Shown here: in pieces, positions 1 to 64,000 of the stretch
How the letters are laid out: every line of letters begins with the position of its first letter
How positions within the stretch are numbered: the first letter of the stretch is position 1
NCBI RefSeq assembly: GCF_900091455.1
Contig: NZ_LT607412.1
Span: 4,898,001-4,962,000 of the forward strand
Length of the DNA: 64,000 nt
From: Micromonospora coriariae
GTDB lineage: Bacteria > Actinomycetota > Actinomycetes > Mycobacteriales > Micromonosporaceae
Reading direction: 5' to 3'
Translations under genes and position numbers: made by a program
The notes under the pieces: model-generated
Database searches by the model: none
What the model was told of the DNA's origin: nothing
Seen by the model: the letters and a program-made list of their open reading frames with translations, nothing else

Positions 1-767
1 ATCCAGGTCACGATCGCCAGGCGTAGGTCGTGGCGTGTTTGCCAGCGTTGCCGGTCCAGGACATTGCGCTGCAGCAGGGCGAAGAACGACTCCATGGCGG
101 CGTTGTCCCCGCAGGCGCCGACGCGGCCCATCGAGCCGGTCAACCCGTTGCGGTGCAACGCTTTCACGAATTTCCTGGACCGAAATTGGCTGCCCCTGTC
201 GGAGTGCACGATCGTCGCGGCCGGGTTCCGCAGCCGGGTGGCGTTCGACAGCGCAGCGACGGCCAACGAGGCTTTCATGCGGGTGTCGATGGAGTAGCCG
301 ACGATCCGGCCGGAGTACACGTCCTTGATCGCGCACAGGTAGAGCTTGCCCTCGGCGGTGGGGTGTTCGGTGATGTCGGTCAGCCACAGCTGGTCGGGGG
401 CGTCGGCGGTGAAGCGGCGCTGCACCAGGTCGTCGTGCACCGGGGGTCCGGCCCGCCTGGTCAGGCCTCTGCGCTTGGCGAAGACCGACCAGATGCGCTG
501 CTGTGAACACAGCCGCGCGACCCGGTTGGCGCCGGCGCTGATGCCGTGGGCGGGTAGTTCGTCGGCGATGAACCGGTAGCCGAACGCCGGGTCGTCGGCG
601 TGGATGTCGAGGGCGGCGTTGATCAGGTGAGCGTCGTCGAGGTGTCGCTGCGAGACCGGCTCGGCGCGCCACGCGTAGTAGGCCTGCTTACTGAACCCCA
701 GCACCCGGCAGGTCACCGCGACGGGGATCCCGTCCGCGGCCAGGTCACCGACCAGCGGGTACATCAT
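1..767 (-). CDS. IS3-family transposase OrfB (runs off window edge)
   Basis: Catalytic subunit of an IS3-type transposase. The reverse strand reads open from ATG 767 (or 764) to the window edge. It shows the HTH_21-like start, the rve integrase-core Asp in LWLTDITEH, a second Asp in HSDRGSQF, and the Glu in NAAMESFF, so all three DDE residues are present. Its start overlaps the OrfA stop (ATGA), whereas IS3 elements usually make OrfAB by frameshifting, so either expression route is possible. The C-terminal end lies outside the window. Confidence 0.85.
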   Translation of the reverse strand, partial: MMYPLVGDLAADGIPVAVTCRVLGFSKQAYYAWRAEPVSQRHLDDAHLINAALDIHADDPAFGYRFIADELPAHGISAGANRVARLCSQQRIWSVFAKRRGLTRRAGPPVHDDLVQRRFTADAPDQLWLTDITEHPTAEGKLYLCAIKDVYSGRIVGYSIDTRMKASLAVAALSNATRLRNPAATIVHSDRGSQFRSRKFVKALHRNGLTGSMGRVGACGDNAAMESFFALLQRNVLDRQRWQTRHDLRLAIVTW

Positions 768-1057
768 TTTGGGGAGATCTCCTTGGCGAAGTACGCCGCG
801 GCCCGCCGCAGGATCTCGTTCTCCTGTTCCAGCACCTTGTTCCTGCGGCGCAGCTCCCGCAGCTCCGCCGACTCGCTGCTGGTGGTCCCGGGACGGATGC
901 CGTCCTCGACGTCGGCGAGCTTGAGCCAGCGGTGCAAACAGGCCTCGGAGATCCCGAAGTCCTTCGCGATCTGGGCGATGGGGGCCTCGCCCTTACGGGC
1001 GACCGCGACGACGTCACGGCGGAACTCCAGGGGGAACGCTTTCGGCATGACAGACAT
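764..1057 (-). CDS. IS3-family transposase OrfA
   Basis: Helix-turn-helix subunit of the IS3 element, 97 aa. It begins with a PKAFPLEFRRDVV segment typical of HTH_Tnp_1, has the recognition helix near residues 25-45 and a leucine-zipper-like C-terminus (ELRELRRRNKVLEQENEIL). The purine-rich GGAAGG before ATG 1057 serves as ribosome site; ATG 1047 is an alternative. It lies directly upstream of OrfB on the reverse strand. It looks intact, so this copy may still be mobile if the unseen end of OrfB is complete. Confidence 0.88.
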   Translation of the reverse strand: MSVMPKAFPLEFRRDVVAVARKGEAPIAQIAKDFGISEACLHRWLKLADVEDGIRPGTTSSESAELRELRRRNKVLEQENEILRRAAAYFAKEISPK

Positions 1058-1170
1058 CCTTCCAGCGAGGAACGCATCCTCACAGGTCAGGAGTCAACCG
1101 AACCGGGGGCAGTCCCGACCGCTCCGGCGCCGACCCAACCCTGACCGATCTGGTAACCGGCAATCCGCCG

Positions 1171-1941
1171 GTGCCGATCACCGTGTGGCGCACCGCCCGA
1201 ACCTCCGCCGACGCAGGCCGCACCATCGGCGCCCGCTTGGCCTACCGCCTCGTGTCCGCCTACAGCCGGCCCCGCGACACGGTCGTCGACTGCACCGACG
1301 ACCACGCCCTGTCCACCGCCTGCCTCGCCGGGCGACGCCAGCACCACCCTGGCCGGTTCACCAACGGGCCCAGCCTCCTCATCGGTCCGGCCACCGAACC
1401 TGCCGAACCCCACCCGACCGACGAGCAGCAGCAGTACGACGACGCTCCGGAGATGAGCGCCTGGTTCGGTGACGACCTCACCGACCCGGCCGACCCCACT
1501 GGCTCGCCGCAGGCGACCGGCCTGCTCGTCGCCACCTGGCCCCTCGACGGCAACGAGGCCACGAACCGGGTACGCCTGGCGTGCCTGCTGAGCGCCTGCG
1601 CCCGCCTGCTGCGCCCCGGCGGCTGCCTCGTGCTCATCGTCGCGGTCCCCGCCGGCACCATCGCGACGCCGGAGGACTTCGGCCCTCTCGCCGCTGCGGC
1701 GGCGAACGTCGGGCTGGGGTATCTGCAGCACATCGTCGCGGTCACCGCCGACACCGACGCCGACACCTTCGTCTACCACGTCACCGACGACGAACTCCTC
1801 GCCCTCGCCGAGGAGACGGTCGGGCAGCAGTGGACGCTCACGCACCACCGCGTCCACGCCGACCTGCTGGTGTTCAGCCCTTCACCGGTCACCCCGCCGC
1901 AGCGGCGGCGAAGCCGCGAGGGCGGTGAGCGACGTGGCTGA
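1171..1941 (+). CDS. Degenerate DNA-methyltransferase paralogue, probably 5'-truncated
   Basis: The protein (256 aa from GTG 1171) aligns by eye along its length with the next gene. PRDTVVDCTDDHALSTACL sits where that gene has its SAM-binding DPMCGIGTT. LLVATWPL sits at the catalytic TSPPYG position, LLRPGGCLVLIV at LLRPGGVVVVTA, and HADLLVFSP at HEDVLVFAK. Both methyltransferase signature motifs are lost, so it is unlikely to methylate DNA by itself; it could be a structural partner. The reading frame stays open upstream to about 1100, so the true start may have been removed by the IS3 element. Its 3' end overlaps the next gene by 17 bp, implying coupled translation. Confidence 0.6.
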   Translation: MPITVWRTARTSADAGRTIGARLAYRLVSAYSRPRDTVVDCTDDHALSTACLAGRRQHHPGRFTNGPSLLIGPATEPAEPHPTDEQQQYDDAPEMSAWFGDDLTDPADPTGSPQATGLLVATWPLDGNEATNRVRLACLLSACARLLRPGGCLVLIVAVPAGTIATPEDFGPLAAAAANVGLGYLQHIVAVTADTDADTFVYHVTDDELLALAEETVGQQWTLTHHRVHADLLVFSPSPVTPPQRRRSREGGERRG

Positions 1942-2923
1942 GTACCCCACCATCCAGGGCCCGGATGAGCCGGTCCGGCCGGAGGGCGCTGGCGACATGC
2001 ACCGCGCCCACGAGGATCGCCACCGGGATCACGACGGACGAAACCCGGACCCGACCGGGCCAGAGAGCCTGTCGGTGTGGGCTACCGCCCAGAGCACCGG
2101 GCCGGTACAGCGCCGAGGCCGCTACGTGCCCGAATCGGTAAAGCACCCCGCCCGGATGCTGCCGGCGATCGCCGCCCACGCCGTCGCCGCCTACACCAAC
2201 CCGGGGGACCTGGTCCTCGACCCGATGTGCGGCATCGGCACCACCCTCGTCGAGGCCATCCACGCCGGCCGCGACGCCATCGGCGTCGAATACGAGTCCC
2301 GCTGGTCCGACATCGCCGACGCCAACATCACCCACGCCCAGCACCAAGGGGCGACCGGTAGGGCGGCAGTGATGCGCGGCGACGCGACCCGCATCCTGTC
2401 CCTCGTTCCCGCCGCCCTCGCCGGGCAGGTCGCCCTCGTGGTGACCTCGCCGCCGTACGGGCCGACCGTCCACGGCCTGGTCCGCCCCGGCGCCGACGGA
2501 GTGGCGAAGTTCGACAACGCCTACAACGACGGCACCGACCGAGGCAACCTCGCCTACCGCGACCTCACCGGCCTCGCCGACGGGTTCGCCCAGATCCTGG
2601 CCGGCTGCCACACACTCCTGCGTCCCGGCGGCGTCGTCGTCGTCACCGCCCGGCCCTGGCGCAAGCACGCGCAGCTGGTCGACCTGCCGTCTGCGGTCAT
2701 CGGTGCGGGGATCCGCGCAGGCCTGACACCGGTCGACCGGTGCGTCGCACTCCTCGCGGCCGTCCGCGACGGGCACCTCGTCGCCCGACCCAGCTTCTTC
2801 CAGCTTCAGCAGGTCCGCCGGGCCCGCACCGCGGGCACCCCGATGCACCTCATCGCACACGAAGACGTCCTCGTGTTCGCCAAGACCCAGCCTCCCACTG
2901 AGCTACGGGAGGGCCGCCAGTGA
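1925..2923 (+). CDS. DNA methyltransferase, N4-cytosine/N6-adenine type
   Basis: 332 aa. SAM-dependent amino-methyltransferase of the D12/N6_N4_Mtase fold. It has motif I (LDPMCGIGTTLVEA, near residue 100), an acidic GVEYE motif II, the catalytic TSPPYG motif IV (near residue 177), and the LLRPGGVVVVTA strand. The first 60 residues are charged and His/Asp-rich, without a recognised domain. GTG 1925 lies inside the end of the preceding paralogue and the stop overlaps a small ORF by GTGA, so the genes form one unit. No restriction endonuclease is visible nearby, so it may be an orphan or mobile-element protective methylase. Specificity cannot be read from the sequence. Confidence 0.85.
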   Translation: MSDVAEYPTIQGPDEPVRPEGAGDMHRAHEDRHRDHDGRNPDPTGPESLSVWATAQSTGPVQRRGRYVPESVKHPARMLPAIAAHAVAAYTNPGDLVLDPMCGIGTTLVEAIHAGRDAIGVEYESRWSDIADANITHAQHQGATGRAAVMRGDATRILSLVPAALAGQVALVVTSPPYGPTVHGLVRPGADGVAKFDNAYNDGTDRGNLAYRDLTGLADGFAQILAGCHTLLRPGGVVVVTARPWRKHAQLVDLPSAVIGAGIRAGLTPVDRCVALLAAVRDGHLVARPSFFQLQQVRRARTAGTPMHLIAHEDVLVFAKTQPPTELREGRQ

Positions 2924-3003
2924 GCAGATGGGCCACACCCTGCCTGCGCCCCGGCGCCAACACCGAGCCACTGGACGTGATGCGGATGCGGGAGGTGGAG
3001 TGA
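2920..3003 (+). CDS. 27-codon ORF bridging two methyltransferase genes
   Basis: A 27-aa ORF starting at GTG 2920 within the preceding stop (GTGA) and ending at TGA 3001-3003, which overlaps GTG 3000 of the C5 methyltransferase. Both junctions have the same 4-bp start-stop architecture. The peptide starts MSRWATPCLRPGANTEP and has no recognised domain. A GGAGG-like sequence inside its last codons is the ribosome site of the next gene, so it may act as a coupling leader rather than an independent protein. Confidence 0.45.
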   Translation: MSRWATPCLRPGANTEPLDVMRMREVE

Positions 3004-3510
3004 GTGGCCAGCTTGCCGGGCTGGCGCCTGGACCGCGAATCGGATCGCTGTGCACCGGATACGGCGGACTCGACCTGGCCGTCGAGCTGGTGCTCGGCGG
3101 CCAGCTCACCTGGTACGCCGAGACCGACCGGCACGCCCGCACCGTCCTGGCCCACCACTGGCCCGACGTGCCCAACCTCGGCGACATCCGCACCGTCGAC
3201 TGGAACACCATCGAACCTGTCGACATCCTCACCGCCGGGTTCCCCTGCCAGGACATCTCCAATGCCGGCAAGCGCGCCGGCATTGGCGGCGAGCACTCCA
3301 GCGTCTGGACCTGCGTCGCCCACGCCGTTCGCGTACTTCGACCGCCGCTCGTCTTCGTGGAGAACGTCGCCGCCCTCCTCCGACGCGGACTCGACGTCGT
3401 CGAAGCCGACCTGGCCTCGATCGGGTACGACACGAGCTGGCTGTGCCTAAGAGCATCCGACATCGGCGCCGCCCACCGACGCGACCGGTTGTTCCTGCTT
3501 TATCTGGACA
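3000..3510 (+). pseudogene. C5-cytosine DNA methyltransferase, 3'-truncated
   Basis: The start is GTG 3000, preceded by GGAGGTGGA. About 170 residues match Dcm-type enzymes: SLCTGYGGLDLA (motif I), the catalytic Cys in AGFPCQDIS (motif IV), VFVENVAALL (motif VI) and HRRDRLF (motif VIII). Homology stops at about 3505; the target-recognition domain and C-terminal SAM lobe are missing. The frame then runs through unrelated sequence to 4298, giving a chimaeric ORF. It is therefore a truncated, probably inactive, cytosine methyltransferase joined to a FUSC fragment. Confidence 0.8.
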
Positions 3511-3565
3511 GTCGAGTGCCCTTGTGGTGCAGATCACGCGGGGAGCGTGAGGTGATACCACTGTC

Positions 3566-3909
3566 GGGTGCGGTACCGCCACGCCCGGACCCTGGTCCGC
3601 CGCGCTGGCACGGCGCTACGCGACGCCGAACCGGTGCCACCGGACCTACCCGCCGCCATCGAAGAGTACGGCGCGGCAGTGCGGCTGCTGCACCGGGAAT
3701 TCCTGGCCGGCAAGCAACCAGTCCAGGCCCGCCATCGGGTGCTGTCGGCGGTGCGGCTCGCCGGGGAGGCGTGCCGGCAGGAGATCCGCTTCTCCGGAAC
3801 GATCGTGGTCTCCCAGCTGCGTACCGTCGCCAACGAGCTGCTGCGGGCCACCGGGGTCCGACGCGACGAGGCACGCCACCTGGTTCGCCGTGCCGCCGCC
3901 GGCCACTGA
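3566..3909 (+). pseudogene. C-terminal fragment of a FUSC-type membrane protein
   Basis: About 113 codons nearly identical to the last third of the intact FUSC gene at 27239-28381 (shared RRAGTALRDAEPVPPDLP and FSGTIVVSQLRTV), including the stop and about 30 bp of 3' flank. It begins abruptly at about 3566, where the methyltransferase similarity has ended. It has no membrane segments and cannot be functional. It is the third copy of this gene end in the window. Confidence 0.8.
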
Positions 3910-4586
3910 ACGCTCCCACCCGACCGTCGGCCGGCCACGCGCCCCGCCTGCTCCGCCCCAGGGGCGCGCCGATTGGATGTACCGCACTCTGGCGGAGCAG
4001 CGTCGGCCGATGCGGAGTTGCCATACCGGCAGCGGGACCTGCCTGCGCTGGCAGACGGGCAGCGGGTATTCGGGCTGGAGATGCTGCGCCCGGCGCCAAC
4101 CCCCAGCTGCGGTATCGCGATGAGCAAGGCCCTGGACCACCGCTGACCGCGTTGGCGATCAGCGCCAGGGCGGCGCAGGGATCACCAGGCCTCCCAGTAG
4201 TAATCAGCGAAAAATCACCGACAACTCTGGTCAGAGCCGGTACCGCAGGGCGGCGGTGTCGCTCGTGCCGCCGATCGGTTGACCAGCGTTGCCGTTGATT
4301 GCGGGCTGGAAACTACGGCCGGGCCCATGGCGCAACTCCTCGTCGCCTGGGCCGTCGGCGACGACAGCCTGTTCGTGCCAGGTGACCCCGACCCCCGAGC
4401 AGCAGCAGGCGAAATCCCGCTTCCTCACGCTGCCGCTGACCAGCCAGCAGCGGTGGCTCACCACCCACGCCCACGCTATCCGTACCTGCGGTGACAGGAC
4501 TCTAACCTGAACCCCCGTGGGGCGGGCGGTCAGCTGGCCGTGCCGGTACCCCTCCGAAAGCTGCCGGCGCGGGGGCGCGGGTTCGG
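3910..4586. other. Gap with no supported gene
   Basis: The first ~40 bp repeat the 3' flank of the 28.4-kb FUSC copy. The rest has only short conflicting ORFs. A + strand stretch at about 4395-4500 (reading LTSQQRWLTTHAHAI) resembles a gene tail but I cannot place it in a family. Confidence 0.5.
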
Positions 4587-5048
4587 TCACCTCGCCCGTC
4601 CCCAATCGCGTCGGGTGAGCGGCAGGCCCACCCAGAGCAGCAGGAAGACCAGCGCGGTGATGGCGGACAGCAGCAGGGCGACGCCGCGGGGGAGCACGTA
4701 GTCGGTGATCAGCAGCACCGCGCTGGTCATGGCGATCAGCAGGAAGCCCAGCGCGCCGGTGGACACCCGGTGCGCGTATCGGACCAGCTCGGATTTGCGG
4801 GCCTGGCGGAACAGCGCCGAGTGCATCGCGACCGGCGCGATGATCAGTGCGGTCGCGGCGGCGGCGGACACCAGCGCAACGAGGTACGCGTCGCGCTGGA
4901 ACGGGGTCACGTGCGGGAATCCGGCGGTGAACGGCAGGGTGAGCAGGAAGGCGAAGAGGATCTGCACGCCCGTCTGTGCGACGCGCAGCTCCTTCAACTC
5001 GTCGGTGAAGTTGCGCTCCAGGCGCTGCTTCTCGGTCTCCCTGGCCAT
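4587..5048 (-). CDS. DUF6328 family membrane protein
   Basis: 153 aa from ATG 5048 (MARETEKQRLERNF); a longer reverse ORF upstream is not needed because it reads through the divergent promoter. A charged N-terminus (1-25) is followed by four hydrophobic segments near residues 28-45, 52-75, 90-112 and 118-140, with short polar loops: a small integral membrane protein. Function is unknown in the family; actinobacteria often carry it beside stress genes. It is divergent from the sulfatase gene, sharing a 200-bp intergenic region that is duplicated at 24.24-24.44 kb. Confidence 0.75.
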   Translation of the reverse strand: MARETEKQRLERNFTDELKELRVAQTGVQILFAFLLTLPFTAGFPHVTPFQRDAYLVALVSAAAATALIIAPVAMHSALFRQARKSELVRYAHRVSTGALGFLLIAMTSAVLLITDYVLPRGVALLLSAITALVFLLLWVGLPLTRRDWGRAR

Positions 5049-5250
5049 GGCATTCCCACCTCCCGTCCCGTCCGGTTCGGTCGTCAAGGGCAGGACCGGT
5101 ACCCGATGGTAGAACGGCGCGGGCCGGGGCGCCGGTGTTCGAGGGTTGCCGGCCTGGTTCCGGACGTCGCGGGAGTCGCGGCCGCAGGCCGCGCCCGCAT
5201 CTGCGGTGCGGCGGGACGTTAGGTGCCGCGAAGAACAGGTATAGGGGGGC

Positions 5251-6651
5251 ATGGCGACGGCAGGTGGCACGGGGACGGTGGCGGGCGGAGGTCGACCGCC
5301 CGAGCCGCCCAATATCCTCTTCATCCTGGCCGACGACCTGGGTTGGGCGGATCTCGGCTGTTACGGCTCTACAGAGATCCGTACCCCCAACCTCGACCGG
5401 CTGGCCGCGGCGGGCCTGCTGTTCCGGCACGGCTACGCGTGCTCGCCGTGGTGCTCGTCGACCCGTATCGGGCTCTACACCGGGCGCTACCCCACCCGGC
5501 TGCAGGCGGGCCTGGAGGAGCCACTGACCACGCGCGCGGAGGGCAACGGGATTCCCGCCGACCAGCCGACCCTGTCGTCGTTGCTGCTGGCCGCCGGCTA
5601 CGAGACGGCCATGTTCGGCAAGTGGCACTGCGGCTGGTTGCCCTGGTACAGCCCACTGCGCATCGGCTTCCAGAGCTTCTACGGCAACTTCGACGGGGCG
5701 ATCGACTACTTCGAGCACCTCAACACCACGGGCGAGGCCGACCTGTACGAGGGAGAGACCCCGGTGGAGGAAGCGGGCTACTACACCTCGCTGATCTCCG
5801 ACCGCGCGGCCGAGTTCGTCGCCGCGGACCGCACCGGCCCGTTCTACGCGCAGCTCAACTACACCGCGCCGCACTGGCCCTGGGAGAGCTCTGGCGACCG
5901 CGACGTCGGTGCGGAGATCCGGCGCAGGTTCAGTCGGCAGTCGGTGCCCACCCCCCTGATCCATCCCGACGGGGGCTCGCTGGCGAAGTACGCCGAGCTC
6001 GTCGAGGAGATGGACGCGGGCATCGGCAGGGTGCTCGCCGCGCTCGCCGCGGCCGGACGCGCCGAGCAGACCATCGTGGTCTTCACCTCCGACAACGGCG
6101 GTGAGCGATGGTCGAAGAACTGGCCGCTCGTAGGCGAGAAGGGTGATCTCGCCGAGGGTGGCATCCGGGTGCCGCTGATCCTGCGCTGGCCGGCCGCCGT
6201 GGCCAGCGGCCAGGTCACCGACGAAGCGGTTCACACCCTGGACCTGACCGCGACGCTCATCGACGCGGGCGGGACGGCCTCGGACGAGCGGTACCCGCTG
6301 GACGGGGTGAACCTGTTGCCGTGGCTGGTCGACGGGGCCGACTTCCCCGAGCACGACCTGTTCTGGCGCACCTCCAACCAGGGGGCGCTGCGCCGCGGCC
6401 GGTACAAGTACCTGTTCGACCGCCGCGACCGGTCCGTGCTGGGCAACTGGCCGCGCCGCCCCGGTCCCTTCCACCTGCTGTACGACGTGACGGTCGACGG
6501 CCGGGAGCAGGCGGACATCGCCGACCACCATCCCGAACTGCTGGACGACCTGCGCACGACCTGGACGCGGATCGACGCCGAGCTGCTGACCTTCCCGCCG
6601 GAACACCCCGGCGTGCCGGAGACGACGGCCGAGCACAGCGAGCCGGACTGA
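5251..6651 (+). CDS. Sulfatase (arylsulfatase-type, alkaline-phosphatase superfamily)
   Basis: 466 aa, start ATG 5251 behind AGGGGGGC. ILFILADDLGWADLG supplies the N-terminal metal Asp pair. The formylglycine candidate is Cys68 in WCSSTRIGLYTGRYP; this is the CxSxR variant, not the common CxPxR. FTSDNGGE supplies the second metal site, and AMFGKWHCG matches the conserved FGKWH motif. It should hydrolyse sulfate or phosphonate esters after maturation by a formylglycine enzyme not seen here. No signal peptide is obvious, so it may be cytoplasmic. A truncated duplicate of its first 36 codons lies at 24438. Confidence 0.85.
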   Translation: MATAGGTGTVAGGGRPPEPPNILFILADDLGWADLGCYGSTEIRTPNLDRLAAAGLLFRHGYACSPWCSSTRIGLYTGRYPTRLQAGLEEPLTTRAEGNGIPADQPTLSSLLLAAGYETAMFGKWHCGWLPWYSPLRIGFQSFYGNFDGAIDYFEHLNTTGEADLYEGETPVEEAGYYTSLISDRAAEFVAADRTGPFYAQLNYTAPHWPWESSGDRDVGAEIRRRFSRQSVPTPLIHPDGGSLAKYAELVEEMDAGIGRVLAALAAAGRAEQTIVVFTSDNGGERWSKNWPLVGEKGDLAEGGIRVPLILRWPAAVASGQVTDEAVHTLDLTATLIDAGGTASDERYPLDGVNLLPWLVDGADFPEHDLFWRTSNQGALRRGRYKYLFDRRDRSVLGNWPRRPGPFHLLYDVTVDGREQADIADHHPELLDDLRTTWTRIDAELLTFPPEHPGVPETTAEHSEPD

Positions 6652-6660
6652 GCTGGTGTG

Positions 6661-7527
6661 ATGATGCTGCGCGATGTCCTGTCCGGGCTGGCGAACCTGG
6701 CGGTCCTGGTGTTCGCCGTGACGTCGATGCTCTCGGTCGGGTTCGCCCACTCGGCCCGGGAGATCCTCAGCCCACTGCGGGACGTGTCGAAGTTGCTGCG
6801 GGCGCTGCTGGCCAACTTCGTCCTGGTCCCCCTCCTCGGGCTCGCCATCGTCCGGGTCTGGCCGCTCGAGCGCCCGCTGGCGGCCGGGCTGGTCCTGGTC
6901 GCGATGGCCGCCGGCGCACCGTTCCTGATCAAACTGACCGCACTGGCCAAGGCCGAGGTCGCGCTCAGCGCCACGCTGCTGGTGCTGCTGCTACCCCTCA
7001 CCGTCCTGTACGCGCCGATCGTCGTGCCCCGGGTCCTGCCCGAGGCGGACGTCTCCGCCGTCGCCCTCGCGGTGCCGCTGGTCCTCACCATGCTGCTGCC
7101 CCTCGCCGTGGGCCTGCTGGTCCACGCGCGCTGGCCCGCGCTGGCCCGGCGGTCAACGCCGGTCGTCCGCCACGCCTCCACCGTCGCGCTGGTGGTGCTC
7201 GTCGCGGGCACCACGCTGGCCAACATCCCGACGATCATCGAGCTGTTCACGACGGGCGCGATCGTGGCGCCCGTGCTGCTGATCGTCGGCGCGTTCGTGA
7301 TCGGTTTCCTGCTCGGCGGCAAAGACCGCAATGCCCGCGAGGTGCTCGGGCTCGGCACCGCGCAGCGCAACATCTCCGCGGCGACGGTAATGGCCACCCA
7401 GGGCTTCACCGACAACGACACCCTGGTCATGGTGATCGCGGCGTCACTCGCCGGCTTCGCGCTGCTCTTCCCTGCGGCAGCAGTGCTGCGCCGCAGTGAG
7501 TCCGCCCCCGCCAACCCGAACGGTTGA
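6661..7527 (+). CDS. BASS-family (bile acid:Na+ symporter-like) transporter
   Basis: About 288 aa with eight to nine hydrophobic segments. ATG 6661 is one of three consecutive possible starts (GTG 6658, ATG 6661, ATG 6664). SVGFAHSAREIL near the N-terminus and the conserved GLGTAQRNISAATVMA loop match sodium-dependent BASS/SBF transporters, the latter lining the substrate crossover site. The substrate is unknown. It begins 9 bp after the sulfatase stop, so the two are probably co-transcribed; import of an organic anion released by the sulfatase is one possibility. Confidence 0.75.
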   Translation: MMLRDVLSGLANLAVLVFAVTSMLSVGFAHSAREILSPLRDVSKLLRALLANFVLVPLLGLAIVRVWPLERPLAAGLVLVAMAAGAPFLIKLTALAKAEVALSATLLVLLLPLTVLYAPIVVPRVLPEADVSAVALAVPLVLTMLLPLAVGLLVHARWPALARRSTPVVRHASTVALVVLVAGTTLANIPTIIELFTTGAIVAPVLLIVGAFVIGFLLGGKDRNAREVLGLGTAQRNISAATVMATQGFTDNDTLVMVIAASLAGFALLFPAAAVLRRSESAPANPNG

Positions 7528-7576
7528 GCCGCCTGGTCCGCGCACGCTCGAACCAGGCGTGCGGAGCGCCGGTGCG

Positions 7577-8137
7577 TCACTCCACCGCGATCCGCACCAC
7601 CTGAACGTCCTTGTCGAGGCTCACCTCGAGGATCCGGGGCCCCTCGTGGCGCGGGATCACGCTGATCGTGCCGTCCCGTTCGAGGTAGGCGAGCCGCACC
7701 CGGGAGAGATCGTTTTCGCTGCCCGTCTCGTGCAGCGCCTGGTCGAGATCCATCCGGGAGATGTGCGCGTCGCGCAGCGCGGCAGGATCGGCCTGCCCGT
7801 CCTTGACCAGCAGCACCGGATGACCCTTGACGAGCGGACCGAACCAGTCGAGGCGGTACGCGAGGGCCGCCATCAGCCGATGCAACATGACGAGCACGAA
7901 ACCGGCCAGCCAGATCGCGAGCAGCCCCAAGGTGTTCGTGATGGCGCGGCTCATCACGGAGCCGAACATGATCGCCACGACGAGGTCGAACGCCGTCCCC
8001 TTACCGAACAGCCGCTTGTGGCCCAGACGGACGATGATCACCGCCACCACGAAGGTCAGGACCGCCCGCAGTGCCATCTGACCGGGATTGAGGTTGTCCG
8101 CGCCGATGCCGACCAGGGACCGCAAAAACTCAATCAT
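7577..8137 (-). CDS. YetF/DUF421 family membrane protein
   Basis: 186 aa from ATG 8137. Three hydrophobic helices (residues about 20-40, 50-70, 75-95) precede the YetF cytoplasmic domain. Recognisable signatures are the KRLFGKGTAFDLVVAIMFG helix pair and the domain reading LLVKDGQADPAALRDAHIS. The C-terminus ends in a beta-rich segment (VRLAYLERDGTISVIP). Members are linked to membrane stress and spore functions without a defined reaction. It converges on the transporter gene, leaving about 50 bp between. Confidence 0.8.
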   Translation of the reverse strand: MIEFLRSLVGIGADNLNPGQMALRAVLTFVVAVIIVRLGHKRLFGKGTAFDLVVAIMFGSVMSRAITNTLGLLAIWLAGFVLVMLHRLMAALAYRLDWFGPLVKGHPVLLVKDGQADPAALRDAHISRMDLDQALHETGSENDLSRVRLAYLERDGTISVIPRHEGPRILEVSLDKDVQVVRIAVE

Positions 8138-8186
8138 CTGACCGGCACCTCCAGCCTCGCCTGAACCGCGATAATCAGGATCAATC

Positions 8187-8325
8187 CGAGAATACTGGAC
8201 ACTGCCGGGGCCGCGGCGGCGTGAAGCGACGTTCGCCGTGGACACCACCAGGGGGTGCCGCCAGGCCGCACTGCGGCGAGCCCCGGTCGAGGTAGATCCG
8301 TTCGGCCGGCACCCCGAGGTCGAGC
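8187..8325. repeat. Direct repeat copy A (partner 24553-24705)
   Basis: The segment beginning GAGAATACTGGA, running through GCGGCGGCGTGAAGCGA and GACACCACCAGGGG to about GTAGATCCGTTCGG, recurs with scattered changes at 24553-24705 in the same orientation. It may be the remnant of a gene end: the reverse frame of both copies reads LVVSTAN(I/V)ASRRRG. No family was recognised. Confidence 0.75.
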
Positions 8326-8926
8326 AGAACCTGTCGGTTCGCCTCCAGGTTCCGCTAACGGACACCCCGACGGTCAGCATCACTCAAGATTCAATATTTG
8401 GCTGGCTGGGACAGCTGATAAAGAGCAAACGACGTCTGCGGCTGGATGGATGTCGTTCGGCAGCGGCCCGTCGACGCCTGGGATGTGACAGGGTCTGCGG
8501 AGACCTCCGCGTAGACGAGCACGGCGGGGCCACTGCTTGTAACTTGGCACGTCGACGCCTGGTAATGCCGGGACCATCGAGTCCTTCGGCAAGACCGCGC
8601 GTGGTGCCGTCCAGCGCGGCTTGGGCCAGCGGGTGACGTCGGTGGGACAGCACGGGACGTGATCCCTCTGGGTAGATCGGCGACCTGCTGGCCCAAGTCG
8701 TAGCACCACAGGCGGGACAGCGATGCTGATCATGGTTCGAGCCCGCCCGGCTCGGCACACACCTCGCTACAGGCGAGCCCTTGAGCTCTGACGCGAGACG
8801 GGAGCCGCGCGGGTCGCTGGGATCGCGAACGGCTCAATCGGAGGGAAGACCATTGAGTCTCGTTATCAGGGCGCCGCGCGTTCCCGCCAGGGATCCGAAC
8901 CAGCTCCGACACGCGAAGGAGTACAG
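8326..8926. other. Gap with no supported gene
   Basis: Short overlapping reverse ORFs in 8380-8760 have low-complexity Arg/Pro/Ser composition typical of antisense reading of GC-rich DNA. The AT-richer ATTCAATATTTGG near 8390 could be promoter-like. I see no family resemblance. Confidence 0.5.
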
Positions 8927-9160
8927 GTGCAGGTGTACTGCGGTATCGACTGGGCTGAGCGGCATCACGATGTGGCCCTGGTCGACCAAGACGGCAACCT
9001 CGTGGCCAAGAAACGCCTCCACGAGACCGTCGAAGGATCCGCCCAGCTCGTGGACATGTTGGCCGCGGCGGGCGACAGCGCGCACGCCCCGACCCGGTAG
9101 CGATCGAGACACCGCGCGGCCTGCTGGTCGCGGCGCTACGGGCGATCGTCGAGGGTGTGG
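8927..9160 (+). pseudogene. IS110-family transposase, N-terminal fragment
   Basis: From GTG 8927 the frame reads the DEDD-type start YCGIDWAERHHDVALVD (first catalytic Asp) for about 57 codons to a premature TAG. A shifted frame continues with VAIETPRGLLVAALRA, typical of the next IS110 segment. The C-terminal Transposase_20 domain is absent, so this is a dead fragment. Confidence 0.8.
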
Positions 9161-9386
9161 TGTTCGGTGAAGCCGGCCCGGTGTCTCGTGGCCAGGTCAA
9201 CGCCGATCTCCAGCGAGTCCGTCAGCCACGGGATCCAGGCACCGCTCCGCTTGTTGGCCGCAGGGCGGGCCGGCCAAGCAATAGCATTCGGCACACGAGA
9301 TCAGGCAGCAGGACAGTTCGCCTGCCGAGCGGCGGTGATACGGCCGAAGGGTCTGCGCGGTCACGCCGACATGCAACACTGACCAC

Positions 9387-9641
9387 ATGGACCAGCCGGT
9401 CATCGCAGAGTTCCAGGGCGGGCCCCTCGACGGTACCCGCCGGATTCAGCAGGACCTGCCGTCGACCTACGTCGAGCCGACTCCAGGGACGGCCACCGGA
9501 GACCTCGCTGGGCGATCACATCAGCGGAGAGGCACCTCGATGGTCTATGAGCTATTGATCGACGCGGCGAGCGGGAGACCCGACGCTGACGGCTCCGGAC
9601 TGTACCGGTACGAGTTCCGGGGCTACCGGCACGGTAAGTAG
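9387..9641 (+). CDS. Hypothetical protein, 84 aa
   Basis: A compact ORF from ATG 9387 with balanced composition. It starts MDQPVIAEFQGGPLDGT and ends YRYEFRGYRHGK; the FQGGPLDG opening resembles small uncharacterised actinobacterial proteins I have seen without function. The end (YELLIDAASGRP through LYRYEFRGY) looks like two beta strands. No membrane segment or signal peptide. It stands alone between relics, so it may itself be an orphan remnant. Confidence 0.55.
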   Translation: MDQPVIAEFQGGPLDGTRRIQQDLPSTYVEPTPGTATGDLAGRSHQRRGTSMVYELLIDAASGRPDADGSGLYRYEFRGYRHGK

Positions 9642-9726
9642 GCCTTGCCCACCGCCACCACCCGCGCCGAAACCGAGGATGAGAACCAGGTGCAGATGGG
9701 TGGAACCTCAAGCTCGTAACTTTTTC

Positions 9727-9957
9727 ATCAGGATGCCGAGCCGGACTCCGAGGCCGTGCTCCGCGCAGCCGGGGTGCAGACCGACGTCCTGCTCTGGCTG
9801 CTGCGGCCTGGCCGGCAACTTCGGTTTCGAACAGGGACACTACGAGGTATCCGAGGCATGCGCCGAGCGAGTTCTGCTGCCGGCCGTGCGGGACGCCGCG
9901 GACACTGACGTGCTCCTCGCCGACGGCTTCAGCTGCCGCACCCAGGTGACGGCCTGC
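9727..9957 (+). pseudogene. C-terminal fragment of FAD/Fe-S lactate dehydrogenase-type protein
   Basis: One frame reads DSEAVLRAAGVQTDVL, then after a frameshift near 9800 another reads CCGLAGNFGFEQGHYEVS and VLLADGFSCRTQV. This is the cysteine-rich CCG-domain end of FAD-linked oxidases fused to GlpC-like Fe-S domains (D-lactate/glycolate type). Everything upstream is missing. Non-functional. Confidence 0.75.
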
Positions 9958-10234
9958 TCCCGCAACCGATTCACGTCCTCGTCGTCGGGCACTCCTCGTT
10001 CCGAGTTCCGTCAACCGCTGATCCGCCTCCTTGCGTCGATCCACGCGGCGAACCGGCACCGGCCGGTTCCTCGTACCAGCGCACACCGAGATCGCTGGCG
10101 GCGTGGGCGACGCGGACCCCTGAGGAATGCTGCCGGCGGGTGCCGGGTGGCTGCCTCGCCGGAGCGTCACGGCCGGCGGGCTCGGCGCAGCCGGAGTTCG
10201 GCCGGTGCCCGCGGCCGCTCACGCCTCACCGACA
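9958..10234. other. Gap with no supported gene
   Basis: Conflicting ORFs only. A short reverse stretch reading DLGVRWYEEP resembles an enolase-superfamily segment but is too short to call. Confidence 0.4.
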
Positions 10235-10480
10235 GGAGTTGGCTGGCCTAGGCTCACTGCCGTTTCCAGCATCAGCGCATGCACGAACGCCTGCGGCAGG
10301 TTGCCGCGCAACTGCCGCTGGCCGACGTCGTACTCCTCGGTGTAGAGGCCCGGCGGCCCGCACGCCGCTCGGTTGCGCTCGAACCATCGGTTTACCCCGA
10401 CCGGGTCGCCGCCTTCAAGGCGGCGAGCGCTGCCGCGAAGCCGCAGAGCAGAAACGCGCCCGCCGCGTCGCCGAGCCACC
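10235..10480 (-). pseudogene. GH15 glucanase C-terminal fragment (paralogue of next gene)
   Basis: The reverse strand reads GAFLLCGFAAALAALKAAT, then after a frame change YTEEYDVGQRQLRGNLPQAF followed by VHALMLETAVSL. This is the same C-terminal region as in the GH15 gene at 10882-12725 (FLLCSFELVSALVLAG and LGNYPQAFTHLALIEAAL). Sequence divergence shows it is an old paralogue rather than a recent duplication. Frameshifted and truncated. Confidence 0.7.
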
Positions 10481-10881
10481 GCCGGGCCTGGCGGCGACGC
10501 ACCTCGACGACCTTGCCAGCTCGCTGGGCGATCTGTCCTACGCGATCGACGATCTCGAAGCCCGGCGGGCGGCCGCGTTCCGGGTTCGCCGGACAACCCG
10601 GCACCTCGTACACGACCTCAACGTGCACACGTCCCCGATTCCGGAATCACAAGAGGCAATCACCGTCACCCTGATCAAGATCGTCGTCGCCGACATCGTG
10701 GTCTTCGCCGACGCCGATCAGGTGGGAACGTAAGGACGCCGAGTACCGCAGGGCATCACGCTGCGCGAGGGGTTGCCGGTTGGCGCGGGCAGAGACCCTG
10801 TTCCGCATCGCCCGGTTGTCGGCCCCGCACACGTCCGCCGCGTCACGGACGCCTCGCCGCGCCGTTCGGCGACGTCGCGCC
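10481..10881. other. Gap with one weak ORF end
   Basis: A + strand frame at about 10500-10733 reads HLDDLASSLGDLSYAIDDLE and ends VVADIVVFADADQVGT. It looks protein-like but has no start or recognised family. Possibly a gene tail. Confidence 0.3.
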
Positions 10882-12725
10882 TCACGTGGGTGGTGGTGGC
10901 GGGACCGGCCGGCCGGCGGGCACCGGTCGGGCGCGTTCGGCCCAGGTGTGCAGGGCGTCGCGGTCGCCGGCGGCGTCCAGGTTGAGCGCTGCCTCGATGA
11001 GGGCGAGGTGGGTGAACGCCTGAGGATAATTGCCCAGGGCGGTTCCGTCGCCGGCGAGTTGTTCGGAGTAGAAGCCGAGCGGTCCCGCGTATGCGCTGAG
11101 TTGGTTGAAGAGCTGCCGTGCCGAGTCTCGCTCGCCGGCCAGCACGAGGGCGGAGACCAGTTCGAACGAGCAGAGCAGGAACGCCCCCTCCTCGCCGGGC
11201 AGCCCGTCGTCCGCCTGGTACCGGCGGATCAGGGCGGGGCCGATCGCGAGTCGCTGCCGGATCCGGTCGATGGTGGCGAGCATCCGCGGGTCGTCAGCGG
11301 GGAGGAAGCCGACCAGCGGGATCCGCAGCAGGGACGCGTCGAGATCAGTGCAGCCGTACGCCAGCACGAAGCTGCCCGCCGCGTCGTCGTAGCCGCGGTC
11401 GAGGACCTCGGCGCGCAGGTCGTCGCGGGCCTGCCGCCAGCTGTCGACGGCGGCGGCGCGGTCGTCGAGCAGGTCGGCCAGGCGGATGCCCCGGTCGAGG
11501 CAGACCCAGGTCATCACCTTCGAGTTGACGTAGTGCCGGCGGGGGCCGCGAATCTCCCAGGTGCCGTGGTCGGGTTCGCGCCACCGCCGCGCCATGGTGT
11601 CGACGTGCCGCCGCAGCAGCCGCCACTGGTCGCCGGTCAGGTCGCCGGTGAGCTGCTGGTAGACCAGCGCGGCGTCGAGGATGTGACCGTAGGTGTCGAA
11701 CTGGACCTGGTCGGCGGCCTCGTTGCCGGTGCGGACCGGTCGCGAGTCGGCATAGCCGGACAGGTGCGGCAGTTCCCGCTCGGTGGTGGTGTGGCCGTGG
11801 ATGCCGACGAGCGGGGCGATCGGGTCCGCCTGCGTGGCGCAGATGTCCAGCAGGAAGTGCAGGTACCGCCGGCCCTCCTCGGCGTGACCGAGTCGGAACA
11901 GGGCGAGCAGTAGCAGCGAAGCGTCCCGGTGCCAGGTGAACCGGTAGTCCCAGTTCCGCACCCCGCCGATCTCCTCGGGCAGCGCGGTGGTGGCGGCGGC
12001 CAGCAGGGCGCCGGTCTCGTCGAACGACACGCCGCGCAGCACCAGGGCGCTGCGCCGGACGGCCTCGGCGGCGAAGCCGGCGTAGTCGCTGCGGCCGGAC
12101 CAGTCCCGCCAGGTGCGGCAGGTCCGATCGAGCAGCCCGGTCGGATCCGGCGCCGGCCCCGCGGCGTCGCCGTAGTCGAGCAGGATGGTGGCCGTCCGGC
12201 CGGCGGGCAGTTCCACCTCGGCGGTCAGCGCCGCCCCGTCCGCGACGAGCGGCAGGTCCGCGCCGACCCGCAGCGGAACCCCGGAGGCGTGCCACCGGCC
12301 GTCGACCTGCGTCCAGCCGGTGGCCCCGGCGCCGAAGCCGGGTCGTGGGGTGATCCGAACCATCAGCCGCACCACACCGCGCTCGGCCGTCACCTGGCGG
12401 ACCAGTACCTTGCCGGCCCGGATCGGTTGCGCGGCGTCGCCCGGCCCGACGGCTAGGAAGTCTCGGCCGACGGCCCTGCCGCCCGGCCCGTCGCACTCGC
12501 TGTGTAGCACCAGGGTGTCCGGCAGGTACCGGCGGGCCGCTGCCGGGCAGCCGTCGACGGTGAGCGAGAACCGCCGCCGACCTGTCGGTCGAGCAACCGG
12601 GCGAAGACGGCGTCACCCTCGAAGTGCGGTACGCAGAACCATTCGACCGTCCCGTCCGGTGCGACCAGCGCGGCGGTGTGGGTGTCGGAGAGGAAGGCGT
12701 ACGAGTCGACGGGCGGGAAGCTCAT
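10882..12725 (-). pseudogene. GH15-family glucoamylase/trehalase-like, one-base frameshift
   Basis: ATG 12725 opens MSFPPVDSYAFLSDTHTAAL, the standard GH15 start. The frame breaks after LLDRQVGG near 12567 and resumes as RFSLTVDGCPAARRYLP, continuing to the stop at 10882 through the (alpha/alpha)6 catalytic domain: NWDYRFTWHRDASL, the catalytic-loop region GHTTTERELPHLSGY and LGNYPQAFTHLALIE. One missing C (GGCGGCGG for GGCGGCCGG) restores a protein of about 613 aa, the family's usual size. It is either a sequence error or a young pseudogene. Expected role: hydrolysis of alpha-glucosides such as trehalose or maltodextrin. It overlaps the next gene by 4 bp. Confidence 0.8.
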
Positions 12726-13677
12726 ACCAGCTCCGGCAGCACGCGGGAGCCGAAGACCTCCAGGAATCCGTCCTGGTCCCGCCCGACATGGTGCAGGTAG
12801 ATCTCGTCGACGCCCAGGTCAGCGTACTCGCGCAGCCAGTGAGTGTGCCGGCCGGTGTCGCTGGAGACCAGCACGTGCTCCCGCATGTCCTCCGGGCGGA
12901 CGTAGGCGGTGGCCTCGGCGAAGTCGTCCGGGGTGGCCAGGTCCCAGCCGAGATCGCTGCCGAGGATGGCGGTACGCCACTGCTCGTGGGCCACCCGTAG
13001 GGCGGTCTCCTCGTCGGCGGCCCAGGACAGGTGCACCTGCAGCAGCACCGGCCCGCCACCCCCGCCGTCCCGGTACGCGTCGACCACCTGCCGTACCCTG
13101 TCGATGCCCTGGTTGATGGTGATCAGCCCGTCCGCCCAGGAACCCGCCCAGCGGGCGGTCTCCGGGTGACCGCCGCCGCGTACACCGGTGGCGGCTGCGC
13201 CGGCCGCGACCACAGCACCGCCCGGTCGACGGTGACCAGCCCCCTGTGGTCGACGCACTCGCCGGCGAACAGGGCGCGGATCACCTGCACGCACTCCCGC
13301 AGCCGGGCGTTGCGTTCCGGCGTGGCCGGCCACCGGGCGCCGGTGATGTGCTCGTTGAGCGCCTGGCCGCTGCCGAGGGCGAGCCAGAACCGACCCGGGA
13401 ACATCTCCGTCAGGGTGGCCGCGGCCTGCGCGACGATGGCCGGGTGGTAGCGCTGGCCGGGCGCGTTCACCACGCCCAGCGGCAGGTCGGTACGGGCCAG
13501 CGCCGCCCCCAGCCAGGACCAGGCGAACCCGGAGTGGCCCTGCTCCGCCCCAAACGGGGCGAAGTGGTCCGAGCACATTGCGCGGGTGAAACCGGCCGCC
13601 CGGGCCGCCTCGACCAGCCGCAGCAGCGCGCTCGGCGGGAACTGCTCGTGCGAGGCGTGGAAGCCGAGGACCGGCAT
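12722..13677 (-). pseudogene. LLM-class (luciferase-like) oxidoreductase, one-base frameshift
   Basis: ATG 13677 starts MPVLGFHASHEQFPPSALL, characteristic of the TIGR03885 subgroup of F420/flavin-type luciferase-like oxidoreductases. It continues with CSDHFAPF, FPGRFWLALGSGQALNEH and PPPVYAAAVT. The frame is lost near 13170 and continues one base over as PETARWAGSWADGLITI to VGRDQDGFLEVFGSRVLPEL. Adding one C to the CACCCGG run restores about 317 aa. Predicted cytoplasmic oxidoreductase; cofactor and substrate unknown. It sits between GH15 and a stress protein, a common actinobacterial grouping. Confidence 0.75.
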
Positions 13678-13719
13678 GGGCTCCTCCCGCCGTCGGTGCT
13701 CCGCCGGGTGCGGATGACC

Positions 13720-14463
13720 CGGTTTACCCGCCCTTCCCGCGCGGAAACGACGCCCGCACCCGGCGGCACGACGCCCCGAACCGGCCGGGCAGGATCCCTT
13801 CCTGGCCGGGCAGGCTGCCGAGCAGGACGGCGCGGCTGCTGCGTGGGCCAGGTCCTCCGCCACGTTGCCCAGCAGCTTCTCGTCGAGCCCGTGCCCCAGC
13901 CGCCCGATCACCAGCAGGTCCACGTCGCGGACGTCGGCGACGGCCAGGATGGCGTCGGCCGGGTGGCCGGCCACGATCTCCGTGCTCGCGTCGCCCAACC
14001 CGTCCGGCAGGGTGCGGGCAACCTCGTCCAGCATCCGCCGGGCCCGCTGGCGCTCCGCGTCCGCCTCAAGGTCAACCAGGTCCGGGTCGGTGACGGTGAC
14101 CAGGACCAGCTCGCTGGTGGTCCCGGTCAGCGCGTGGGCGACGGCGCGCAGCGCCCGGTCGGAGTCGGGTGAGCCGTCCAGGCCGACCAGCACGCGCAGG
14201 CCGGGCCGGGTGGGTGCCGGCGCCCGGAAGCGGACGTCGAACCGCTGCGGGGCGGCCCGACCACGCTCGACGGCGATCGGGACGAGCAGCGGGCCGGGCA
14301 GCCCGCCGACGAGGTACCAGAGCAGGTTGCGGTGCCCGCCGCGGGTGACGAAGACCGCCGCGGTAGCCAGTCCCGTCGCCAGCCAGGCCACCAGCGCCAG
14401 CTGGGCCCAGCCCAGCTCAGCCATGGTGGCTCCGGGCGTGGGCGGTGCGGGCGGGTCGGTCAT
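13720..14463 (-). pseudogene. Membrane-anchored universal stress protein, frameshifted near C-terminus
   Basis: ATG 14463 (or 14424, MAELGWAQLALVAWLATG) begins a hydrophobic segment and a second one (LLWYLVGGLPGPLLVPIAV), then a Usp domain: RVLVGLDGSPDSDRALRAV (strand 1 and ATP site) and DLLVIGRLGHGLDEKLLG (the G-x2-G-x9-G nucleotide region). Near 13835 the frame changes: the expected RAVLLGSLPGQEG appears one base over after a CACGCAGCAGC stretch. The 3' end cannot be fixed because the unshifted frame runs into the LLM gene. Predicted nucleotide-binding stress protein. Confidence 0.65.
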
Positions 14464-14525
14464 GCCGGTGAATACTCCCGGCGGCGGTGGGTACGCCACC
14501 GCGTCCAGTCGGGGGAAGAAGGGTC

Positions 14526-15743
14526 GTGGGACACGAGTTCGTCAACTGGTCCGGCAGCCTGTCCTTCACGCCCGCCGAGTACGCGGAACCGGCCGACGAG
14601 GACGAGGTCCGCGCCCTCGTGCGGCGCGCCCGGCAGGACGGAACCCCGGTCCGCCCGGTGGGCTCGGGGCACTCGTCGAGCCCGCTGGTCCGGACCGACG
14701 GGATCCTGCTCAGCCTGGACCGGATGGCCGGAGTGATCTCCGACCGGGGCAACCTGGCCACGGTGTGGGCGGGCACAAGGCTGAAGACGCTGGGGGAGGG
14801 CCTGTACGACGCCGGTCTGGCGATGGACAACCTCGGCGACGTGGACTACCAGTCGATCGCCGGGGCGACCGCCACCGGCACCCACGGCACCGGCCTCCGC
14901 TTCGGGAACCTGTCCACCCAGGTGGCCGGCGTCCGACTGGTCACCGGCACGGGCGAGATCCTGGACATCGGCGCGGACAGCAACCCCGAACTCCTGCCGG
15001 CGGTGCGGTTGTCCCTCGGCGCCCTAGGCGTGGTCACCCAGGTCACCCTCCAGGTGCAGCCCCGCTACGACCTGCACCGACGGTCCTGGTGCGCCCCCAT
15101 CGACTGGACCCTCGACCACCTCGCGGAGCTCCAGCACACCAACCGCAACATGGACTTCTACTGGTACCCACGCAGCGACCAAACGCAGATCCGGGTGATG
15201 AACCGAGCCGACGAGACACCCGAGCAGCAGGTCTGGGCCCTGCCCCGGGTGCCCAGGTCGGACCCGTGGGCACAGCCCCGCGAGGTCCAGGTCGGACCGA
15301 CGCACCGCACCATCCCCCGGCACCGCGAGCTGCGATTCGAGGAGATCGAGTACATGCTGCCGGCGGAGGCGTTCCCGGCCTGCTTCGCCGAGGTCCGGCG
15401 GCGGATCCGGGAACAGCACCGCCGGGTGGCCGGATGGCGGGTGCTGGTGCGCAGCATCGCCGCCGACGACATCTGGCTCAGCAACGCGTACGGCCGGCCC
15501 ACCACCACCATCGCCTGCCTTCAGAACACCTCGCTGCCCTACGAGGAGTACTTCCGGGACATGGAGGCGGTCTTCCGGCAGTACGGCGGCCGGCCGCACT
15601 GGGGCAAGAAACACTGGCTGACCGCCCGCCAGCTGCGCCCCCTCTATCCCCGCTGGGACGACTTCCAGGCGCTGCGGCGCCGACTCGACCCGGACGGGGT
15701 GTTCCTCAGCCCCGACCAGACCCGGCTGCTGGAGGAGCGGTGA
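14526..15743 (+). CDS. FAD-binding sugar-lactone oxidase (gulonolactone/arabinonolactone type)
   Basis: About 405 aa from GTG 14526, preceded by GGGGGAAGAAGGG; the open frame begins at 14487. The PCMH FAD domain shows RPVGSGHSSSPLV and the conserved GDVDYQSIAGATATGTHGT, followed by the ALO C-terminal domain with FYWYPRSDQTQIR and the terminal RPHWGKKHW (substrate His-Trp). Family members oxidise L-gulono- or D-arabinono-1,4-lactone or alditols. No covalent-flavin HWAD motif was seen. Its stop overlaps the next start (GTGA), so the two are co-translated. Confidence 0.85.
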   Translation: MGHEFVNWSGSLSFTPAEYAEPADEDEVRALVRRARQDGTPVRPVGSGHSSSPLVRTDGILLSLDRMAGVISDRGNLATVWAGTRLKTLGEGLYDAGLAMDNLGDVDYQSIAGATATGTHGTGLRFGNLSTQVAGVRLVTGTGEILDIGADSNPELLPAVRLSLGALGVVTQVTLQVQPRYDLHRRSWCAPIDWTLDHLAELQHTNRNMDFYWYPRSDQTQIRVMNRADETPEQQVWALPRVPRSDPWAQPREVQVGPTHRTIPRHRELRFEEIEYMLPAEAFPACFAEVRRRIREQHRRVAGWRVLVRSIAADDIWLSNAYGRPTTTIACLQNTSLPYEEYFRDMEAVFRQYGGRPHWGKKHWLTARQLRPLYPRWDDFQALRRRLDPDGVFLSPDQTRLLEER

Positions 15744-16117
15744 TCCCGGAAATCGGCGCGCGGACCTGGGTGGTACCCGGCGGGCACGTGCCGTTTCCCA
15801 ACCACGGCCCGGAACCGGAGTTCACCGGCTTCGACCAGCTCTGCGTACTCAACGCCACCGACCGGGACGCCGAGCTCGACCTGGACATCTACTACGAGGA
15901 CGCGGACCCGGTCGGGCCGTACCGGATCCTGGTCGGCGCCCGGCGCATCCGGCATGTCCGGGTCAACGATCTGATCGACCCTGCGGCGGTACGGCTGGAC
16001 CGGCCCTACGGGTGCGTGCTGCGCTCGCCGGTGCCGGTGGTGGTGCAGTTCCTCCGGCAGGACACCCGGCTGCCGGGCGTTGTCGCGCTCACTGGCACGA
16101 TGGCCCATCCCGCATGA
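15740..16117 (+). CDS. Sensory-rhodopsin-transducer-like (ASRT) protein
   Basis: 125 aa from GTG 15740. The single-domain beta-sandwich pattern (ARTWVVPGGHVPF, LDIYYEDADPVGPYRI, VNDL, VPVVVQFLRQDTRLP) matches the Anabaena sensory-rhodopsin transducer family, which in most bacteria occurs without rhodopsin and may bind sugar-like ligands. Soluble. It overlaps the lactone oxidase by 4 bp and precedes a FUSC gene. The same ASRT-FUSC order occurs at 25.9-28.4 kb. Confidence 0.8.
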   Translation: MIPEIGARTWVVPGGHVPFPNHGPEPEFTGFDQLCVLNATDRDAELDLDIYYEDADPVGPYRILVGARRIRHVRVNDLIDPAAVRLDRPYGCVLRSPVPVVVQFLRQDTRLPGVVALTGTMAHPA

Positions 16118-16184
16118 CAGCGGCGAAGGTTCGCGACCGTCCGCGCCGGGTATGTCCGGCCACGCGGTTCCCGGCGGACACACG

Positions 16185-17256
16185 GTGACGACGGCACTGC
16201 GGGTCCGGTTGCGGCACGCTGGCCGGACGGGTCGCCGCCGGTTGGAGACGTACCTCATCGTGGTCGGCGCAGGCCGGCCTGGCCGCGACCCTGGCCTGGC
16301 TGGCAGCCCGGGAGCTGCTGGGCAACCAGGATCCGACCTTCGCCCCGGCTGCAGCGGTCGGTGTGATCGCCGCCGCACTGGGCAACCGGGCCCGACGCAC
16401 CGTGGAGCTGGTCGTCGGGGTGTTACTCGGCATCTTCGTCGGCGATACGCTGGTGGAAATCCTGGGTACCGGCCCGTGGCAGACGGGCGTCATCGTCTTC
16501 CTGTCGGCGGCGGTGGCTGCGGCGGCTCGCGGCACCGGTGCGCTGATGACCCAAGCCGGCGGTACCGCGGTGCTGGTCGCCACCGTCACCCCCACCTCGC
16601 CCGACCTGGAGTGGTCCCGGACCGCCAACGCGACGGTCGGGGGAGCGATCGGCCTGCTGGTGGTGCTGGTGCTCGCCCCGTTGAACCCGATGCGCACCGT
16701 ACGCCGGGTCGCGGACCCGACACTGAACCTTTTCGCCCGGGAAATGACCGCCTCGGCGGAGGCGCTGGCCCGCGCTGACGCCCGCGCCGCTCAGGAGATC
16801 TTGCACCGGATGCGCGCCGCGAAGCCACAGCTGGAGCGGCTCAGCGAGGCGGTGACCGCCGCCGAGGAGGTCGTCCGGCTCTCCCCGGTGCGCTGGCGCC
16901 GCCGTCGAACGCTGGCCGCATACGGGCGGGGCTGTCGAGCACATGGACCGGGCCTTCCGCAACAGCCAGGCCATGGTGCGCCGCATCGGCACCACGCTGC
17001 CCGACGAGGAACCGGTCCCGGCCGACCTGCCCGCCGCCGTCGAACGTCTCGGCGAGGCCGTGCGGATGCTGCACCGCGAGTTCCTCGCCGCCCGCGAACC
17101 CGTGCAGACGCGCGAGCGGGTGCTGAGCGCGGTGCGGGAAGCCGACGAGGCATGCCGGCAAGACACTGGATTCTCCGGCACCCATCGTCGTGGCGCAGCT
17201 GCGCACTGTTGCCAATGACATGCTCCGCGCCACCGGGGTGTCCAGCAACGAGGCCC
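16185..17256 (+). pseudogene. FUSC-type aromatic-acid exporter-like membrane protein, multiply broken
   Basis: The reading frame starts at GTG 16185 (or ATG 16152). TYLIVV then loses frame near 16265 and resumes as RTVELVVGVLLGIFVGDTL. Further segments match the intact paralogue at 27239 (TGPWQTGVIVFL, APLNPMRTVRRVA). Frame changes recur near 16925 (before EHMDRAFRNSQAMVRR) and near 17180 (one extra C before IVVAQLRTVANDMLRATG). The end is replaced by an IS21 fragment at about 17257. FUSC proteins are inner-membrane efflux components; this copy is dead. Confidence 0.8.
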
Positions 17257-17588
17257 GGCTACATCCCGTTCGAAGCCGAAGCGGCGAACCTGTTCTTCCA
17301 GCTGGTCTCCAACCGCTACGAACGAGCCAGTCTGATCGTCACGTCCAACAAGCCCTTCGGAAGGTGGGGCGAAGTCTTCGGCGACGACGTCGTCGCCGCA
17401 GCCATGATCGACCGCCTCGTCCACCACGCCGAAGTGATCTCGATGAAGGGCGACAGCTACCGGCTCAAAGACCGCGACCTCGGCCGCGTTCCTGCAGCCA
17501 CCAAGACCAACGACTGAACATCAACAACCAGCGAGGGGGCCAACATTCGGCCGGAACAGAGGGGTCAAAGTTCAGCCGGCGTTGACAC
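17257..17588 (+). pseudogene. IS21-family IstB fragment and IS end
   Basis: The frame reads GYIPFEAEAANLFFQLVSNR, FGRWGEVFGDDVVAAAMIDR and LKDRDLGRVP, the C-terminal third of the IstB AAA+ transposition helper. The downstream stretch ending GGCGTTGACA near 17588 resembles an IS21 terminus (TGTCA reversed). The IstB start and IstA are missing. The element interrupts the FUSC gene. Confidence 0.8.
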
Positions 17589-17664
17589 GGGTCAGCCCGG
17601 CTTGGGCGCCTCAGCCGGCTTCCCGCCTGCACCGGGTCCTCTCGCGGTGGTGGTCTCTCGATGC

Positions 17665-17755
17665 TGCCTCGCAACGTCCGGTGTGCGGCATGACGGCGGC
17701 AGCGGATCCGGGGACCGGGCGAAAGCAGGCTTCAATCGCTGGACCCGTCGGCTTC
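17665..17755. repeat. Divergent repeat with 21628-21735
   Basis: Both places contain the order CTC(G)CAACG-CCGGTG, then GCGGCAGCGGA or GGCTGCAGCGGA, then TTCAA(T/C)CGCTG at similar spacing. The reverse frames read QRLKPAFARSPDPLPPS and QRLKAVVARRPAPLQPS. Possibly remnants of the same mobile-element end. Confidence 0.35.
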
Positions 17756-17882
17756 GACCGGTCAGGGGTGCGCCGTTCACCCATCTGAGCAGGCACGGGA
17801 AGAAGTATCACGCGTGCTCGCCGAGCGAATCTGAGTACGCCGACTCATGCTCGGCCGGGTTGAGCCGCCCACGCTGGGCGGC

Positions 17883-18089
17883 ATGACGTCTGAGGCGGTC
17901 GGCACAGGTCGGCGGGGTGGCCCGATCGTGGGATTCCTGGTCCTGGTCTGGGTCTGCGGGCTGATCGCGGCGGCCGTGTGGTGCCGGCTGGCAGCACTTC
18001 CGGTGTGCGCCGGTCACCCTCCGCCACGTCGGACAGGGTGGGGGAGTGGGGGAGTCGGGTTGCTGCCCGACCCGGTCGATGACCCCTAG
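17883..18089 (+). CDS. Possible small single-span membrane protein
   Basis: ATG 17883 opens a 68-codon frame with one hydrophobic helix (GFLVLVWVCGLIAAAVW) followed by a Pro/Gly-rich tail. No ribosome site stands out and no family is recognised. It could be chance reading of a relic region. Confidence 0.3.
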   Translation: MTSEAVGTGRRGGPIVGFLVLVWVCGLIAAAVWCRLAALPVCAGHPPPRRTGWGSGGVGLLPDPVDDP

Positions 18090-18155
18090 GCCAGATGCTG
18101 GCTCGGCGGGTCGACAACGTGCCCGTGGTGGTCTACCGCGACGGCCGAAATCACC
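18085..18155 (+). pseudogene. Fragment of the Rieske gene (copy of 23740-23810)
   Basis: About 60 bp including GACAACGTGCCCGTGG match the Rieske gene segment that reads RRVDNVPVVVYRDG. Similarity ends on both sides, so this is a short stranded duplication. Confidence 0.7.
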
Positions 18156-18392
18156 GTCGGCTAAGCGGTCCAGCGGCCCACGCGACCAGCGATGCCGGAC
18201 GGCTGATGGCCCGGATCCGGATACGCACGTCGTCCGTGTTGGCTGGCTGCGCTCCTGCGTAATGCCGAGCTGGTGGTGCAGCCGCGGCATGCGTCCCCTA
18301 AGTGGGCGGCCCCTCAGCATTCCGGGCTTCGGTGGAGCGGTTCCTCGCATGTAGCCGGACGGCAGGCACGCAGGTCATTCCGACCGCGATTT

Positions 18393-18734
18393 TTAGCTCG
18401 CGTACGCCTGCATTGAAGTGATCATGGCCTGGTCGTCGAAGGTCATGGTGTCGATGACGTCTCTGGTGGGGCCTTCGGCTGGTGTGGCGCGGAAGTGGAA
18501 CGCGGCGTGGTGGTCGGCGATCGCCACCATGACGAGTTCCATTGTCCGTTGCTCGGTGAGCACGCCGGCAAAGTGCTGCTCGATGGCCGTTCGGCCGGTG
18601 ACTGGGGATCCGCCAGCGGGATCATGCAGGCGGGCATCCGGTGTGTAGAGGTCTGCCAGTGCGGTAGCGTCGGCGGCGCCGACGGCGGCGAGGTGAGCCT
18701 CGATGGTGGTCCTGATCTGCTCCGTGCTGGCCAC
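18393..18734 (-). CDS. SnoaL-like / NTF2-fold protein
   Basis: 113 aa from GTG 18734. The cone-shaped NTF2 fold is suggested by IEAHLAAVGAADATALADLY, the ATVHDP-like DARLHDPAGGSPVTGR turn, and RDVIDTMTFDDQAMITSM at the end. Such proteins act as steroid isomerases, hydrolases or ligand carriers; no catalytic Asp/His pair can be assigned. It starts 2 bp after the intradiol dioxygenase stop, so the two probably form one transcript and may act on the same small aromatic or polyketide-like compound. Confidence 0.75.
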   Translation of the reverse strand: MASTEQIRTTIEAHLAAVGAADATALADLYTPDARLHDPAGGSPVTGRTAIEQHFAGVLTEQRTMELVMVAIADHHAAFHFRATPAEGPTRDVIDTMTFDDQAMITSMQAYAS

Positions 18735-18736
18735 GA

Positions 18737-19483
18737 TCAACCGTCGCTTTCCGCCGAAGGACCCGCAGCCGAGGCAGGTCGCGCTTGCCGGTCGAGGACG
18801 ACGCAGAGGACTCCGGTGTAGCCGGTCGTCGGATCTCCGTGCAGGTCCAGGATCATCTGCTCTCCGCCGTCGGCGAAGATGCTGTCGGTGGCGTTGGTGG
18901 TGTCGCGCTGCGGCCGGCCCCGATAGGGCGGGCGACTGAACACCTCGTCGGTGACCGTGTCGGGGAAGTAGAGCTGCGTGGTCACCGAGCGGTCGCCGAG
19001 GTGCGCGATGAGGTGGATGTGCACGGTGCGGCTGGCATACCAGCCCGGGTAGATCGTGTTGAACGCGCACATCCCGCGCTCGTCGGTGCGCTGGCTGCCC
19101 CGCAGGTACGTCTCACCGGCGGCGGTCACATCGTGCGGCACCGACTCCGAGGTGACCACCTGTCCCGGTCTCGCTTCGAATGGCTGGAAGCCGGAGTATC
19201 GGCCCACGTGGTCGGCCTGCCAGACCTCGACGAGGACGTCCGCGAGGGGGGTGGTGGCGTCCGCCGCCAGTAGGCGTAGCCCGAGGCGCAGCGGGAGACC
19301 ATCGCGGTCCTCGGTGATCGCCCGACGCTCGGGATGCACAGCTCGGTGGTATGGGCCCTGCGTCTGCTCGACCAACAACCGGCAGGCGACTTCGGTCGAG
19401 GCCAGTAGTTCGACGAGGTCCTCCTCCACCGTCCCAGTATGGTCCGCCGTTCCTTGCGGCGCCCGCGGTTTGCCGGCCGCCAC
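18737..19483 (-). CDS. Intradiol ring-cleavage dioxygenase
   Basis: 248 aa from GTG 19483 (GTG 19429, VEEDLVELL, is a shorter alternative). The Fe(III) ligands of the family are visible in order: Tyr in GRYSGF, Tyr in PGWYASRTVHIHL, and the two His of HIH. TQGPYH and WQADHVGRYSG match the N-terminal active-site loop. It lacks a clear catechol-dioxygenase helical N-domain, so it is closer to the short uncharacterised dioxygenase-like group that opens catechol- or hydroxyquinol-type rings. Paired with the SnoaL-like gene. It is unrelated in mechanism to the extradiol cluster at 31.8 kb. Confidence 0.82.
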   Translation of the reverse strand: MAAGKPRAPQGTADHTGTVEEDLVELLASTEVACRLLVEQTQGPYHRAVHPERRAITEDRDGLPLRLGLRLLAADATTPLADVLVEVWQADHVGRYSGFQPFEARPGQVVTSESVPHDVTAAGETYLRGSQRTDERGMCAFNTIYPGWYASRTVHIHLIAHLGDRSVTTQLYFPDTVTDEVFSRPPYRGRPQRDTTNATDSIFADGGEQMILDLHGDPTTGYTGVLCVVLDRQARPASAAGPSAESDG

Positions 19484-19518
19484 CCGCGTAACCGATGCTT
19501 CTACCCACGGGGGCGGTT

Positions 19519-19626
19519 ATGGCAGACGAGACACCTGACTACTTCGAGCCGGAGGGCGGGGCGGTGCTCACGCACTTGCTGATAGTCCGGGACATCGATC
19601 GGCCCCGCGAGTTCTATCGCGGGTGA
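19519..19626 (+). pseudogene. VOC (glyoxalase/bleomycin-resistance) family N-terminal fragment
   Basis: A 35-codon frame from ATG 19519 reads VLTHLLIVRDIDRPREFYR, the canonical first beta strand and helix of vicinal-oxygen-chelate proteins, then stops at TGA 19624. The rest of the fold is missing. It is divergent from the dioxygenase. Confidence 0.6.
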
Positions 19627-19629
19627 CCG

Positions 19630-20318
19630 TCCCCTGCTTTTGCGAAGATCAACCGCGTTAGCTGCACCCACGCCGGTTCGGAGTCACCGAGGTTGGCGGC
19701 GTCCGCACTCATTTGCCGCTGACAAGGCGCGGCGTCCCTGAGCACACGACACCCGGGCGTACCTACCGTCGGGTCGCTCGCCGCGTAGCAGCGTTACCCC
19801 GCGCCTATCGATGCCGCGTTCGGCGGGGGCGGCAGGCGGGAAGGGCGTCGGGCAGTATCGGCGCATGTCGTCTCCCGAGCTGCTGCGAATACGAGATCTC
19901 GTGCCGGATTTTCCGGCGTACGCCGATTAGCGCGGGGCGTTAGACCGTGCGGGTTGACCGGAGCTTTGGCGGTCTCGCTACCTTGACCGTCACCCGCGGA
20001 TCTTCAGTGAGCTGGACGGGGAGGGGGTGGTCACGTCCTGACGACCTCGCCGCGATTTCTGGGCCGGCTGCACGAGGACACCGCTGACCTCATGGCCCGC
20101 TCCGCAGCGCTGCGCGCGCTCCTGCCGAGTCGGGTCGCGGCGGTCGCGGGGGAGGGCGGCCCGGTTGACTGCATCGTGCTGGTGGGATGCAGCGGGCCAA
20201 TGGCTGGGCCGAGAGCGCGACGGAGTCACCGACGGGATCGGTGACGACTGTGAACTGATCGAACATGGGTCACCTCGACGCTATGGGGAACGGGGGTCAG
20301 CGGTGACGGTGTATCCCG
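19630..20318. other. Gap with no supported gene
   Basis: Only short conflicting ORFs. A + strand frame at 19864-19930 starts plausibly (MSSPELLRIRDLVPDFPAYAD) but stops after 21 codons. Another at 20050-20150 reads FLGRLHEDTADLMARS. Both look like gene scraps. Confidence 0.4.
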
Positions 20319-20640
20319 CCGTCAGGACGGGGTTCTCTGGTGCAGCAACTCGTCGACGCCTCGTCCGCGGATCGAGGCGTCGAGGACTGTCGCCGCCGGC
20401 GCGGGTCACCGAGGCGGCGACCTGCATCAGGCAGCCGGGGTTGGCGGTGACGAGCAGCCGCGCCCCGGTGGCCAGTACGGTGCGGGCCTTGCGGTCGCCG
20501 AGTTCGGCGGCCGGCCCGGGGTGGAGGATGTTCCAGATGCCCGCCGAGCCGCAGCAGATCTCCGGATCGGCGATCTCCCGCAGCTCCAGGCCGGGGATGT
20601 CGCGCAGCAGCCGGCGGGGCTGCGCGCTTTCTGGCTAAGC
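20319..20640 (-). pseudogene. GlcF-type Fe-S subunit, C-terminal fragment with frameshift
   Basis: The reverse strand reads EICCGSAGIWNILHPG and LLVTANPGCLMQVAASV, the second CCG domain of glycolate oxidase Fe-S subunits. The original tail LDASIRGRGVDELLHQRTPS is present but in another frame, so a small indel near 20390 breaks the end. The 5' two-thirds is missing. Confidence 0.75.
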
Positions 20641-20701
20641 ACGATGGTGGCGCGGTGGTAACCGTCTCTGCAGCGGGTTGCGGCTGCGCGCCGTGTCGGG
20701 T

Positions 20702-21475
20702 TCAGCCGCCATTCATCGGGTCATCGGCACGTTCGGACCTAGCCAGCATCTCCGCCCTCATCTGCCGGGTCTGGTTGACCTGTGGCAGGTACGCCGGCTC
20801 GATAGCCGCCGCCTCCCGGTAGTCGTCGACTGATGCGTCGACGTCGACGAGCGCCTCGCCGTAGCGGCCGAGAGCGGCGAGGCTTTCGGCTCGATAGCGC
20901 CGTGCACTAGCCAGGTATGCCTTGTGCTCGTGGTCGACCGCCGCCAGTGGGATCCGGACGGCGAGGGCCTCCGCCCAGGCGGTCACCGCCTCGGCGTGCC
21001 GGCCGGCCAGGTGGAATGCGATCGCCTGGTCGTGCAGTGCCTTGACCAACTCCGGCCGGTCCGCCGCCATGTCCTGCCACAGCGCAATCGCTTCGGCTCG
21101 AGCGGCGATCTCCTCGTCGTGACGGCTCTGTCGACACAGGCAGTACGACGATGCCGACAGGCTGCTGGCGAGCCACTCCCCGCATGCGGGGTCGAGGTTT
21201 CGCAGCTTTCGGCTCGCGGCGACTGCCATCCGGTAGGCGGCGGTGGACCTCTGGGTTTGCCCGGACCGTTCCAGCCCGCGGCCTAGGTTAAGCGCGGCAT
21301 CGACGAGCGACGGGCTGTACCGACGCGGAAACAGCCGTGTCCCGACGCGCAGTAGCGCGGTCCGGATCCGCAACACGATCACCGGCACATCATTTCCGCT
21401 GTGATGTACCCGGTCAACCGGCTCGACGAGGCTGAGGCTAGTAGAGCCTTCAGAAGCGGGGCGACTGCCGTTCAT
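20702..21475 (-). CDS. Tetratricopeptide-repeat protein
   Basis: 257 aa from ATG 21475. After a Ser-rich start and a hydrophobic stretch (VPVIVLRIRTALLRVG), several helix pairs follow the TPR pattern: DAALNLGRGLERSGQTQRST, LVKALHDQAIAFHLAGRHAE and YLASARRYRAESLAALGRYG. This forms a scaffold for protein binding; no enzymatic motif. It stands alone, with relics on both sides, but its coding frame is uninterrupted. Confidence 0.75.
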   Translation of the reverse strand: MNGSRPASEGSTSLSLVEPVDRVHHSGNDVPVIVLRIRTALLRVGTRLFPRRYSPSLVDAALNLGRGLERSGQTQRSTAAYRMAVAASRKLRNLDPACGEWLASSLSASSYCLCRQSRHDEEIAARAEAIALWQDMAADRPELVKALHDQAIAFHLAGRHAEAVTAWAEALAVRIPLAAVDHEHKAYLASARRYRAESLAALGRYGEALVDVDASVDDYREAAAIEPAYLPQVNQTRQMRAEMLARSERADDPMNGG

Positions 21476-21752
21476 CCGGTTCTGCCTGCCAGCTCCATCC
21501 GAACGTGCCGCATCCTTAGAAAGCCAGCGAACGCTGTGATGCGCGACCGACTCCAATGAACACAGCCGGCATGACACCGAGGGCAGGGGACCACAGGAGC
21601 CACAACCGCTGACACCCGACGCGGCAGCGACTCCTCGGTGCTGTCCCGCAACGACCGGTGCGCCGGGCGTCGATACGACGGCTGCAGCGGAGCCGGGCGC
21701 CGGGCAACAACCGCCTTCAACCGCTGAATCCCATCAACGGCGACCCCGGGCA

Positions 21753-22103
21753 TCAGGCACCCACCGTCGCGCCCGGTCGGTCGCGGTAACCGTCGGCCTG
21801 CAACGCGAACAGCCGGGCGTACGTGCCGTGCAGATTGATCAGCTCGTCGTGGCTGCCGGCCTCGACGACCCGGCCCGCGTCTAAGACCACGATGCGGTCG
21901 GCGTCGCGGAGCGTGCTCGCCGGTGCGAGATCAGCAGGCTGGTACCGCCGCGACGGTACGTGCGCAGGGGTGTGCACGCTGTGTTCGGCCTGCGCGTCGA
22001 GACCCGAACTGGGCTCGTCAAGAATGAGCAGGTCGGCCTCGGTACGCATCACCGAACGGGCCAGCGCCACCCGCTGCCACTGGCCGCCGGACAGGGCGGT
22101 GCC
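21753..22103 (-). pseudogene. ABC exporter ATP-binding domain, C-terminal fragment
   Basis: The reverse strand reads ALSGGQWQRVALARSVMR (signature motif), DLLILDEPSSGLDAQAE (Walker B and D-loop), then after two compensating frame changes LRDADRIVVLDAGRVVEAG and LHGTYARLFALQADGY. Walker A and the membrane domain are missing; the fragment is joined at its N-terminal side to IS3 transposase sequence. Non-functional. Confidence 0.8.
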
Positions 22104-22780
22104 CGGTGCTCGGTGATGTCGGTTACCCACAGCAGGTTCGGCGCCGATCGGGTGAAGTCGCGGTTGACCAGGTCGCTGGCCGTGGGGTCTGGTGCTTCGG
22201 CCGGGGCCGGCGACTACCAGGCAGACCGCGGATGCCGGCACGGCGCATCAGCATCTCCACCGCGTGATAGCCCACGACAAGGCCGCGGTTCGGCGCGCAC
22301 TCGCCGGGAACCGTATGTGCCGCGCGACGCCAGATGCACCGCGCGTATCTGCTCGGTCAGCCAAGCGTGGCGCAGCGCCCGCTGCGAGAGCGGTCGGTAG
22401 CGCCAGGCGTAGTACCCGGACGCTGAGACGTCGAGTACGCGGCAGCAGACATCGACGGGCAACCCCTCAGCGGCCATCCGTTGGATGACCGCGTACCGGT
22501 CTTTTGAGGGCACCACCCCCTTGAGCAGTTCGGCCGCGCGGCGATGCGCCGCCAGCTCGGTCTCCAGCTCGGTGATACGCCGTCGAGCCGCGACCAGCTC
22601 TGCCTGGTCGGTGGAGGTGACACCTGGAACCTGGCCGGTGTCGATCAGGTCTTGGCGGCGCCAGTTGTAGATCGTCTGATCGCTGACCTCCAAGTCCCGG
22701 ACCAACTCCGCGACCGATCGGCCGGCCTTGAGCAGATTGAGGACCTTGCGACGAAACTCGGGCGGATATCTTCTCGGCAC
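22104..22780 (-). pseudogene. IS3-family transposase (fused OrfA-OrfB frame), 3'-truncated and frameshifted
   Basis: GTG 22780 follows AGGAGAGAC. The frame gives an HTH domain (YPPEFRRKVLNLLKAGRSV, VSDQTIYNWRRQDL), a coiled coil (ITELETELAAHRRAAELL), then OrfB sequence in the same frame (AVIQRMAAEGLPVDVCCRVL, GYYAWRYRPLSQRA). Frame is lost near 22290; later pieces (VGYHAVEMLMRRAGIRGLPG, NLLWVTDITEH with the first catalytic Asp) lie in other frames. It ends abruptly at about 22104 in an ABC gene. Confidence 0.8.
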
Positions 22781-23142
22781 GTCTCTCCTCAACGAGCGAC
22801 GAGCCTGACGAGTCAACCAACCCGACTCCACCGAACCCGGGGAACATCATTGTCTCCATCAAACCCGGTGCGGGACAGTGCCGCTGAGCGGTGTGGTGGT
22901 GGAAGCCGAGGCCTGGGCGACGATCGGCGCTGAAGCCATCGCCCACGCCGGCGATTGTGACTGGGCTCGATAGTTGGCCGGATGGCAGCTCGTGATTCTC
23001 ACCTTTTCGCAGCGGCTGGGCGCGGTGGTTGACCGGCCGAAGCAGGGCTGGTTGGCCGATTGGGATCTTTCGTGCAGCCCCGCCACCGTTCCGGGGGCGG
23101 GCCCCGTGGGTTTGAATGCCACGTGGCGGGGTATGGGCGGCC

Positions 23143-24012
23143 ATGCGCACGGCACTGATGAACAAGCTGGAGCGGGCGTCCGCGCTGGATCCGGTGGGGG
23201 ACCGGCTACAGCCCAAGGTTTGGTCCCTGCTGCGGCCGCAGCGGGTCAAGGATGCGCTGCACGGGGTGTGGCTGGGCCATCCGCTGCACCCGGCGCTGGT
23301 GCAGATTCCGATTGGCGCGTGGATGAGCAGCGTGATCCTCGACCTGATGCCGGGGCGGCGGACGCGAGGACAGGAGCGAGCCGCCACGGCCCTGGTCGCG
23401 GTCGGCACGGCAAGCGCCCTGCCCGCCGCGCTGACCGGCATCAACGACTGGTCATGGCTGTGGCAGGAGGAACGGCGGGTCGGCCTGGTGCACGCTGCAA
23501 CGAACACCTTGGCCATCGCCCTTTACGCGGGGTCGCTCGCCGCCCGGTTGGGAGGGCGGCACCAGCTCGGCCGTACGCTCGGATTGCTCGGCCTGACAGC
23601 GGTGAGCGCGGGCGGCTACATCGGTGGCCACCTCGTCTACAAACAGACCGCACAGGTCAACCAGGGCGCCCCGGACATGCACCGGGTCGAGTACGGGTGG
23701 CGTCGGGTGGCCGAGGTCGACTCGCTGCCGCAAGGCCAGATGCTGGCCCGGCGGGTGGACAACGTGCCCGTGGTGGTCTACCGCGACGGCAGCGCCATCA
23801 CCGTCATGCTCGCTCGCTGCGCCCACCAGAGCGGGCCGCTCGACCAGGGGAAGGTGATCCAGGTCGATGGGCAGGCCTGCGTCGTCTGCCCCTGGCACGG
23901 CAGCACCTTTCAACTGAAGGATGGAGAGGTCGTGCACGGCCCGTCCAGCACCGACCAGCAGGTGCTGGCCACCCGGATCACCAACGGCGTGCTGGAGGCC
24001 GCCCTGCCCTGA
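23143..24012 (+). CDS. DUF2231-Rieske [2Fe-2S] membrane fusion protein
   Basis: 289 aa from ATG 23143 (ATG 23158 possible). Residues 1-165 form a DUF2231-like membrane domain with about four helices (LGHPLHPALVQIPIGAWM, LVAVGTASALPAALTGI, LAIALYAGSLAARLGG, LGLTAVSAGGYIGGHLVY). Residues 175-285 are a Rieske domain with both cluster motifs, CAHQSG and CPWHGS. A membrane-tethered electron carrier is the likely role; the redox partner is unknown. A ~60-bp piece of this gene is duplicated at 18085. No partner gene lies beside it. Confidence 0.83.
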   Translation: MRTALMNKLERASALDPVGDRLQPKVWSLLRPQRVKDALHGVWLGHPLHPALVQIPIGAWMSSVILDLMPGRRTRGQERAATALVAVGTASALPAALTGINDWSWLWQEERRVGLVHAATNTLAIALYAGSLAARLGGRHQLGRTLGLLGLTAVSAGGYIGGHLVYKQTAQVNQGAPDMHRVEYGWRRVAEVDSLPQGQMLARRVDNVPVVVYRDGSAITVMLARCAHQSGPLDQGKVIQVDGQACVVCPWHGSTFQLKDGEVVHGPSSTDQQVLATRITNGVLEAALP

Positions 24013-24106
24013 GCACAGGAAGGTCCGTGTGCCCAGCTTTTTCCGCTCGGGTGATCGTCACCCACTTCCTCAACATCTGGCCGTGCTGGACGGGGCGGCG
24101 CGCGGG

Positions 24107-24237
24107 AACCCGGCGGTGAACGGCAGGGTGAGCAGGAAGGCGAAGAGGATCTGCACGCCCGTCTGTGCGACGCGCAGCTCCTTCAACTCGTCGGCGAAGT
24201 TGCGCTCCAGGCGCTGCTTCTCGGACTCCCTGGCCAT
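24107..24237 (-). pseudogene. DUF6328 gene, N-terminal relic
   Basis: About 43 codons from ATG 24237 match the start of the DUF6328 gene at 4587-5048 almost exactly (RNFADELKELRVAQTGVQIL against RNFTDELKELRVAQTGVQIL) and break off in the second helix. Confidence 0.85.
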
Positions 24238-24437
24238 GACACTCCACCGTCCCGTCCGGCTCGGCCGCCCAGGGCGGGATCGGTACCCGATGGTAGAACA
24301 ACGCGGGCCGGCGCGTCAGTGTTCGAGGGTTGCCGGTTCCCCAAGTCGCGAGAGTCGCGGGAGTCGGGGTCCCCGTTCGCGCCCGCATCTGCGGTGCGGC
24401 GGGACGTTAGGTGCCGCCACAAACAGGTATAGGGGGC

Positions 24438-24605
24438 ATGGCGACGGCTGGTGGCACGGGGACGGTGGCGGGCGGGGGTCGGCCGGGCGGGCCGCCGAAC
24501 ATTCTGTTCATCCTGGCCGACGACCTGGGGTGGGCGGATCTGGGTGAGTCGGAGAATACTGGACGCCGCCGGAGCCGCGGCGGCGTGAAGCGATGTTTGC
24601 CGTAG
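24438..24605 (+). pseudogene. Sulfatase gene, N-terminal relic
   Basis: ATG 24438 starts a frame whose first 36 codons equal those of the sulfatase at 5251 (NILFILADDLGWADLG), then it switches to unrelated repeat sequence at about 24546 and stops at 24605. The shared divergent promoter with the DUF6328 relic is conserved. Confidence 0.85.
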
Positions 24606-24705
24606 ACACCACCAGGGGTGCCGCGGAGCCGCACTGCGGCGAGGGCCTGGTCCAAGCCAGGCCGGGCCCGGAATACGGCCGGTCGAGGTCGATCCGTTCG
24701 GTCGG
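24553..24705. repeat. Direct repeat copy B (partner 8187-8325)
   Basis: Starts GAGAATACTGGA immediately after the truncated sulfatase and follows copy A with small indels to GTCGATCCGTTCGG. Together with the two relics, this reproduces 4.9-8.3 kb with the middle removed. Confidence 0.75.
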
Positions 24706-24851
24706 CACGCCAGGGCGATTGCGTGCTCGCGGTTCAGGCTTCTGAGCTGAGGCTTTGCAGGGCTACGGCTCGCCCCAGCAGATCAGGGGCAGCAGGATCG
24801 TACGTCGCCTGCGTGGCGTGGTCTTCCTAGGTGCCGGTCGGAGGGCGGGGG

Positions 24852-25376
24852 TTATCGGTGCTGGCGGGTTGTCTCTTGGTGGAACGCGGCGTCGGCGGCG
24901 TCGGCGAGGTGTCCTGCTAGGACGCGTAGGGATCGTAGCTGGGGTCCGGCCGCCGGGTAGCCGGTGGCCTTGAGTACGCAGGCGGTGCGCATCGCGATTT
25001 CCCCGGTCAGTCTGGCCAGTTCCAGCCCGGGCGGCGGTGCGGGCATGATCGGCTCGGTGAGTTGGCGTATCTGCCACGCCACCGACTCCAACTCCTCTCC
25101 CAGCACCCGCGGGCATGGTGGCGTCTGCTGCTGTTGCCGGCAGCTCAGGTTCCCTGCTTCGGCCTCATCGCTTGGTCCCCACATCGGAAACACCCGAACC
25201 CGCCACCTGACCGCCGCCGCGGTGGACTGCCATTGCCCTGCAATGGCCTCGGCGACCCGACCGGCGCTGGAAGTGTCAACGCCGCTGAGGTCCCAGCCGG
25301 CGTTACTGTCTCCGCGCCGCGTGGCCACCTGGCCGCCGTGGACGTCGTACTCCACCACCGTGTACTCGAAGTCCAT
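24852..25376 (-). CDS. Hypothetical protein, 174 aa
   Basis: ATG 25376 starts MDFEYTVVEYDVHGG. The first half resembles a small beta-rich domain (VATRRGDSNAGWDLSGVD, VRWRVRVFPMWG). The second half is helical with an Ala/Leu-rich end (LELARLTGEIAMRTACVL, LRVLAGHLADAADAAF). No membrane segment, catalytic motif or known family. It follows another short frame by 2 bp, which suggests a two-gene unit of unknown, possibly mobile-element-linked, function. Confidence 0.55.
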   Translation of the reverse strand: MDFEYTVVEYDVHGGQVATRRGDSNAGWDLSGVDTSSAGRVAEAIAGQWQSTAAAVRWRVRVFPMWGPSDEAEAGNLSCRQQQQTPPCPRVLGEELESVAWQIRQLTEPIMPAPPPGLELARLTGEIAMRTACVLKATGYPAAGPQLRSLRVLAGHLADAADAAFHQETTRQHR

Positions 25377-25378
25377 GG

Positions 25379-25561
25379 TTAGCCGCCTTCCGTGTCCTTG
25401 AGCCCTGCTATCTCGACATGCGTGAGCACATGCGCGGCCTGAAGCTCCTTCAGGGCCTCATCGACGGCGGCCTCGCCCTCTGACCGCACAAGTTCTCGGA
25501 TTGGCCGCCCGCACAGCAGGCTCAACGGCACCGATAGCTTGACCCCCGGGTGGAGGGCCCG
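25379..25561 (-). CDS. Hypothetical protein tail, 5' end unclear
   Basis: The reverse frame ending at TAA 25379 reads ALHPGVKLSVPLSLLCGRPI, then EAAVDEALKELQAAHVLTHV. An in-frame stop at 25562 leaves only GTG or TTG codons as starts, so the gene is short or truncated. It is directly upstream of the 174-aa protein (2 bp apart), implying translational coupling. Confidence 0.4.
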   Translation of the reverse strand, partial: RALHPGVKLSVPLSLLCGRPIRELVRSEGEAAVDEALKELQAAHVLTHVEIAGLKDTEGG

Positions 25562-25936
25562 CTACATATCGGATGCGGCGGGATACGTCTGCAAGAAGAC
25601 GAGCAAACCCAACGCCGCAACCCAAGACCGTAATCGCGCACCAAGCCACGTGGAACACACACAACCCGAACATCACTACTCGCCGTCATGTCACCCGCCC
25701 GGCCTCTCCAGCAGCCCCAACCGACGCAAGGCTGTTCCGTGGGTGGTCCTTACTTGGCCTCGGCCGGTCGCTTACCCGTCTGGCGGCAAACTCATCGGGT
25801 ATTGGCTCGACGCGAGTGATTCACAACCACCTGGCCGTTCCTGCCGGCAGCCTCGAGAGGCGTTCACGAGTGGCCATGCCATTTCATCTTGTCTGAGAGC
25901 GTGTTTGACATGGGGTTGATCAGGTCCAGTCGAAGG
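25562..25936. other. Gap with no firmly supported gene
   Basis: A reverse frame starting near 25676 (MFGLCVFHVAWCAITVLG) has one hydrophobic helix but then runs into Arg-rich antisense-like sequence. The rest shows no recognisable coding. Confidence 0.4.
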
Positions 25937-26167
25937 TGATACTACGAGGACGTCGATCCCGTGGGACCGTACCGGCTCCTGGTCGGCGCCCGGCGGATCC
26001 GGCACATCCGGGTCAACGACCTGATCGATCACGAGGCGGTCCGCGTCGATCGACCGTACGGATGCGTGCTGCGTTCGCCGGTGCCGGTGGTCGTGCAGTT
26101 CCTTCGCCAGGACACTCGGCTGCCGGGCGCGGTCACGCTGACCGGCACGATGGCGTTCCTCGCCTAG
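25937..26167 (+). pseudogene. ASRT-like protein, 5'-truncated second copy
   Basis: Reads YYEDVDPVGPYRLLVGARRI through RQDTRLPGAVTLTGTMAFLA, about 90% like residues 50-125 of the gene at 15740. The 5' half is missing. Its last codons are intact: the IS5 element inserted into the stop codon, so the present stop TAG uses the element's first base. Confidence 0.85.
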
Positions 26168-27198
26168 GGCGCGTTTCATAAATCGGGGTGCGCCGGGTGA
26201 GGTCACGGCGTGGCGGTGATCGATACTGAAGAGGTCTCCGGTACTTGGTACGACGACCAAGAAGCACCATGCACCGGAGACCTCGTGGCCACCCTAGCGG
26301 TGACGAGGCGGCACGACCTGACCGATGCGCAATGGGCGGCCCTCGCCCCGCTGCTGCCTGCGCGCTCGACCAGAGGACGTCCGCCGAAATGGACAAGACG
26401 GCAGCTCATCGACGGAATCCGTTGGCGGATCCGGATCGGATCGCCATGGCGAGACGTCCCGGCCGAGTACGCGCCCTGGCCCACCATCTACGGCCTGTTC
26501 CGCCGCTGGCAACGTGACGGCACCTGGGAGCGAATCCTGGCCGCGTTGCAGGCCGTGGCGGACGCGGCCGGCCGCATCGACTGGGACGTCAGCATCGACT
26601 CGACGACCAGCCGCGCCCATCAGCACGCCGCCGGCGCCCGCCACGACGGGCACCTGCAGAAAGAACCACCCGGCGGCGTGCACGACGAACCCGCCGATCA
26701 CGCCCTGGGTCGCTCCCGCGGCGGGCTGACCACCAAGACCCACCTCGCCTGCGAGCAAGGCCAGAAAGTCCTGGCCCTGACCCTGACCGCAGGCCAACGC
26801 GGGGACAGCCCACAGTTCATCCCCGTCCTGCGCAAGATCCGCGTCGCCCGGATCGGCGGTGGGCATCCCCGCACCCGCCCGGACCTGGTCCTCGCCGACA
26901 AGGCCTACACCTCGAAGGGCAACCGGGCCCATCTACGTTCCCGCGGTATCAAGGCCTGCATCCCGAGCAAAACCGACCAGGACGCCCACCGCAAAGCCCG
27001 AGGATCAAAGGGTGGCCGCCCGCCCGGGTTCGACCCGGTCAACTACCGGCAACGCCACGCCGTCGAGTGCGGCATCAACCGCCTCAAACGCCACCGCGGC
27101 GTCGCCACCCGTTACGACAAGTTGGCCGTCCGCTTCCAGGCCGTCCTGACCATCGCCATCATCAACGAGTGGCTCTGACTGGATTATGAAACGCGCCC
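26167..27198 (+). mobile_element. IS5-family (IS427-like) insertion sequence, complete
   Basis: Ends are inverted repeats GGGCGCGTTTCATAA (left, from 26167) and its reverse complement up to 27198, flanked by TA on both sides as target duplication. The single transposase gene fills the element. It separates an ASRT gene end from a FUSC gene that are adjacent in the other copy (15.7-17.3 kb). Confidence 0.9.
26210..27178 (+). CDS. IS5-family transposase
   Basis: 322 aa by the longest frame; GTG 26284 ([20 protein letters not shown]) is a likelier start because it begins at the DUF4096 domain. DDE residues are visible: Asp in [15 protein letters not shown], Asp in [15 protein letters not shown], and Glu in [15 protein letters not shown]. 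The usual IS5 [19 protein letters not shown] loop ([14 protein letters not shown]) is conserved. No frameshift, so the element could still transpose. Confidence 0.92.
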
Positions 27199-27238
27199 TA
27201 ACCGCGTGTGACGAACGTGAATCCGGGTAGCCGCCCCC

Positions 27239-28381
27239 ATGTTCGCCCGCGTCGCGCCAGCGGAAAGCCCCGGCTCACCGGTCGGTCGGCTGCGGAGCCG
27301 GCTGGCCAAAGCCAGCCGGGCCGCGTACCGGCGGTTCCGGACGTACCTGATTATCGGCGTCCAGGCCGGTCTCGCGGCAGCGCTCGCCTGGGTGATCGCC
27401 CATCAGCTGCTGCGCATCGAGGAGCCCACGTTCGCTCCGGGTGCCGCGGTGGCGGTGATCGGTGCGTCGCTGGCCAGACGGGCGCTGCGCACCGTCGAGC
27501 TGCTCCTGGGCATCGGGGTCGGCATCGCCGCCGGTGACTTGCTGATCGCCCTGATCGGCACCGGGGCGTGGCAAACCGGGATCATCGTCTTCCTGGCAGT
27601 CACCGGCGCGGCTGCCGCTCGGGGTACCGGCCTGCTGATGACGCAGGCCGGCGCCACCGCGGTACTGGTGGCGACGCTCACCCCGGCCAACCCCGACTTG
27701 GAGCTGCCCCGGGCGATCAACGCCCTGGTCGGCGGCCTGGTCGGGCTCGTCGTGATGCTGGTCCTGGCGCCGCTCAACCCGTTACGCACCATACGTCGGG
27801 TCGCCGGCTCCGCCTTGGACCTATTCGCCCGCCAGATGACCGCCTGCGCAGAGGCCCTCGCCAATGGTGACGCCAGCCAGGCGGAAGCGGTGCTGGACCA
27901 GATGCGCAACTCGGAGTCGAAGCTGATCCAGCTCAGGGAGGCGGTGTCCGCCGCCGACGAGGTGGCCCAGTTCTCCCCGCTACGGTGGCGCCGGCGTCGG
28001 GCGGTAAGCGCCTACCGGGATGGCGTCAAGCACATGGAGCGGGCGTACCGCAACAGCCGGACTCTGGCCCGCCGCGCTGGCACAGCCCTACGCGACGCTG
28101 AACCGGTGCCACCGGACTTACCCGCCGCCATCGAAGAGTACGGCGCGTCGGTGCGGCTGTTGCACCGAGAGTTCCTGGCCGGCGAGGAACCGGTCCAGGC
28201 CCGCGATCGGGCGCTGTCGGCAGTGCGGCTCGCCGGGGAGGCGTGCCGGCAGGAGATCCGCTTCTCCGGAACGATCGTGGTCTCCCAGCTGCGTACCGTC
28301 ACCAACGACCTGCTGCGAGCCACCGGGGTGCGGCGCGACAAGGCACGCCACCTGGTCCGCCGTGCCGCCGCCGGCCACTGA
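27239..28381 (+). CDS. FUSC-family inner-membrane efflux-like protein
   Basis: 380 aa from ATG 27239. Six hydrophobic helices occupy residues 35-175 (LIIGVQAGLAAALAWVI, LLLGIGVGIAAGDLLIALIG, TGIIVFLAVTGAAAARGTG, ALVGGLVGLVVMLVLAPL), followed by a long soluble helical domain (residues 180-380). This is the FUSC/aromatic-acid exporter half-module. No periplasmic adaptor gene accompanies it. It is the only intact one of three copies; the others are at 16185 (frameshifted) and 3566 (C-terminal end only). Confidence 0.83.
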   Translation: MFARVAPAESPGSPVGRLRSRLAKASRAAYRRFRTYLIIGVQAGLAAALAWVIAHQLLRIEEPTFAPGAAVAVIGASLARRALRTVELLLGIGVGIAAGDLLIALIGTGAWQTGIIVFLAVTGAAAARGTGLLMTQAGATAVLVATLTPANPDLELPRAINALVGGLVGLVVMLVLAPLNPLRTIRRVAGSALDLFARQMTACAEALANGDASQAEAVLDQMRNSESKLIQLREAVSAADEVAQFSPLRWRRRRAVSAYRDGVKHMERAYRNSRTLARRAGTALRDAEPVPPDLPAAIEEYGASVRLLHREFLAGEEPVQARDRALSAVRLAGEACRQEIRFSGTIVVSQLRTVTNDLLRATGVRRDKARHLVRRAAAGH

Positions 28382-28429
28382 ACGCTCCCACCCGACCGTC
28401 GGCCAGCCACGCCGCCCACCAGGTCGGCC

Positions 28430-28640
28430 TACTTACCAGTCTCGCAGCAGGTCCGCCCACGATCCGGTCGATTCGCGGTAGCCGTCGGCCAGGGCGACTA
28501 GCTCCTTGGTGACCGTCGGCGCGAACCCCGACCATCACGAGCAGGCAGAGTCTGTCCTCGCCGAGACGCACATTGACGTGGATGCCATCGGCCCAAACCA
28601 TACAAGTAGTCAACCCGCGACAGGTCCCGCTTGCATCAGG
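28430..28640 (-). pseudogene. IS256-family transposase fragment
   Basis: The reverse strand reads VWADGIHVNVRLGEDRLCLL then VMVGVRADG, the mutator-type catalytic core. After a frame change it reads KELVALADGYREST and GSWADLLRDW. Both ends are missing. Confidence 0.8.
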
Positions 28641-28663
28641 TGCGGTAATCGTCGGTCCTGGCA

Positions 28664-28945
28664 TCGGCGGTGGATCCGCAGGTAGTGGCCGGCTCGGCCG
28701 AGGAGGAGAACGCCGCGTTGCGGCGGCGGGTGCGACAGTTGGAGAAGGCACGGGACATTCTGCCAAAGGCAGCCCGGGTATTTCGCCGGGGAGACGCGGT
28801 TGTGTCAGATCATTGGGTCGCTCGAGCTTCTACTACTGGCGGTCGACTGCCACGATGCGGAAGGCCGCCGAGGTGCCCCTCGCGGGGTCGGATCGGGCGG
28901 TGCACACGGCGCAGGGCGGCATCTATGGGGCGCCGGCACTCCAAT
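28664..28945 (+). pseudogene. IS3-family OrfA/OrfB remnant
   Basis: The + strand reads SAEEENAALRRRVRQLEKA (OrfA coiled coil), then in another frame GRSSFYYWRSTATMRKAAE followed by VHTAQGGIYGAPAL (start of OrfB). Truncated at both ends and frameshifted. Confidence 0.75.
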
Positions 28946-29204
28946 GTCCCGCACCGCCGGTCTGGCTGATCCATGACCACAACCACCGGTGGATGACCCG
29001 ACCTGCCGGTCCGATGGTCGAATATCGGGCGAGATTGGCGTTGCCCACCGGCGACCTCGGTCGGGCCGTCGCTCGCTGCGGGGCACCAAGGAGGCCACAG
29101 AGGCCGTGACCATCGATCACCTCATCGGCAAGCGCCTCGGCAAGGGCATCTGGATCCGACCGCCTCCCCTCGGCGCGGGCATGACGGACGATCCGGAGCA
29201 GGCG

Positions 29205-29350
29205 GCCATCGGGTTTCGAGGCACTGATGACGGGCAAGGACGACGGTGTGGTCGGCTCGCTAAAGAACGAGGTGATGGCCGACATCGCCGAGGTGAGGTC
29301 GTAGACGGAGAAGCACAGATGCATCGCAGGATGGGCCCGGGGAGCTGGCG
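29205..29350 (+). pseudogene. Short-chain dehydrogenase C-terminal scrap
   Basis: Reads FEALMTGKDDGVVGSLKNEV and, after a frame change, EAQMHRRMGPGSW. This matches the C-terminal motif of a common SDR subgroup (LMxGKDxVVAGSLKNKV...HRRMAEPGS). Everything before it is absent. Confidence 0.55.
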
Positions 29351-29393
29351 CGGAACCACCGATACCGGCCCGGGGCAGGAGAGGATAGCGGCG

Positions 29394-29597
29394 ATGAACC
29401 AGCCGGTGGACAACACGACAGCATATGGGCACGATCAGGACCGTCAGCCGCCGAAGAGTCGCACAACCGCGCAGCGGACGGCGGACCGGAACCCCGACGA
29501 CTACGGCCCGGACGCCGAGGACGGCACCGACGTCAACCCGGATTCGGGAGTCGAGTTCGGCGAGGTCGACAGCACCCCTGACACCCGACCTCGCTGA
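29394..29597 (+). CDS. Small acidic hypothetical protein, 67 aa
   Basis: ATG 29394 is preceded by GGCAGGAGAGG. The protein is hydrophilic and disordered-looking, rich in Asp, Asn, Pro and Thr (NPDDYGPDAEDGTDVNPDSG). No domain. Such short acidic proteins occur beside stress genes in actinobacteria, but I cannot assign a role. Confidence 0.5.
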   Translation: MNQPVDNTTAYGHDQDRQPPKSRTTAQRTADRNPDDYGPDAEDGTDVNPDSGVEFGEVDSTPDTRPR

Positions 29598-29694
29598 CTG
29601 TCGGCTCTGTGTCAACCCACTCAGGCCTACCGAGAGTTCAGCTTCCCGCAACCTCAAATAGGTGACACTGTCAACAACAGGACTGACTTGATCT

Positions 29695-29886
29695 TTAACC
29701 TGTGCGGCGTGGTCGGGGATTGACGGTCTTCGCCTTCTTTGTAGCCGGTGTCTTGGCGTTGGTGGTGGTCGCGATGTGGACGTCGTAACGCGCGGCGGGG
29801 TGAGTGTTGCGGCGTCCGGGTGGCCGCCCTGGTCCTGGCCGGGAGGGTTTGGGTGCACTGGCCGGGCAGGTCAGAGGCTGTCGCAC
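29695..29886 (-). pseudogene. DDE transposase C-terminal tail
   Basis: The reverse strand reads RPGPGRPPGRRNTHPAARYD, VHIATTTN, then KAKTVNPRPRRTG and a stop. This basic tail is typical of a family of actinobacterial DDE-superfamily transposases (IS701-like). The catalytic part is missing. Confidence 0.5.
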
Positions 29887-29947
29887 AGCTTCCGATCTTC
29901 AACTGTCAAGAGGTCCTCTGCCTGGCATCGGCCGGTGTCCCGTCAGG

Positions 29948-30471
29948 TCAGACGGCGGGCCGTTCGAACAGGAATTCCGTACCGTCGACCTCGTCCCACT
30001 GCTCACCGACGTGTTCGAAATCGAAGCCCGCGATGGTGGCGAGCGAGGCGGCGTTCTGCGGGCTGATGCTCGCCCGCACCGTCGACACGTCCGGCTCGCC
30101 CGCCGCGCGCCGCAGCAGCTCCCGCACCATCGCCCGAGCGTAGCCTCGACGGCGGCAGTCCGGGTCCACCCCGTAGCTGAGCTCTACCATCCCGGCGCTG
30201 TCCGGCGGTCCGTGGTAGCCGCCCACCCCGACCACCGTCTCGTCGGGGACGGCGACCGCGGCGCAGGCCACCCAGTCGGCGGCACGCCGATCAGCGGCGA
30301 TCTGGTCCAGGCGCATCTGCCACAGCCACGTGATGTCGTCGGAGACGAACCAGTCGGTGAGGGGGACGCCGGTCGCGGCGCGGGCGGCGGCCAGTTCTCC
30401 GTTCAGGAGGGCTTGCAGCACGACGGGGGGAGAGGGACGAAACGTACGGACGGTTCGGGGGTGGTGGACAT
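29948..30471 (-). CDS. GNAT-family N-acetyltransferase, possible N-terminal frameshift
   Basis: The main frame (157 aa from GTG 30421) has the GNAT core: AADWVACAAVAVPDETVVG, the acetyl-CoA loop DPDCRRRGYARAMVRELL and the motif-B end ISPQNAASLATIAGFDF. ATG 30471 begins MSTTPEPSVRFVPLPP, a typical GNAT N-terminus, but is one base out of frame at a run of six C near 30425. A seventh C would join them. Either GTG 30421 is used or the gene carries a one-base lesion. Substrate unknown. Confidence 0.7.
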
Positions 30472-30563
30472 CGCTGAATGATCACACACCGAACCCTCGG
30501 TCCACTGTCCTTTCGCCGTGACGGGCCGGTCAACCCCGGAGCCGGACGTCGGGCGCGGCCGGT

Positions 30564-30656
30564 TCAGCCGCGTCGGGCGAGCGAGCGAGCGTCGATCTTT
30601 CCGTGCGGGGTGAGCGGCATGGCATCGACAACGATGAACTGTTTGGGAACCTGTTG
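30564..30656 (-). pseudogene. C-terminal scrap of AMP-forming ligase / NRPS adenylation domain
   Basis: The reverse strand reads QQVPKQFIVVDAMPLTPHGK then IDARSLARRG and stops. PLTPHGKID is the A10 motif with the invariant Lys of adenylate-forming enzymes. The gene is cut at 30656 by the adjacent insertion element. Confidence 0.75.
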
Positions 30657-31601
30657 GGCTCGTAAATTCGGTTCGGTGGCTGTGACGTGCGGCTTTGTGC
30701 GAGGTCAGTCCAATCAGGGCGGCGACGATCCAAGGTATGGCAGCCTCGCTGGTGTACGTGCTCCTGCGTCAGGTCCTGCAGATGCTGACCCAGCTCGCCC
30801 GGGACGGCGGCGCGAAGGACGTCGAACTCCTGGTCTTACGGCATCAGGTGGCGGTGCTGCGCCGGCAGGTGCACCGACCCGATCTCCAGCCCGCGGACCG
30901 GGTGGTGTTGGCGGCGTTATCGCGGCTACTGCCTCGGCAACACTGGGCGGCGTTCTTCGTCACCCCGGCGACCCTGCTGCGCTGGCATCGACAGCTGATC
31001 GCACGACATTGGACCTACCCACACGCGCGACCCGGCCGGCCACCCGTAGACCGCGAGATCCGGGAACTGGTCCTGCGCCTGGCCGCGGAGAACCCGACCT
31101 GGGGGCATCGCCGGGTGCAGGGTGAGCTGGCTCGTCTGGGCTACCGGCTCGTGGCCAGCACGGTATGGAAGCAAGCACGGAACCTGCTCATGAGCCTCGA
31201 CCAGCGCGCCGACGGGATCCGGTTCCTGCTCCGCGATCGCGACACGAAGTTCACCGCCGCCTTCGACACGGTCTTCACCGCATCGGACATCGACGTGATT
31301 CGAATACCGCCACAAACGCCGAGGGCGAACGCCTACGCGGAACGGTGGGTCGGCACGGTGCGGCGTGAGTGCACTGACCGGATGCTCATCGCCGGCGAAC
31401 GGCACCTGTCGAGCGTCCTGACCGAGTACATCAAGCATTACAACGGCCACCGGCCACACCGATCACTCGGCCAGCGACCACCGAACCCGCCACCGCAGGT
31501 CGTTGACCTCAGCAGTGCTCGCGTCCAACGACGCCCGATCCTGGGCGGATTGATCAACGAATACTCGCACGCAGCGTAGGCCGAATCTGATTTACGAGCC
31601 C
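30656..31601 (+). mobile_element. IS3-like element with internally deleted transposase
   Basis: Terminal inverted repeats: GGGCTCGTAAATTCGG at 30656 and its imperfect complement ending CGAGCCC at 31601. One transposase ORF lies between. No clear target duplication was seen. It truncates an adenylation-domain gene on its left and adjoins the catabolic island on its right. Confidence 0.75.
30737..31579 (+). CDS. Integrase-core transposase lacking its first catalytic segment
   Basis: 280 aa from ATG 30737. The N-terminal HTH region (ELLVLRHQVAVLRRQV, LLRWHRQLIARHW) and the C-terminal integrase half (RFLLRDRDTKFTAAF, PRANAYAERWVGTVRRECTD with the catalytic Glu) are present. YRLVASTVWK is joined directly to QARNLLMSLD. 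In the full-length relative at 47851 these two points are about 75 residues apart, with the first catalytic Asp (ACDFLE) between them. The deletion is in frame, so the protein is made but should be catalytically inactive. Confidence 0.82.
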   Translation: MAASLVYVLLRQVLQMLTQLARDGGAKDVELLVLRHQVAVLRRQVHRPDLQPADRVVLAALSRLLPRQHWAAFFVTPATLLRWHRQLIARHWTYPHARPGRPPVDREIRELVLRLAAENPTWGHRRVQGELARLGYRLVASTVWKQARNLLMSLDQRADGIRFLLRDRDTKFTAAFDTVFTASDIDVIRIPPQTPRANAYAERWVGTVRRECTDRMLIAGERHLSSVLTEYIKHYNGHRPHRSLGQRPPNPPPQVVDLSSARVQRRPILGGLINEYSHAA

Positions 31602-31727
31602 GACAGGCTGGTGCCACTGCCGGTGCTCGCCGGGCTTCGCCCCAAGTTTTCCCGAGGCCGCCGCCTCGGCGGACCCGAGCCGGGTTCAACACGCCGATCC
31701 GACAAGCAACGGCGCCGGCCGACATGC

Positions 31728-31755
31728 TTGCCAAACCACGCCGAACCAATATAAT
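31728..31755 (+). promoter_or_regulatory. Strong sigma-70-like promoter of the catabolic operon
   Basis: TTGCCA at 31728, 16-bp spacer, TATAAT at 31750, 36 bp before the first ATG. This is close to consensus in otherwise GC-rich DNA. The same AACCAATATAAT block recurs before the transporter operon at 40971. Confidence 0.75.
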
Positions 31756-31791
31756 CAATCGCACCAAGGCGAGAGATTGACCGGAGGAGCG

Positions 31792-32637
31792 ATGGCGGAG
31801 ATCAGCGTGGCCCTGGCCGCGAGTCATGCACCCGGCCTGACGGGCTGGTTCGGGAAGGCGCCCGAGGAGGATCGAAGGACAGTGCGCGCCGCCTACGGCG
31901 CCATCCGCGACGCCATCGTCAACTCCCGGACTGACGTGCTGCTCATCATCGGCAACGACCACGTGGCGAATGCGCGGGTCAGTGACTATGCCGACTTCAG
32001 CTTCGGTATCGCCGACCGGCACACGGGTCCTGACGAATGGTTCAAACCCTGGCTGCGTGTCGACGACTACGACCTGCCTGGGGCGCCCGAGGTTGGTCGG
32101 ACGCTCCATGACAGTGTCCAAGCCACCGGCTTGCGGACCAGGGCCGTCCGGGACAACCTTCGGTTCGACGACAACATTTCCGTCCCGGTCGCGATGGCTG
32201 ACCTGACGTCGACCTCCGTGGCGCTGGTTCCGGTGCTGCAGAACTGCACCGTTCCGCCCGTGCCGAAAGAGCGCGCCTGCTACGCGTTCGGCGAGGCGCT
32301 GGGCGCGGCCATCCGGACGCAGTTGCCGGGGGATCTGCGCGTCGGACTCCTCGGTTCCGGAGGTTTGAGCCACGAGCCGGGTGGCCCTCGCTATCTGGAA
32401 ATCGACGAAAAGTTCGACCGGTGGTGGCTCGATCTCCTTGTCGAGGGGGACCACTCCAGGATTCTGGCGGAGGCGACCTTCGAGCGCATGGAGGAAGCCG
32501 GGTCCGGCGGCACCGCCGAACTGCTGTCCTGGCTTGTCGTCATGGGAGCCATTGGGCAACGTCCCTGCACGTCTCTGGGGTACGTCGCCGTTGAGGAGTG
32601 GCGCTGCGGCGTCGGTGCAGTCCAGTGGCAGTTGTAA
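31792..32637 (+). CDS. Class III extradiol dioxygenase, catalytic (LigB-type) subunit
   Basis: 281 aa from ATG 31792 behind GGAGGAGC. Fe(II) ligands match LigB numbering: His12 (ASHAPGL), His57 (IGNDH) and Glu243 (GTAELLSWLVVMG). The acid-base His lies in GSGGLSHEPGGP. LigB proteins cleave a ring carbon-carbon bond next to a catecholic (or o-aminophenolic) pair, usually on carboxylated rings such as protocatechuate, gallate or related compounds. It is the first gene of the island, 36 bp after a consensus promoter and followed by its small subunit. Cleavage position cannot be read directly; the decarboxylase two genes on suggests a carboxylated semialdehyde product. Confidence 0.85.
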   Translation: MAEISVALAASHAPGLTGWFGKAPEEDRRTVRAAYGAIRDAIVNSRTDVLLIIGNDHVANARVSDYADFSFGIADRHTGPDEWFKPWLRVDDYDLPGAPEVGRTLHDSVQATGLRTRAVRDNLRFDDNISVPVAMADLTSTSVALVPVLQNCTVPPVPKERACYAFGEALGAAIRTQLPGDLRVGLLGSGGLSHEPGGPRYLEIDEKFDRWWLDLLVEGDHSRILAEATFERMEEAGSGGTAELLSWLVVMGAIGQRPCTSLGYVAVEEWRCGVGAVQWQL

Positions 32638-32670
32638 CAGCAGCGCCGCTTCGACGGAAAGGATGACTTC

Positions 32671-32997
32671 ATGGGGCTTGAGCACTTCAACCCGCTCCTA
32701 CGCGCCAATGACCTCGTACAGGATCTCAAGTGGGACGACGAGTTGCGGGCCCGCTTCGAGACATCCGAGGAAGAGGTGCTGTCGTCGTACCCGATCACTG
32801 AGGACGAGCGGGAGGCGATTAGAGGCCGAGATTTCCGTCGGTTGTACGAGCTTGGCCTGCATCCTTACCTGCTTTCCCAGCTGGCACGGTTGATCTACGG
32901 AACAGGCGAGAAGGCCGGTACATCGGCCGCTGCGACCGCCTTGATCCAGTCCTTGCTCGGTGATGACTACGAGAGATACATGGCTGCTCGTGAGTGA
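32671..32997 (+). CDS. Class III extradiol dioxygenase, small (LigA-type) subunit
   Basis: 108 aa, ATG 32671, preceded by GAAAGGATG. An all-helical LigA fold is suggested by LRARFETSEEEVLSSYPITE, RGRDFRRLYELGLHPYLLSQ and LARLIYGTGE, the typical alpha-subunit core that caps the active site of the beta subunit. Separate alpha and beta genes in beta-alpha order fit LigAB-type heterotetramers. 33 bp after the catalytic subunit gene and 22 bp before the decarboxylase gene: one operon. Confidence 0.82.
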   Translation: MGLEHFNPLLRANDLVQDLKWDDELRARFETSEEEVLSSYPITEDEREAIRGRDFRRLYELGLHPYLLSQLARLIYGTGEKAGTSAAATALIQSLLGDDYERYMAARE

Positions 32998-33019
32998 AGA
33001 AGACCAGCGGGGTGGGACC

Positions 33020-34090
33020 ATGCAGCGGACGCCGATCATCGACGTGCACACCCACGCCCTGCCGATGCCGTTACTTCGCGACCTGGAGGCGTTAGGGCAT
33101 GCCGACCTTTCCGGCCTCGCCAATCGGGTGCTGAGGCTGGACTCCGCCATCAGCGGTCTGGCGCCCGGTGCGCCCATTCCGCTGCCGGCAGAGCAGTACG
33201 ACCTCGCCACGAGGCTGGCGTCGGTGACCGCAGCGGGCGTGGATTACCAGGCGGTCTCGCCCCCGCCCTTCACTTTCGCGTCCGAATCGACCGATGAGCG
33301 GCTCGTGATGGACATTACGCGACGGACGAACGACGCGGTGGCGGAGTTCGTCGCCGGGTCCGGCGGGCGCTTAGTGGGACTGGCAGCGCTGCCGGTGGGC
33401 TTTCCGGGTGCTGTCCAGGAACTTGCCCGCTGCCTGGATGAGTTGGGGTTCGTCGGGGCGACAATGGGCACCTTTGGTGGCGGTCGGGAGCTTGACGACC
33501 CACTGAACGAGGAACTGTGGAGTTCCCTCGCCTTCCGTCGGTGTTTCGTGCTGCTGCACCCCAGCCGGGCCTCGTCGCCCACCAGACTCGCGGATTACCA
33601 TTTGCTGCAGCTTCTCGGATATCCGGCCGAGACCGCTCTCGCGACGGCCCGGCTCGTCTTCGGCGGGGTGTTGGACCGGAATGACCTCATCCTCTGCCTG
33701 GCCCACGGCGGCGGCTGTCTGCCCGGCATTGGGGCTCGACTCGACCTGGGCTGGCACCGCAAGGCGGTGTCGCGGGTCATCCCATATCCGCCGACGCACT
33801 ACCTGCGCCGCCTGCGTTACGACACCGCGGTGTTCGACGCGAGCGTCCTGGCTCGACTCGTGGAAGACGTGACGCCCGCCAACGTGCTGTTGGGCACCGA
33901 CGCTCCATACGACCTGGCTGACCGCCAACCCTTGGCGACTGTGCGGACGCTCAAGATCGACACGTCCGAGCAGGACGCCATCCTGGGAGGTAATGCAGCC
34001 TCCCTGTTGCAGGGCATGTTCCGGGCGACGCATGGCGGTACGGCGGCCAGCGATACGTTGTCATACATCACTACGTCTCGACGGTCGTGA
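33020..34090 (+). CDS. Amidohydrolase-2 family decarboxylase (ACMSD/PraH-like)
   Basis: 356 aa from ATG 33020; GTG 32990 in frame is an alternative overlapping the small subunit gene. Metal ligands of the TIM barrel are visible: His10 and His12 in DVHTHALP, His in CFVLLHPSR, His in LCLAHGGGCLPG, Asp in VLLGTDAPYD. Relatives remove CO2 from ring-fission semialdehydes (2-amino-3-carboxymuconate semialdehyde in the nba pathway, 5-carboxy-2-hydroxymuconate semialdehyde in the pra pathway). The position after an extradiol dioxygenase supports that step. A strong hairpin lies after its stop. Confidence 0.82.
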   Translation: MQRTPIIDVHTHALPMPLLRDLEALGHADLSGLANRVLRLDSAISGLAPGAPIPLPAEQYDLATRLASVTAAGVDYQAVSPPPFTFASESTDERLVMDITRRTNDAVAEFVAGSGGRLVGLAALPVGFPGAVQELARCLDELGFVGATMGTFGGGRELDDPLNEELWSSLAFRRCFVLLHPSRASSPTRLADYHLLQLLGYPAETALATARLVFGGVLDRNDLILCLAHGGGCLPGIGARLDLGWHRKAVSRVIPYPPTHYLRRLRYDTAVFDASVLARLVEDVTPANVLLGTDAPYDLADRQPLATVRTLKIDTSEQDAILGGNAASLLQGMFRATHGGTAASDTLSYITTSRRS

Positions 34091-34111
34091 GTAGTGCCTA
34101 CATCGTTACGT

Positions 34112-34141
34112 CGTACCGGCAACAAAGCTGTTGCCGGTACG
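34112..34141 (+). terminator. Perfect 13-bp hairpin between decarboxylase and gntR genes
   Basis: CGTACCGGCAACA, loop AAGC, TGTTGCCGGTACG. It lies 21 bp after the decarboxylase stop and 27 bp before the regulator start. No T-run follows, so it may be a weak or attenuating terminator, an RNA-stability element, or a regulator operator. Confidence 0.55.
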
Positions 34142-34167
34142 TCGACTAAAGGTCGTGAAGGTGCACA

Positions 34168-34854
34168 GTGAACATGATCGAGATCCCTAGGTCATCTCGG
34201 GCGGACGCGGTCGCCAATAGCATCGAGGAGCAAATCTCCACGCAGGGCTTGCCACCCGGGCACCGCCTCGGCACCAAGGAGAGTCTGCGTCGCGAGTATG
34301 ACGTAGCGGTCGCGACGTTCAACGAGGCAGTTCGACTGCTGAGCGCGCGGGGGACGATTGCCGTTCGTCCCGGTGTCAACGGAGGCATCTTCGTCGCTTC
34401 CCCAACGGCGCTGGTTCGGCTCGGGCGAAAAATGCTCGAACTCAGCGGCGAGTCAGTGTCGGTGGCCGACTGTCTGATGATGCGCGACGCGCTCGACCCG
34501 TTGGTGGTGCGGGAGGCGACGCGGCATCGCAACGCTCAGGACGTTCGCGAGCTGCGCAACATCGTGCGGGAGATGGCAGCTGCCGACCTGGCCATCGCGG
34601 AGTACCTGAGGATTAACTGGGCGCTGCATCGGCGGATGGCCGAGATCACGCCGAACCAGATTCTCCGGCACACGTACCTGTCTCTCCTGGCGTTCGTCGA
34701 GAGCCGGCTGCAGGGGGTGACGGCCGACGAGCCGGCCCGTGGGTCCACCGATGGTCCGCAGGTTCACGAAGAACTGGTGGAAGCCATCGCCAGCGGCGAC
34801 GTTGAGCGGGCCGATCGCGCCGCAAGTCGCCATACGACGTTGACCGCGAGCTGA
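34168..34854 (+). CDS. GntR-family (FadR/FCD) transcriptional regulator
   Basis: 228 aa from GTG 34168 (ATG 34174 possible). The winged helix (residues 12-75) has the GntR pattern LPPGHRLGTKESLRREYDV and VNGGIFV. The FCD ligand domain follows, with the metal-site-like DALDPLVVREATRHR and the two His around LHRRMAEIT and HEELVEAIASGD. It lies within the operon between decarboxylase and hydrolase genes, so it probably senses a pathway intermediate and controls the island promoters; direction (activator or repressor) is unknown. A second FCD regulator ends the island. Confidence 0.85.
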   Translation: MNMIEIPRSSRADAVANSIEEQISTQGLPPGHRLGTKESLRREYDVAVATFNEAVRLLSARGTIAVRPGVNGGIFVASPTALVRLGRKMLELSGESVSVADCLMMRDALDPLVVREATRHRNAQDVRELRNIVREMAAADLAIAEYLRINWALHRRMAEITPNQILRHTYLSLLAFVESRLQGVTADEPARGSTDGPQVHEELVEAIASGDVERADRAASRHTTLTAS

Positions 34855-34875
34855 CGAAAGCACTAGGTGAGCAGC

Positions 34876-35520
34876 ATGGTAGGCACCGACACCGACCCGA
34901 CCGGCGTTGCGTTGGTGGTCGTCGATGTACAGAACGACTATTGCCACCCGGATGGCGTGTTCGCCAGCGCCGGATTGCGGGTCGAGGAGCCGCAGCAGCT
35001 GGTCGAGCAGATCAATGTGTTGGTTCACGCGGCGCGTGCGGCGGGGCGACCGGTCATCTGGGTACGGATGGAGTGGCCCGACGATGCAAGCGTGGGGCTG
35101 CTCGCCGAGCGCAGCCCTTTCCTGCGGACGCAGGGGCTTCGCGAGGGCACGTGGGGCAGCGAACTGCTCGACGGGCTCGACCATGAACCGGGCGACCCAG
35201 TCGTGGTCAAGCCGCGGTTCAGTGCCTTCCACCAAACGATCCTGCAGGACGTTCTCCGGCAGCTGGCGGTGGGCACCATCGTCGTGGCGGGAGTGCGCAC
35301 GGACTTCTGTATCGAGTCGACAGTGCGGGACGCGTTCTTCCGGGACCTGCGGGTGGTCGTGGCCGAGGAAGCCGTCGCCGGGTACTTCAACGAGCTGCAC
35401 CGTAACAGCCTGCGCGTGATGGGCACGGTGTTCGCCCAGGTGGTCCAGTTGGCTGTGGCGGCCGACGTGCTGGCTGGCGGCCCACTCGACACGGCGCCGG
35501 CCGCGAAGGCCCCGTCATGA
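34876..35520 (+). CDS. Isochorismatase-fold cysteine hydrolase
   Basis: 214 aa from ATG 34876; GTG 34867 is upstream in frame. The catalytic triad is intact: Asp17 (LVVVDVQNDY), Lys in VVKPRFSAFHQ, Cys in VRTDFCIEST, with the cis-peptide motif before it. Members hydrolyse C-N bonds (nicotinamide, maleamate, ureidoacrylate, N-carbamoylsarcosine) or the isochorismate ether. In an aromatic-ring pathway this suggests removal of an amide or carbamoyl nitrogen from substrate or ring-fission product. Follows the regulator by 21 bp; its stop overlaps an alternative start of the next gene. Confidence 0.83.
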   Translation: MVGTDTDPTGVALVVVDVQNDYCHPDGVFASAGLRVEEPQQLVEQINVLVHAARAAGRPVIWVRMEWPDDASVGLLAERSPFLRTQGLREGTWGSELLDGLDHEPGDPVVVKPRFSAFHQTILQDVLRQLAVGTIVVAGVRTDFCIESTVRDAFFRDLRVVVAEEAVAGYFNELHRNSLRVMGTVFAQVVQLAVAADVLAGGPLDTAPAAKAPS

Positions 35521-35564
35521 ACGCGAGGGTCCACACCAGAACTAAGCAACCAGGAGGATACGCC

Positions 35565-36359
35565 GTGCGCGAGGTAGACCGAGCGACGGCCGCCGATCTG
35601 CTGGTCGAGGCCCGTCGGCTGCATCAGCCTATTAATTCGCTCACCGAACGGTTCCCCGACCTGACCGTCGAGGACGCATACGAGATCCAGGCGCGGCAAA
35701 GCCAGCAGCGGCTGGACTCCGGGCGGGTGATCAAGGGCCGGAAGGTGGGACTCACCTCCGCCGCGATGCAACGTCAGTTGGGTGTGAACTCGCCGGACTT
35801 CGGCGTGCTGTTCGACGACATGTTCTTCCCCGAACACGAACCCATCGCGCCCGCGCTGTTCCTTCAGCCGCGTATCGAGCCGGAGGTGGCGTTCGTCCTC
35901 AAGCGGGACCTCCAAGGCCCCGGGATCACCGTGGCCGACGCGATCCGAGCGGTCGATTTCGTGTTGCCGGCCCTGGAGATCATCGACAGCCGGATCGCCG
36001 ACTGGCGAATCACCATCGCCGACACCATCGCTGACAACGCCTCCTCCGGCGGGGTCGTGCTGGGTGGCTCGCCCGCCCGGTTGGCCGACGTGGACCTCCG
36101 TCTGATGGGCGGCAACTTGTTCGGCAACGGCGACCTCGTCGCCACCGGCGCCGGCGGCGCTGTGCTGGGCTCACCCCTGCTGTCCCTGGTCTGGTTGGCC
36201 AACACCCTCGGCGATCGGAACGCGGGGCTGCGCGCGGGCGATGTCGTGTTGCCCGGATCGATCACCAGCGCCCAGCCGGTCCGACCCGGTGACACTTGGT
36301 CCGCGCACTTCGCCGGGCTGGGCTCAGTCACCACGTGCTTCGCGAAGGAGGCGAGATGA
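35565..36359 (+). CDS. 2-oxopent-4-enoate hydratase (MhpD/XylJ type)
   Basis: 264 aa from GTG 35565, which has AGGAGG 8 bp upstream; ATG 35517 (ATGA overlap) gives a 16-aa longer form. Fumarylacetoacetase-like fold: [20 protein letters not shown] and [14 protein letters not shown] carry the metal-binding Glu residues (EPE), plus [12 protein letters not shown]. The hydratase adds water to 2-hydroxypenta-2,4-dienoate to give 4-hydroxy-2-oxovalerate. The second paralogue at 38296 is closer to decarboxylases, so I assign hydratase here; the two roles could be exchanged. Confidence 0.8.
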
Positions 36360-37255
36360 CCAGGCCCATCGCGGCCATCGTCGGTCCCGGGAACATCGGC
36401 ACCGATCTGCTGATCAAGTTGCAGCGCAGCCCGCACCTCGACGTGCGGTACATGGTGGGGGTGGACCCGAACTCCGACGGTCTGGCCAAGGCAAGGGCCC
36501 GCGGCGTGGAGACCTCGGCCGAAGGCGTTGACTGGCTGCTCGCCAGGCCGGAGCCGGCACAGTTGGTCTTCGAGGCCACCAGCGCCAAGGCGCACCTGGC
36601 GAACGCCCCGCGCTACGCGGAGGCCGGCATCCAGGCGGTGGACCTGACACCTGCCATGGTAGGGCCGCTGGTGTGTCCGGTGGTGAACCTGCACGAGCAC
36701 TTGGCCGCGCCGAACGTGAACATGGTGACCTGCGGGGGGCAGGCGACCATCCCGATGGTTGCCGCGGTGGCCTCGGTGACGCCGGTTCCGTACGCCGAGA
36801 TCGTGGCGTCGATCGCGTCCCGTTCGGCCGGTCCCGGCACCCGCGCCAACATTGATGAGTTTACCGAGACGACCTCGCTGGCGTTGCGCGAGGTCGCCGG
36901 TGCCGGGCGAGGCAAGGCCGTGATCATCCTGAATCCGGTCGAGCCGCCGATGATCATGCGGGACACCGTTTTCTGTGCCATCCACCCGGACGCCGATCGC
37001 GACGCGATCACCGCATCCGTGCTCGCCATGGTGGAGCGAGTCCGGGAGTACGTCCCGGGCTACACCCTGCGGGCCGATCCGCAGTACGACGAGCCGCGTC
37101 CGGGCTGGGCGGGCAACGCCCGCGTCGCGCTGTTTCTGGAGGTCCGCGGTAACGGCGACTACCTGCCGCCGTACGCGGGCAACCTCGACATCATGACGGC
37201 CGCCGCCGCCCGCGTCGGTGACCTCATGGCCCAGGCGAAGGCGGTGGCGGCGTGA
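36356..37255 (+). CDS. mhpF: Acetaldehyde dehydrogenase (acylating)
   Basis: 299 aa, ATG 36356 overlapping the hydratase stop (ATGA). Rossmann start [16 protein letters not shown], catalytic Cys in [14 protein letters not shown], and the [19 protein letters not shown] end are diagnostic of MhpF/DmpF. It oxidises acetaldehyde with CoA and NAD+ to acetyl-CoA. It forms a channelling complex with the aldolase encoded directly after (GTGA overlap). Together they finish the meta-cleavage pathway in the cytoplasm. Confidence 0.93.
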
Positions 37256-38289
37256 CGACTACGGACCCGGGCGCGGTACGCATCACGGACTCGACGTTGC
37301 GGGACGGGTCGCACGCGATGGCTCACCAGTTCACCGAGGGGCAGGTCCGGGCCACGGTGCACGCCCTGGACGCCGCCGGTGTGCAGGTTATCGAGGTGGC
37401 ACACGGCGACGGTCTCGGTGGATCCACATTCAACTACGGCTTTTCCCGCACCGACGAAATTCGGCTCATCGAGGCCGCGGTAGACGAAGCCACCAGGGCC
37501 AGGATTGCTGTCCTGCTGCTGCCTGGTCTCGGCACTGTGGAGGACCTTCGACACGCACACGGCGTTGGTGCCTCGGTAGCGCGCATCGCCACCCACTGCA
37601 CGGAGGCGGACGTCTCGGTGCAGCACTTCGGCGCCGCCCGCGAGCTCGGCATGGAGACCGTCGGTTTCCTGATGCTGTCGCACCGGGCCAGCCCCAGTGT
37701 GCTGGCGAAGCAGGCCCGGATCATGGTCGACGCGGGGGCGCAGTGCGTTTACGTTGTCGACTCCGCCGGTGCACTGGTGCTCGGTGACGCACAGGCCCGG
37801 ATCGCGGCGCTGGTCGACGAGATCGGGGCCGAGGCCCAGGTCGGCTTCCACGGCCACCAGAACCTCTCGCTGGGGGTGGCCAACTCCGTTCTCGCCTACC
37901 AGACGGGCGCCCGGCAGATCGACGGCGCGCTCTGTGCCCTTGGCGCGGGCGCCGGTAACGCCCCGACCGAGGTTCTCAGTGCGGTGTTCGAGCGCCTGGG
38001 GGTGCCTACCGGCGTCGATGCGCAAGGCGTCGCGGCGGCGGCGGAAGACGTGGTAAAACCCTTCATCCCGCGACTGCCATGGATGGATCGTGCAGCGATC
38101 GTGCAGGGCTATGCCGGCGTTTATTCCAGCTTCTTGCTGCACGCCGAGCGGGCCGCCGAGAGGTACGGCGTCCCGGCTCACGAAATCCTCGAGCGAGTCG
38201 GTGCGGCGGGCTACGTGGGCGGGCAAGAGGACATGATCATCGACATCGCGTTGGAGCTCGCAGAGGCACGCGAGCGGCGCCAGGGGTAG
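37252..38289 (+). CDS. mhpE: 4-hydroxy-2-oxovalerate aldolase
   Basis: 345 aa from GTG 37252, overlapping the preceding stop. HMGL-like TIM barrel with [18 protein letters not shown] (Mn-ligand Asp and catalytic Arg) and [15 protein letters not shown] (two metal His), then the DmpG communication domain ([20 protein letters not shown]). It splits 4-hydroxy-2-oxovalerate into pyruvate and acetaldehyde, passing the latter to MhpF. Full length for the family. Confidence 0.93.
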
Positions 38290-38295
38290 GGGAAG

Positions 38296-39081
38296 ATGAT
38301 GGGTGACTGGGACGTACAGCGCGCGGCGAGCACGCTCCTTGAAGCCGAGCACACGAGGACCGATCGCCCGCCGATCACCGACGAGTGGCCGGAGTTGGAC
38401 CTGGCCACCGCCTATGCGATCCAAGATGAGACGCTGGCCCGCCGGCTGGCTCGGGGTGAACACCTGATCGGCGTCAAGCTGGGGTTGACCTCCCGAGCGA
38501 AGCAGCAGCGGATGGGAATCTCTTCGCCGCTGGTCGCGTGGCTGACCGACGCTATGGTGCTTCCGGCCGGGGCGCCAGTGCCGCAGGACCAACTGATCCA
38601 CCCTCGCGCCGAACCGGAGATCGTCTTCGTGATGGCCCAGCGGCTGGCCGGGCCCGGCGTGACGGCCGCGACCGCGATGTCCGCGGTGGGCGCGGTGCTC
38701 GGCGGTGTGGAGATCATCGACTCCCGGTACACCGACTTCCGCTTCACCCTGCCCGACGTCGTCGCGGATAACGCCTCGTCCGGCTGCTACGTCACTGGCC
38801 CGGTCAGCCGGCCGCCGACCATCCTGGACCTGTCCATGGAGGCTGTCGTCCTCGAGGTCGACGGAGAGGTGGTCGATTCGGCTACCGGCGGGGCCGTCCA
38901 GGGGCATCCGGCGGAGGCGCTGGCGCTCGCGGCCAACGCACTCGCCGAACGGGGTCTGGCCATCGAGGCTGGCTGGGTCGTACTCACCGGTGGCATGACC
39001 GACGCGGTCTTCGCGCCACCCGGATCCCGGTTGGCGGCGCACTTCAGCACGCTCGGCTCGATCGTCCTGAGCGGAGGCTGA
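38296..39081 (+). CDS. xylI: 2-oxo-3-hexenedioate (4-oxalocrotonate) decarboxylase
   Basis: 261 aa, ATG 38296 (a second ATG follows directly). ITDEWPELDLATAYAIQDE, LIGVKLGLTSRAKQQRMGI and LIHPRAEPEIVFVMA (metal Glu pair) are characteristic of XylI/DmpH. It decarboxylates the 2-oxo-3-hexenedioate made by the tautomerase, giving the substrate of the hydratase, with which it normally forms a complex. Separated by 6 bp from the aldolase gene and touching the tautomerase gene. Confidence 0.87.
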   Translation: MMGDWDVQRAASTLLEAEHTRTDRPPITDEWPELDLATAYAIQDETLARRLARGEHLIGVKLGLTSRAKQQRMGISSPLVAWLTDAMVLPAGAPVPQDQLIHPRAEPEIVFVMAQRLAGPGVTAATAMSAVGAVLGGVEIIDSRYTDFRFTLPDVVADNASSGCYVTGPVSRPPTILDLSMEAVVLEVDGEVVDSATGGAVQGHPAEALALAANALAERGLAIEAGWVVLTGGMTDAVFAPPGSRLAAHFSTLGSIVLSGG

Positions 39082-39086
39082 TGATC

Positions 39087-39281
39087 GTGCCGTTGGTTGA
39101 GATCACCGTGGTGCAGGGCCGTTCCCCGACGCAGCTGCGCACCCTGATCAGCAAGGTCACCGAGGCGGTCGAGGCCGCCATCGAGGCACCCCTACCGAGC
39201 ATCCGTGTCATCCTCCGCGAAGTTCCAGCGACGCACTGGGCCGCCGGGGACGTCACCGTTGCGGAACGAGAGAAGAAGTGA
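39087..39281 (+). CDS. xylH: 4-oxalocrotonate tautomerase
   Basis: 64 aa from GTG 39087. This start is chosen over ATG 39081 because it places Pro directly after the initiator Met, and Pro1 is the catalytic base of the family. GGAGG lies 10 bp upstream. The chain reads PLVEITVVQGRSPTQLRTL, with Arg in SIRVILREVP as the expected second active-site residue. It isomerises 2-hydroxymuconate to 2-oxo-3-hexenedioate. Its stop overlaps GTG 39278 ahead of the dehydrogenase gene. Confidence 0.88.
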   Translation: MPLVEITVVQGRSPTQLRTLISKVTEAVEAAIEAPLPSIRVILREVPATHWAAGDVTVAEREKK

Positions 39282-39283
39282 CA

Positions 39284-40714
39284 ATGGAACTGATCCCCCA
39301 CATCATCGACGGCAAGGAAATCGAGTCCCGCGACGGCGGCGAGTTCGAGACCGTGGATCCGTGGACCCGGCAGGCCTTCGCCCGGGTCGCACTCGGCACT
39401 GCCGAGGATGCCGGCCTGGCCGTCGAGGCTGCTCGAAGGGCCTTCGACCGTGGGCCGTGGCCCCGGATGGGCTTCGCCGAGCGCGGCGCCGCCCTGCACC
39501 GGTTGGCCGACCTCATCGACGAGCACCGCGACGAGTTGGCCTTGGCCGACACCCGGGACATGGGTAAGCCGATTTCGGACAGCACGTCAAAGGATGTGCC
39601 GCGTTCGGCGATGAACTTCCGGTTTTTCGCCGACCACGCTCGGCTGTCCGCAGGCGAGGCTCTGCCGATGGACAGCGGGCACCACGCCTACACCCGGTAT
39701 GAGCCGGCCGGGGTTGTCTCCGCGATCGCGCCGTGGAACTTCCCGCTCATGCTCGAGTCCTGGAAGGTCGCTCCGGCGTTGGCCTGGGGCAACACGGTCG
39801 TCCTGAAGCCTGCCGAGGGCACACCGACGTCCGCCACGCTGCTGGCCCGCCTTGCGCTCGAGGCCGGCATACCGCCCGGAGTGTTCAACGTCGTCCACGG
39901 ATTCGGCCCCGATTCCGCCGGCGAGGCGCTGACCAAGGACCCGCGGGTCGACCGGATCACCTTCACCGGCGAGTCCACCACCGGGCGGGTGCTGTCCAGG
40001 GCGGCCGCGGCAAACCTCACGCCCGTGAGCCTGGAACTGGGCGGCAAGGGCGCCAACCTCGTCTTCGCCGACGCCGACCTGGAGTCGGCGGTGCGCTGGT
40101 CGATCCAAGCCATCTTCAGCAACGCGGGGCAGGTGTGTCTGGCCGGGAGCCGGATCTACGTGCAGCGCGAGGTCTATGCCGAATTTCTCGACCGCTTCTG
40201 CGCCGCCGCAGAAGCCCTCGTCATCGGTGACCCCAAGGATCGCCGCACGCAGGTCGGGCCGCTGTCGTCCGGCGAGCACTATCAGAAGGTCCGTTCGTAC
40301 GTCGAGGGCGTTCCTGCCGAGGGCGGCATTATGCGGACCGGCGGCTTCGGTGACGGCTGGGTGGTGCGCCCGACCGTCATCACCGATGTTCCCGCGGATG
40401 CCCGGGTCTGCCGGGAGGAGATCTTCGGACCCGTGGTCGTGGTCGCGCCATTCGACACCGAAGCCGAGGCGGTGTCGTCGGCCAACGCGACGCCGTACGG
40501 GCTCAACGCCATGGTTTTCACGGAAAACCTGTCCCGGGCGCACCGGGTCGCCGCAGCGCTACGTGCCGGCACGGTATGGACGAACTGCTTCTTCATCCGC
40601 GACCTGCGCGCCCCGTTCGGTGGGGTTGGCGATTCGGGCGTGGGGCGCGAGGGCGGCAACTTCAGTCGCGACTTCTTCACCGAACCGAAGGCCGTGGTGA
40701 TGGAACTGCGCTGA
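39284..40714 (+). CDS. xylG: 2-hydroxy(or amino)muconic semialdehyde dehydrogenase
   Basis: 476 aa from ATG 39284 (GTG 39278 overlaps the preceding stop). Aldehyde dehydrogenase fold: AIAPWNFPLML, VVLKPAEGTPTSATLLA, catalytic Glu in PVSLELGGKGANLVF, nucleophilic Cys in FSNAGQVCLAGSR, and the C-terminal PFGGVGDSGVGREGG. In this operon it should oxidise the decarboxylated ring-fission semialdehyde to muconate. Hydroxy versus amino preference (XylG/PraB or NbaE) cannot be decided by eye. Last gene of the enzyme block. Confidence 0.85.
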   Translation: MELIPHIIDGKEIESRDGGEFETVDPWTRQAFARVALGTAEDAGLAVEAARRAFDRGPWPRMGFAERGAALHRLADLIDEHRDELALADTRDMGKPISDSTSKDVPRSAMNFRFFADHARLSAGEALPMDSGHHAYTRYEPAGVVSAIAPWNFPLMLESWKVAPALAWGNTVVLKPAEGTPTSATLLARLALEAGIPPGVFNVVHGFGPDSAGEALTKDPRVDRITFTGESTTGRVLSRAAAANLTPVSLELGGKGANLVFADADLESAVRWSIQAIFSNAGQVCLAGSRIYVQREVYAEFLDRFCAAAEALVIGDPKDRRTQVGPLSSGEHYQKVRSYVEGVPAEGGIMRTGGFGDGWVVRPTVITDVPADARVCREEIFGPVVVVAPFDTEAEAVSSANATPYGLNAMVFTENLSRAHRVAAALRAGTVWTNCFFIRDLRAPFGGVGDSGVGREGGNFSRDFFTEPKAVVMELR

Positions 40715-41051
40715 CGGCCTGCGTACACGGGCGCCCTTCAGCGTTAACCGCTCGCGACTCCGTCGCTGCCACAGATCTGAAGATCGGACGTTCTCGAATC
40801 GGCGTGGGCGGGCTACGCCGACCGAGTCTGCCTGGGCAGATTCGAAGCACCAGGTTCCGCTCAATTCGCGGCGCAAAAGGCGTTCCGTGTTGGTTCCGCC
40901 GCCTTCGTCGGCCCTGCGGAAACGGCCTCTGGGCTGCGATGACAAGCTCGCACCCCTTGCCTGGGGCAACATAACCAATATAATGATTCGGGTCACGTGT
41001 GAACCCGGGCAGGTTGCGGCGGGGGCCGACAACCAGACAGGAGACAAGGCC
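40715..41051. other. 337-bp intergenic region between enzyme and transporter blocks
   Basis: No convincing ORF. It holds the promoter at 40957-40984; no clear terminator was found for the upstream operon. Confidence 0.6.
40957..40984 (+). promoter_or_regulatory. Strong sigma-70-like promoter of the transporter operon
   Basis: TTGCCT at 40957, 16-bp spacer, TATAAT at 40979. The block AACCAATATAAT and the following N-A-T-T/A-TCG are shared with the promoter at 31728, implying common regulation of uptake and degradation. Confidence 0.75.
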
Positions 41052-42020
41052 ATGCGGAAGCAGAAATGGTTCGCATCGCTCGCGGTGGCAAGTGTCGTCG
41101 CTACCACGGCTTGCGGCAGCGGCGGCGACGAGGCGAGTGGGGGTGACCAGGCGGTGAAGATCGACGTCGGTGGGCTCCCGCTGGCCGCGCTGGCACCGCT
41201 GTACCTCGGCATTGACAAGGGCTTCTTCGCTGACGAGGGCCTTGAGGTGACCCCGCAGCAGGCCCAGGGCGGCGCGGCGTTACTGCCGGCCGTCGTCAGC
41301 GGAGACATGGAGTTCGCCTACTCGAACACCGCCTCTCTCATCACGGCAAGCGTCAAAGGACTGCCGGTCCAGATCGTCGCGAACGGCAATGACGAGACCC
41401 ATGACGTCAAGAAGGCGTCGTCGACGGTCGTGTCCAAGGGCGGCGGACCCATCCGCCAGCCGGCCGACCTGGCGGGCAAGACGATAGCGGTCAACACGCT
41501 CAACAACGTCGGTGACATTACGATCAAGGCAGCACTGGAGAAGTCCGGTGTGGACGTCAGTGGACTCAAGTTCGTCGAGCTGCCGTTTCCGGACATGCTT
41601 CCTGCCCTCGAAGCCGGGCGGGTGGACGCGGTCTGGCTGGTAACCCCCTTCACCCAGACCGCGAAGGACGCCGGCCACCAGGAAGTGCTCCGGCCCTTCT
41701 TTGACACCCAGCCGGGGTTGAACATCGCCACCTACTTCACCTCCCAGCGTTACGCGAAGGAGCACCCGGACGTCGTGGCCGGGTTCGTCCGGGCGATGAA
41801 CAAGTCACTGACGTACACCAATGACCACCCGGACGAACTGCGCGCCGCGGTCAAGACGTACGCCAAGATTCCCGATGACGTGCTGGGCAAGATGCCGCTG
41901 CCGGAGTTCCCGGCGGAAATCGACGTCCCAGACATCGAGTTGACCGCCGAGCTGATGCGTAAATACGGCATCATCGACAAGCTGCCGGACTTCAAGCGCC
42001 TGGTCAGGCAGGGCGCATGA
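41052..42020 (+). CDS. ABC transporter substrate-binding lipoprotein (NMT1/SsuA type)
   Basis: 322 aa from ATG 41052, with AGGAGACA upstream. A lipoprotein signal peptide ends in the lipobox TTAC before Gly-Ser-Gly, so the protein is anchored outside the membrane. LPLAALAPLYLGIDKGFFAD and GGAALLPAVVSGDMEFAYSN match NMT1/THI5/SsuA-like binding proteins. Such systems carry sulfonates, pyrimidine precursors, nitrate or aromatic acids including phthalates. Placement among aromatic-degradation genes favours an aromatic or heteroaromatic acid. ATGA overlap with the permease gene. Confidence 0.85.
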   Translation: MRKQKWFASLAVASVVATTACGSGGDEASGGDQAVKIDVGGLPLAALAPLYLGIDKGFFADEGLEVTPQQAQGGAALLPAVVSGDMEFAYSNTASLITASVKGLPVQIVANGNDETHDVKKASSTVVSKGGGPIRQPADLAGKTIAVNTLNNVGDITIKAALEKSGVDVSGLKFVELPFPDMLPALEAGRVDAVWLVTPFTQTAKDAGHQEVLRPFFDTQPGLNIATYFTSQRYAKEHPDVVAGFVRAMNKSLTYTNDHPDELRAAVKTYAKIPDDVLGKMPLPEFPAEIDVPDIELTAELMRKYGIIDKLPDFKRLVRQGA

Positions 42021-42805
42021 GGCGCGTCCGATCGCTACCTTGGTGGGTGCCGGGGTGCCTCAGCGTTGCGCTCGTCCTGGCGCTCTTCGAAACCCTGTCC
42101 CGGACGGGGATCCTGCCCAGCCGCTACTTTCCGCCGATGTCCTCGACGTTGGCGCGACTGGTGACCGAGGGTGGCGACACGAGCTTCTGGGTCGAGGTCG
42201 GGCACACCATGCAAGGCTGGGTGATCGGGATCGGCCTCGCCTTCGCGGTCGCGGTGCCGCTCGGCATCGCGATTGGATCGGCATGGTGGATCTTCCGGGC
42301 ATTGCGGCCGATCATCGAATTTCTCCGACCGGTGCCGTCGGTGGCGCTCATCCCGCTTGCCGTCCTGATCTACGGCTCCGGCCTGGAGACGAAGGTGTTC
42401 CTGGTTACCTACGCCGCCGTGTGGCCGCTGCTGCTCCAGCTGCTCTACGGCGTGCGCAGCATCGACCCGATCGCGCTGGACACCGCGCGTTCCTTCCGGG
42501 TAAGCCGGTGGAACCGACTAACGCGAATTGTGCTGCCAAGCATCGTGCCCTACCTCGCCACCGGGCTCCGGATCTCCTCGTCCGTCGCGCTCGTCCTGGC
42601 CGTGACCGCGGAGCTGGTCGTGGGCGCGCCCGGTATCGGCCGCACGATCACTGCTGCGCAGGCCGGCGGAAACGTCGAGCTGATGTACGCGCTCATCATC
42701 GCGACCGGGCTACTCGGATGGGGGCTGAACATCGTGTTTCGACAAGCGGAACGGCGACTTCTGCACTGGCATCCCTCCCAGCGCATGCTGGCGGCAAGCC
42801 GATGA
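42017..42805 (+). CDS. ABC transporter permease (SsuC type), first
   Basis: 262 aa, ATG 42017. Six hydrophobic helices; the EAA loop that docks the ATPase reads DTARSFRVSRWNRLTRIVLP. Start overlaps the binding-protein stop, and the second permease overlaps its end (ATGA). Two different permeases imply a heterodimeric channel, unlike the homodimer typical of SsuC. Confidence 0.87.
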   Translation: MRRVRSLPWWVPGCLSVALVLALFETLSRTGILPSRYFPPMSSTLARLVTEGGDTSFWVEVGHTMQGWVIGIGLAFAVAVPLGIAIGSAWWIFRALRPIIEFLRPVPSVALIPLAVLIYGSGLETKVFLVTYAAVWPLLLQLLYGVRSIDPIALDTARSFRVSRWNRLTRIVLPSIVPYLATGLRISSSVALVLAVTAELVVGAPGIGRTITAAQAGGNVELMYALIIATGLLGWGLNIVFRQAERRLLHWHPSQRMLAASR

Positions 42806-43572
42806 GCCGCCGCATCCTCGGCCCACTGGTCGAGATCACATTCCCGCTCGTGGTGCTGCTCGGCCTCGTCGTGTGGTCCAGCGGCAGCGAATCCTTCTAC
42901 TTTCCACCGGTCACCGACATTTTCGTCACCTTCCGGGAGACCTGGCTGTTCGAGCGCTTTGGCTCCGACGTCGTACCGAGCCTCTACCGCCTGGGCGCCG
43001 GCTACGCCCTCGCGTGTTTGCTCGCGGTGGGTGTCGGCGTCATCCTCGGGTCCTCGAAGGTGGCGGCTCGCGCGGCCGAGCCGATCGTCGAGTTCCTGCG
43101 GGCGGTCCCGCCGCCGGCCCTGATTCCCTTCGGTATCCTCGTGCTCGGGCTGGGCGACCAGATGAAGATCTTCATCATCGCCATGGTCTGCTTCTGGCCG
43201 GTGCTGCTCAACACCATCGACGGCATCCGCGGTATCGACCCCACTCTACTGGACACCGCGCGGGCGTACGGGATCCGCGGCTTCGAGCGCCTGCGTAGCC
43301 TCGTGCTTCCCGGCGCCAGTCCGCAGATCTTCGCGGGCATGCGGACCAGCCTGTCCCTCGCCCTCATCATGATGGTTGTCTCCGAACTGGTGGCCAGCAC
43401 CAACGGCATCGGCTACTTCGTACTGCAATCTCAGCGCAACTTCGCGATCCCGGAGATGTGGTCCGGGATCGTGCTGCTTGGCCTCTTGGGCTATCTGTTG
43501 AACGCCGTCTTCCTCCTGGTGGAGCACCGTGTCCTCGCCTGGCACCTGCGAGCGAGCGCGGTGACCCGGTGA
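42802..43572 (+). CDS. ABC transporter permease (SsuC type), second
   Basis: 256 aa, ATG 42802. Six predicted helices and an EAA loop reading DTARAYGIRGFERLRSLVLP. Paralogous to the preceding gene (both have EFLRPVPSVALIP or EFLRAVPPPALIP just before the loop). Forms the membrane channel with it and the ATPase that follows after 27 bp. Confidence 0.87.
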   Translation: MSRRILGPLVEITFPLVVLLGLVVWSSGSESFYFPPVTDIFVTFRETWLFERFGSDVVPSLYRLGAGYALACLLAVGVGVILGSSKVAARAAEPIVEFLRAVPPPALIPFGILVLGLGDQMKIFIIAMVCFWPVLLNTIDGIRGIDPTLLDTARAYGIRGFERLRSLVLPGASPQIFAGMRTSLSLALIMMVVSELVASTNGIGYFVLQSQRNFAIPEMWSGIVLLGLLGYLLNAVFLLVEHRVLAWHLRASAVTR

Positions 43573-43599
43573 GGCACTCGAACGGAGCGGGAGCTCACA

Positions 43600-44373
43600 A
43601 TGCTTGATGTGGTCGGTCTGAAGAAGACCTACGGGGAAGGCAACGCAGCAACCACCGCCATTGGCGACCTGTCCTTCAGCGTTGGCAAGGGCGAGTTCGT
43701 CTGTGTCGTCGGGCCATCCGGTTGCGGCAAGACGACGTTGCTCAAGTGCATGTCCGGTCTGCTGTCCGCGACCGCCGGGCAGGTCCTGTTGCAGGGCCAG
43801 CCGATCGACGGCCCGCCCGAGCAGATGGCGCTCGTCTTCCAGGACTACAGCCGCTCACTGATGCCCTGGTTGACCGTCCGCGGCAACATCGCGCTGCCGC
43901 TCAAGAGTCGCCGGCTTACCAGGACCGACCGCGCCCAACGCATCGCCGAGGCGGTCGAGTCAGTGGGGCTCGCCAGCTTCATCGACCACTACCCGTGGCA
44001 ACTCTCCGGCGGCATGCAGCAGCGGGTCGCCATCGCCCGCGCCCTCGCCTACCAGCCCGACATTCTCCTGATGGACGAGCCGTTCGCGTCCCTGGACGCG
44101 CAGACCCGCGCGGACTTGGAGGATGTGATGCTGAGCGTGCGGGACAAGTACGACGTGACGGTGCTCTTCGTAACTCACGACATCGACGAGTCGGTGTACC
44201 TGGCGGATCGGATCGTCGTCCTCAGCTCGCGGCCCACCTACGTCAAGGAGATCGTCGAGGTCGGCCTGCCCCGCCCGCGCGACCAGGTAAGCACGAAGGA
44301 GCAGCCGGAGTTCGCGCATCTGCGGGCACACATTTACCGGGCGATTAAACACGCGACGCCGGAGGCCGCGTAG
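43600..44373 (+). CDS. ABC transporter ATP-binding protein (SsuB type)
   Basis: 257 aa from ATG 43600, preceded by GGAGCGGGAG. Walker A GPSGCGKTT, Q-loop VFQDYSRSLMPWLTV, signature LSGGMQQRVAIARAL, Walker B LLMDEPFASLD and switch His in VTHDIDES are all intact. It powers uptake through the two permeases. Its stop lies inside the first unit of a 21-bp tandem repeat that also contains the next start. Confidence 0.92.
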   Translation: MLDVVGLKKTYGEGNAATTAIGDLSFSVGKGEFVCVVGPSGCGKTTLLKCMSGLLSATAGQVLLQGQPIDGPPEQMALVFQDYSRSLMPWLTVRGNIALPLKSRRLTRTDRAQRIAEAVESVGLASFIDHYPWQLSGGMQQRVAIARALAYQPDILLMDEPFASLDAQTRADLEDVMLSVRDKYDVTVLFVTHDIDESVYLADRIVVLSSRPTYVKEIVEVGLPRPRDQVSTKEQPEFAHLRAHIYRAIKHATPEAA

Positions 44374-44432
44374 CCATGAGCAAGGAACAAGTAACCACCA
44401 GCAAGGAACGGGTAGCCATGAGCAAGGATTCC
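44370..44432 (+). repeat. Three 21-bp tandem units duplicating a start codon
   Basis: Units GTAGCCATGAGCAAGGAAC.., GTAACCACCAGCAAGGAAC.. and GTAGCCATGAGCAAGGATT.. follow one another. Units 1 and 3 each carry ATGAGCAAGG, so the cyclase gene has two equivalent starts (44376, 44418); unit 2 has ACC in place of ATG. Confidence 0.85.
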
Positions 44433-45239
44433 GACGAAACGCCTCCGGTCATCGGCATCTTCCAGGAGGTCGTACGGCTGGGCGAGGTGCTCGATCTATC
44501 GCACGAGATCTCCTCGTCGACTCCGGTGTTCCCGTTCCACGCGCCGTACTCGCTCGCCCTGCATCGGCGCCACGGGGACACGGTGCGCCCCGGAAACGCC
44601 AGTTTCGCCAACGAGGTCCTCATCATGCCCGGCCACCTGTCCACGCACATCGACGCGCTGGGGCACTTCTCCAAGGAAGGGCTGGTCTACGGGGACGTCT
44701 CGGCGAAGGATATCGAGACGCATGATGGCCTCAATGCGCTGGACATCTCGATCACACCGCCGATCTGGCGACGAGGGGTGCTGCTCGACGTCGCCAGGCT
44801 GCGCGGCGTGGACTGCATGGAGGTGGGCGACGGCATCGACGACGAAGACCTTGCCGCCTGCGAGCGAGCGACCGGTGTGACCGTACGGGAGGATGACGTC
44901 GTCGTCATCCGGACCGGTTGGTCCCGCCACTGGCTCGACCGGGATCGTTTCAACGGGCTCGACGGCGGCTATCCCGGCGTCACGCCAGACGGGGCCAGGT
45001 GGCTGATCGACCGGAAGGTGGCCATGGTCGCCTCGGACACGCCCGCGTTCGAGGTGGCCCCGTCCACCGGGGTCTCCGTGCACGCCATGTTGCTGGTGGA
45101 CAACGCGATCAACATCCTGGAGAACCTGAACCTGGAGGAGGTGTCCGCCCGGCGCGTCAGCCAGTTTCTCTTCGTCGGCCTACCGCTGCGCCTAGTCGGT
45201 GCGACCGCGTCTCCGCTGCGCCCGATCGCGGTCGTCTGA
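44376..45239 (+). CDS. Cyclase / kynurenine-formamidase-like metal hydrolase
   Basis: 287 aa from ATG 44376, or 273 aa from ATG 44418 in the repeat. The metal motif of the cyclase (PF04199) family is present as GHLSTHIDALGHF, with supporting LDLSHEISSSTPVFPF near the start and VVIRTGW later. Relatives hydrolyse N-formylkynurenine, isatin or other amide/lactam bonds. In this island it could open a cyclic amide or remove an N-acyl group before ring cleavage. Soluble enzyme; 2 bp before the next gene. Confidence 0.8.
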   Translation: MSKEQVTTSKERVAMSKDSDETPPVIGIFQEVVRLGEVLDLSHEISSSTPVFPFHAPYSLALHRRHGDTVRPGNASFANEVLIMPGHLSTHIDALGHFSKEGLVYGDVSAKDIETHDGLNALDISITPPIWRRGVLLDVARLRGVDCMEVGDGIDDEDLAACERATGVTVREDDVVVIRTGWSRHWLDRDRFNGLDGGYPGVTPDGARWLIDRKVAMVASDTPAFEVAPSTGVSVHAMLLVDNAINILENLNLEEVSARRVSQFLFVGLPLRLVGATASPLRPIAVV

Positions 45240-45241
45240 GC

Positions 45242-46759
45242 ATGGTGAAGCCCGCCGCGACCGGCCTGTTGCTCGCCGGCGGGCTGGTCGACCTCGGCGC
45301 CGGCCGGTTCGAGCGTGCCGACGTGCGGGTACGTGACAGCCGTATCGAGACGGTCGGCGCTCTGTCGCCCGAACCGGGCGAGAACTGTCTCGACGCTCGG
45401 CGCCGGATCATCGTCCCTGGCCTGGTCAACGCCCACACGCACTCCAATGAGGCGTGGCTGCGAGCGCGGTTCGACAACCTGCCGTTGGAAACGTGGCTAG
45501 TGCACGCCTACCCGGTGGGCGCGGTTCGGCAGACGCCCGACGAGGTTTACCTGCGCACCGCGCTGGTGGCTGCGGAGCAGCTCCGCTGCGGCACCACCAG
45601 CGTGGTGGACTGCCTGTACGAGCCCGGGGGCGCCACCGTCGACTCCCTCGCCGCGGTCGTGCGCGCCTATCGGGACACCGGTATCCGGGCGCTGATCTGT
45701 CTGGCGCTGGCCGATCGCCCCCCGCGGTTCGACCGAGCCGCGGTCGAGCCGGTCGACCTCGTTGTGCTCGACGAATTTCGGCCAGCGCCGGCGGCGGCAC
45801 AAGTGGAGTCGGCGCTGGCGCTCGCCGAGCGCTTTCACCGCCCGGCCGAGGGCATCTCGATCGGGCTGGCCCCGGCCGGAATCCACCGGTGCGGCGACGA
45901 GTTGCTCCAGCGCGCCGCAGCCACCGGACTGGACCTGCATGTCCACCTGGCCGAGACACGGCCCCAGGCGGCGGACGCCGCGGCAACGGGCAGATCGTTG
46001 GTACGCCGGGCCGTCGACCTCGAGTTCCTCGGACCGCGCGTACATCTCTCGCATGCGGTGTGGCTGTCGCCGCAGGACATCGGCTGGCTGGCCGCCTCGG
46101 GCGCGACAGTCGTGCACAACCCTGTGTCGAATCTCAAGTTCGGCAGCGGACTGGCGCCCGTACCGGAGCTGCTACGGCACGGCGTGCCAGTGGCGCTCGG
46201 CACGGACGGGGTCTGCTCGGCCGACGGTCAGGATCTCCTCCAAGCGGTCAAGCTCGCCGCCCTGCTGCATAAGGGATCCGGCGATCCAGCCGGCTGGCTG
46301 GGCGCCGCCGAGGCCTGGCACATGGCGACGGAGGCTGGCGCGCGCCCGGCCGGTGATCCGGAGGGCATCGGCCGGGTGGCATCAGGTCGGCGTGCCGATT
46401 TGACGCTCTTCGACCTCGATCACCCAGCGTTCCTGCCGTTCGGCGACCCGTTGTTGCACCTGGCGCTTGGCGCGCCTACCAGTGCGGTCAGCGAGGTCCT
46501 GGTCGGCGGCCGGCTGGTGTTGGCCGGTGGAACGCTGACCGGGCTTGACGAACGGGTACTGCGCCACGAGGCGCGGCTAGCGGCCGCAGCGGTCGAGGGC
46601 CGTAACGCACCTGCGCGGGCCCTTGCCGGTCGCCTAGCGCCGGCCGCCGAGGCGTACCGGCAGGCGACCGAGCGGCAGGCACTCGCCATCGACCGTTCTC
46701 TGCTTGGCGGGCCGGGCGAACATATCGCCGAATGCGACGGTGCCGAGCATCATGAGTGA
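45242..46759 (+). CDS. Amidohydrolase, deaminase/chlorohydrolase (TrzA/SsnA) type
   Basis: 505 aa, ATG 45242. Metal site: two His in VNAHTHSNEAWLR, His in DLHVHLAETRPQ, His in RVHLSHAVWLS, Asp in VALGTDGVCSADG. NLPLETWL is typical of TrzA/AtzA/SsnA-like enzymes that hydrolyse C-N or C-Cl bonds on heterocycles (guanine, cytosine, triazines). Here it may deaminate the aromatic or heteroaromatic substrate. Somewhat long at the C-terminus (extra Ala/Arg-rich helix). Its last codons overlap the following regulator start. Confidence 0.82.
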   Translation: MVKPAATGLLLAGGLVDLGAGRFERADVRVRDSRIETVGALSPEPGENCLDARRRIIVPGLVNAHTHSNEAWLRARFDNLPLETWLVHAYPVGAVRQTPDEVYLRTALVAAEQLRCGTTSVVDCLYEPGGATVDSLAAVVRAYRDTGIRALICLALADRPPRFDRAAVEPVDLVVLDEFRPAPAAAQVESALALAERFHRPAEGISIGLAPAGIHRCGDELLQRAAATGLDLHVHLAETRPQAADAAATGRSLVRRAVDLEFLGPRVHLSHAVWLSPQDIGWLAASGATVVHNPVSNLKFGSGLAPVPELLRHGVPVALGTDGVCSADGQDLLQAVKLAALLHKGSGDPAGWLGAAEAWHMATEAGARPAGDPEGIGRVASGRRADLTLFDLDHPAFLPFGDPLLHLALGAPTSAVSEVLVGGRLVLAGGTLTGLDERVLRHEARLAAAAVEGRNAPARALAGRLAPAAEAYRQATERQALAIDRSLLGGPGEHIAECDGAEHHE

Positions 46760-47456
46760 CCACAGGCCACTGCGGGAGGCCGACAACGGCCACGCCGCCG
46801 ACGTTGCCTACTGTCTGATCCGAGAGCAGATCCTGGCCGGTCAACGGTCGGCCGGTGAGTGGCTCCGTGAGGCCGAGTTGGCCGAGTCGATCGGGGTGAG
46901 CCGCACCCCCGTCCGGGAGGCGCTCAGACGGCTGACGGCCGAGGGGCTGGTCCGCCACGAACGGAACCGTGGCGTGCAGGTCCAGGCATGGAGCATCCAC
47001 GATCTCGACGAAATCTTCAGCCTGCGGTCCGTGCTTGAGCCGTGGGGCTGCCGGTTGGTCGCCACCACGGGCACCATCGACGTGGACGCGCTCGACGCGC
47101 TGGCCCACCAGATGGACGAGGTCGCGCCGGACGGGCGACCGACCGATGTGGACGAGCTAATTGCATTGAACAACCGGTTCCACCGGATGATCCTCGAGGC
47201 GTCTGACAACAGGCGACTGGCCGGTGTCGTCTCGTCGATGATCCAGATGCCGCTCGTTTGGCGCACCTTCTCCCGCTACAGCCCCGACGCGCTGCGCCGC
47301 AGCCTCGCTCACCACCACGAACTGGTCGCGGCTCTGGCCGCGCCCGACCCCGATTGGGCGGAGTCGGTCATGCGCAGCCACGTACGCGCGGCATGGCATT
47401 CCATCCGACGGCGAGAAGGCCGAGAGCAACCGCCTGGCCGGGAACTGCCGAACTAG
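46752..47456 (+). CDS. GntR-family (FCD) transcriptional regulator, second
   Basis: 234 aa from ATG 46752, which lies inside the end of the amidohydrolase gene. GntR winged helix (LREAELAESIGVSRTPVREA, VQVQAWS) and FCD domain with DELIALNNRFHRMILEAS and LAHHHELVAAL. The 8-bp overlap ties its synthesis to the hydrolase. With two FCD regulators, the island may respond to two compounds, for example the imported substrate and a ring-fission intermediate. Confidence 0.87.
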   Translation: MSDHRPLREADNGHAADVAYCLIREQILAGQRSAGEWLREAELAESIGVSRTPVREALRRLTAEGLVRHERNRGVQVQAWSIHDLDEIFSLRSVLEPWGCRLVATTGTIDVDALDALAHQMDEVAPDGRPTDVDELIALNNRFHRMILEASDNRRLAGVVSSMIQMPLVWRTFSRYSPDALRRSLAHHHELVAALAAPDPDWAESVMRSHVRAAWHSIRRREGREQPPGRELPN

Positions 47457-47727
47457 GTGTACTGCCCAGGCACGTTGGTTGAGGTCGTGTGACGACACGA
47501 CCTGACGGATCTTGATTGGCGAGGACCTCCTGTCGTGGAGTGGAGCTGCTGAAGGCGACCACACCACAGACCAGGAGGTCCTCGTGTCTCACGCTAACGC
47601 AGCGTTGACTCCCCGCGCCCGGCTGCGTCTGGCCAAGCTCGTCGTGGACCAGGGCTGGCCCGTCGCGCGGGCGGCTGAGCGTTACGACGTGTCATGGCCG
47701 ACTGCGAAGCGGTGGGCTGAGCGTATC
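47457..47727 (+). pseudogene. IS481-family transposase N-terminal fragment
   Basis: GTG 47584 starts SHANAALTPRARLRLAKLVV, followed by AAERYDVSWPTAKRWAER, the HTH of IS481 transposases, after the usual leader. It is cut at about 47727 by IS110 sequence. The integrase core is missing. Confidence 0.8.
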
Positions 47728-47817
47728 TTGCACGTCGCACCAGCGAAGGACTCAGCAAGCGAGAGATCATCCGATGCTTGAAGCGCTACTTAGCCCGCGA
47801 GATTTATGCCGCACTGG
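47728..47817 (+). pseudogene. IS110-family transposase C-terminal scrap
   Basis: Reads RRTSEGLSKREIIRCLKRYL and AREIYAAL, the tail of Transposase_20-type proteins. About 30 codons remain. Confidence 0.65.
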
Positions 47818-47850
47818 CCCTGTCCTTGTCGAAAACCCCATCCGCACAGG

Positions 47851-48948
47851 TCAGGCGGCATGCTGGTACTCGTGGAGGATGCCGCCGAGGCGATCGCGTC
47901 TTCGTATGTCGAGGCGGGCCAGCTTGTCCGGGTCGGTGATCTGTGTGGGCAGCGGGCGTAGCGGGCGGGCGTTCGCGATGCCCTGGTGTGGGCGGTGTCC
48001 GTTGTAGAACTGTTCGAACTCGCGTAGGGCGTGGAGCAGGTGCCGCTGGTTCCAGATCAACGTCCGGTCCAGTAGTTCGCGGCGGCACGTCTGGACCCAC
48101 CGTTCCATGATTGAGTTCATTCTCGGCATCTGGATGCCGCTGAGCACGATGTCGATGCCAGCGTCGGCGAGGATGGCGTTGAACAAGTGGGGGAATTTGC
48201 CGTCCCGGTCGCGGATCATGAATCGGGCTCGGCAGCCCGCGTCTTCGAGGTCCATGACAAGGTTCCTCGCGGCCTGTACTACCCATGCGGTGGTCGGGTG
48301 CGGGGTTGCGCCGAGGATCCGGATTCGGCGGCTGGCGTGCTCGATCACCGCGAACACGTACATTCGCGCCCCGGACAGGGTGACCGTTTCCAGGAAGTCA
48401 CAGGCCAGCAGGGCGTCGGCTTGGGAGCGCAGGAAGTCGGCCCAGGTGCTGCAGGCCCTTTCGGGTGCCGGGTCGATGCCGGCCTCGTTCAAGATCTCCC
48501 ACACCGTGGACGCGGCCACTCGTACGCCCAGCACCAGCAGTTCGCCGTGCAGGCGTCGGTAGCCCCAGCTGGGATTTTCCCCGGACAGACGCAGTACCAG
48601 GGTGCGGACGGAACGCACGGTTCGTGGCCGGCCCGGACGCTTCGGCCGGGAGACGTCCGCGTGACGGCGGGCGACCAGGTCGCGATGCCAGCGCAGCACC
48701 GTCTCGGGGCGCACCAGCAGCCGCACTCGGCGCAGCACGTCGCGCGGCAGCCGGTGCAGCAGCGCCGCCAGGAACGCCCGATCAGTCGCGTCGAACCGCA
48801 CCTCTTCCTTGCCCAGCTGGCGCTGCAGCAGCGTGATCTGATGGCGCAGGGCAAGGATCTCCACATCCTTGTCCCGATTGCTCATCGGCAGCAGGCGCAG
48901 CATCGCGAACGCGTTCGTCACGCTCAAGTACGCCAGTCGGAGCAGCAC
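47851..48948 (-). CDS. IS3-like integrase-core transposase, full length
   Basis: 365 aa. N-terminal region VEILALRHQITLLQRQLG and LRWHRDLVARRHADV; helix ENPSWGYRRLHGELL; integrase core with Asp in LLACDFLETVTLS, a second Asp in the GIDIVLSGIQMPRMN region, and Glu in NSIMERWVQTC; the C-terminal RRDRLGGILHEYQHAA is shared by its relatives. It matches the deleted copy at 30737 along the whole length, showing what that copy has lost. No clear terminal inverted repeats were found, but the gene is uninterrupted. Confidence 0.85.
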   Translation of the reverse strand: MLLRLAYLSVTNAFAMLRLLPMSNRDKDVEILALRHQITLLQRQLGKEEVRFDATDRAFLAALLHRLPRDVLRRVRLLVRPETVLRWHRDLVARRHADVSRPKRPGRPRTVRSVRTLVLRLSGENPSWGYRRLHGELLVLGVRVAASTVWEILNEAGIDPAPERACSTWADFLRSQADALLACDFLETVTLSGARMYVFAVIEHASRRIRILGATPHPTTAWVVQAARNLVMDLEDAGCRARFMIRDRDGKFPHLFNAILADAGIDIVLSGIQMPRMNSIMERWVQTCRRELLDRTLIWNQRHLLHALREFEQFYNGHRPHQGIANARPLRPLPTQITDPDKLARLDIRRRDRLGGILHEYQHAA

Positions 48949-49034
48949 GGCTGCCGATCATGCCGCAGCGATCACCCGGCTGCGCGCAGCGCCAGCACCG
49001 GTAATCGGCGCCGACTAACCGGTACCCCGGCTCC

Positions 49035-49205
49035 CACCAGGGCGGATGACGTTTTCGGCAAGTGCAGCGTCCTGGCGCCGTGGACGAAGGTCGTCGCCGT
49101 CAACGTCAGGGCGCTGTTCTTCATCGTCCAGCAGGGTTTGGCCGCCCGCATCCGCGACGGCGGCCGCCGCGGCGACGGCGATCAGCAGCGCCCAGTCCCA
49201 CCACA
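49035..49205 (+). pseudogene. Short-chain dehydrogenase internal fragment
   Basis: Reads VVAVNVRALFFIVQQGLAAR then IRDGGR, the SDR stretch before the catalytic Ser; a shifted frame continues TAISSAQS. Neither the NAD-binding start nor the catalytic YxxxK is present. Confidence 0.6.
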
Positions 49206-49352
49206 GCCTCGGGGTCTTCACCTGCCCTTGGCTGGGGCTCTTCCGCACGCGAGCCTCCTGTCACCATGGGCGCCGGGCGGGCGGGCCGGCACCGCCTGCC
49301 GGTGTGCGACCGGCGGCGCTGCTCAATGTGCCGCCTCCGGTCGGCTGGGAGG

Positions 49353-52031
49353 TCAGACGGGACGCAGTGATACTGCGGTTAGCTTGTATTCGGGGCATCC
49401 CGTCACCGTGTCCGTGACGTCAGACGTGAGGGCGTTCGTGGGGGTCTCGGGGAAGTTGAAGGCGGTGAACATCTGGCCGGGGGCGACCGTGTCGGTCAGG
49501 TGGACGGAGAAGGTCACGGCTGCGCGGCGGCTGCTCGCCTCGACGAGGTCTCCGTCGGTGAGCCGGAGCCGGGCGGCGTCGTCGGGATGGAGGTCGAGCA
49601 CCTCGCGTGGGCGAAGCTCGATGTTGGGGGTGCGGCGGCTCATCGAGCCGCTGTTGTAGTGCACCAGCCGGCGGCCGGTGATCAGGACGTACGGGAAGGC
49701 GGCGTCGGGTTGTTCACCCGGCGGCAGGTACGGTCGCGCGGCCAGGGCAGCACGCCCGTCTGGGGTGGCGAAGGAGTCGAGGTAGAGGCGCCCCTCACCG
49801 GGCTGGTCCGCCGCGCGGCACGGCCAGTGCAGCGGCCCGTCCCGGTCTAGCCGGGCGTGGGAGATGCCGGCGAACGTCGGAGTCAGCGCGGCGCACTCGG
49901 CCATAGCGTCAGCCGGGGTGGGGCAACCGAGGTCGGCGCCCATCGTCCGGGCAAGCAGTTGCAGGATGTCGAAGTCGGGCTTGGCCTGTCCGGGTGGCGT
50001 CAGTGCGGGGCGGACCCGCTGCACCCGCCGGTCGAAGTTGATGAATGTTCCGTCCTTTTCGAGGAAGGACACGGCCGGGAACACCACGTCGGCGAGCTGG
50101 GCCGTGCGGGAGAGAAACAGGTCGTGGCTGACGACCAGGTCGCAGGCCGCGAGGGCCTTGCGCACGTTGCCGCTGTCGGGGTCGGTCTGCGCGATGTCCT
50201 CGCCGATGACGTACATCGCCCGCACCCGGCCGGCAATGGCCGCCTCGAACATCTCGAGGATGCGTAGCCCGGGTCGGTCGGGCACGTCCACGCCCCAGGA
50301 TTGGCCGAAGCGGGCACGGACGTCCGGGTCGGTGACGTGCTGGTAGCCGGGCAGCATGTCCGGCAGGGCGCCCATGTCCGACGCCCCTTGGACGTTGTTC
50401 TGCCCGCGCATTGATAGCACGCCGCAGCAGCCGGGGGTGCCGACGGCGCCTTTTAGGATGGCCAGGTTGGCTAGGGTCCGTACTCCGTCGGTGCCGTGGG
50501 CGTGCTCGGTGATGCCGAGCCCGTAGACGATCGCTGGGCGTCGCGCGGTCCCGTACAGGCGGGCTGCCATGGTGAGTGTCTCGGGCTGGACCCCGGCCAG
50601 GCGCGCGGCCTGCTCCACCGGGTAGTCGCGGAGCAAATCGGTGAGTTCAGCCAGCCCGCTGGCCCGCGTGCGGAGGAACTCCTCGTCGGCGTAGCCCTCG
50701 TCGAGCAGTACTCGGGCGATGCCGTTGAAGACGGCGACGTTCGACCCGGGTGTGGCCTGCACGTGCACGTCGGCCATCTCGGCGAGGTCGATGCGACGCG
50801 GGTCGATGACGACGAGCCGGGCTCCGCGCAGTACCAGCTGCTTGATCCGCGCCCCGATGACCGGATGGGCTTCGGTCGGGTTCGCCCCGGCGATCAGGAT
50901 GCAGTCGGTGCCGTCGAGGTCGTCCACGGAGTTGGTGCCACCGGCGTAACCGAACGAGGCGGTCAGCCCGACGGCCGACGGGGCGTGACAGAGCCGGGAG
51001 CAGTTGTCGACGTTGTTCGTGCCGAGGACGGCACGGGCGAACTTCTGAGCGAGATAGTTCTCCTCGTTCGTCGCCCGCGCCGACGAGATCATCCCGATCG
51101 CGTCCGGCCCGTGCCGGTCCCGGATCTCGGCCAGCCGGGTCGCCACCACGGTGAGCGCCTCCGCCCAGGACGCGGGCTCCAACGGCGAGTCCCGGCCGCC
51201 GCGACGCATCAGCGGTGTGGTCAGCCGGTCGCGGGACCGGGTGAAGGCATGCGCGAAGCGACCCTTGATACAGGCGTGGCCACGGTTGACGGGAGCGCCG
51301 TGCACGGGGGTGATGGCGGCCACCTCGTCGTCGCGTACGTGCACCCGCAGGCTGCATCCCACGCCGCAGTATCCGCAGGTGGTGGTGGTCGTCCGGCTGA
51401 CCGGGCGCGGGTCGAGCAGCCCTGGCTCGGACAACGCACCGCTCGGGCAGGTGTCGACGCAGCCGCCGCAGGCGACGCAGGGAGAAGACACCCAGTCGTC
51501 GCCCGTGCCGGCCGCGACCACTGTGTCGAACCCGCGCCCGGTCAGGGAGAGCGCGAAGGTGCCCTGCACCTCCGCGCACATCCGCACGCACCGATTGCAG
51601 GCAATACACAGATCCCGGTCGAGTTTCACGTACGGGTGGGAGTGGTCGATGCCCCGCGTTCGGATGGCCCCGTCGAAACGGCTCCCGGTCACGCCGAAAT
51701 GTTGGCAGACGCGGACCAGTTCGCTGCGGTCGGCGGGAACGTCGAGCGCCCGGGCGGGCAGTTGGGAGACGAGCAGTTCCAGCGACAGCTGCGCCGACCT
51801 GCGGGCGGCCGGGTCGTCGGTGTGCACGACCATGCCGTCGGTGGCGGGTGTCGTGCACGCCGGCATCGCCCGGCCTTTCACACCGACCAGGCAGACCCGG
51901 CACGACCCCTGTGGGGTGAGCCGTTCGTCGTAGCAGAGGGTCGGCACTACTGCCCCGGCCGCCTTGACGGCGTCCAGCACGCTGGCCCCGTCGGCTACCT
52001 CGACAGTCAGGTCGTTGACGGATAGCCGCAT
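49353..52031 (-). CDS. fdsA: NAD-dependent formate dehydrogenase, molybdenum alpha subunit
   Basis: 892 aa, ATG 52031 directly after the stop of the partner gene. In order: plant-type [2Fe-2S] domain (Cys in TLCYDERLTPQGSCRVC), His-ligated cluster region, two [4Fe-4S] motifs (CIACNRCVRMC, CVACGGCVDTCPSGAL), the MopB cluster (CGYCGVGCSLRV), and the bis-MGD domain with active-site Cys in NCSRLCHAPSAVGL (Cys rather than selenocysteine). The C-terminal molydopterin-binding domain ends PETPTNALTSDV. It oxidises formate to CO2. Formate could come from C1 release by nearby pathways, but that link is inference. Confidence 0.9.
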   Translation of the reverse strand: MRLSVNDLTVEVADGASVLDAVKAAGAVVPTLCYDERLTPQGSCRVCLVGVKGRAMPACTTPATDGMVVHTDDPAARRSAQLSLELLVSQLPARALDVPADRSELVRVCQHFGVTGSRFDGAIRTRGIDHSHPYVKLDRDLCIACNRCVRMCAEVQGTFALSLTGRGFDTVVAAGTGDDWVSSPCVACGGCVDTCPSGALSEPGLLDPRPVSRTTTTTCGYCGVGCSLRVHVRDDEVAAITPVHGAPVNRGHACIKGRFAHAFTRSRDRLTTPLMRRGGRDSPLEPASWAEALTVVATRLAEIRDRHGPDAIGMISSARATNEENYLAQKFARAVLGTNNVDNCSRLCHAPSAVGLTASFGYAGGTNSVDDLDGTDCILIAGANPTEAHPVIGARIKQLVLRGARLVVIDPRRIDLAEMADVHVQATPGSNVAVFNGIARVLLDEGYADEEFLRTRASGLAELTDLLRDYPVEQAARLAGVQPETLTMAARLYGTARRPAIVYGLGITEHAHGTDGVRTLANLAILKGAVGTPGCCGVLSMRGQNNVQGASDMGALPDMLPGYQHVTDPDVRARFGQSWGVDVPDRPGLRILEMFEAAIAGRVRAMYVIGEDIAQTDPDSGNVRKALAACDLVVSHDLFLSRTAQLADVVFPAVSFLEKDGTFINFDRRVQRVRPALTPPGQAKPDFDILQLLARTMGADLGCPTPADAMAECAALTPTFAGISHARLDRDGPLHWPCRAADQPGEGRLYLDSFATPDGRAALAARPYLPPGEQPDAAFPYVLITGRRLVHYNSGSMSRRTPNIELRPREVLDLHPDDAARLRLTDGDLVEASSRRAAVTFSVHLTDTVAPGQMFTAFNFPETPTNALTSDVTDTVTGCPEYKLTAVSLRPV

Positions 52032-53768
52032 CTACTCGCCCGTCCGGCGCAGCTCGTCCGAATAAATGCGCAGCAGACTGCGCACCGCACAGGACACCCC
52101 GCGTCCGAAGGCGCACAGGCTCGCCACGGTCAGCACCTCAAGCAGCGGTTCGTGGGCGGCCAGGGCCGCCTCAGCCTGGGCGGTTTCCCCGATACGCTCG
52201 GCGAGTTCGACGCCACGGCGGGCGCCCACCCGGCAGGGCGTACAGGCCCCGCAGCTCTCCGCGGCCCCGAACGCCCACGCGTGCCGCAGGATCGCGGCGG
52301 CCGGCAGCGCCGAGTCGACCGCGACGAGACTGCCGTGTCCCAACGCGACACCAGCCTCCGCCAGCGGCCGGGACAGCAGCGGAAGATCCAGCTGATCCGG
52401 GGTGAGGAACCCGCCGAGCGGTCCGCCGACCTGCACCGCCCGCAGCGTGTGCGGCTCGCGCAGCCCGCCACCGAGATCCTCGACCAGATGGCGCAGCGGC
52501 ACGCCGTACTCGACCTCGTACACGCCAGGCCGGCGGAAGCGCTGGCTCAGGCAGACCAGCTTGGTGCCCGGCTCGTCCGGATGACCGAGGCGGGCGTACC
52601 CGGCCCCACCGTGCCGGACGATCCAGGGCACGGCCGACAGCGTCTCCACGTTGTTCACGGCGGTCGGCTGCCCTAGGTATCCGTGGCTGGTGGGGTAAGG
52701 GGGGCGGGCCCGCACATCGGCCCGCAGGCCGGCCACGGCGTGCAGCAACGCCGTCTCCTCCCCGGCGACGTACGAGCCGGCGCCCCGCACGACTTCCACG
52801 TCGAAGTCGAAGTCCGAGCCGTGTACCCGCTTGCCCAGGTGGCCGCTCTCCCGCGCCTCGGACACTGCGGCGCGCAACCTCTCGGCGGCCGTCGGGTACT
52901 CCGACCGGATGAGGATCAGACCATGCCGCGCTCCCACCGCGAAGGCCGCCAAGGCCAGGCCCTCCAGGATCCGGTGCGGATCGCCCTCCATCAGCAGCCG
53001 ATCGCAGAACGAGCCCGGATCCCCCTCGTCGCCGTTGGCCACCACATACCTCGGCCCGGGTTCCTGAGCGGTCGCGGACCACTTCTTCGCCACCGGGAAC
53101 CCGGCCCCACCCCGCCCACGCAGACCCGACGCGGCAACCTCAGCCATCACCTGATCGGGTGAACCGGAAGCCACGACGCCCGGCCACACCTCCCAAGGGC
53201 CCTCGTCGCCGACCAACCCGGCCAGCACCACCGGACGATCCACCGCGCTTGCGTGCGGTATCTGCGCGGTCCGCATCTTCAACGGCTCAGCCCAGCCGGG
53301 CCTCGTCCGCCGCTCGGCGGCGCGCGGATCGCCGAACAACCCGCCGAGCTGCTCACCACTACCCGGATGCTCCCCGTCCAGAACCGCGGGCGAGTCGTAG
53401 CAGTACCCGAGACACCGCACCCCCTGCAACGACACCGACCCGTCCGCAGCGCACTCGCCCAGACGAACGCCCAGCGCCCGCTCCAGACGTGCGATGTGCT
53501 GACCCTGCATGCTCACGAAGCACGAGGTCCCCTCGCAAACCAGGACATGACGCTGGCCACGGCGCCCCTCGGCAAAGTCGGCGTAGTAGGACGCCGCCCC
53601 CGTCACGGCCGCCACAGGCCAGCCGAACTCGCCGGCGACCCGCTCCAGGACCTCGGCGTCGACGCGACCGTCCTCCGCCTGCGCCTGCCGAAGCCGATCC
53701 AGCATCCGGGTTCCCGGCCTGCGCAGGCGTTCCTGCAACTCGACGAACGCCTCGCGTGGCTCGCCCAC
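52032..53768 (-). CDS. fdsB: Formate dehydrogenase NAD-reducing subunit (NuoE-NuoF fusion)
   Basis: About 578 aa from GTG 53768 (VGEPREAFVELQERLR); the open frame extends to 53912 but through Arg-rich sequence without a ribosome site. Residues about 20-150 are a NuoE-like thioredoxin-fold [2Fe-2S] domain (CEGTSCFV, GYCYDSPAV). The rest is NuoF-like: GLRGRGGAGFPVAKKW (NADH site), NGDEGDPGSFCDR (FMN), and the [4Fe-4S] motif ESCGACTPCRVG. Electrons from the alpha subunit reach NAD+ here. FdsC/FdsD accessory genes are not visible. Stop and next start abut (TAG-ATG). Confidence 0.88.
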   Translation of the reverse strand: MGEPREAFVELQERLRRPGTRMLDRLRQAQAEDGRVDAEVLERVAGEFGWPVAAVTGAASYYADFAEGRRGQRHVLVCEGTSCFVSMQGQHIARLERALGVRLGECAADGSVSLQGVRCLGYCYDSPAVLDGEHPGSGEQLGGLFGDPRAAERRTRPGWAEPLKMRTAQIPHASAVDRPVVLAGLVGDEGPWEVWPGVVASGSPDQVMAEVAASGLRGRGGAGFPVAKKWSATAQEPGPRYVVANGDEGDPGSFCDRLLMEGDPHRILEGLALAAFAVGARHGLILIRSEYPTAAERLRAAVSEARESGHLGKRVHGSDFDFDVEVVRGAGSYVAGEETALLHAVAGLRADVRARPPYPTSHGYLGQPTAVNNVETLSAVPWIVRHGGAGYARLGHPDEPGTKLVCLSQRFRRPGVYEVEYGVPLRHLVEDLGGGLREPHTLRAVQVGGPLGGFLTPDQLDLPLLSRPLAEAGVALGHGSLVAVDSALPAAAILRHAWAFGAAESCGACTPCRVGARRGVELAERIGETAQAEAALAAHEPLLEVLTVASLCAFGRGVSCAVRSLLRIYSDELRRTGE

Positions 53769-53769
53769 C

Positions 53770-54146
53770 GCACCTACCCCCGTGCAACGCTGGCTCTGCC
53801 AGCAACCATACGTCCGCCTCGCTCCACCTCGCGGCCAAACGTTTGCTTTCTCCAAGGGGCGATGACCTGGTCGCGTGAGTGACCCTGGTGCATCTGGTCT
53901 AGGTGACGTCAACGGGACACCGAGGCGCAGCGGGTACCCGTCATGGCCGATCAGAGGGCTGATGGAGCATATGTCCGCCGATCACGACCAGCTGATGCGA
54001 CGCAGGCACAGCCGCCACGGACCGCGACGAGCCAGAGGATCTTGACGTACACGGTCAAGCATCACCCGATTTCAACGTCTGACTTCTGGCCCGCATGTGA
54101 ATCCGGCTGATCACGGGGGTAAACCCGATGTTGCACGCATCGACGA
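53770..54146. other. Gap with no supported gene
   Basis: It contains the region upstream of the formate dehydrogenase operon; no promoter or ORF stands out. Confidence 0.5.
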
Positions 54147-54965
54147 TCAGCAGGACCCAACCGACACCGGCATGTCCACCCAGCGCTCGTTGTAGGCGTC
54201 CATGAAGGTGCGGATCGCGTCGATCAGGTCTGGGACGCGTGTGAAGGTGCCGCGGCGGATGATCTGCCGGGTGATGATGCTGGCCTCGACATCGGTGCCG
54301 ATGGCCACGACCACGCGGCAGAACTCGGATACGCCGAGTAGCCGCAGCGCCTCGATGTCCGTGGCGTCGGCGGTCGCGACGTGCGGCAGCCGCCCGGCAA
54401 AGCTCTGGACCACCTTCAGGCGGTGGTCAACGGCGAGAACCTCGGTGCCCTGCTGGTGGAGTTCCAGGGCGAGCGCGCCACCGAAGCGGCCGAGCCCGAC
54501 CACCGCAACCATCTCTTCTTCGGCGTCAGCCAACGATCGTCCCTCCTCGGGAAGTTCGAACCGGCGAGTACGCTCGCGCAGCGCAAGCGCGGAGGCGAGG
54601 GTCAACGGCCCGGTCCGGCCCAGGAACATCAGCCCGACGAGGAGTAGGGCGCCGCCCGGTGGCAGGTCCGCGGTGATGCCGGTGGACAGGCCCACGGTGC
54701 CGAAGGCGGAGACCGCCTCGAACACTACCCGGTCAAAGCTGTGCGAGGTCAGGGCTAGCAGGAGGAACGTGGAGATCTTCACCGCTCCGATACCCAGCAC
54801 TGCGACGGTGAGCGCCTGGCGTTGGTTGGTCTCGGGAACCCGTCGGCGTCCGACGTTGACCTTGGTCTCGCCGCGCATCTCGGACCAGATGACGAACGCG
54901 AGCAGCCCGAACGTGGTCACCTTGATGTCGTCGGCGGTGCCGGCGCTGCCATCGAGAAACGCTGG
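54147..54965 (-). pseudogene. Chimaera: TrkH C-terminus, TrkA N-terminus, IS630 transposase tail
   Basis: One reverse frame. From 54965: the potassium-channel end of TrkH (filter GSAGTADDIKVTTFGLLAFV, then SAFGTVGLSTGITADLPPGG) to FELPEE. From about 54540: the TrkA RCK start (MVAVVGLGRFGGALALELHQ, NAD-binding). From about 54280: IIRRGTFTRVPDLIDAIRTF, the C-terminal end of an IS630 transposase. TrkH and TrkA are normally separate adjacent genes; adding one base at the FELPEE junction restores a TrkH stop. Both potassium-uptake genes are truncated, so the product should not work. Confidence 0.75.
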
Positions 54966-55497
54966 TCGACCCGTTCCGCCGCCGCCTGGCCGAAAGCCCC
55001 AGCGTGGCGGTGATCCGCCTACTGAGCGAGGTCCGCGAACAGGGCTACACCGGCAGCGCCAACCTGCTCGTGCGTCACCTCAACCAGGGCCGCGCCCACG
55101 CCGAACGGACTCCGCCGTCACCCCGCCGGCGGGTCGCCTGGCTCATGACCCCACCGGACAACCTGCCTGCTCACCGCAGTCACCTCGACGACCTGCTCGC
55201 CGCATGCCCGCACCTGACCATCCTGGCCCGACGAGTGCGCGAGCTCGCCATCCTGCTCACCAGCCGCCGCGGTCAGGGCCTCAACGCCTGGATGTCCGCC
55301 GTCGACGCCGACGACCTGCCCTGCACGGCTTCGTCCACGGCCTGCGCATGGACCTGCCCGCCGTCGCCGCCGGCCTGACGCTGCCCTACAGCAACGGCCT
55401 GATCGAAGGCGCCAACACCAAGGTCAAGCTCCTGAAACGGCAAATGTGCGGCCGAGCCGGATCCGCCCTACTCCGGCAACGAATCCTGCTCGCGTAG
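54966..55497 (+). pseudogene. ISL3-family transposase, C-terminal half
   Basis: Reads VIRLLSEVREQGYTGSANLL, LRRRVAWLM-type sequence (PSPRRRVAWLMTPP), then after a frame break near 55330 LPYSNGLIEGANTKVKLLKR (catalytic Glu region) and QMCGRAG. N-terminal zinc finger and first Asp are missing. It cuts the TrkH gene. Confidence 0.8.
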
Positions 55498-55697
55498 GTC
55501 ACTCACAGCGACCACCGTTTCTCCGCCAGAGCCGAAGACTTGGTCCTTGGGGGGCGTGGACCCGGCCGATGGTCGGGGCGAATCCGGCCGGGAGCCGGGC
55601 GGTGATGGAGTAGGCCATCAGGGTCGCCTGTGAGCGTGCCGGCAGAGTCTGGGCGACGTGGGCGGTCGGCCGATCCGGTACGGCAGGTGGCAGGTTG

Positions 55698-55713
55698 ATA
55701 CCCCGGGGGGTAT
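55698..55713. promoter_or_regulatory. CsoR/CstR-type operator upstream of cstR
   Basis: ATACCCCGGGGGGTAT, a G/C-tract inverted repeat of the type bound by CsoR/CstR family repressors, 24 bp before the regulator start. Suggests autoregulation. Confidence 0.75.
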
Positions 55714-55737
55714 GGTCGTGAAACAGGAGGTGGCGAG

Positions 55738-56007
55738 ATGAAACTTCGACCCGAGATGACCGGCGAGGCGCTGACCCGGCTCAAGCGGGCCCGTGGGCAG
55801 CTGAACGCGGTGATCGAGATGATGGAGGAAGGTCGGGACTGCCGGGAGGCGCTGACGCAGCTCGCCGCCGTGTCGAAGGCGATCGACCGGGCCGGCTACA
55901 AGATCATCGCGTCCGGCATGCGGCACTGCAACGTCGCCCGCGAGCGCGGCGAGCAGCCCGAGATGACCGAAGAGGAACTGGAGAAGCTGTTCCTGGCCCT
56001 GGCGTGA
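55738..56007 (+). CDS. cstR: CstR-like persulfide-sensing repressor (CsoR family)
   Basis: 89 aa, ATG 55738 with AGGAGG upstream. All-helical DUF156 fold. The Cys pair Cys35 (EEGRDC) and Cys64 (GMRHC) has the CsoR/CstR spacing of 29. The His that completes the copper site of CsoR would be at residue 60, which is Gly here. The Cys-only site indicates a persulfide sensor rather than a copper sensor, fitting the sulfur genes that follow. Operators lie on both sides of the gene. Confidence 0.85.
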   Translation: MKLRPEMTGEALTRLKRARGQLNAVIEMMEEGRDCREALTQLAAVSKAIDRAGYKIIASGMRHCNVARERGEQPEMTEEELEKLFLALA

Positions 56008-56106
56008 CCCGCCATGACTGAAGAAGCGCAAGCCCACGCTGCGTGTCCGTGACGTGGGCGGGTAGGCGCCTGTCGAATTCGACCAAGGGTAAACGCTGTT
56101 CCTTGC

Positions 56107-56122
56107 ATACCCCCCCGGGTAT
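56107..56122. promoter_or_regulatory. Second CsoR/CstR-type operator
   Basis: ATACCCCCCCGGGTAT, about 28 bp before the persulfide dioxygenase start; very similar to the site before cstR. Implies separate sulfide-induced transcription of the downstream genes. Confidence 0.75.
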
Positions 56123-56149
56123 ATGGGTTTTCGGAGAAGGAGTGGGTAA

Positions 56150-57550
56150 ATGGCAGTGCAGGTGTCCGTCATCGCGACGTCGTCGTTGGGTGACCGCAGC
56201 TACCTGGCCACCGATGGCCAGGTGGCCGTGGTGGTCGATCCGCAGCGTGACGTCGACCGGGTGCTGGCCCTGGCCGGCGAGCTCGGGGTGCGCGTCACGC
56301 ACGTGGTGGAGACGCACATCCACAACGATTACGTCTCCGGCGGGCTGCAACTGGCCCGACTGACCGGCGCCGAGTACCTGGTCTCCGCCGACGACGAAGT
56401 GGGCTTCGACCGGATGCCGGTGGCCGACGTTGACGCGGTCGTTGTGTCGGAAGAGCTGCGGATCCGGGTTGTCGCCACGCCCGGACACACCTTCCACCAC
56501 CTGTCGTACGTCCTCGACGAGGCCAGCGACGGCGGCTGGTCCGAGGTGGGAGTGTTCACCGGCGGGTCGCTGCTGTTCGGCACCACCGGGCGTACCGACC
56601 TGCTCGGCCAACAGCACGCCCACGAACTGGCCCACCACCAGCACGCCTCGGCCCGCCGGCTGGCAGACCTGCTGCCCGACGGCGCACAGGTCTGGCCCAC
56701 CCACGGCTTCGGCAGCTTCTGCTCGGCCAGCCAGGCCGACGCCCCCGAGTCGACCATCGGCCGGGAGAAGCAGGCCAACCAGGTGCTCCGCCTCGCCGCG
56801 GACGACTTCGTCACCGAGACCCTCGCCGGCCTCGACGCCCACCCGGCGTACTACGCCCACATGGGAGTCGCCAACGCCGCCGGCCCGGCGCCGGTCGACC
56901 TGAGCCCGGTGGCCCGCGCCGACGCCGGGCAGCTGCGGGACCGCATTGCCGCGGGGGAGTGGGTGGTCGACCTGCGCCACCGCAAGGCGTACGCCGCCTC
57001 ACACCTGGCCGGCACCGTCAGCCTCGGCCTGGACGGGCCAATGTCGACCTGGCTCGGATGGCTGATCGACTGGGGAGTTCCGATCACCCTGCTCGCCGAG
57101 ACCCCGCAGCAGGTCGCCGACGCCCAGCGGGAACTCGTCCGCATCGGCATCGACCGGCCCGCCGCCCGGGCCACCGGAACCCCCGACCAGTGGGCGACCG
57201 ACCACGCTGACCTGCGCGAGCTGACCGTCGCCGACTTCCCGGCGCTGGCCGCCGCCCAAGCCGGGAACGCCCCCGCCGGGCTGCCCGCCCCGCAGGTCAT
57301 CCTGGACGTGCGGATGACCAACGAGTGGCGCGCCGGCCACATCGACGGCGCCGTGCACATCCCGCTGCCTGATCTGCCCCAGCGGCTGGCTGACGTGCCC
57401 CCCGGCACGGTGTGGGTGCACTGCGGCTCCGGCTACCGCGCCGCAGCCGCCGCGTCGCTGCTGGCCAACGCCGGGCGTGAGGTCGTGGCCATCGACGACA
57501 TGTTCGGGCAGGCCGAGCAGTCCGGCGTGACCATGGCCCCCACCGTCTGA
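56150..57550 (+). CDS. Persulfide dioxygenase-rhodanese fusion (CstB/Blh-like)
   Basis: 466 aa. Residues 1-245 are an ETHE1-like metallo-beta-lactamase: THIHNDYVSG (metal His and Asp), TPGHTFHHLSY and the final WPTHGFGSFC. Two rhodanese domains follow. The first (VVDLRHRKAYAASHLAGTV) has no active-site Cys. The second has Cys in VWVHCGSGYRAAAAASLL. It should oxidise glutathione-, mycothiol- or CoA-type persulfide to sulfite and transfer sulfane sulfur. It lies in an operon with CstR and a sulfite-type exporter. Confidence 0.88.
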   Translation: MAVQVSVIATSSLGDRSYLATDGQVAVVVDPQRDVDRVLALAGELGVRVTHVVETHIHNDYVSGGLQLARLTGAEYLVSADDEVGFDRMPVADVDAVVVSEELRIRVVATPGHTFHHLSYVLDEASDGGWSEVGVFTGGSLLFGTTGRTDLLGQQHAHELAHHQHASARRLADLLPDGAQVWPTHGFGSFCSASQADAPESTIGREKQANQVLRLAADDFVTETLAGLDAHPAYYAHMGVANAAGPAPVDLSPVARADAGQLRDRIAAGEWVVDLRHRKAYAASHLAGTVSLGLDGPMSTWLGWLIDWGVPITLLAETPQQVADAQRELVRIGIDRPAARATGTPDQWATDHADLRELTVADFPALAAAQAGNAPAGLPAPQVILDVRMTNEWRAGHIDGAVHIPLPDLPQRLADVPPGTVWVHCGSGYRAAAAASLLANAGREVVAIDDMFGQAEQSGVTMAPTV

Positions 57551-57679
57551 CGACCCGCCGTCCCCGGGGCCACCCCAGGGACGGCTTCCTCTTCCGACGA
57601 ATGGCGACCGGCCGTGACCTGGCCGGCCGGCACACCGTGTTGCCCGTTTCCGTGCGACCCCACCTGAACGAGGAGAGAC

Positions 57680-58282
57680 ATGAGCACTTCCCCGACGACC
57701 CCCGCCACCCTCGACGCGGCGGCCCTGTGCGAGCTGATCGACTCCGGCCGTGCACCCCGGGTACTGGACGTCCGCACCCCGGCCGAGTTCGAGACCGCCC
57801 ACATCCCCGGCTCCTACAACGTGCCTCTAGACATGCTCAAAGAGCACCGCGCCGAGTTGCGAAACCACCTGGACGAGGACGTGGTGCTGGTCTGCCGCTC
57901 CGGCGCCCGCGCCACCCAGGCCGAGCAGGCCCTCGCCCAGACCGGCCTACCGAACCTGAAGGTCCTCGACGGCGGCATCCTCGCCTGGCAGGCGGCCAAC
58001 GCCCCGGTCAACCAGGGCAAGCCGCGCTGGGACCTCGAACGGCAGGTCCGTCTCGTCGCCGGCTCGATCGTGCTGGTCAGCGTCCTCGCCTCGGTCGCTG
58101 TGCCCGGCGCCAAATGGGTCGCCGGGTTCATCGGCGCCGGCCTGACTTTCGCCGCGGTCACCAACACCTGCGCCATGGGCATGCTGCTGGGCACGTTGCC
58201 CTACAACCGGGGCGCCAGCTGCGACCTGGACACCATCGTCGGGCAGCTGCGCGACGGCACACCGACGGCGGGCCGGTCGTGA
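57680..58282 (+). CDS. Rhodanese-DUF2892 membrane protein
   Basis: 200 aa, ATG 57680 behind GAGGAGAGAC. Residues 1-110 are a rhodanese domain with active-site Cys in VVLVCRSGARATQAEQAL. Residues 125-185 form the YgaP-like DUF2892 membrane hairpin (LVAGSIVLVSVLASVAVPGA, TFAAVTNTCAMGMLLGTLPY). It tethers sulfur transfer to the membrane, next to the exporter gene, which overlaps its stop (GTGA). Confidence 0.88.
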   Translation: MSTSPTTPATLDAAALCELIDSGRAPRVLDVRTPAEFETAHIPGSYNVPLDMLKEHRAELRNHLDEDVVLVCRSGARATQAEQALAQTGLPNLKVLDGGILAWQAANAPVNQGKPRWDLERQVRLVAGSIVLVSVLASVAVPGAKWVAGFIGAGLTFAAVTNTCAMGMLLGTLPYNRGASCDLDTIVGQLRDGTPTAGRS

Positions 58283-59169
58283 CCGGCCTGGTCCTGACCG
58301 TCGCCGGGGCGGTACTGATCGGCGTCAGCCTCGGCCTGCTCGGCGGCGGCGGCTCGATCCTCGCCGTCCCGCTGCTGGTCTACGTCGCCGACCTGCCGGC
58401 CAAGGAGGCCATCGCCACCTCGCTGCTGGTCGTCGGCGCCACCAGCGCGGTCGCCGTCCTCCCGCACGCCCGCGCCCACCGGGTCCGCTGGCGTACCGGA
58501 CTGATCTTCGGCGTCGCCGGGATGGCGGGCGCCTATGCCGGCGGCCGGCTGGCCGAGCTCGTCCCGGCCAGCGTCCTGCTGACGGCCTTCGCGCTGATGA
58601 TGCTCGCCACCGCAGTCGCGATGATCCGCGGCCGGCGCAGCGGCGAGGTCAAGCCGGTGCCGCACGAACTGCCGGTGCTGAAGGTCATCCTCGAAGGCGT
58701 GGTGGTCGGCATGGTCACCGGGCTGGTCGGCGCCGGCGGCGGCTTCCTCGTCGTCCCCGCGCTCGCGCTGCTCGGTGGGCTGCCGATGCCGGTCGCGGTC
58801 GGCACCTCGCTGGTCGTCATCGCGATGAAGTCCTTCGCCGGGCTCGCCGGTTACCTGTCCATCGTCAGCATCAACTGGGAACTGGCCGCCGCCGTCACGG
58901 CTGCCGCGGTCGGCGGCAGCCTGCTCGGCGGCCGGCTGGTCGGCCGGATCCCGGAGGACGTCCTCCGCAAGGCGTTCGGCTGGTTCGTCGTGGTCATGGG
59001 CGTGTTCGTCCTCGTCCAGCAGGCGCCCGCCGGCCTGCGCAGCAACCCGCTGCTGTGGGCGCTCGCCGGGTTGGCCGCCGCCGCGGTGGTGGCCACGATG
59101 CTCATCCGGCGCGGTAAGCGGGCCGGACGGCACGCCGAGCGGGGCGTCCTGGTCACCGGCCGGCGGTGA
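58279..59169 (+). CDS. TauE/SafE-family sulfite/organosulfur exporter
   Basis: 296 aa from GTG 58279. Eight hydrophobic helices in two repeats, each starting with the family's glycine-rich turn (GLLGGGGSILAVPLLVY, GLVGAGGGFLVVPALALLGG). Probably exports the sulfite or thiosulfate made by the persulfide dioxygenase/rhodanese pair. It closes the cst-like operon. Confidence 0.87.
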   Translation: MTGLVLTVAGAVLIGVSLGLLGGGGSILAVPLLVYVADLPAKEAIATSLLVVGATSAVAVLPHARAHRVRWRTGLIFGVAGMAGAYAGGRLAELVPASVLLTAFALMMLATAVAMIRGRRSGEVKPVPHELPVLKVILEGVVVGMVTGLVGAGGGFLVVPALALLGGLPMPVAVGTSLVVIAMKSFAGLAGYLSIVSINWELAAAVTAAAVGGSLLGGRLVGRIPEDVLRKAFGWFVVVMGVFVLVQQAPAGLRSNPLLWALAGLAAAAVVATMLIRRGKRAGRHAERGVLVTGRR

Positions 59170-59223
59170 GACCGGCACGGACGTGATATGCGGGGGTGCG
59201 CGAGCGCCGGGCACCCCCGCACG

Positions 59224-59440
59224 TCATCTCCGGCGGCCCGGCCGTACGACCGGTGAGTCGCCCTGTTCCGGGTGGTTTCGCCGCCGCCACCGGACCGCGA
59301 GGACTGTGAGCGCGATCGCCGCGACGGCCAGTAGCACCACCGCGTGGGCACCGGCATCCGCCCCGACGCGCACTTCGAGTGGTCCGAGGGCAATCCCATC
59401 GCGCATCTGCGGCGCTACCTCGGCCTCGGCTGGGGCGACG
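59224..59440 (-). pseudogene. Possible membrane-protein tail
   Basis: The reverse frame reads APQMRDGIALGPLEVRVGAD, then one hydrophobic helix (VVLLAVAAIALTVLAV) and RWRRR before a stop: the look of a secreted or anchored protein's C-terminus. No start; it is joined to ATPase sequence. The family is not recognised. Confidence 0.35.
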
Positions 59441-60040
59441 GTCGGCGAGTGGCGTGTCCGGCGGCACCGGCTCGACCGTCTTGACGACGGCCTCGCTCTC
59501 GCCGGTGAGGGCAGCCTCCTCGACGGTGAGGTCTTCGGCCTCCAGGACGCGTATGTCGGCCGGCACCCGGTCACCTGCCTAGACCGATACGAGGTCGCCT
59601 GGCACCAGCTCCACCGCGTCGATCTCCTCACGGCGGTCCTGGCGCTCCACGTCAGCTCTGGCCGCGGTGAGATGGCGAAGCGCCTCCATCGAACGCAGTG
59701 CCCGCAGCTCAGTGACAAAGCCGACGAGGGTGTTGACGATGATGACCACCGCGACGGCAGCGGCCTCCAACGTCTCACCGATGAGAAGACCCGCCACGAC
59801 CGCGGTGGCGAGAAGCACGATCACCACGCTGCAGACCTGATCGAGCAGAATTCGCCAGCTCGATCTCTGCGTGGGCATGGCCGGCGCGTTGCGCCCTACC
59901 ACAGACCGTCGCCGAATGACCTCATCCGAGGCGAGGCCACGCTCCGGGTCGACGTCAAGGCCGGCCAGCACCTCGGCGCCGGCGAGGCCGTGCGGAGCCT
60001 CCACGCGCCACCGCCGCGCCCGTGGCTCGCGATGCCGCAT
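59441..60040 (-). pseudogene. P-type cation ATPase, N-terminal part with amber codon
   Basis: ATG 60040. Cation-ATPase N-domain (EAPHGLAGAEVLAGLDVDPE), helices IVLLATAVVAGLLIGETLEA and VVIIVNTLVGFVTELRA, then the actuator ELVPGDLVSV, an in-frame TAG at 59579-59581, and AGDRVPADIRVLEAEDLTVE plus ALTGESEAVVKT. The conserved residue lost is most simply a Gln (CAG to TAG). The phosphorylation DKTGT and nucleotide domains are missing, since homology ends near 59440. Dead gene. Confidence 0.85.
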
Positions 60041-60715
60041 GTCGGACGCTGAGGTGTTGCCCGGTTCATGTGCGGAGGCGCTCACCCGGGCAGTTCTACG
60101 ACTTTCACGACAGCTACCACCGATGGTGCCGATCCGGTTGCCCCGCTGTTTGTTACGGGCATCGAGCACGGGTCGCGGCCAGCTGCCGCACGAGTTCCCG
60201 CCATCCATGGGCTCCGTCCTGCCGGCGGAACTCGTATGACCCGAGTTCCGCGCGGCGTCGGTGCCGGCGGAAGGCCAGGCGAGACGGCCTTGACGTACAC
60301 AAGAAACTCGAGCGGCTGTCCGGGCTCGTGCCCGACGGGTAGCGCATCGCGCTTCCCGTATCCTGGTGAACGCCGCGCCATGGGTTCATGCTGCCGCACC
60401 ACCCACCACGAGGCGGGCTTTTCTGCCACGGGCTCACCCTAGGTCGGTGAGGGCCGACCTCCCTGGTGTGCTTGCCGCTGATCGTCCTCTCGGAGCCGCC
60501 CTTAGACGGTTGCGGTTGTCACGCGGTTCCTACGACGGTAGGGAAGATCACCAGTGGCGGCCTCCTCCTATGCCGGTAGATCTTTTCCGCACCCACCGTG
60601 AACAGGCCCATCATGGAAGGCCTCATTGTCGAGCGCGGATACCTGGCCTGAAGCGGACGAGGCGAGTCGGACGCGGGGCCCGGTTGGCTCATCCGTCGCC
60701 AACCAATGCCCAGCC
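60041..60715. other. Gap with at most one weak ORF
   Basis: The reverse frame from 60429 (MAEKPASWWVVRQHEPMARR then GQPLEFLVYVKAVSPGLP) looks protein-like but changes frame; another frame gives SYEFRRQDGAHGWRELVRQL. It may be a broken hypothetical gene. 60430-60715 holds nothing I can support. Confidence 0.35.
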
Positions 60716-63131
60716 TCAGAAGGCGAACGTCAGGCGGGACCCGGGGCTCAAGCCGGCGGTCTTGTCGCGGCAGGAGACCTGGATGGGCTGCTGTTTGCCG
60801 GCGTCGCTGGCTATCTGCACTGTTCGTCCCGTTAGGTGCACCGTCAGGACGTGTTCGCGGTAGCGGATGGTGAAATTGAGTGCCTGTAGCGATTCCGGCC
60901 AGTACGGGTTGAGCAGCAGTTGCCCGCCTCGGGTCTCGATGCCGGCGAAGCAGCGCTGAAGAAGGTCGACACTTCCTGCCATCGCGGCGAGGTGGATTCC
61001 CTCGGGGGTGGTGCCTGCCTCGATGTTGACGACGTCAGCGCGGAGTGCCCGGAAGAACAGCTCCACGCCCTGCTCGCGGTGCGCGCGGGTGAGGACCCAG
61101 GAGTGCACGACGGCGCTGAGGGTCGAGCCGTGGGAGGTGCGTGCCAGGTAGTAGTCGACGGTCCGGGGAATCATCTTCGGCTCGAGTCGGTACCTCAGTC
61201 GCTCGAGCAGGTCACGCAGCTCGTCGGCGGACAACAGGTAGAACAGCATGAGGACGTCGGCCTGTTTCGAGGCCTTGTACCGGTTCACGTTGTCGCCTTC
61301 GGCTTCCAGGATGCGGTCGAGTCGCCTTATGTTGCCGTGCCGTTCGCGGTAGGCGTTCCAGTCCAGTTCGGTGAGTTCGTGGTAGCCCTCGAACTGGCTG
61401 ATGACCCCGTCGTCGTGGAACGGGATGAACATCTTCCGGGTGATGTCGTCCCAGCGGCCGAGTTCATCGGCACTGATCTGCAGCGTGCCCAGCAGTTCCG
61501 CCCTGGTCTGCGACGAGAGGGCGTCCAGCGCGTCCTTGGCGCGCAGCAGTATCCACACCGCCATGACGTTGGTGTACGCGTTGTTGTCAATGCCGCCGTC
61601 GTTAGCGCCCGGATATCCCGAGTGGAATTCGTCGGGTCCCATCACGCCCTTGATGACGTAGCGGTCCCGGCTGGGGTCGTAGCTGGCGATGCTTCCCCAG
61701 AATCGGGCGATCTCCAAGAGCATCTCGGCGCCGTAGTGGGTGAGGAATTCCCGATCATCGGTGGTCTGGTAGTACTGCCAGACGTTGTACCCGATGGCGA
61801 TGCCGGCGTGTCGTTGCAGGTGGGTCGGATCGGGTATCCAACGTCCGGACGCCGGGTTGAGGTGCAGGCGTTGGCTCTCCTCCCGTCCGTCGCTGCCGGA
61901 CTGCCACGGATACATGGCCCCGGCGTAGCCGGCGGCGAGTGCCGCCTCGCGGGCCTCCGGCAGCCGCCGGTACCGGTAGAGCAGCAGGCCCCTGCTCACC
62001 GCGGGAGTCCGCAGGTTCAGGATCGGCAGGACGAAGAGCTCGTCCCACAGGACGTGGCCGCGGTACGCCTCGCCGTGCAGGCCTCGCGCAGGTACCCCTA
62101 CGTCGAGGTCGACACTGTTGAGTGACACGGTCTGGATCAGGTGCAGCAGATGCAGCCGTACGATCCGCAGCCGCTCGGTTTCGTCGGCGTTGTCACCGGC
62201 GCCGAACGAGAAGCGTTCCCACAGGTGCCGCCACGCCGTGACGTGGGTGCCGAGCAGGGATCCCAGGTCGCGCGCGCGGTGCAAGCGACCGTATGGCCTG
62301 CTCAGCCGGCTCCAGGCCGGCGGCGTCCCGACTGGTGAAGACGGTGACCACCTTCTCGAACGTCACGGCGCGGTCGGTGCCGAGATCGACGGCGATGTCG
62401 TGGCCGATCCACCCTTCGCGCTCCACGAGACGGCGGTGCAGGTCGAGTCTCGCCGCACCCCGCGCGGTCGTCCGGGCGGCCATGGCCACCCGGACGTGAG
62501 ACTGGTTGGTCTGCACCTCGAGCAGGACGGAGTCGGCGGAGACCTCGGCCGTGCGGACGGCATGGAGGTGATCGCTTGCCAGCGTGCGGTACCGCTCGAC
62601 GAGAGTGTTTCGGACATTGCCGTCGAGGGCCGAGCGCACCTCCAGGCGTCCGGACCAGTTCTCGGCCGCGAACGTGGTTTCCAGCACGCACACATGCTGC
62701 AGGCGCATGTGGACGAACCGGCGCTGGGTGACCGCGGTGACGCGGCCCCGCTCGTCGCGGAAGCGCATCCGCCGATGCAACGTGGCGTGCCGGAGGTCGA
62801 GCTCCTGGCGGTAGTCCAGAAGATCCACGCTCTCGATGTCGAACCACGGACCGGTGTCCATCCGGAAGGTCAGCAGAAGCCAGTTCGGCAGATTGACGAG
62901 ACATTCGTTGTCGATTCGGGTGTCCGCCACCTCGCTGGTCCGGCGGTTGTAGATTCCGGCGGCGTAGGTGCCCGGGTAGTGGATGCCGTCCGCCGAGCCT
63001 TCGGGCGCGGAACCGCGGCTGGCCAGATAGCCGTTCCCCACGGTGCACAGCACCTCGCGCAGGCCCTCCTCGCGAGGATCGTAGCCCTCGTGACACCAGG
63101 CCCAGCCATCCATCGCTCTGTCCTCCACCAC
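60716..63131 (-). pseudogene. GH65-family glycoside phosphorylase, one-base frameshift
   Basis: ATG 63131 opens an N-terminal GH65 domain (REEGLREVLCTVGNGYLASR, IHYPGTYAAGIYNRRTSEV). The frame breaks near 62290 (CGGTCGCTTGCACCGCG) and continues one base over as LHRARDLGSLLGTHVTAW, with YRGHVLWDELFVLPILNLR, the catalytic Glu in KGVMGPDEFHSGYPG, NNAYTNVMAVW, SKQADVLMLFYLL and YYLARTSHGSTLS. Removing one G restores about 804 aa, normal for trehalose, maltose or kojibiose phosphorylases. Sequence error or recent lesion. A beta-phosphoglucomutase gene, often adjacent, is not seen. Confidence 0.82.
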
Positions 63132-63277
63132 GTTCGCCCCCGCAACGAGGCGGCGATTCCGAACCTCATTCGATTTGCCGCCGGCAGCCCTCCACGGTCC
63201 AGTTTCGTCCAGGCTGCCGCCCCCGTACGCGGTTCTCGCAAGGCGAGTTCACGCCCGGTATTGTGAACCCTCGGGGA

Positions 63278-63360
63278 TCAGGTGCGGGCCACGACCAGGT
63301 AGGTGAGGTAGGCCGCGTAGGCGAGGACGAAGAAGCCTCCTTCGGTTCGCGTCACCTTCC
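63278..63360 (-). pseudogene. Sodium/calcium antiporter C-terminal scrap
   Basis: The reverse strand reads GKVTRTEGGFFVLAYAAYLT and YLVVART, then stops: the last helix of CaCA exchangers. Confidence 0.6.
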
Positions 63361-63389
63361 CTCGACCCGACCGGGGCCGGACGCCGGCG

Positions 63390-63515
63390 CTGGACCATGC
63401 GCTGGAAGGCGCCATTGAACGCGTTCCAGATCGCCTTCGAGGGCCGGCTCACCCCGGCCAACCACTGACCACCTCAACAACCAAGATCAGCCGTTAACTT
63501 GACACTCCCGATCAG
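63390..63515 (+). pseudogene. Transposase C-terminus and IS end (IS256-like)
   Basis: Reads RWKAPLNAFQIAFEGRLTPA then NH and a stop, followed by GTTAACTTGACACTCCC, which resembles the terminal repeat of IS256-type elements. Confidence 0.6.
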
Positions 63516-63770
63516 GGTGCACGCGTCCAGCCCCTTTCGCGGAGGCGAACATGTCCAGGATGCGTAGCCCGGGCCGGGCGGGCACCTCCGCATGCCAGGC
63601 TTGGTTGAATCGGGCGCGCACGTCGGGGTCGGTGACGCGCTGGTAGCCGGGGAGCATGTAACGTTGGATCCCGGTCTTGCCTGGACGTGCACGTCGGCCA
63701 TCTCGGCGAGGTCGATTCGGCGGGGATCGATGACGATGAGCCGGGCGCCGCGTAGCTGTCGTGGGTCATG
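63500..63770 (-). pseudogene. Second formate dehydrogenase alpha-subunit fragment, internally deleted
   Basis: The reverse strand reads ARLIVIDPRRIDLAEMADVH, VQARPGSNV, then immediately, in another frame, LPGYQRVTDPDVRARFNQAW and RPGLRILDMFASAKG. In the intact gene (49353-52031) these regions are about 150 residues apart. A paralogue, not a recent copy, judging by the substitutions. Confidence 0.8.
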
Positions 63771-63906
63771 CCCGGCCGGCATGGGTTTGTCACGCGCATC
63801 CTGTGGTGGCTGCCGCGCCATGCTTTAAGACTGCCGTACAGGCAAGCGCGAGGCGCTCGTTTCCTTGGCTTGGCCGCCCCCGGGTGAGCGTCCGGGGACG
63901 GGCCCG

Positions 63907-64000
63907 CTACCTGGTGCCGGCGTCCACCGCGGAGGTGTCGACGACCTGCTCGGTGGGCAGGCGCGGAGTGTGGGGTGGCGCGGCTTGCGCCCGGTCGGCG
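63907..64000 (-). CDS. C-terminal end of an unidentified gene (runs off window)
   Basis: The reverse frame ending at TAG 63907 reads ADRAQAAPPHTPRLPTEQVV and DTSAVDAGTR. Too short to identify. Confidence 0.3.
   Translation of the reverse strand, partial: ADRAQAAPPHTPRLPTEQVVDTSAVDAGTR

Follow-up and report, generated by a model that had tools for sequence, protein, structure and literature searches.

The 3-hydroxyanthranilate (kyn/nba) pathway uses ACMSD, and both the nba deaminase and AmnD of 2-aminophenol degradation belong to the Rid family. According to excerpts of its published description, the opa cluster (PTH10) encodes a 2,3-dihydroxybenzoate (23DHB) dioxygenase, OpaD, a 2-hydroxymuconic semialdehyde (HMS) dehydrogenase, a tautomerase, a decarboxylase, a hydratase, an aldolase and an acetaldehyde dehydrogenase; OpaD is given there as 30% identical to NbaD, and the decarboxylase of the pra system is named PraH (PMC6362003).

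We analyzed a window of Micromonospora coriariae DNA (the whole stretch of 64,000 nucleotides) containing a gene island that can be compared with these systems. Open-reading-frame calls and Pfam and NCBIfam profile searches revealed 18 unbroken genes between 31792 and 47456, all on the + strand. Each gene function named by the first-pass annotation was found on this strand, with no gene broken. Its + strand series was borne out, but its count of 17 genes was wrong, since a 64-aa tautomerase gene located between the decarboxylase and ALDH genes of the lower pathway has to be added. The island end at 47456 was kept, while the start of ligB is most likely the ATG at 31792 and not 31728. The genes form two units of likely transcription, 31792-40714 with 11 genes and 41052-47456 with seven. 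Rfam and tRNA scans returned nothing.

Table 1. Island genes, operator-like sites and flanking features in the window.
Feature	Position	Strand	Remarks
Operator-like site, AT-rich (CGAACCAATATAATCAATCG)	31742..31761	+	before ligB
ligB, class III extradiol dioxygenase catalytic subunit	31792..32637	+	PF02900, 95.6 bits
ligA, small subunit	32671..32997	+	PF07746, 40.7 bits
ACMSD-like decarboxylase (Amidohydro_2)	33020..34090	+	metal ligands and Arg239 kept, Arg51 lost
GntR/FCD regulator 1	34168..34854	+	belongs to conserved core
Isochorismatase-fold cysteine amidohydrolase, RutB-like	34867..35520	+	D-K-C triad present
2-Oxopent-4-enoate hydratase (DmpE-like)	35517..36359	+	269 bits, cut-off 409
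Acetaldehyde dehydrogenase, acylating	36356..37255	+	436 bits, over cut-off
4-Hydroxy-2-oxovalerate aldolase	37252..38289	+	472 bits, over cut-off
4-Oxalocrotonate decarboxylase (DmpH-like)	38296..39081	+	251 bits, cut-off 351
4-Oxalocrotonate tautomerase	39087..39281	+	59.6 bits, cut-off 86; Pro1, Arg11, Arg39 present
2-Hydroxymuconic-semialdehyde-dehydrogenase-like ALDH	39284..40714	+	524 bits, cut-off 693
Operator-like site, second copy (ATAACCAATATAATGATTCG)	40971..40990	+	before importer unit
NMT1/SsuA-type substrate-binding protein	41052..42020	+	
ABC permease 1	42017..42805	+	
ABC permease 2	42802..43572	+	
ABC ATPase	43600..44373	+	
"Cyclase" family hydrolase	44376..45239	+	PF04199; distant kin: isatin hydrolase, kynurenine formamidase
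TrzA/AtzA-like amidohydrolase	45242..46759	+	
GntR/FCD regulator 2	46740..47456	+	
ABC ATPase (flank)	21753-22130		truncated relic
IS3	22214-22780		truncated relic
IS5 transposase	26210-27178		over cut-off
IS481-like integrase	30737-31579		shortened relic
IS481-like gene	47851-48948		below cut-off
Formate-dehydrogenase alpha subunit (over cut-off) and NuoEF-like gene	49353-53705		both look intact
TrkH/KefC-like fragment	54147-54920		relic

The ring-cleavage enzyme is of class III (LigAB type), with a LigB catalytic domain that carries the expected residues and a LigA partner. LigB residues H12, H57, E243 and H194 are invariant among 25 aligned homologues, and we take two of the histidines and the glutamate to be iron ligands and the further histidine to belong to the active site. 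Protocatechuate and gallate dioxygenases are the nearest solved relatives of LigB. The island protein shares the LigB family with the LigAB protocatechuate 4,5-dioxygenase (PDB 1b4u/1bou), and the iron-ligand and active-site positions align; however, the score is only 77.6 bits, and the downstream genes belong to a route other than 4,5-cleavage (oxalomesaconate).

ACMSDs are the nearest solved relatives of the island decarboxylase, in which alignment revealed all ACMSD metal ligands (His9, His11, His177, Asp294 and His228). The His9 column is Gln in five alphaproteobacterial relatives, and three rows are unaligned there. The column of Arg51, presumably a substrate-binding residue of ACMSD, holds Ile in the island enzyme, and Arg occurs there in 0 of 30 other decarboxylase rows when the genome's own ACMSD is set apart; the latter, encoded in a kynurenine operon, does have Arg at this column. 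This separate operon elsewhere in the genome comprises HAAO and kynureninase (over cut-offs), the ACMSD homologue and TDO, and a kynurenine reading of the island was for this reason dropped as main explanation. RidA-type 2-aminomuconate deaminases were absent from the 18 island genes and from all 17 loci of the group, defined as the window, L003-L017 and L073, with the next-nearest L018 and L019 excluded. The amn 2-aminophenol pathway of Burkholderia xenovorans LB400, as far as the excerpted description goes, pairs the extradiol enzyme AmnBA with a lower pathway as in the island, but it includes AmnD, a 2-aminomuconate deaminase, as well as AmnJ, which contains a YjgF (Rid) domain, and the island has neither (PMC3790839). 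Where amn and nba have a deaminase, the island has a tautomerase.

These observations bear on an aminophenol-type route (3-hydroxyanthranilate, 4-amino-3-hydroxybenzoate or the like), in which the RutB-like enzyme would be an unusual 2-aminomuconate deaminase. The kinship of the decarboxylase with ACMSDs is consistent with such a route, as are RidA and an ACMSD-like gene near LigAB in L018 and L019 (L019 has tautomerase and RidA together) and L037 and L070, where LigAB has HAAO-like cupin and RidA-like genes as neighbours, the L070 pair being below cut-offs. Because the island has a tautomerase without RidA, Arg51 is lost and the genome has its separate HAAO/ACMSD kynurenine operon, we consider this route distinctly improbable. 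The pra/nba-type meta-cleavage logic proposed by the first-pass annotation stands overall, with its nba-like aminophenol option disfavoured.

All six HMS-pathway families occur together in the island. Equivalog cut-offs were passed by the aldolase and acetaldehyde dehydrogenase only, and the hydratase, 4-oxalocrotonate decarboxylase, tautomerase and ALDH score under curated cut-offs, which counts against the explanation preferred below. We assume that Pro1, Arg11 and Arg39 of the tautomerase have their usual roles. Among the C-N hydrolases, alignment to RutB (8bkd) confirmed the Asp-Lys-Cys triad of the RutB-like enzyme, which we take to be catalytic; a motif for this triad, passed by 10 of 26 relatives, proved too strict, and the count is given no weight here. 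As the earlier annotation had stated, a ring hydroxylase is missing from the set: none was recognised in the island, and none among the neighbour genes of the group loci, which were inspected by eye and in part by HMM.

At ≤3 mismatches the operator-like site occurs twice in the 6.93-Mb genome, each time at the island, and no third site, for example at a ring hydroxylase elsewhere in this genome, was found at this threshold; the pattern was derived from the window, and its backward control gave one match at ≤3 mismatches. Loose patterns gave little across the loci and worked once the consensus came from relatives. A related palindrome is present in 6 of 14 relatives, in one place per genome and always at the LigAB cluster; L003, L008, L010, L012, L017, L073 and L100 have the site in weak form or not at all. 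We infer that the AT-rich pair is a shared operator for both units, bound by a GntR/FCD regulator.

Since the importer and C-N hydrolases share the operator-like site with LigAB and no hydroxylase was recognised, the substrate is probably already dihydroxylated and N-bound. Our preferred reading, to which we give about an even chance, is a self-contained island for the uptake and meta-cleavage via HMS of a catechol carboxylate that bears an amide or lactam. The ABC importer would take up an aromatic with an o-dihydroxy ring and a carboxyl group, most likely in masked form (an amide or lactam), and the cyclase, TrzA-like and RutB-like hydrolases may cleave its C-N bonds. Judged by family and synteny, LigAB would open the ring in extradiol fashion to a carboxylated 2-hydroxymuconic semialdehyde, from which decarboxylation by the ACMSD-like enzyme would yield HMS. 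Pyruvate, acetyl-CoA and CO2 would then arise through ALDH, tautomerase, 4-oxalocrotonate decarboxylase, hydratase, aldolase and acylating acetaldehyde dehydrogenase, with a GntR/FCD regulator governing both units via the common AT-rich operator. Both LigAB and the binding protein lend themselves to experiment, and the substrate is open to direct screening.

A search for the gene set in other genomes, which the earlier annotation had suggested for actinobacteria, showed that 14 of the 16 nearest loci share a core of ligB, decarboxylase, GntR regulator and amidohydrolase. This core recurs beyond the M. coriariae genome in many bacteria, including other genera, and because of this conservation the gene set is beyond chance. 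Streptomyces aculeolatus (L010) and Actinomadura livida (L007) are among the bacteria with the core. Within the group, the tautomerase is present in 10 of 17 loci, the binding protein in 11 and a creatininase in nine. Several observations count against our preferred reading: aldolase and acetaldehyde dehydrogenase lie in the examined stretch of only 4 of the 17 loci, L005 is without the decarboxylase in its examined stretch, and L100 (same genus, genome G081) has the core followed by a FAH-family protein and MMSDH, without the HMS pathway. L011 (Nocardia) speaks for it: after the core comes the gene of an alpha/beta hydrolase that matches meta-cleavage-product hydrolases best, below cut-offs; no tautomerase was found within the 19-kb stretch, and 6.6 kb upstream there is an ALDH with 36% identity. 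A hydrolytic branch of this kind is also found in opa (OpaH).

A plain protocatechuate (2,3-cleavage) or 23DHB pathway, in which the three hydrolases would be hitch-hikers or serve another compound, would have the enzyme set of opa and pra, as partly described, except for the ring-cleavage family. The sole intradiol-dioxygenase match in the genome is to PF00775 (37 bits, cut-off 27.3), and therefore such a pathway need not be redundant. However, ligB has the RutB-like gene nearby in 16 of the 17 group loci (L004, the exception, runs into the end of its contig), and in Bosea, too, this gene comes after LigAB. Furthermore, TrzA-like and LigB homologues lie on contigs of equal length in seven cases, compared with a mean of 0.31 and a maximum of 3 for shifted lengths; the corresponding link between cyclase and LigB homologues is weak. 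Across much of the tree, hydrolases for amides or lactams recur in the surroundings of LigAB; within 5.5 kb, however, both amidases are missing from 26 of 78 loci. We regard the plain pathway as rather unlikely.

The RutB-like amidohydrolase (27) and formamidase (30) are mutually exclusive among 80 tree entries, with an overlap of 0. This exclusivity, the ligBA-fmdA order in many formamidase-group loci and the succession of LigAB and RutB-like genes in Bosea and L005 would fit a LigAB that acts on an N-bearing or N-containing ring, yielding an amide cleaved next by the RutB-like enzyme, or by formamidase in relatives. Such chemistry would nevertheless leave the carbocyclic HMS-pathway ALDH and tautomerase of the same unit without a clear role, and the kinship of LigB with protocatechuate and gallate dioxygenases also argues against it; we consider it improbable. 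A 3,4-dihydroxypyridine (mimosine/4-hydroxypyridine) reading was considered, as Arthrobacter PydA is annotated as LigB-family (PMC7356986), but was rejected because the carbocyclic lower pathway of the island argues against it; it may apply to the formamidase group.

Cyclic-amide hydrolases interchange among the relatives, as creatininase, hydantoinase AB, cyclase and TrzA/YtcJ types. Tentatively, and as a possibility rather than a probability, we propose that a phylum-spanning and so far undescribed catabolic module is centred on the LigAB of this clade and serves a common imported natural compound in which a catechol or N-bearing diol ring is joined to a cyclic amide, with the dioxygenase constant and the creatininase, hydantoinase AB, cyclase, TrzA, YtcJ or allantoinase types and the RutB-like enzyme or formamidase swapped between lineages. 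Identifying the substrate would put a name to a hidden flux, in Actinomycetota and Pseudomonadota, through N-containing aromatics.

The decayed neighbourhood described earlier is true in part: IS and pseudogene relics are present, but apparently intact genes also flank the island. Flank annotation covers some ORFs, most of them between 20.7 and 31.6 kb and between 47.8 and 54.9 kb. A composite transposon is unsupported, the two IS481-like genes being only 44-45% alike over two stretches of ~150 aa, and a search for a long direct repeat common to both island flanks found none. The island was probably acquired horizontally.

The first-pass annotation knew no described pathway with this gene set, and among the matches listed we found no description of the whole in the open-access literature. 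The excerpts on opa reveal the same combination of ring cleavage, an NbaD-family decarboxylase and the full HMS lower set in one cluster; in contrast to the class III LigAB of the island, OpaC is described as similar to DhbA, a type I enzyme, and the opa genes include one for a Rieske ring hydroxylase, one for a diol dehydrogenase and one that is TRAP-transporter-like (PMC6362003). Relative to the opa genes so described, the island has no hydroxylase and instead an NMT1-type ABC importer, three C-N hydrolases and GntR regulators. Similarly, pra of Paenibacillus sp. JJ-1b, in the partial account used, shares carboxylated catechol meta-cleavage, a decarboxylase and the HMS lower pathway; it includes the 4-hydroxybenzoate hydroxylase gene praI, whereas the island has no hydroxylase, and the string praRABEGFDCHI is without importer or amidohydrolase genes, both of which the island has (PMC12455638). 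After decarboxylation the chemistry of the island is that of the textbook; its entry part is not.

The first-pass annotation had described an unbroken + strand run of seventeen meta-cleavage genes, and the run was borne out, as 18 intact genes. Pfam and NCBIfam searches identified LigB, LigA, an Amidohydro_2 decarboxylase, a GntR/FCD regulator (one of two in the island), an isochorismatase-fold hydrolase and a hydratase in the first half; an acylating acetaldehyde dehydrogenase, aldolase, 4-oxalocrotonate decarboxylase, tautomerase and ALDH in the middle; and an NMT1-type binding protein, two permeases, an ATPase, a cyclase-family hydrolase and a TrzA-like amidohydrolase at the end. The island likely comprises two transcription units, split by a 337-bp gap upstream of 41052.

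Coordinates of the features discussed (plain numbers are window positions; L-handles are other loci)
Feature	Location	Strand	Remarks
Meta-cleavage island	31792-47456	+	18 genes
Operator-like site, first	31744-31761		
Operator-like site, second	40973-40990		pairs with first
Intradiol-dioxygenase-like match	18737-19483	-	PF00775, 37 bits (cut-off 27.3)
DUF2231 membrane protein, Rieske ferredoxin-type domain	23143-24012	+	left flank
Formate dehydrogenase alpha and fused NuoEF-like gene	49353-53705	-	alpha over cut-off
Kynurenine to 3-hydroxyanthranilate operon, whole lower pathway	L098:412-10984		own genome, C1, ~3.98 Mb
Second LigA/LigB-like pair	L099:6820-11604		own genome, C1, ~5.69 Mb
Operator-like site before old-yellow-enzyme-like gene (by eye)	L011:14128-14147		Nocardia abscessus, downstream of core
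HAAO-like cupin and RidA-like genes	L070:8087-9055		HMM-tested, below cut-offs
HAAO-like cupin and RidA-like genes	L037:5-950		clustering only

The source genome is a single contig of 6.93 Mb, in which GC content is 67.3% for the island, 69.7 and 69.4% for the window flanks and 71–75% for other sampled parts; third-codon-position GC rises from 0.84 in the island through 0.89 in the flanks to 0.94 at the kynurenine locus. At E ≤ 1e-60, profile A1 matched 2 of 151 genus genomes, own genome counted, and 1 of 394 genomes in a class sample, again the own genome; the second genus genome, G081, holds a divergent version of the core (locus L100). Low GC at both levels, together with these sparse matches, fits horizontal acquisition. 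IS elements flank the island on both sides, and a flank-repeat search with comparison of the two flanking IS481-like genes gave no support for a composite transposon around it. Elsewhere in the window, the intradiol-dioxygenase-like match is the sole one found in the genome, the DUF2231 protein is, by its domains, no ring hydroxylase, and the formate dehydrogenase genes apparently encode an intact NAD-linked enzyme.

A profile A1 scan of genome contigs found 170 stretches that encode a relative, and the 80 best loci were carried forward. We compared the window with 16 loci (L003–L017 and L073; n = 17; LigB identity 65–81%), leaving out the next nearest, L018 and L019 from Solirubrobacterales (59–61%). 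The proposed search for the same gene set in other genomes was carried out, and ligB, the ACMSD-like decarboxylase gene, GntR1 and the RutB-like amidohydrolase gene occur together in 15 of 17 loci, the window among them. The full set is missing from L004, which ends at a contig edge, and from L005, without the decarboxylase in the stretch examined. The GntR and RutB-like genes are on the opposite strand in L017 and in exchanged order in L015. A RutB-like gene is present in 16/17 loci; ligA was called by the gene finder in 16/17, and the L014 copy was seen by tblastn. Within the stretches examined, the tautomerase was found in 10/17, ALDH and the binding protein in 11/17 each, and the aldolase with acetaldehyde dehydrogenase in 4/17. 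Nine of 17 loci have a creatininase-family gene, immediately upstream of ligB in seven of them; the window lacks one and carries the cyclase and TrzA-like genes instead.

Exchange of accessory hydrolases was also evident in the LigB tree, whose 80 entries are loci, the window and four added loci (one an outgroup), with four entries labelled by hand. RutB-like genes occur in 27 entries and formamidase in 30, with zero overlap (hypergeometric P ~7e-8, overstated since the entries are related). Creatininase occurs in 20 entries, none also with formamidase, and ACMSD-type genes in 30, with one overlap with formamidase, in L019. Of 78 loci, 52 encode a single one of the two amidases at most 5.5 kb from ligB and 26 encode neither; no locus has both. 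Part of the formamidase group has hydantoinase A/B and an alpha/beta hydrolase in place of the decarboxylase route. Plasmid p48A of Corynebacterium glutamicum carries a hydantoinase A/B–LigBA–formamidase unit that also encodes an aldolase and an acetaldehyde dehydrogenase; recombinase genes lie close by. For the window's own hydrolases, we took homologue pairs on contigs of equal size as an indirect sign of one contig, with 200 shifted controls. Among the matches listed, TrzA-like (49) and LigB (118) homologues have at least 7 sizes in common (control mean 0.31, maximum 3), and cyclase (120) and LigB homologues at least 6 (mean 1.08, maximum 5), so the cyclase link is weaker; size 21,615 is common to LigB P0004 (80%) and cyclase P0174 (79%). 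TrzA and cyclase homologues have no size in common among the matches listed.

A repeat finder paired the two operator-like sites of the window. Allowing ≤3 mismatches, this site pattern has two copies in the whole own genome, both at this locus, and its backward control has one match. AT-rich sites of the relatives, upstream of ligB, the importer or a 4-oxalocrotonate-decarboxylase-like gene, suggested the consensus palindrome CTATTGAATATATTCAATAG. Sites with ≤6 mismatches to it occur in 11/18 loci (the 17 and L100), 20 block shuffles per locus giving minima of 6 to 9. Ten lie upstream of a core or importer-unit gene and that of L015 upstream of a neighbouring MFS gene; L011 has a better CTATTGAATATATTCAATAG-like site upstream of another gene. 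The second window site, with 8 mismatches, is recognised solely through similarity to the first. Genome-wide, among 14 related genomes (L008, L017 and L100 left out of 17), the palindrome with ≤3 mismatches, its consensus drawn from the same loci, occurs at a single place in each of six, always at the LigAB cluster, and the control gave no match. Given the site pair and this confinement, the genes for import and for ring cleavage appear to form a single dedicated regulon, with a putative operator by footprinting.

Several relatives count against the reading as a route through 2-hydroxymuconic semialdehyde (HMS). In L100, an FAH-family protein and MMSDH replace the HMS route beside the core. 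RidA and an ACMSD-like gene occur in both L018 and L019; L018 adds a type I extradiol-like protein, and L019 has a tautomerase as well as RidA. In L070 and L037, LigAB and an ACMSD-like gene have HAAO-like and RidA-like genes nearby. With L005, these deviations suggest that the LigB clade may handle a family of related compounds, some aminophenolic.

For the island itself, the first-pass annotation had left both a carboxylated catechol and an aminophenol open. Tautomerase is needed for 2-hydroxymuconate and RidA deaminase for 2-aminomuconate. The island encodes a tautomerase and, among its 18 genes, no RidA deaminase; in its decarboxylase, the metal ligands and Arg239 are conserved and Arg51 is lost. 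In addition, 3-hydroxyanthranilate is already served by a separate kynurenine operon of the own genome, with kynureninase, HAAO and an HMS-type dehydrogenase over cut-off and TDO at 304.9 bits (cut-off 390.7). This operon also has a RidA-like gene, identified solely by eye, and an ACMSD homologue that shares 38% identity with the island's decarboxylase. Taken together, these features make a carboxylated catechol the likelier ring-cleavage substrate, and the aminophenol option is not favoured. The second LigA/LigB-like pair, 28% identical to the island LigB, neighbours TRZ/ATZ-like amidohydrolase, citrate-synthase-like, CoA-transferase-like, ALDH and IclR-like genes (most names assigned by eye).

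The hydratase, 4-oxalocrotonate decarboxylase, tautomerase and ALDH score below curated cut-offs, so their exact substrates are tentative. The claim that the gene set is not a described pathway was supported: no description was found among the open-access papers listed. The HMS kind of meta-cleavage is itself known from opa and pra. The island is read as a variant of it, with a substrate that probably bears nitrogen. The closest described pathways are opa, for 2,3-dihydroxybenzoate, and pra, for protocatechuate 2,3-cleavage; according to the opa reports, an NbaD/PraH-related decarboxylase makes HMS, and the lower enzymes that follow are the same as those of the island (PMC6362003, PMC12455638).
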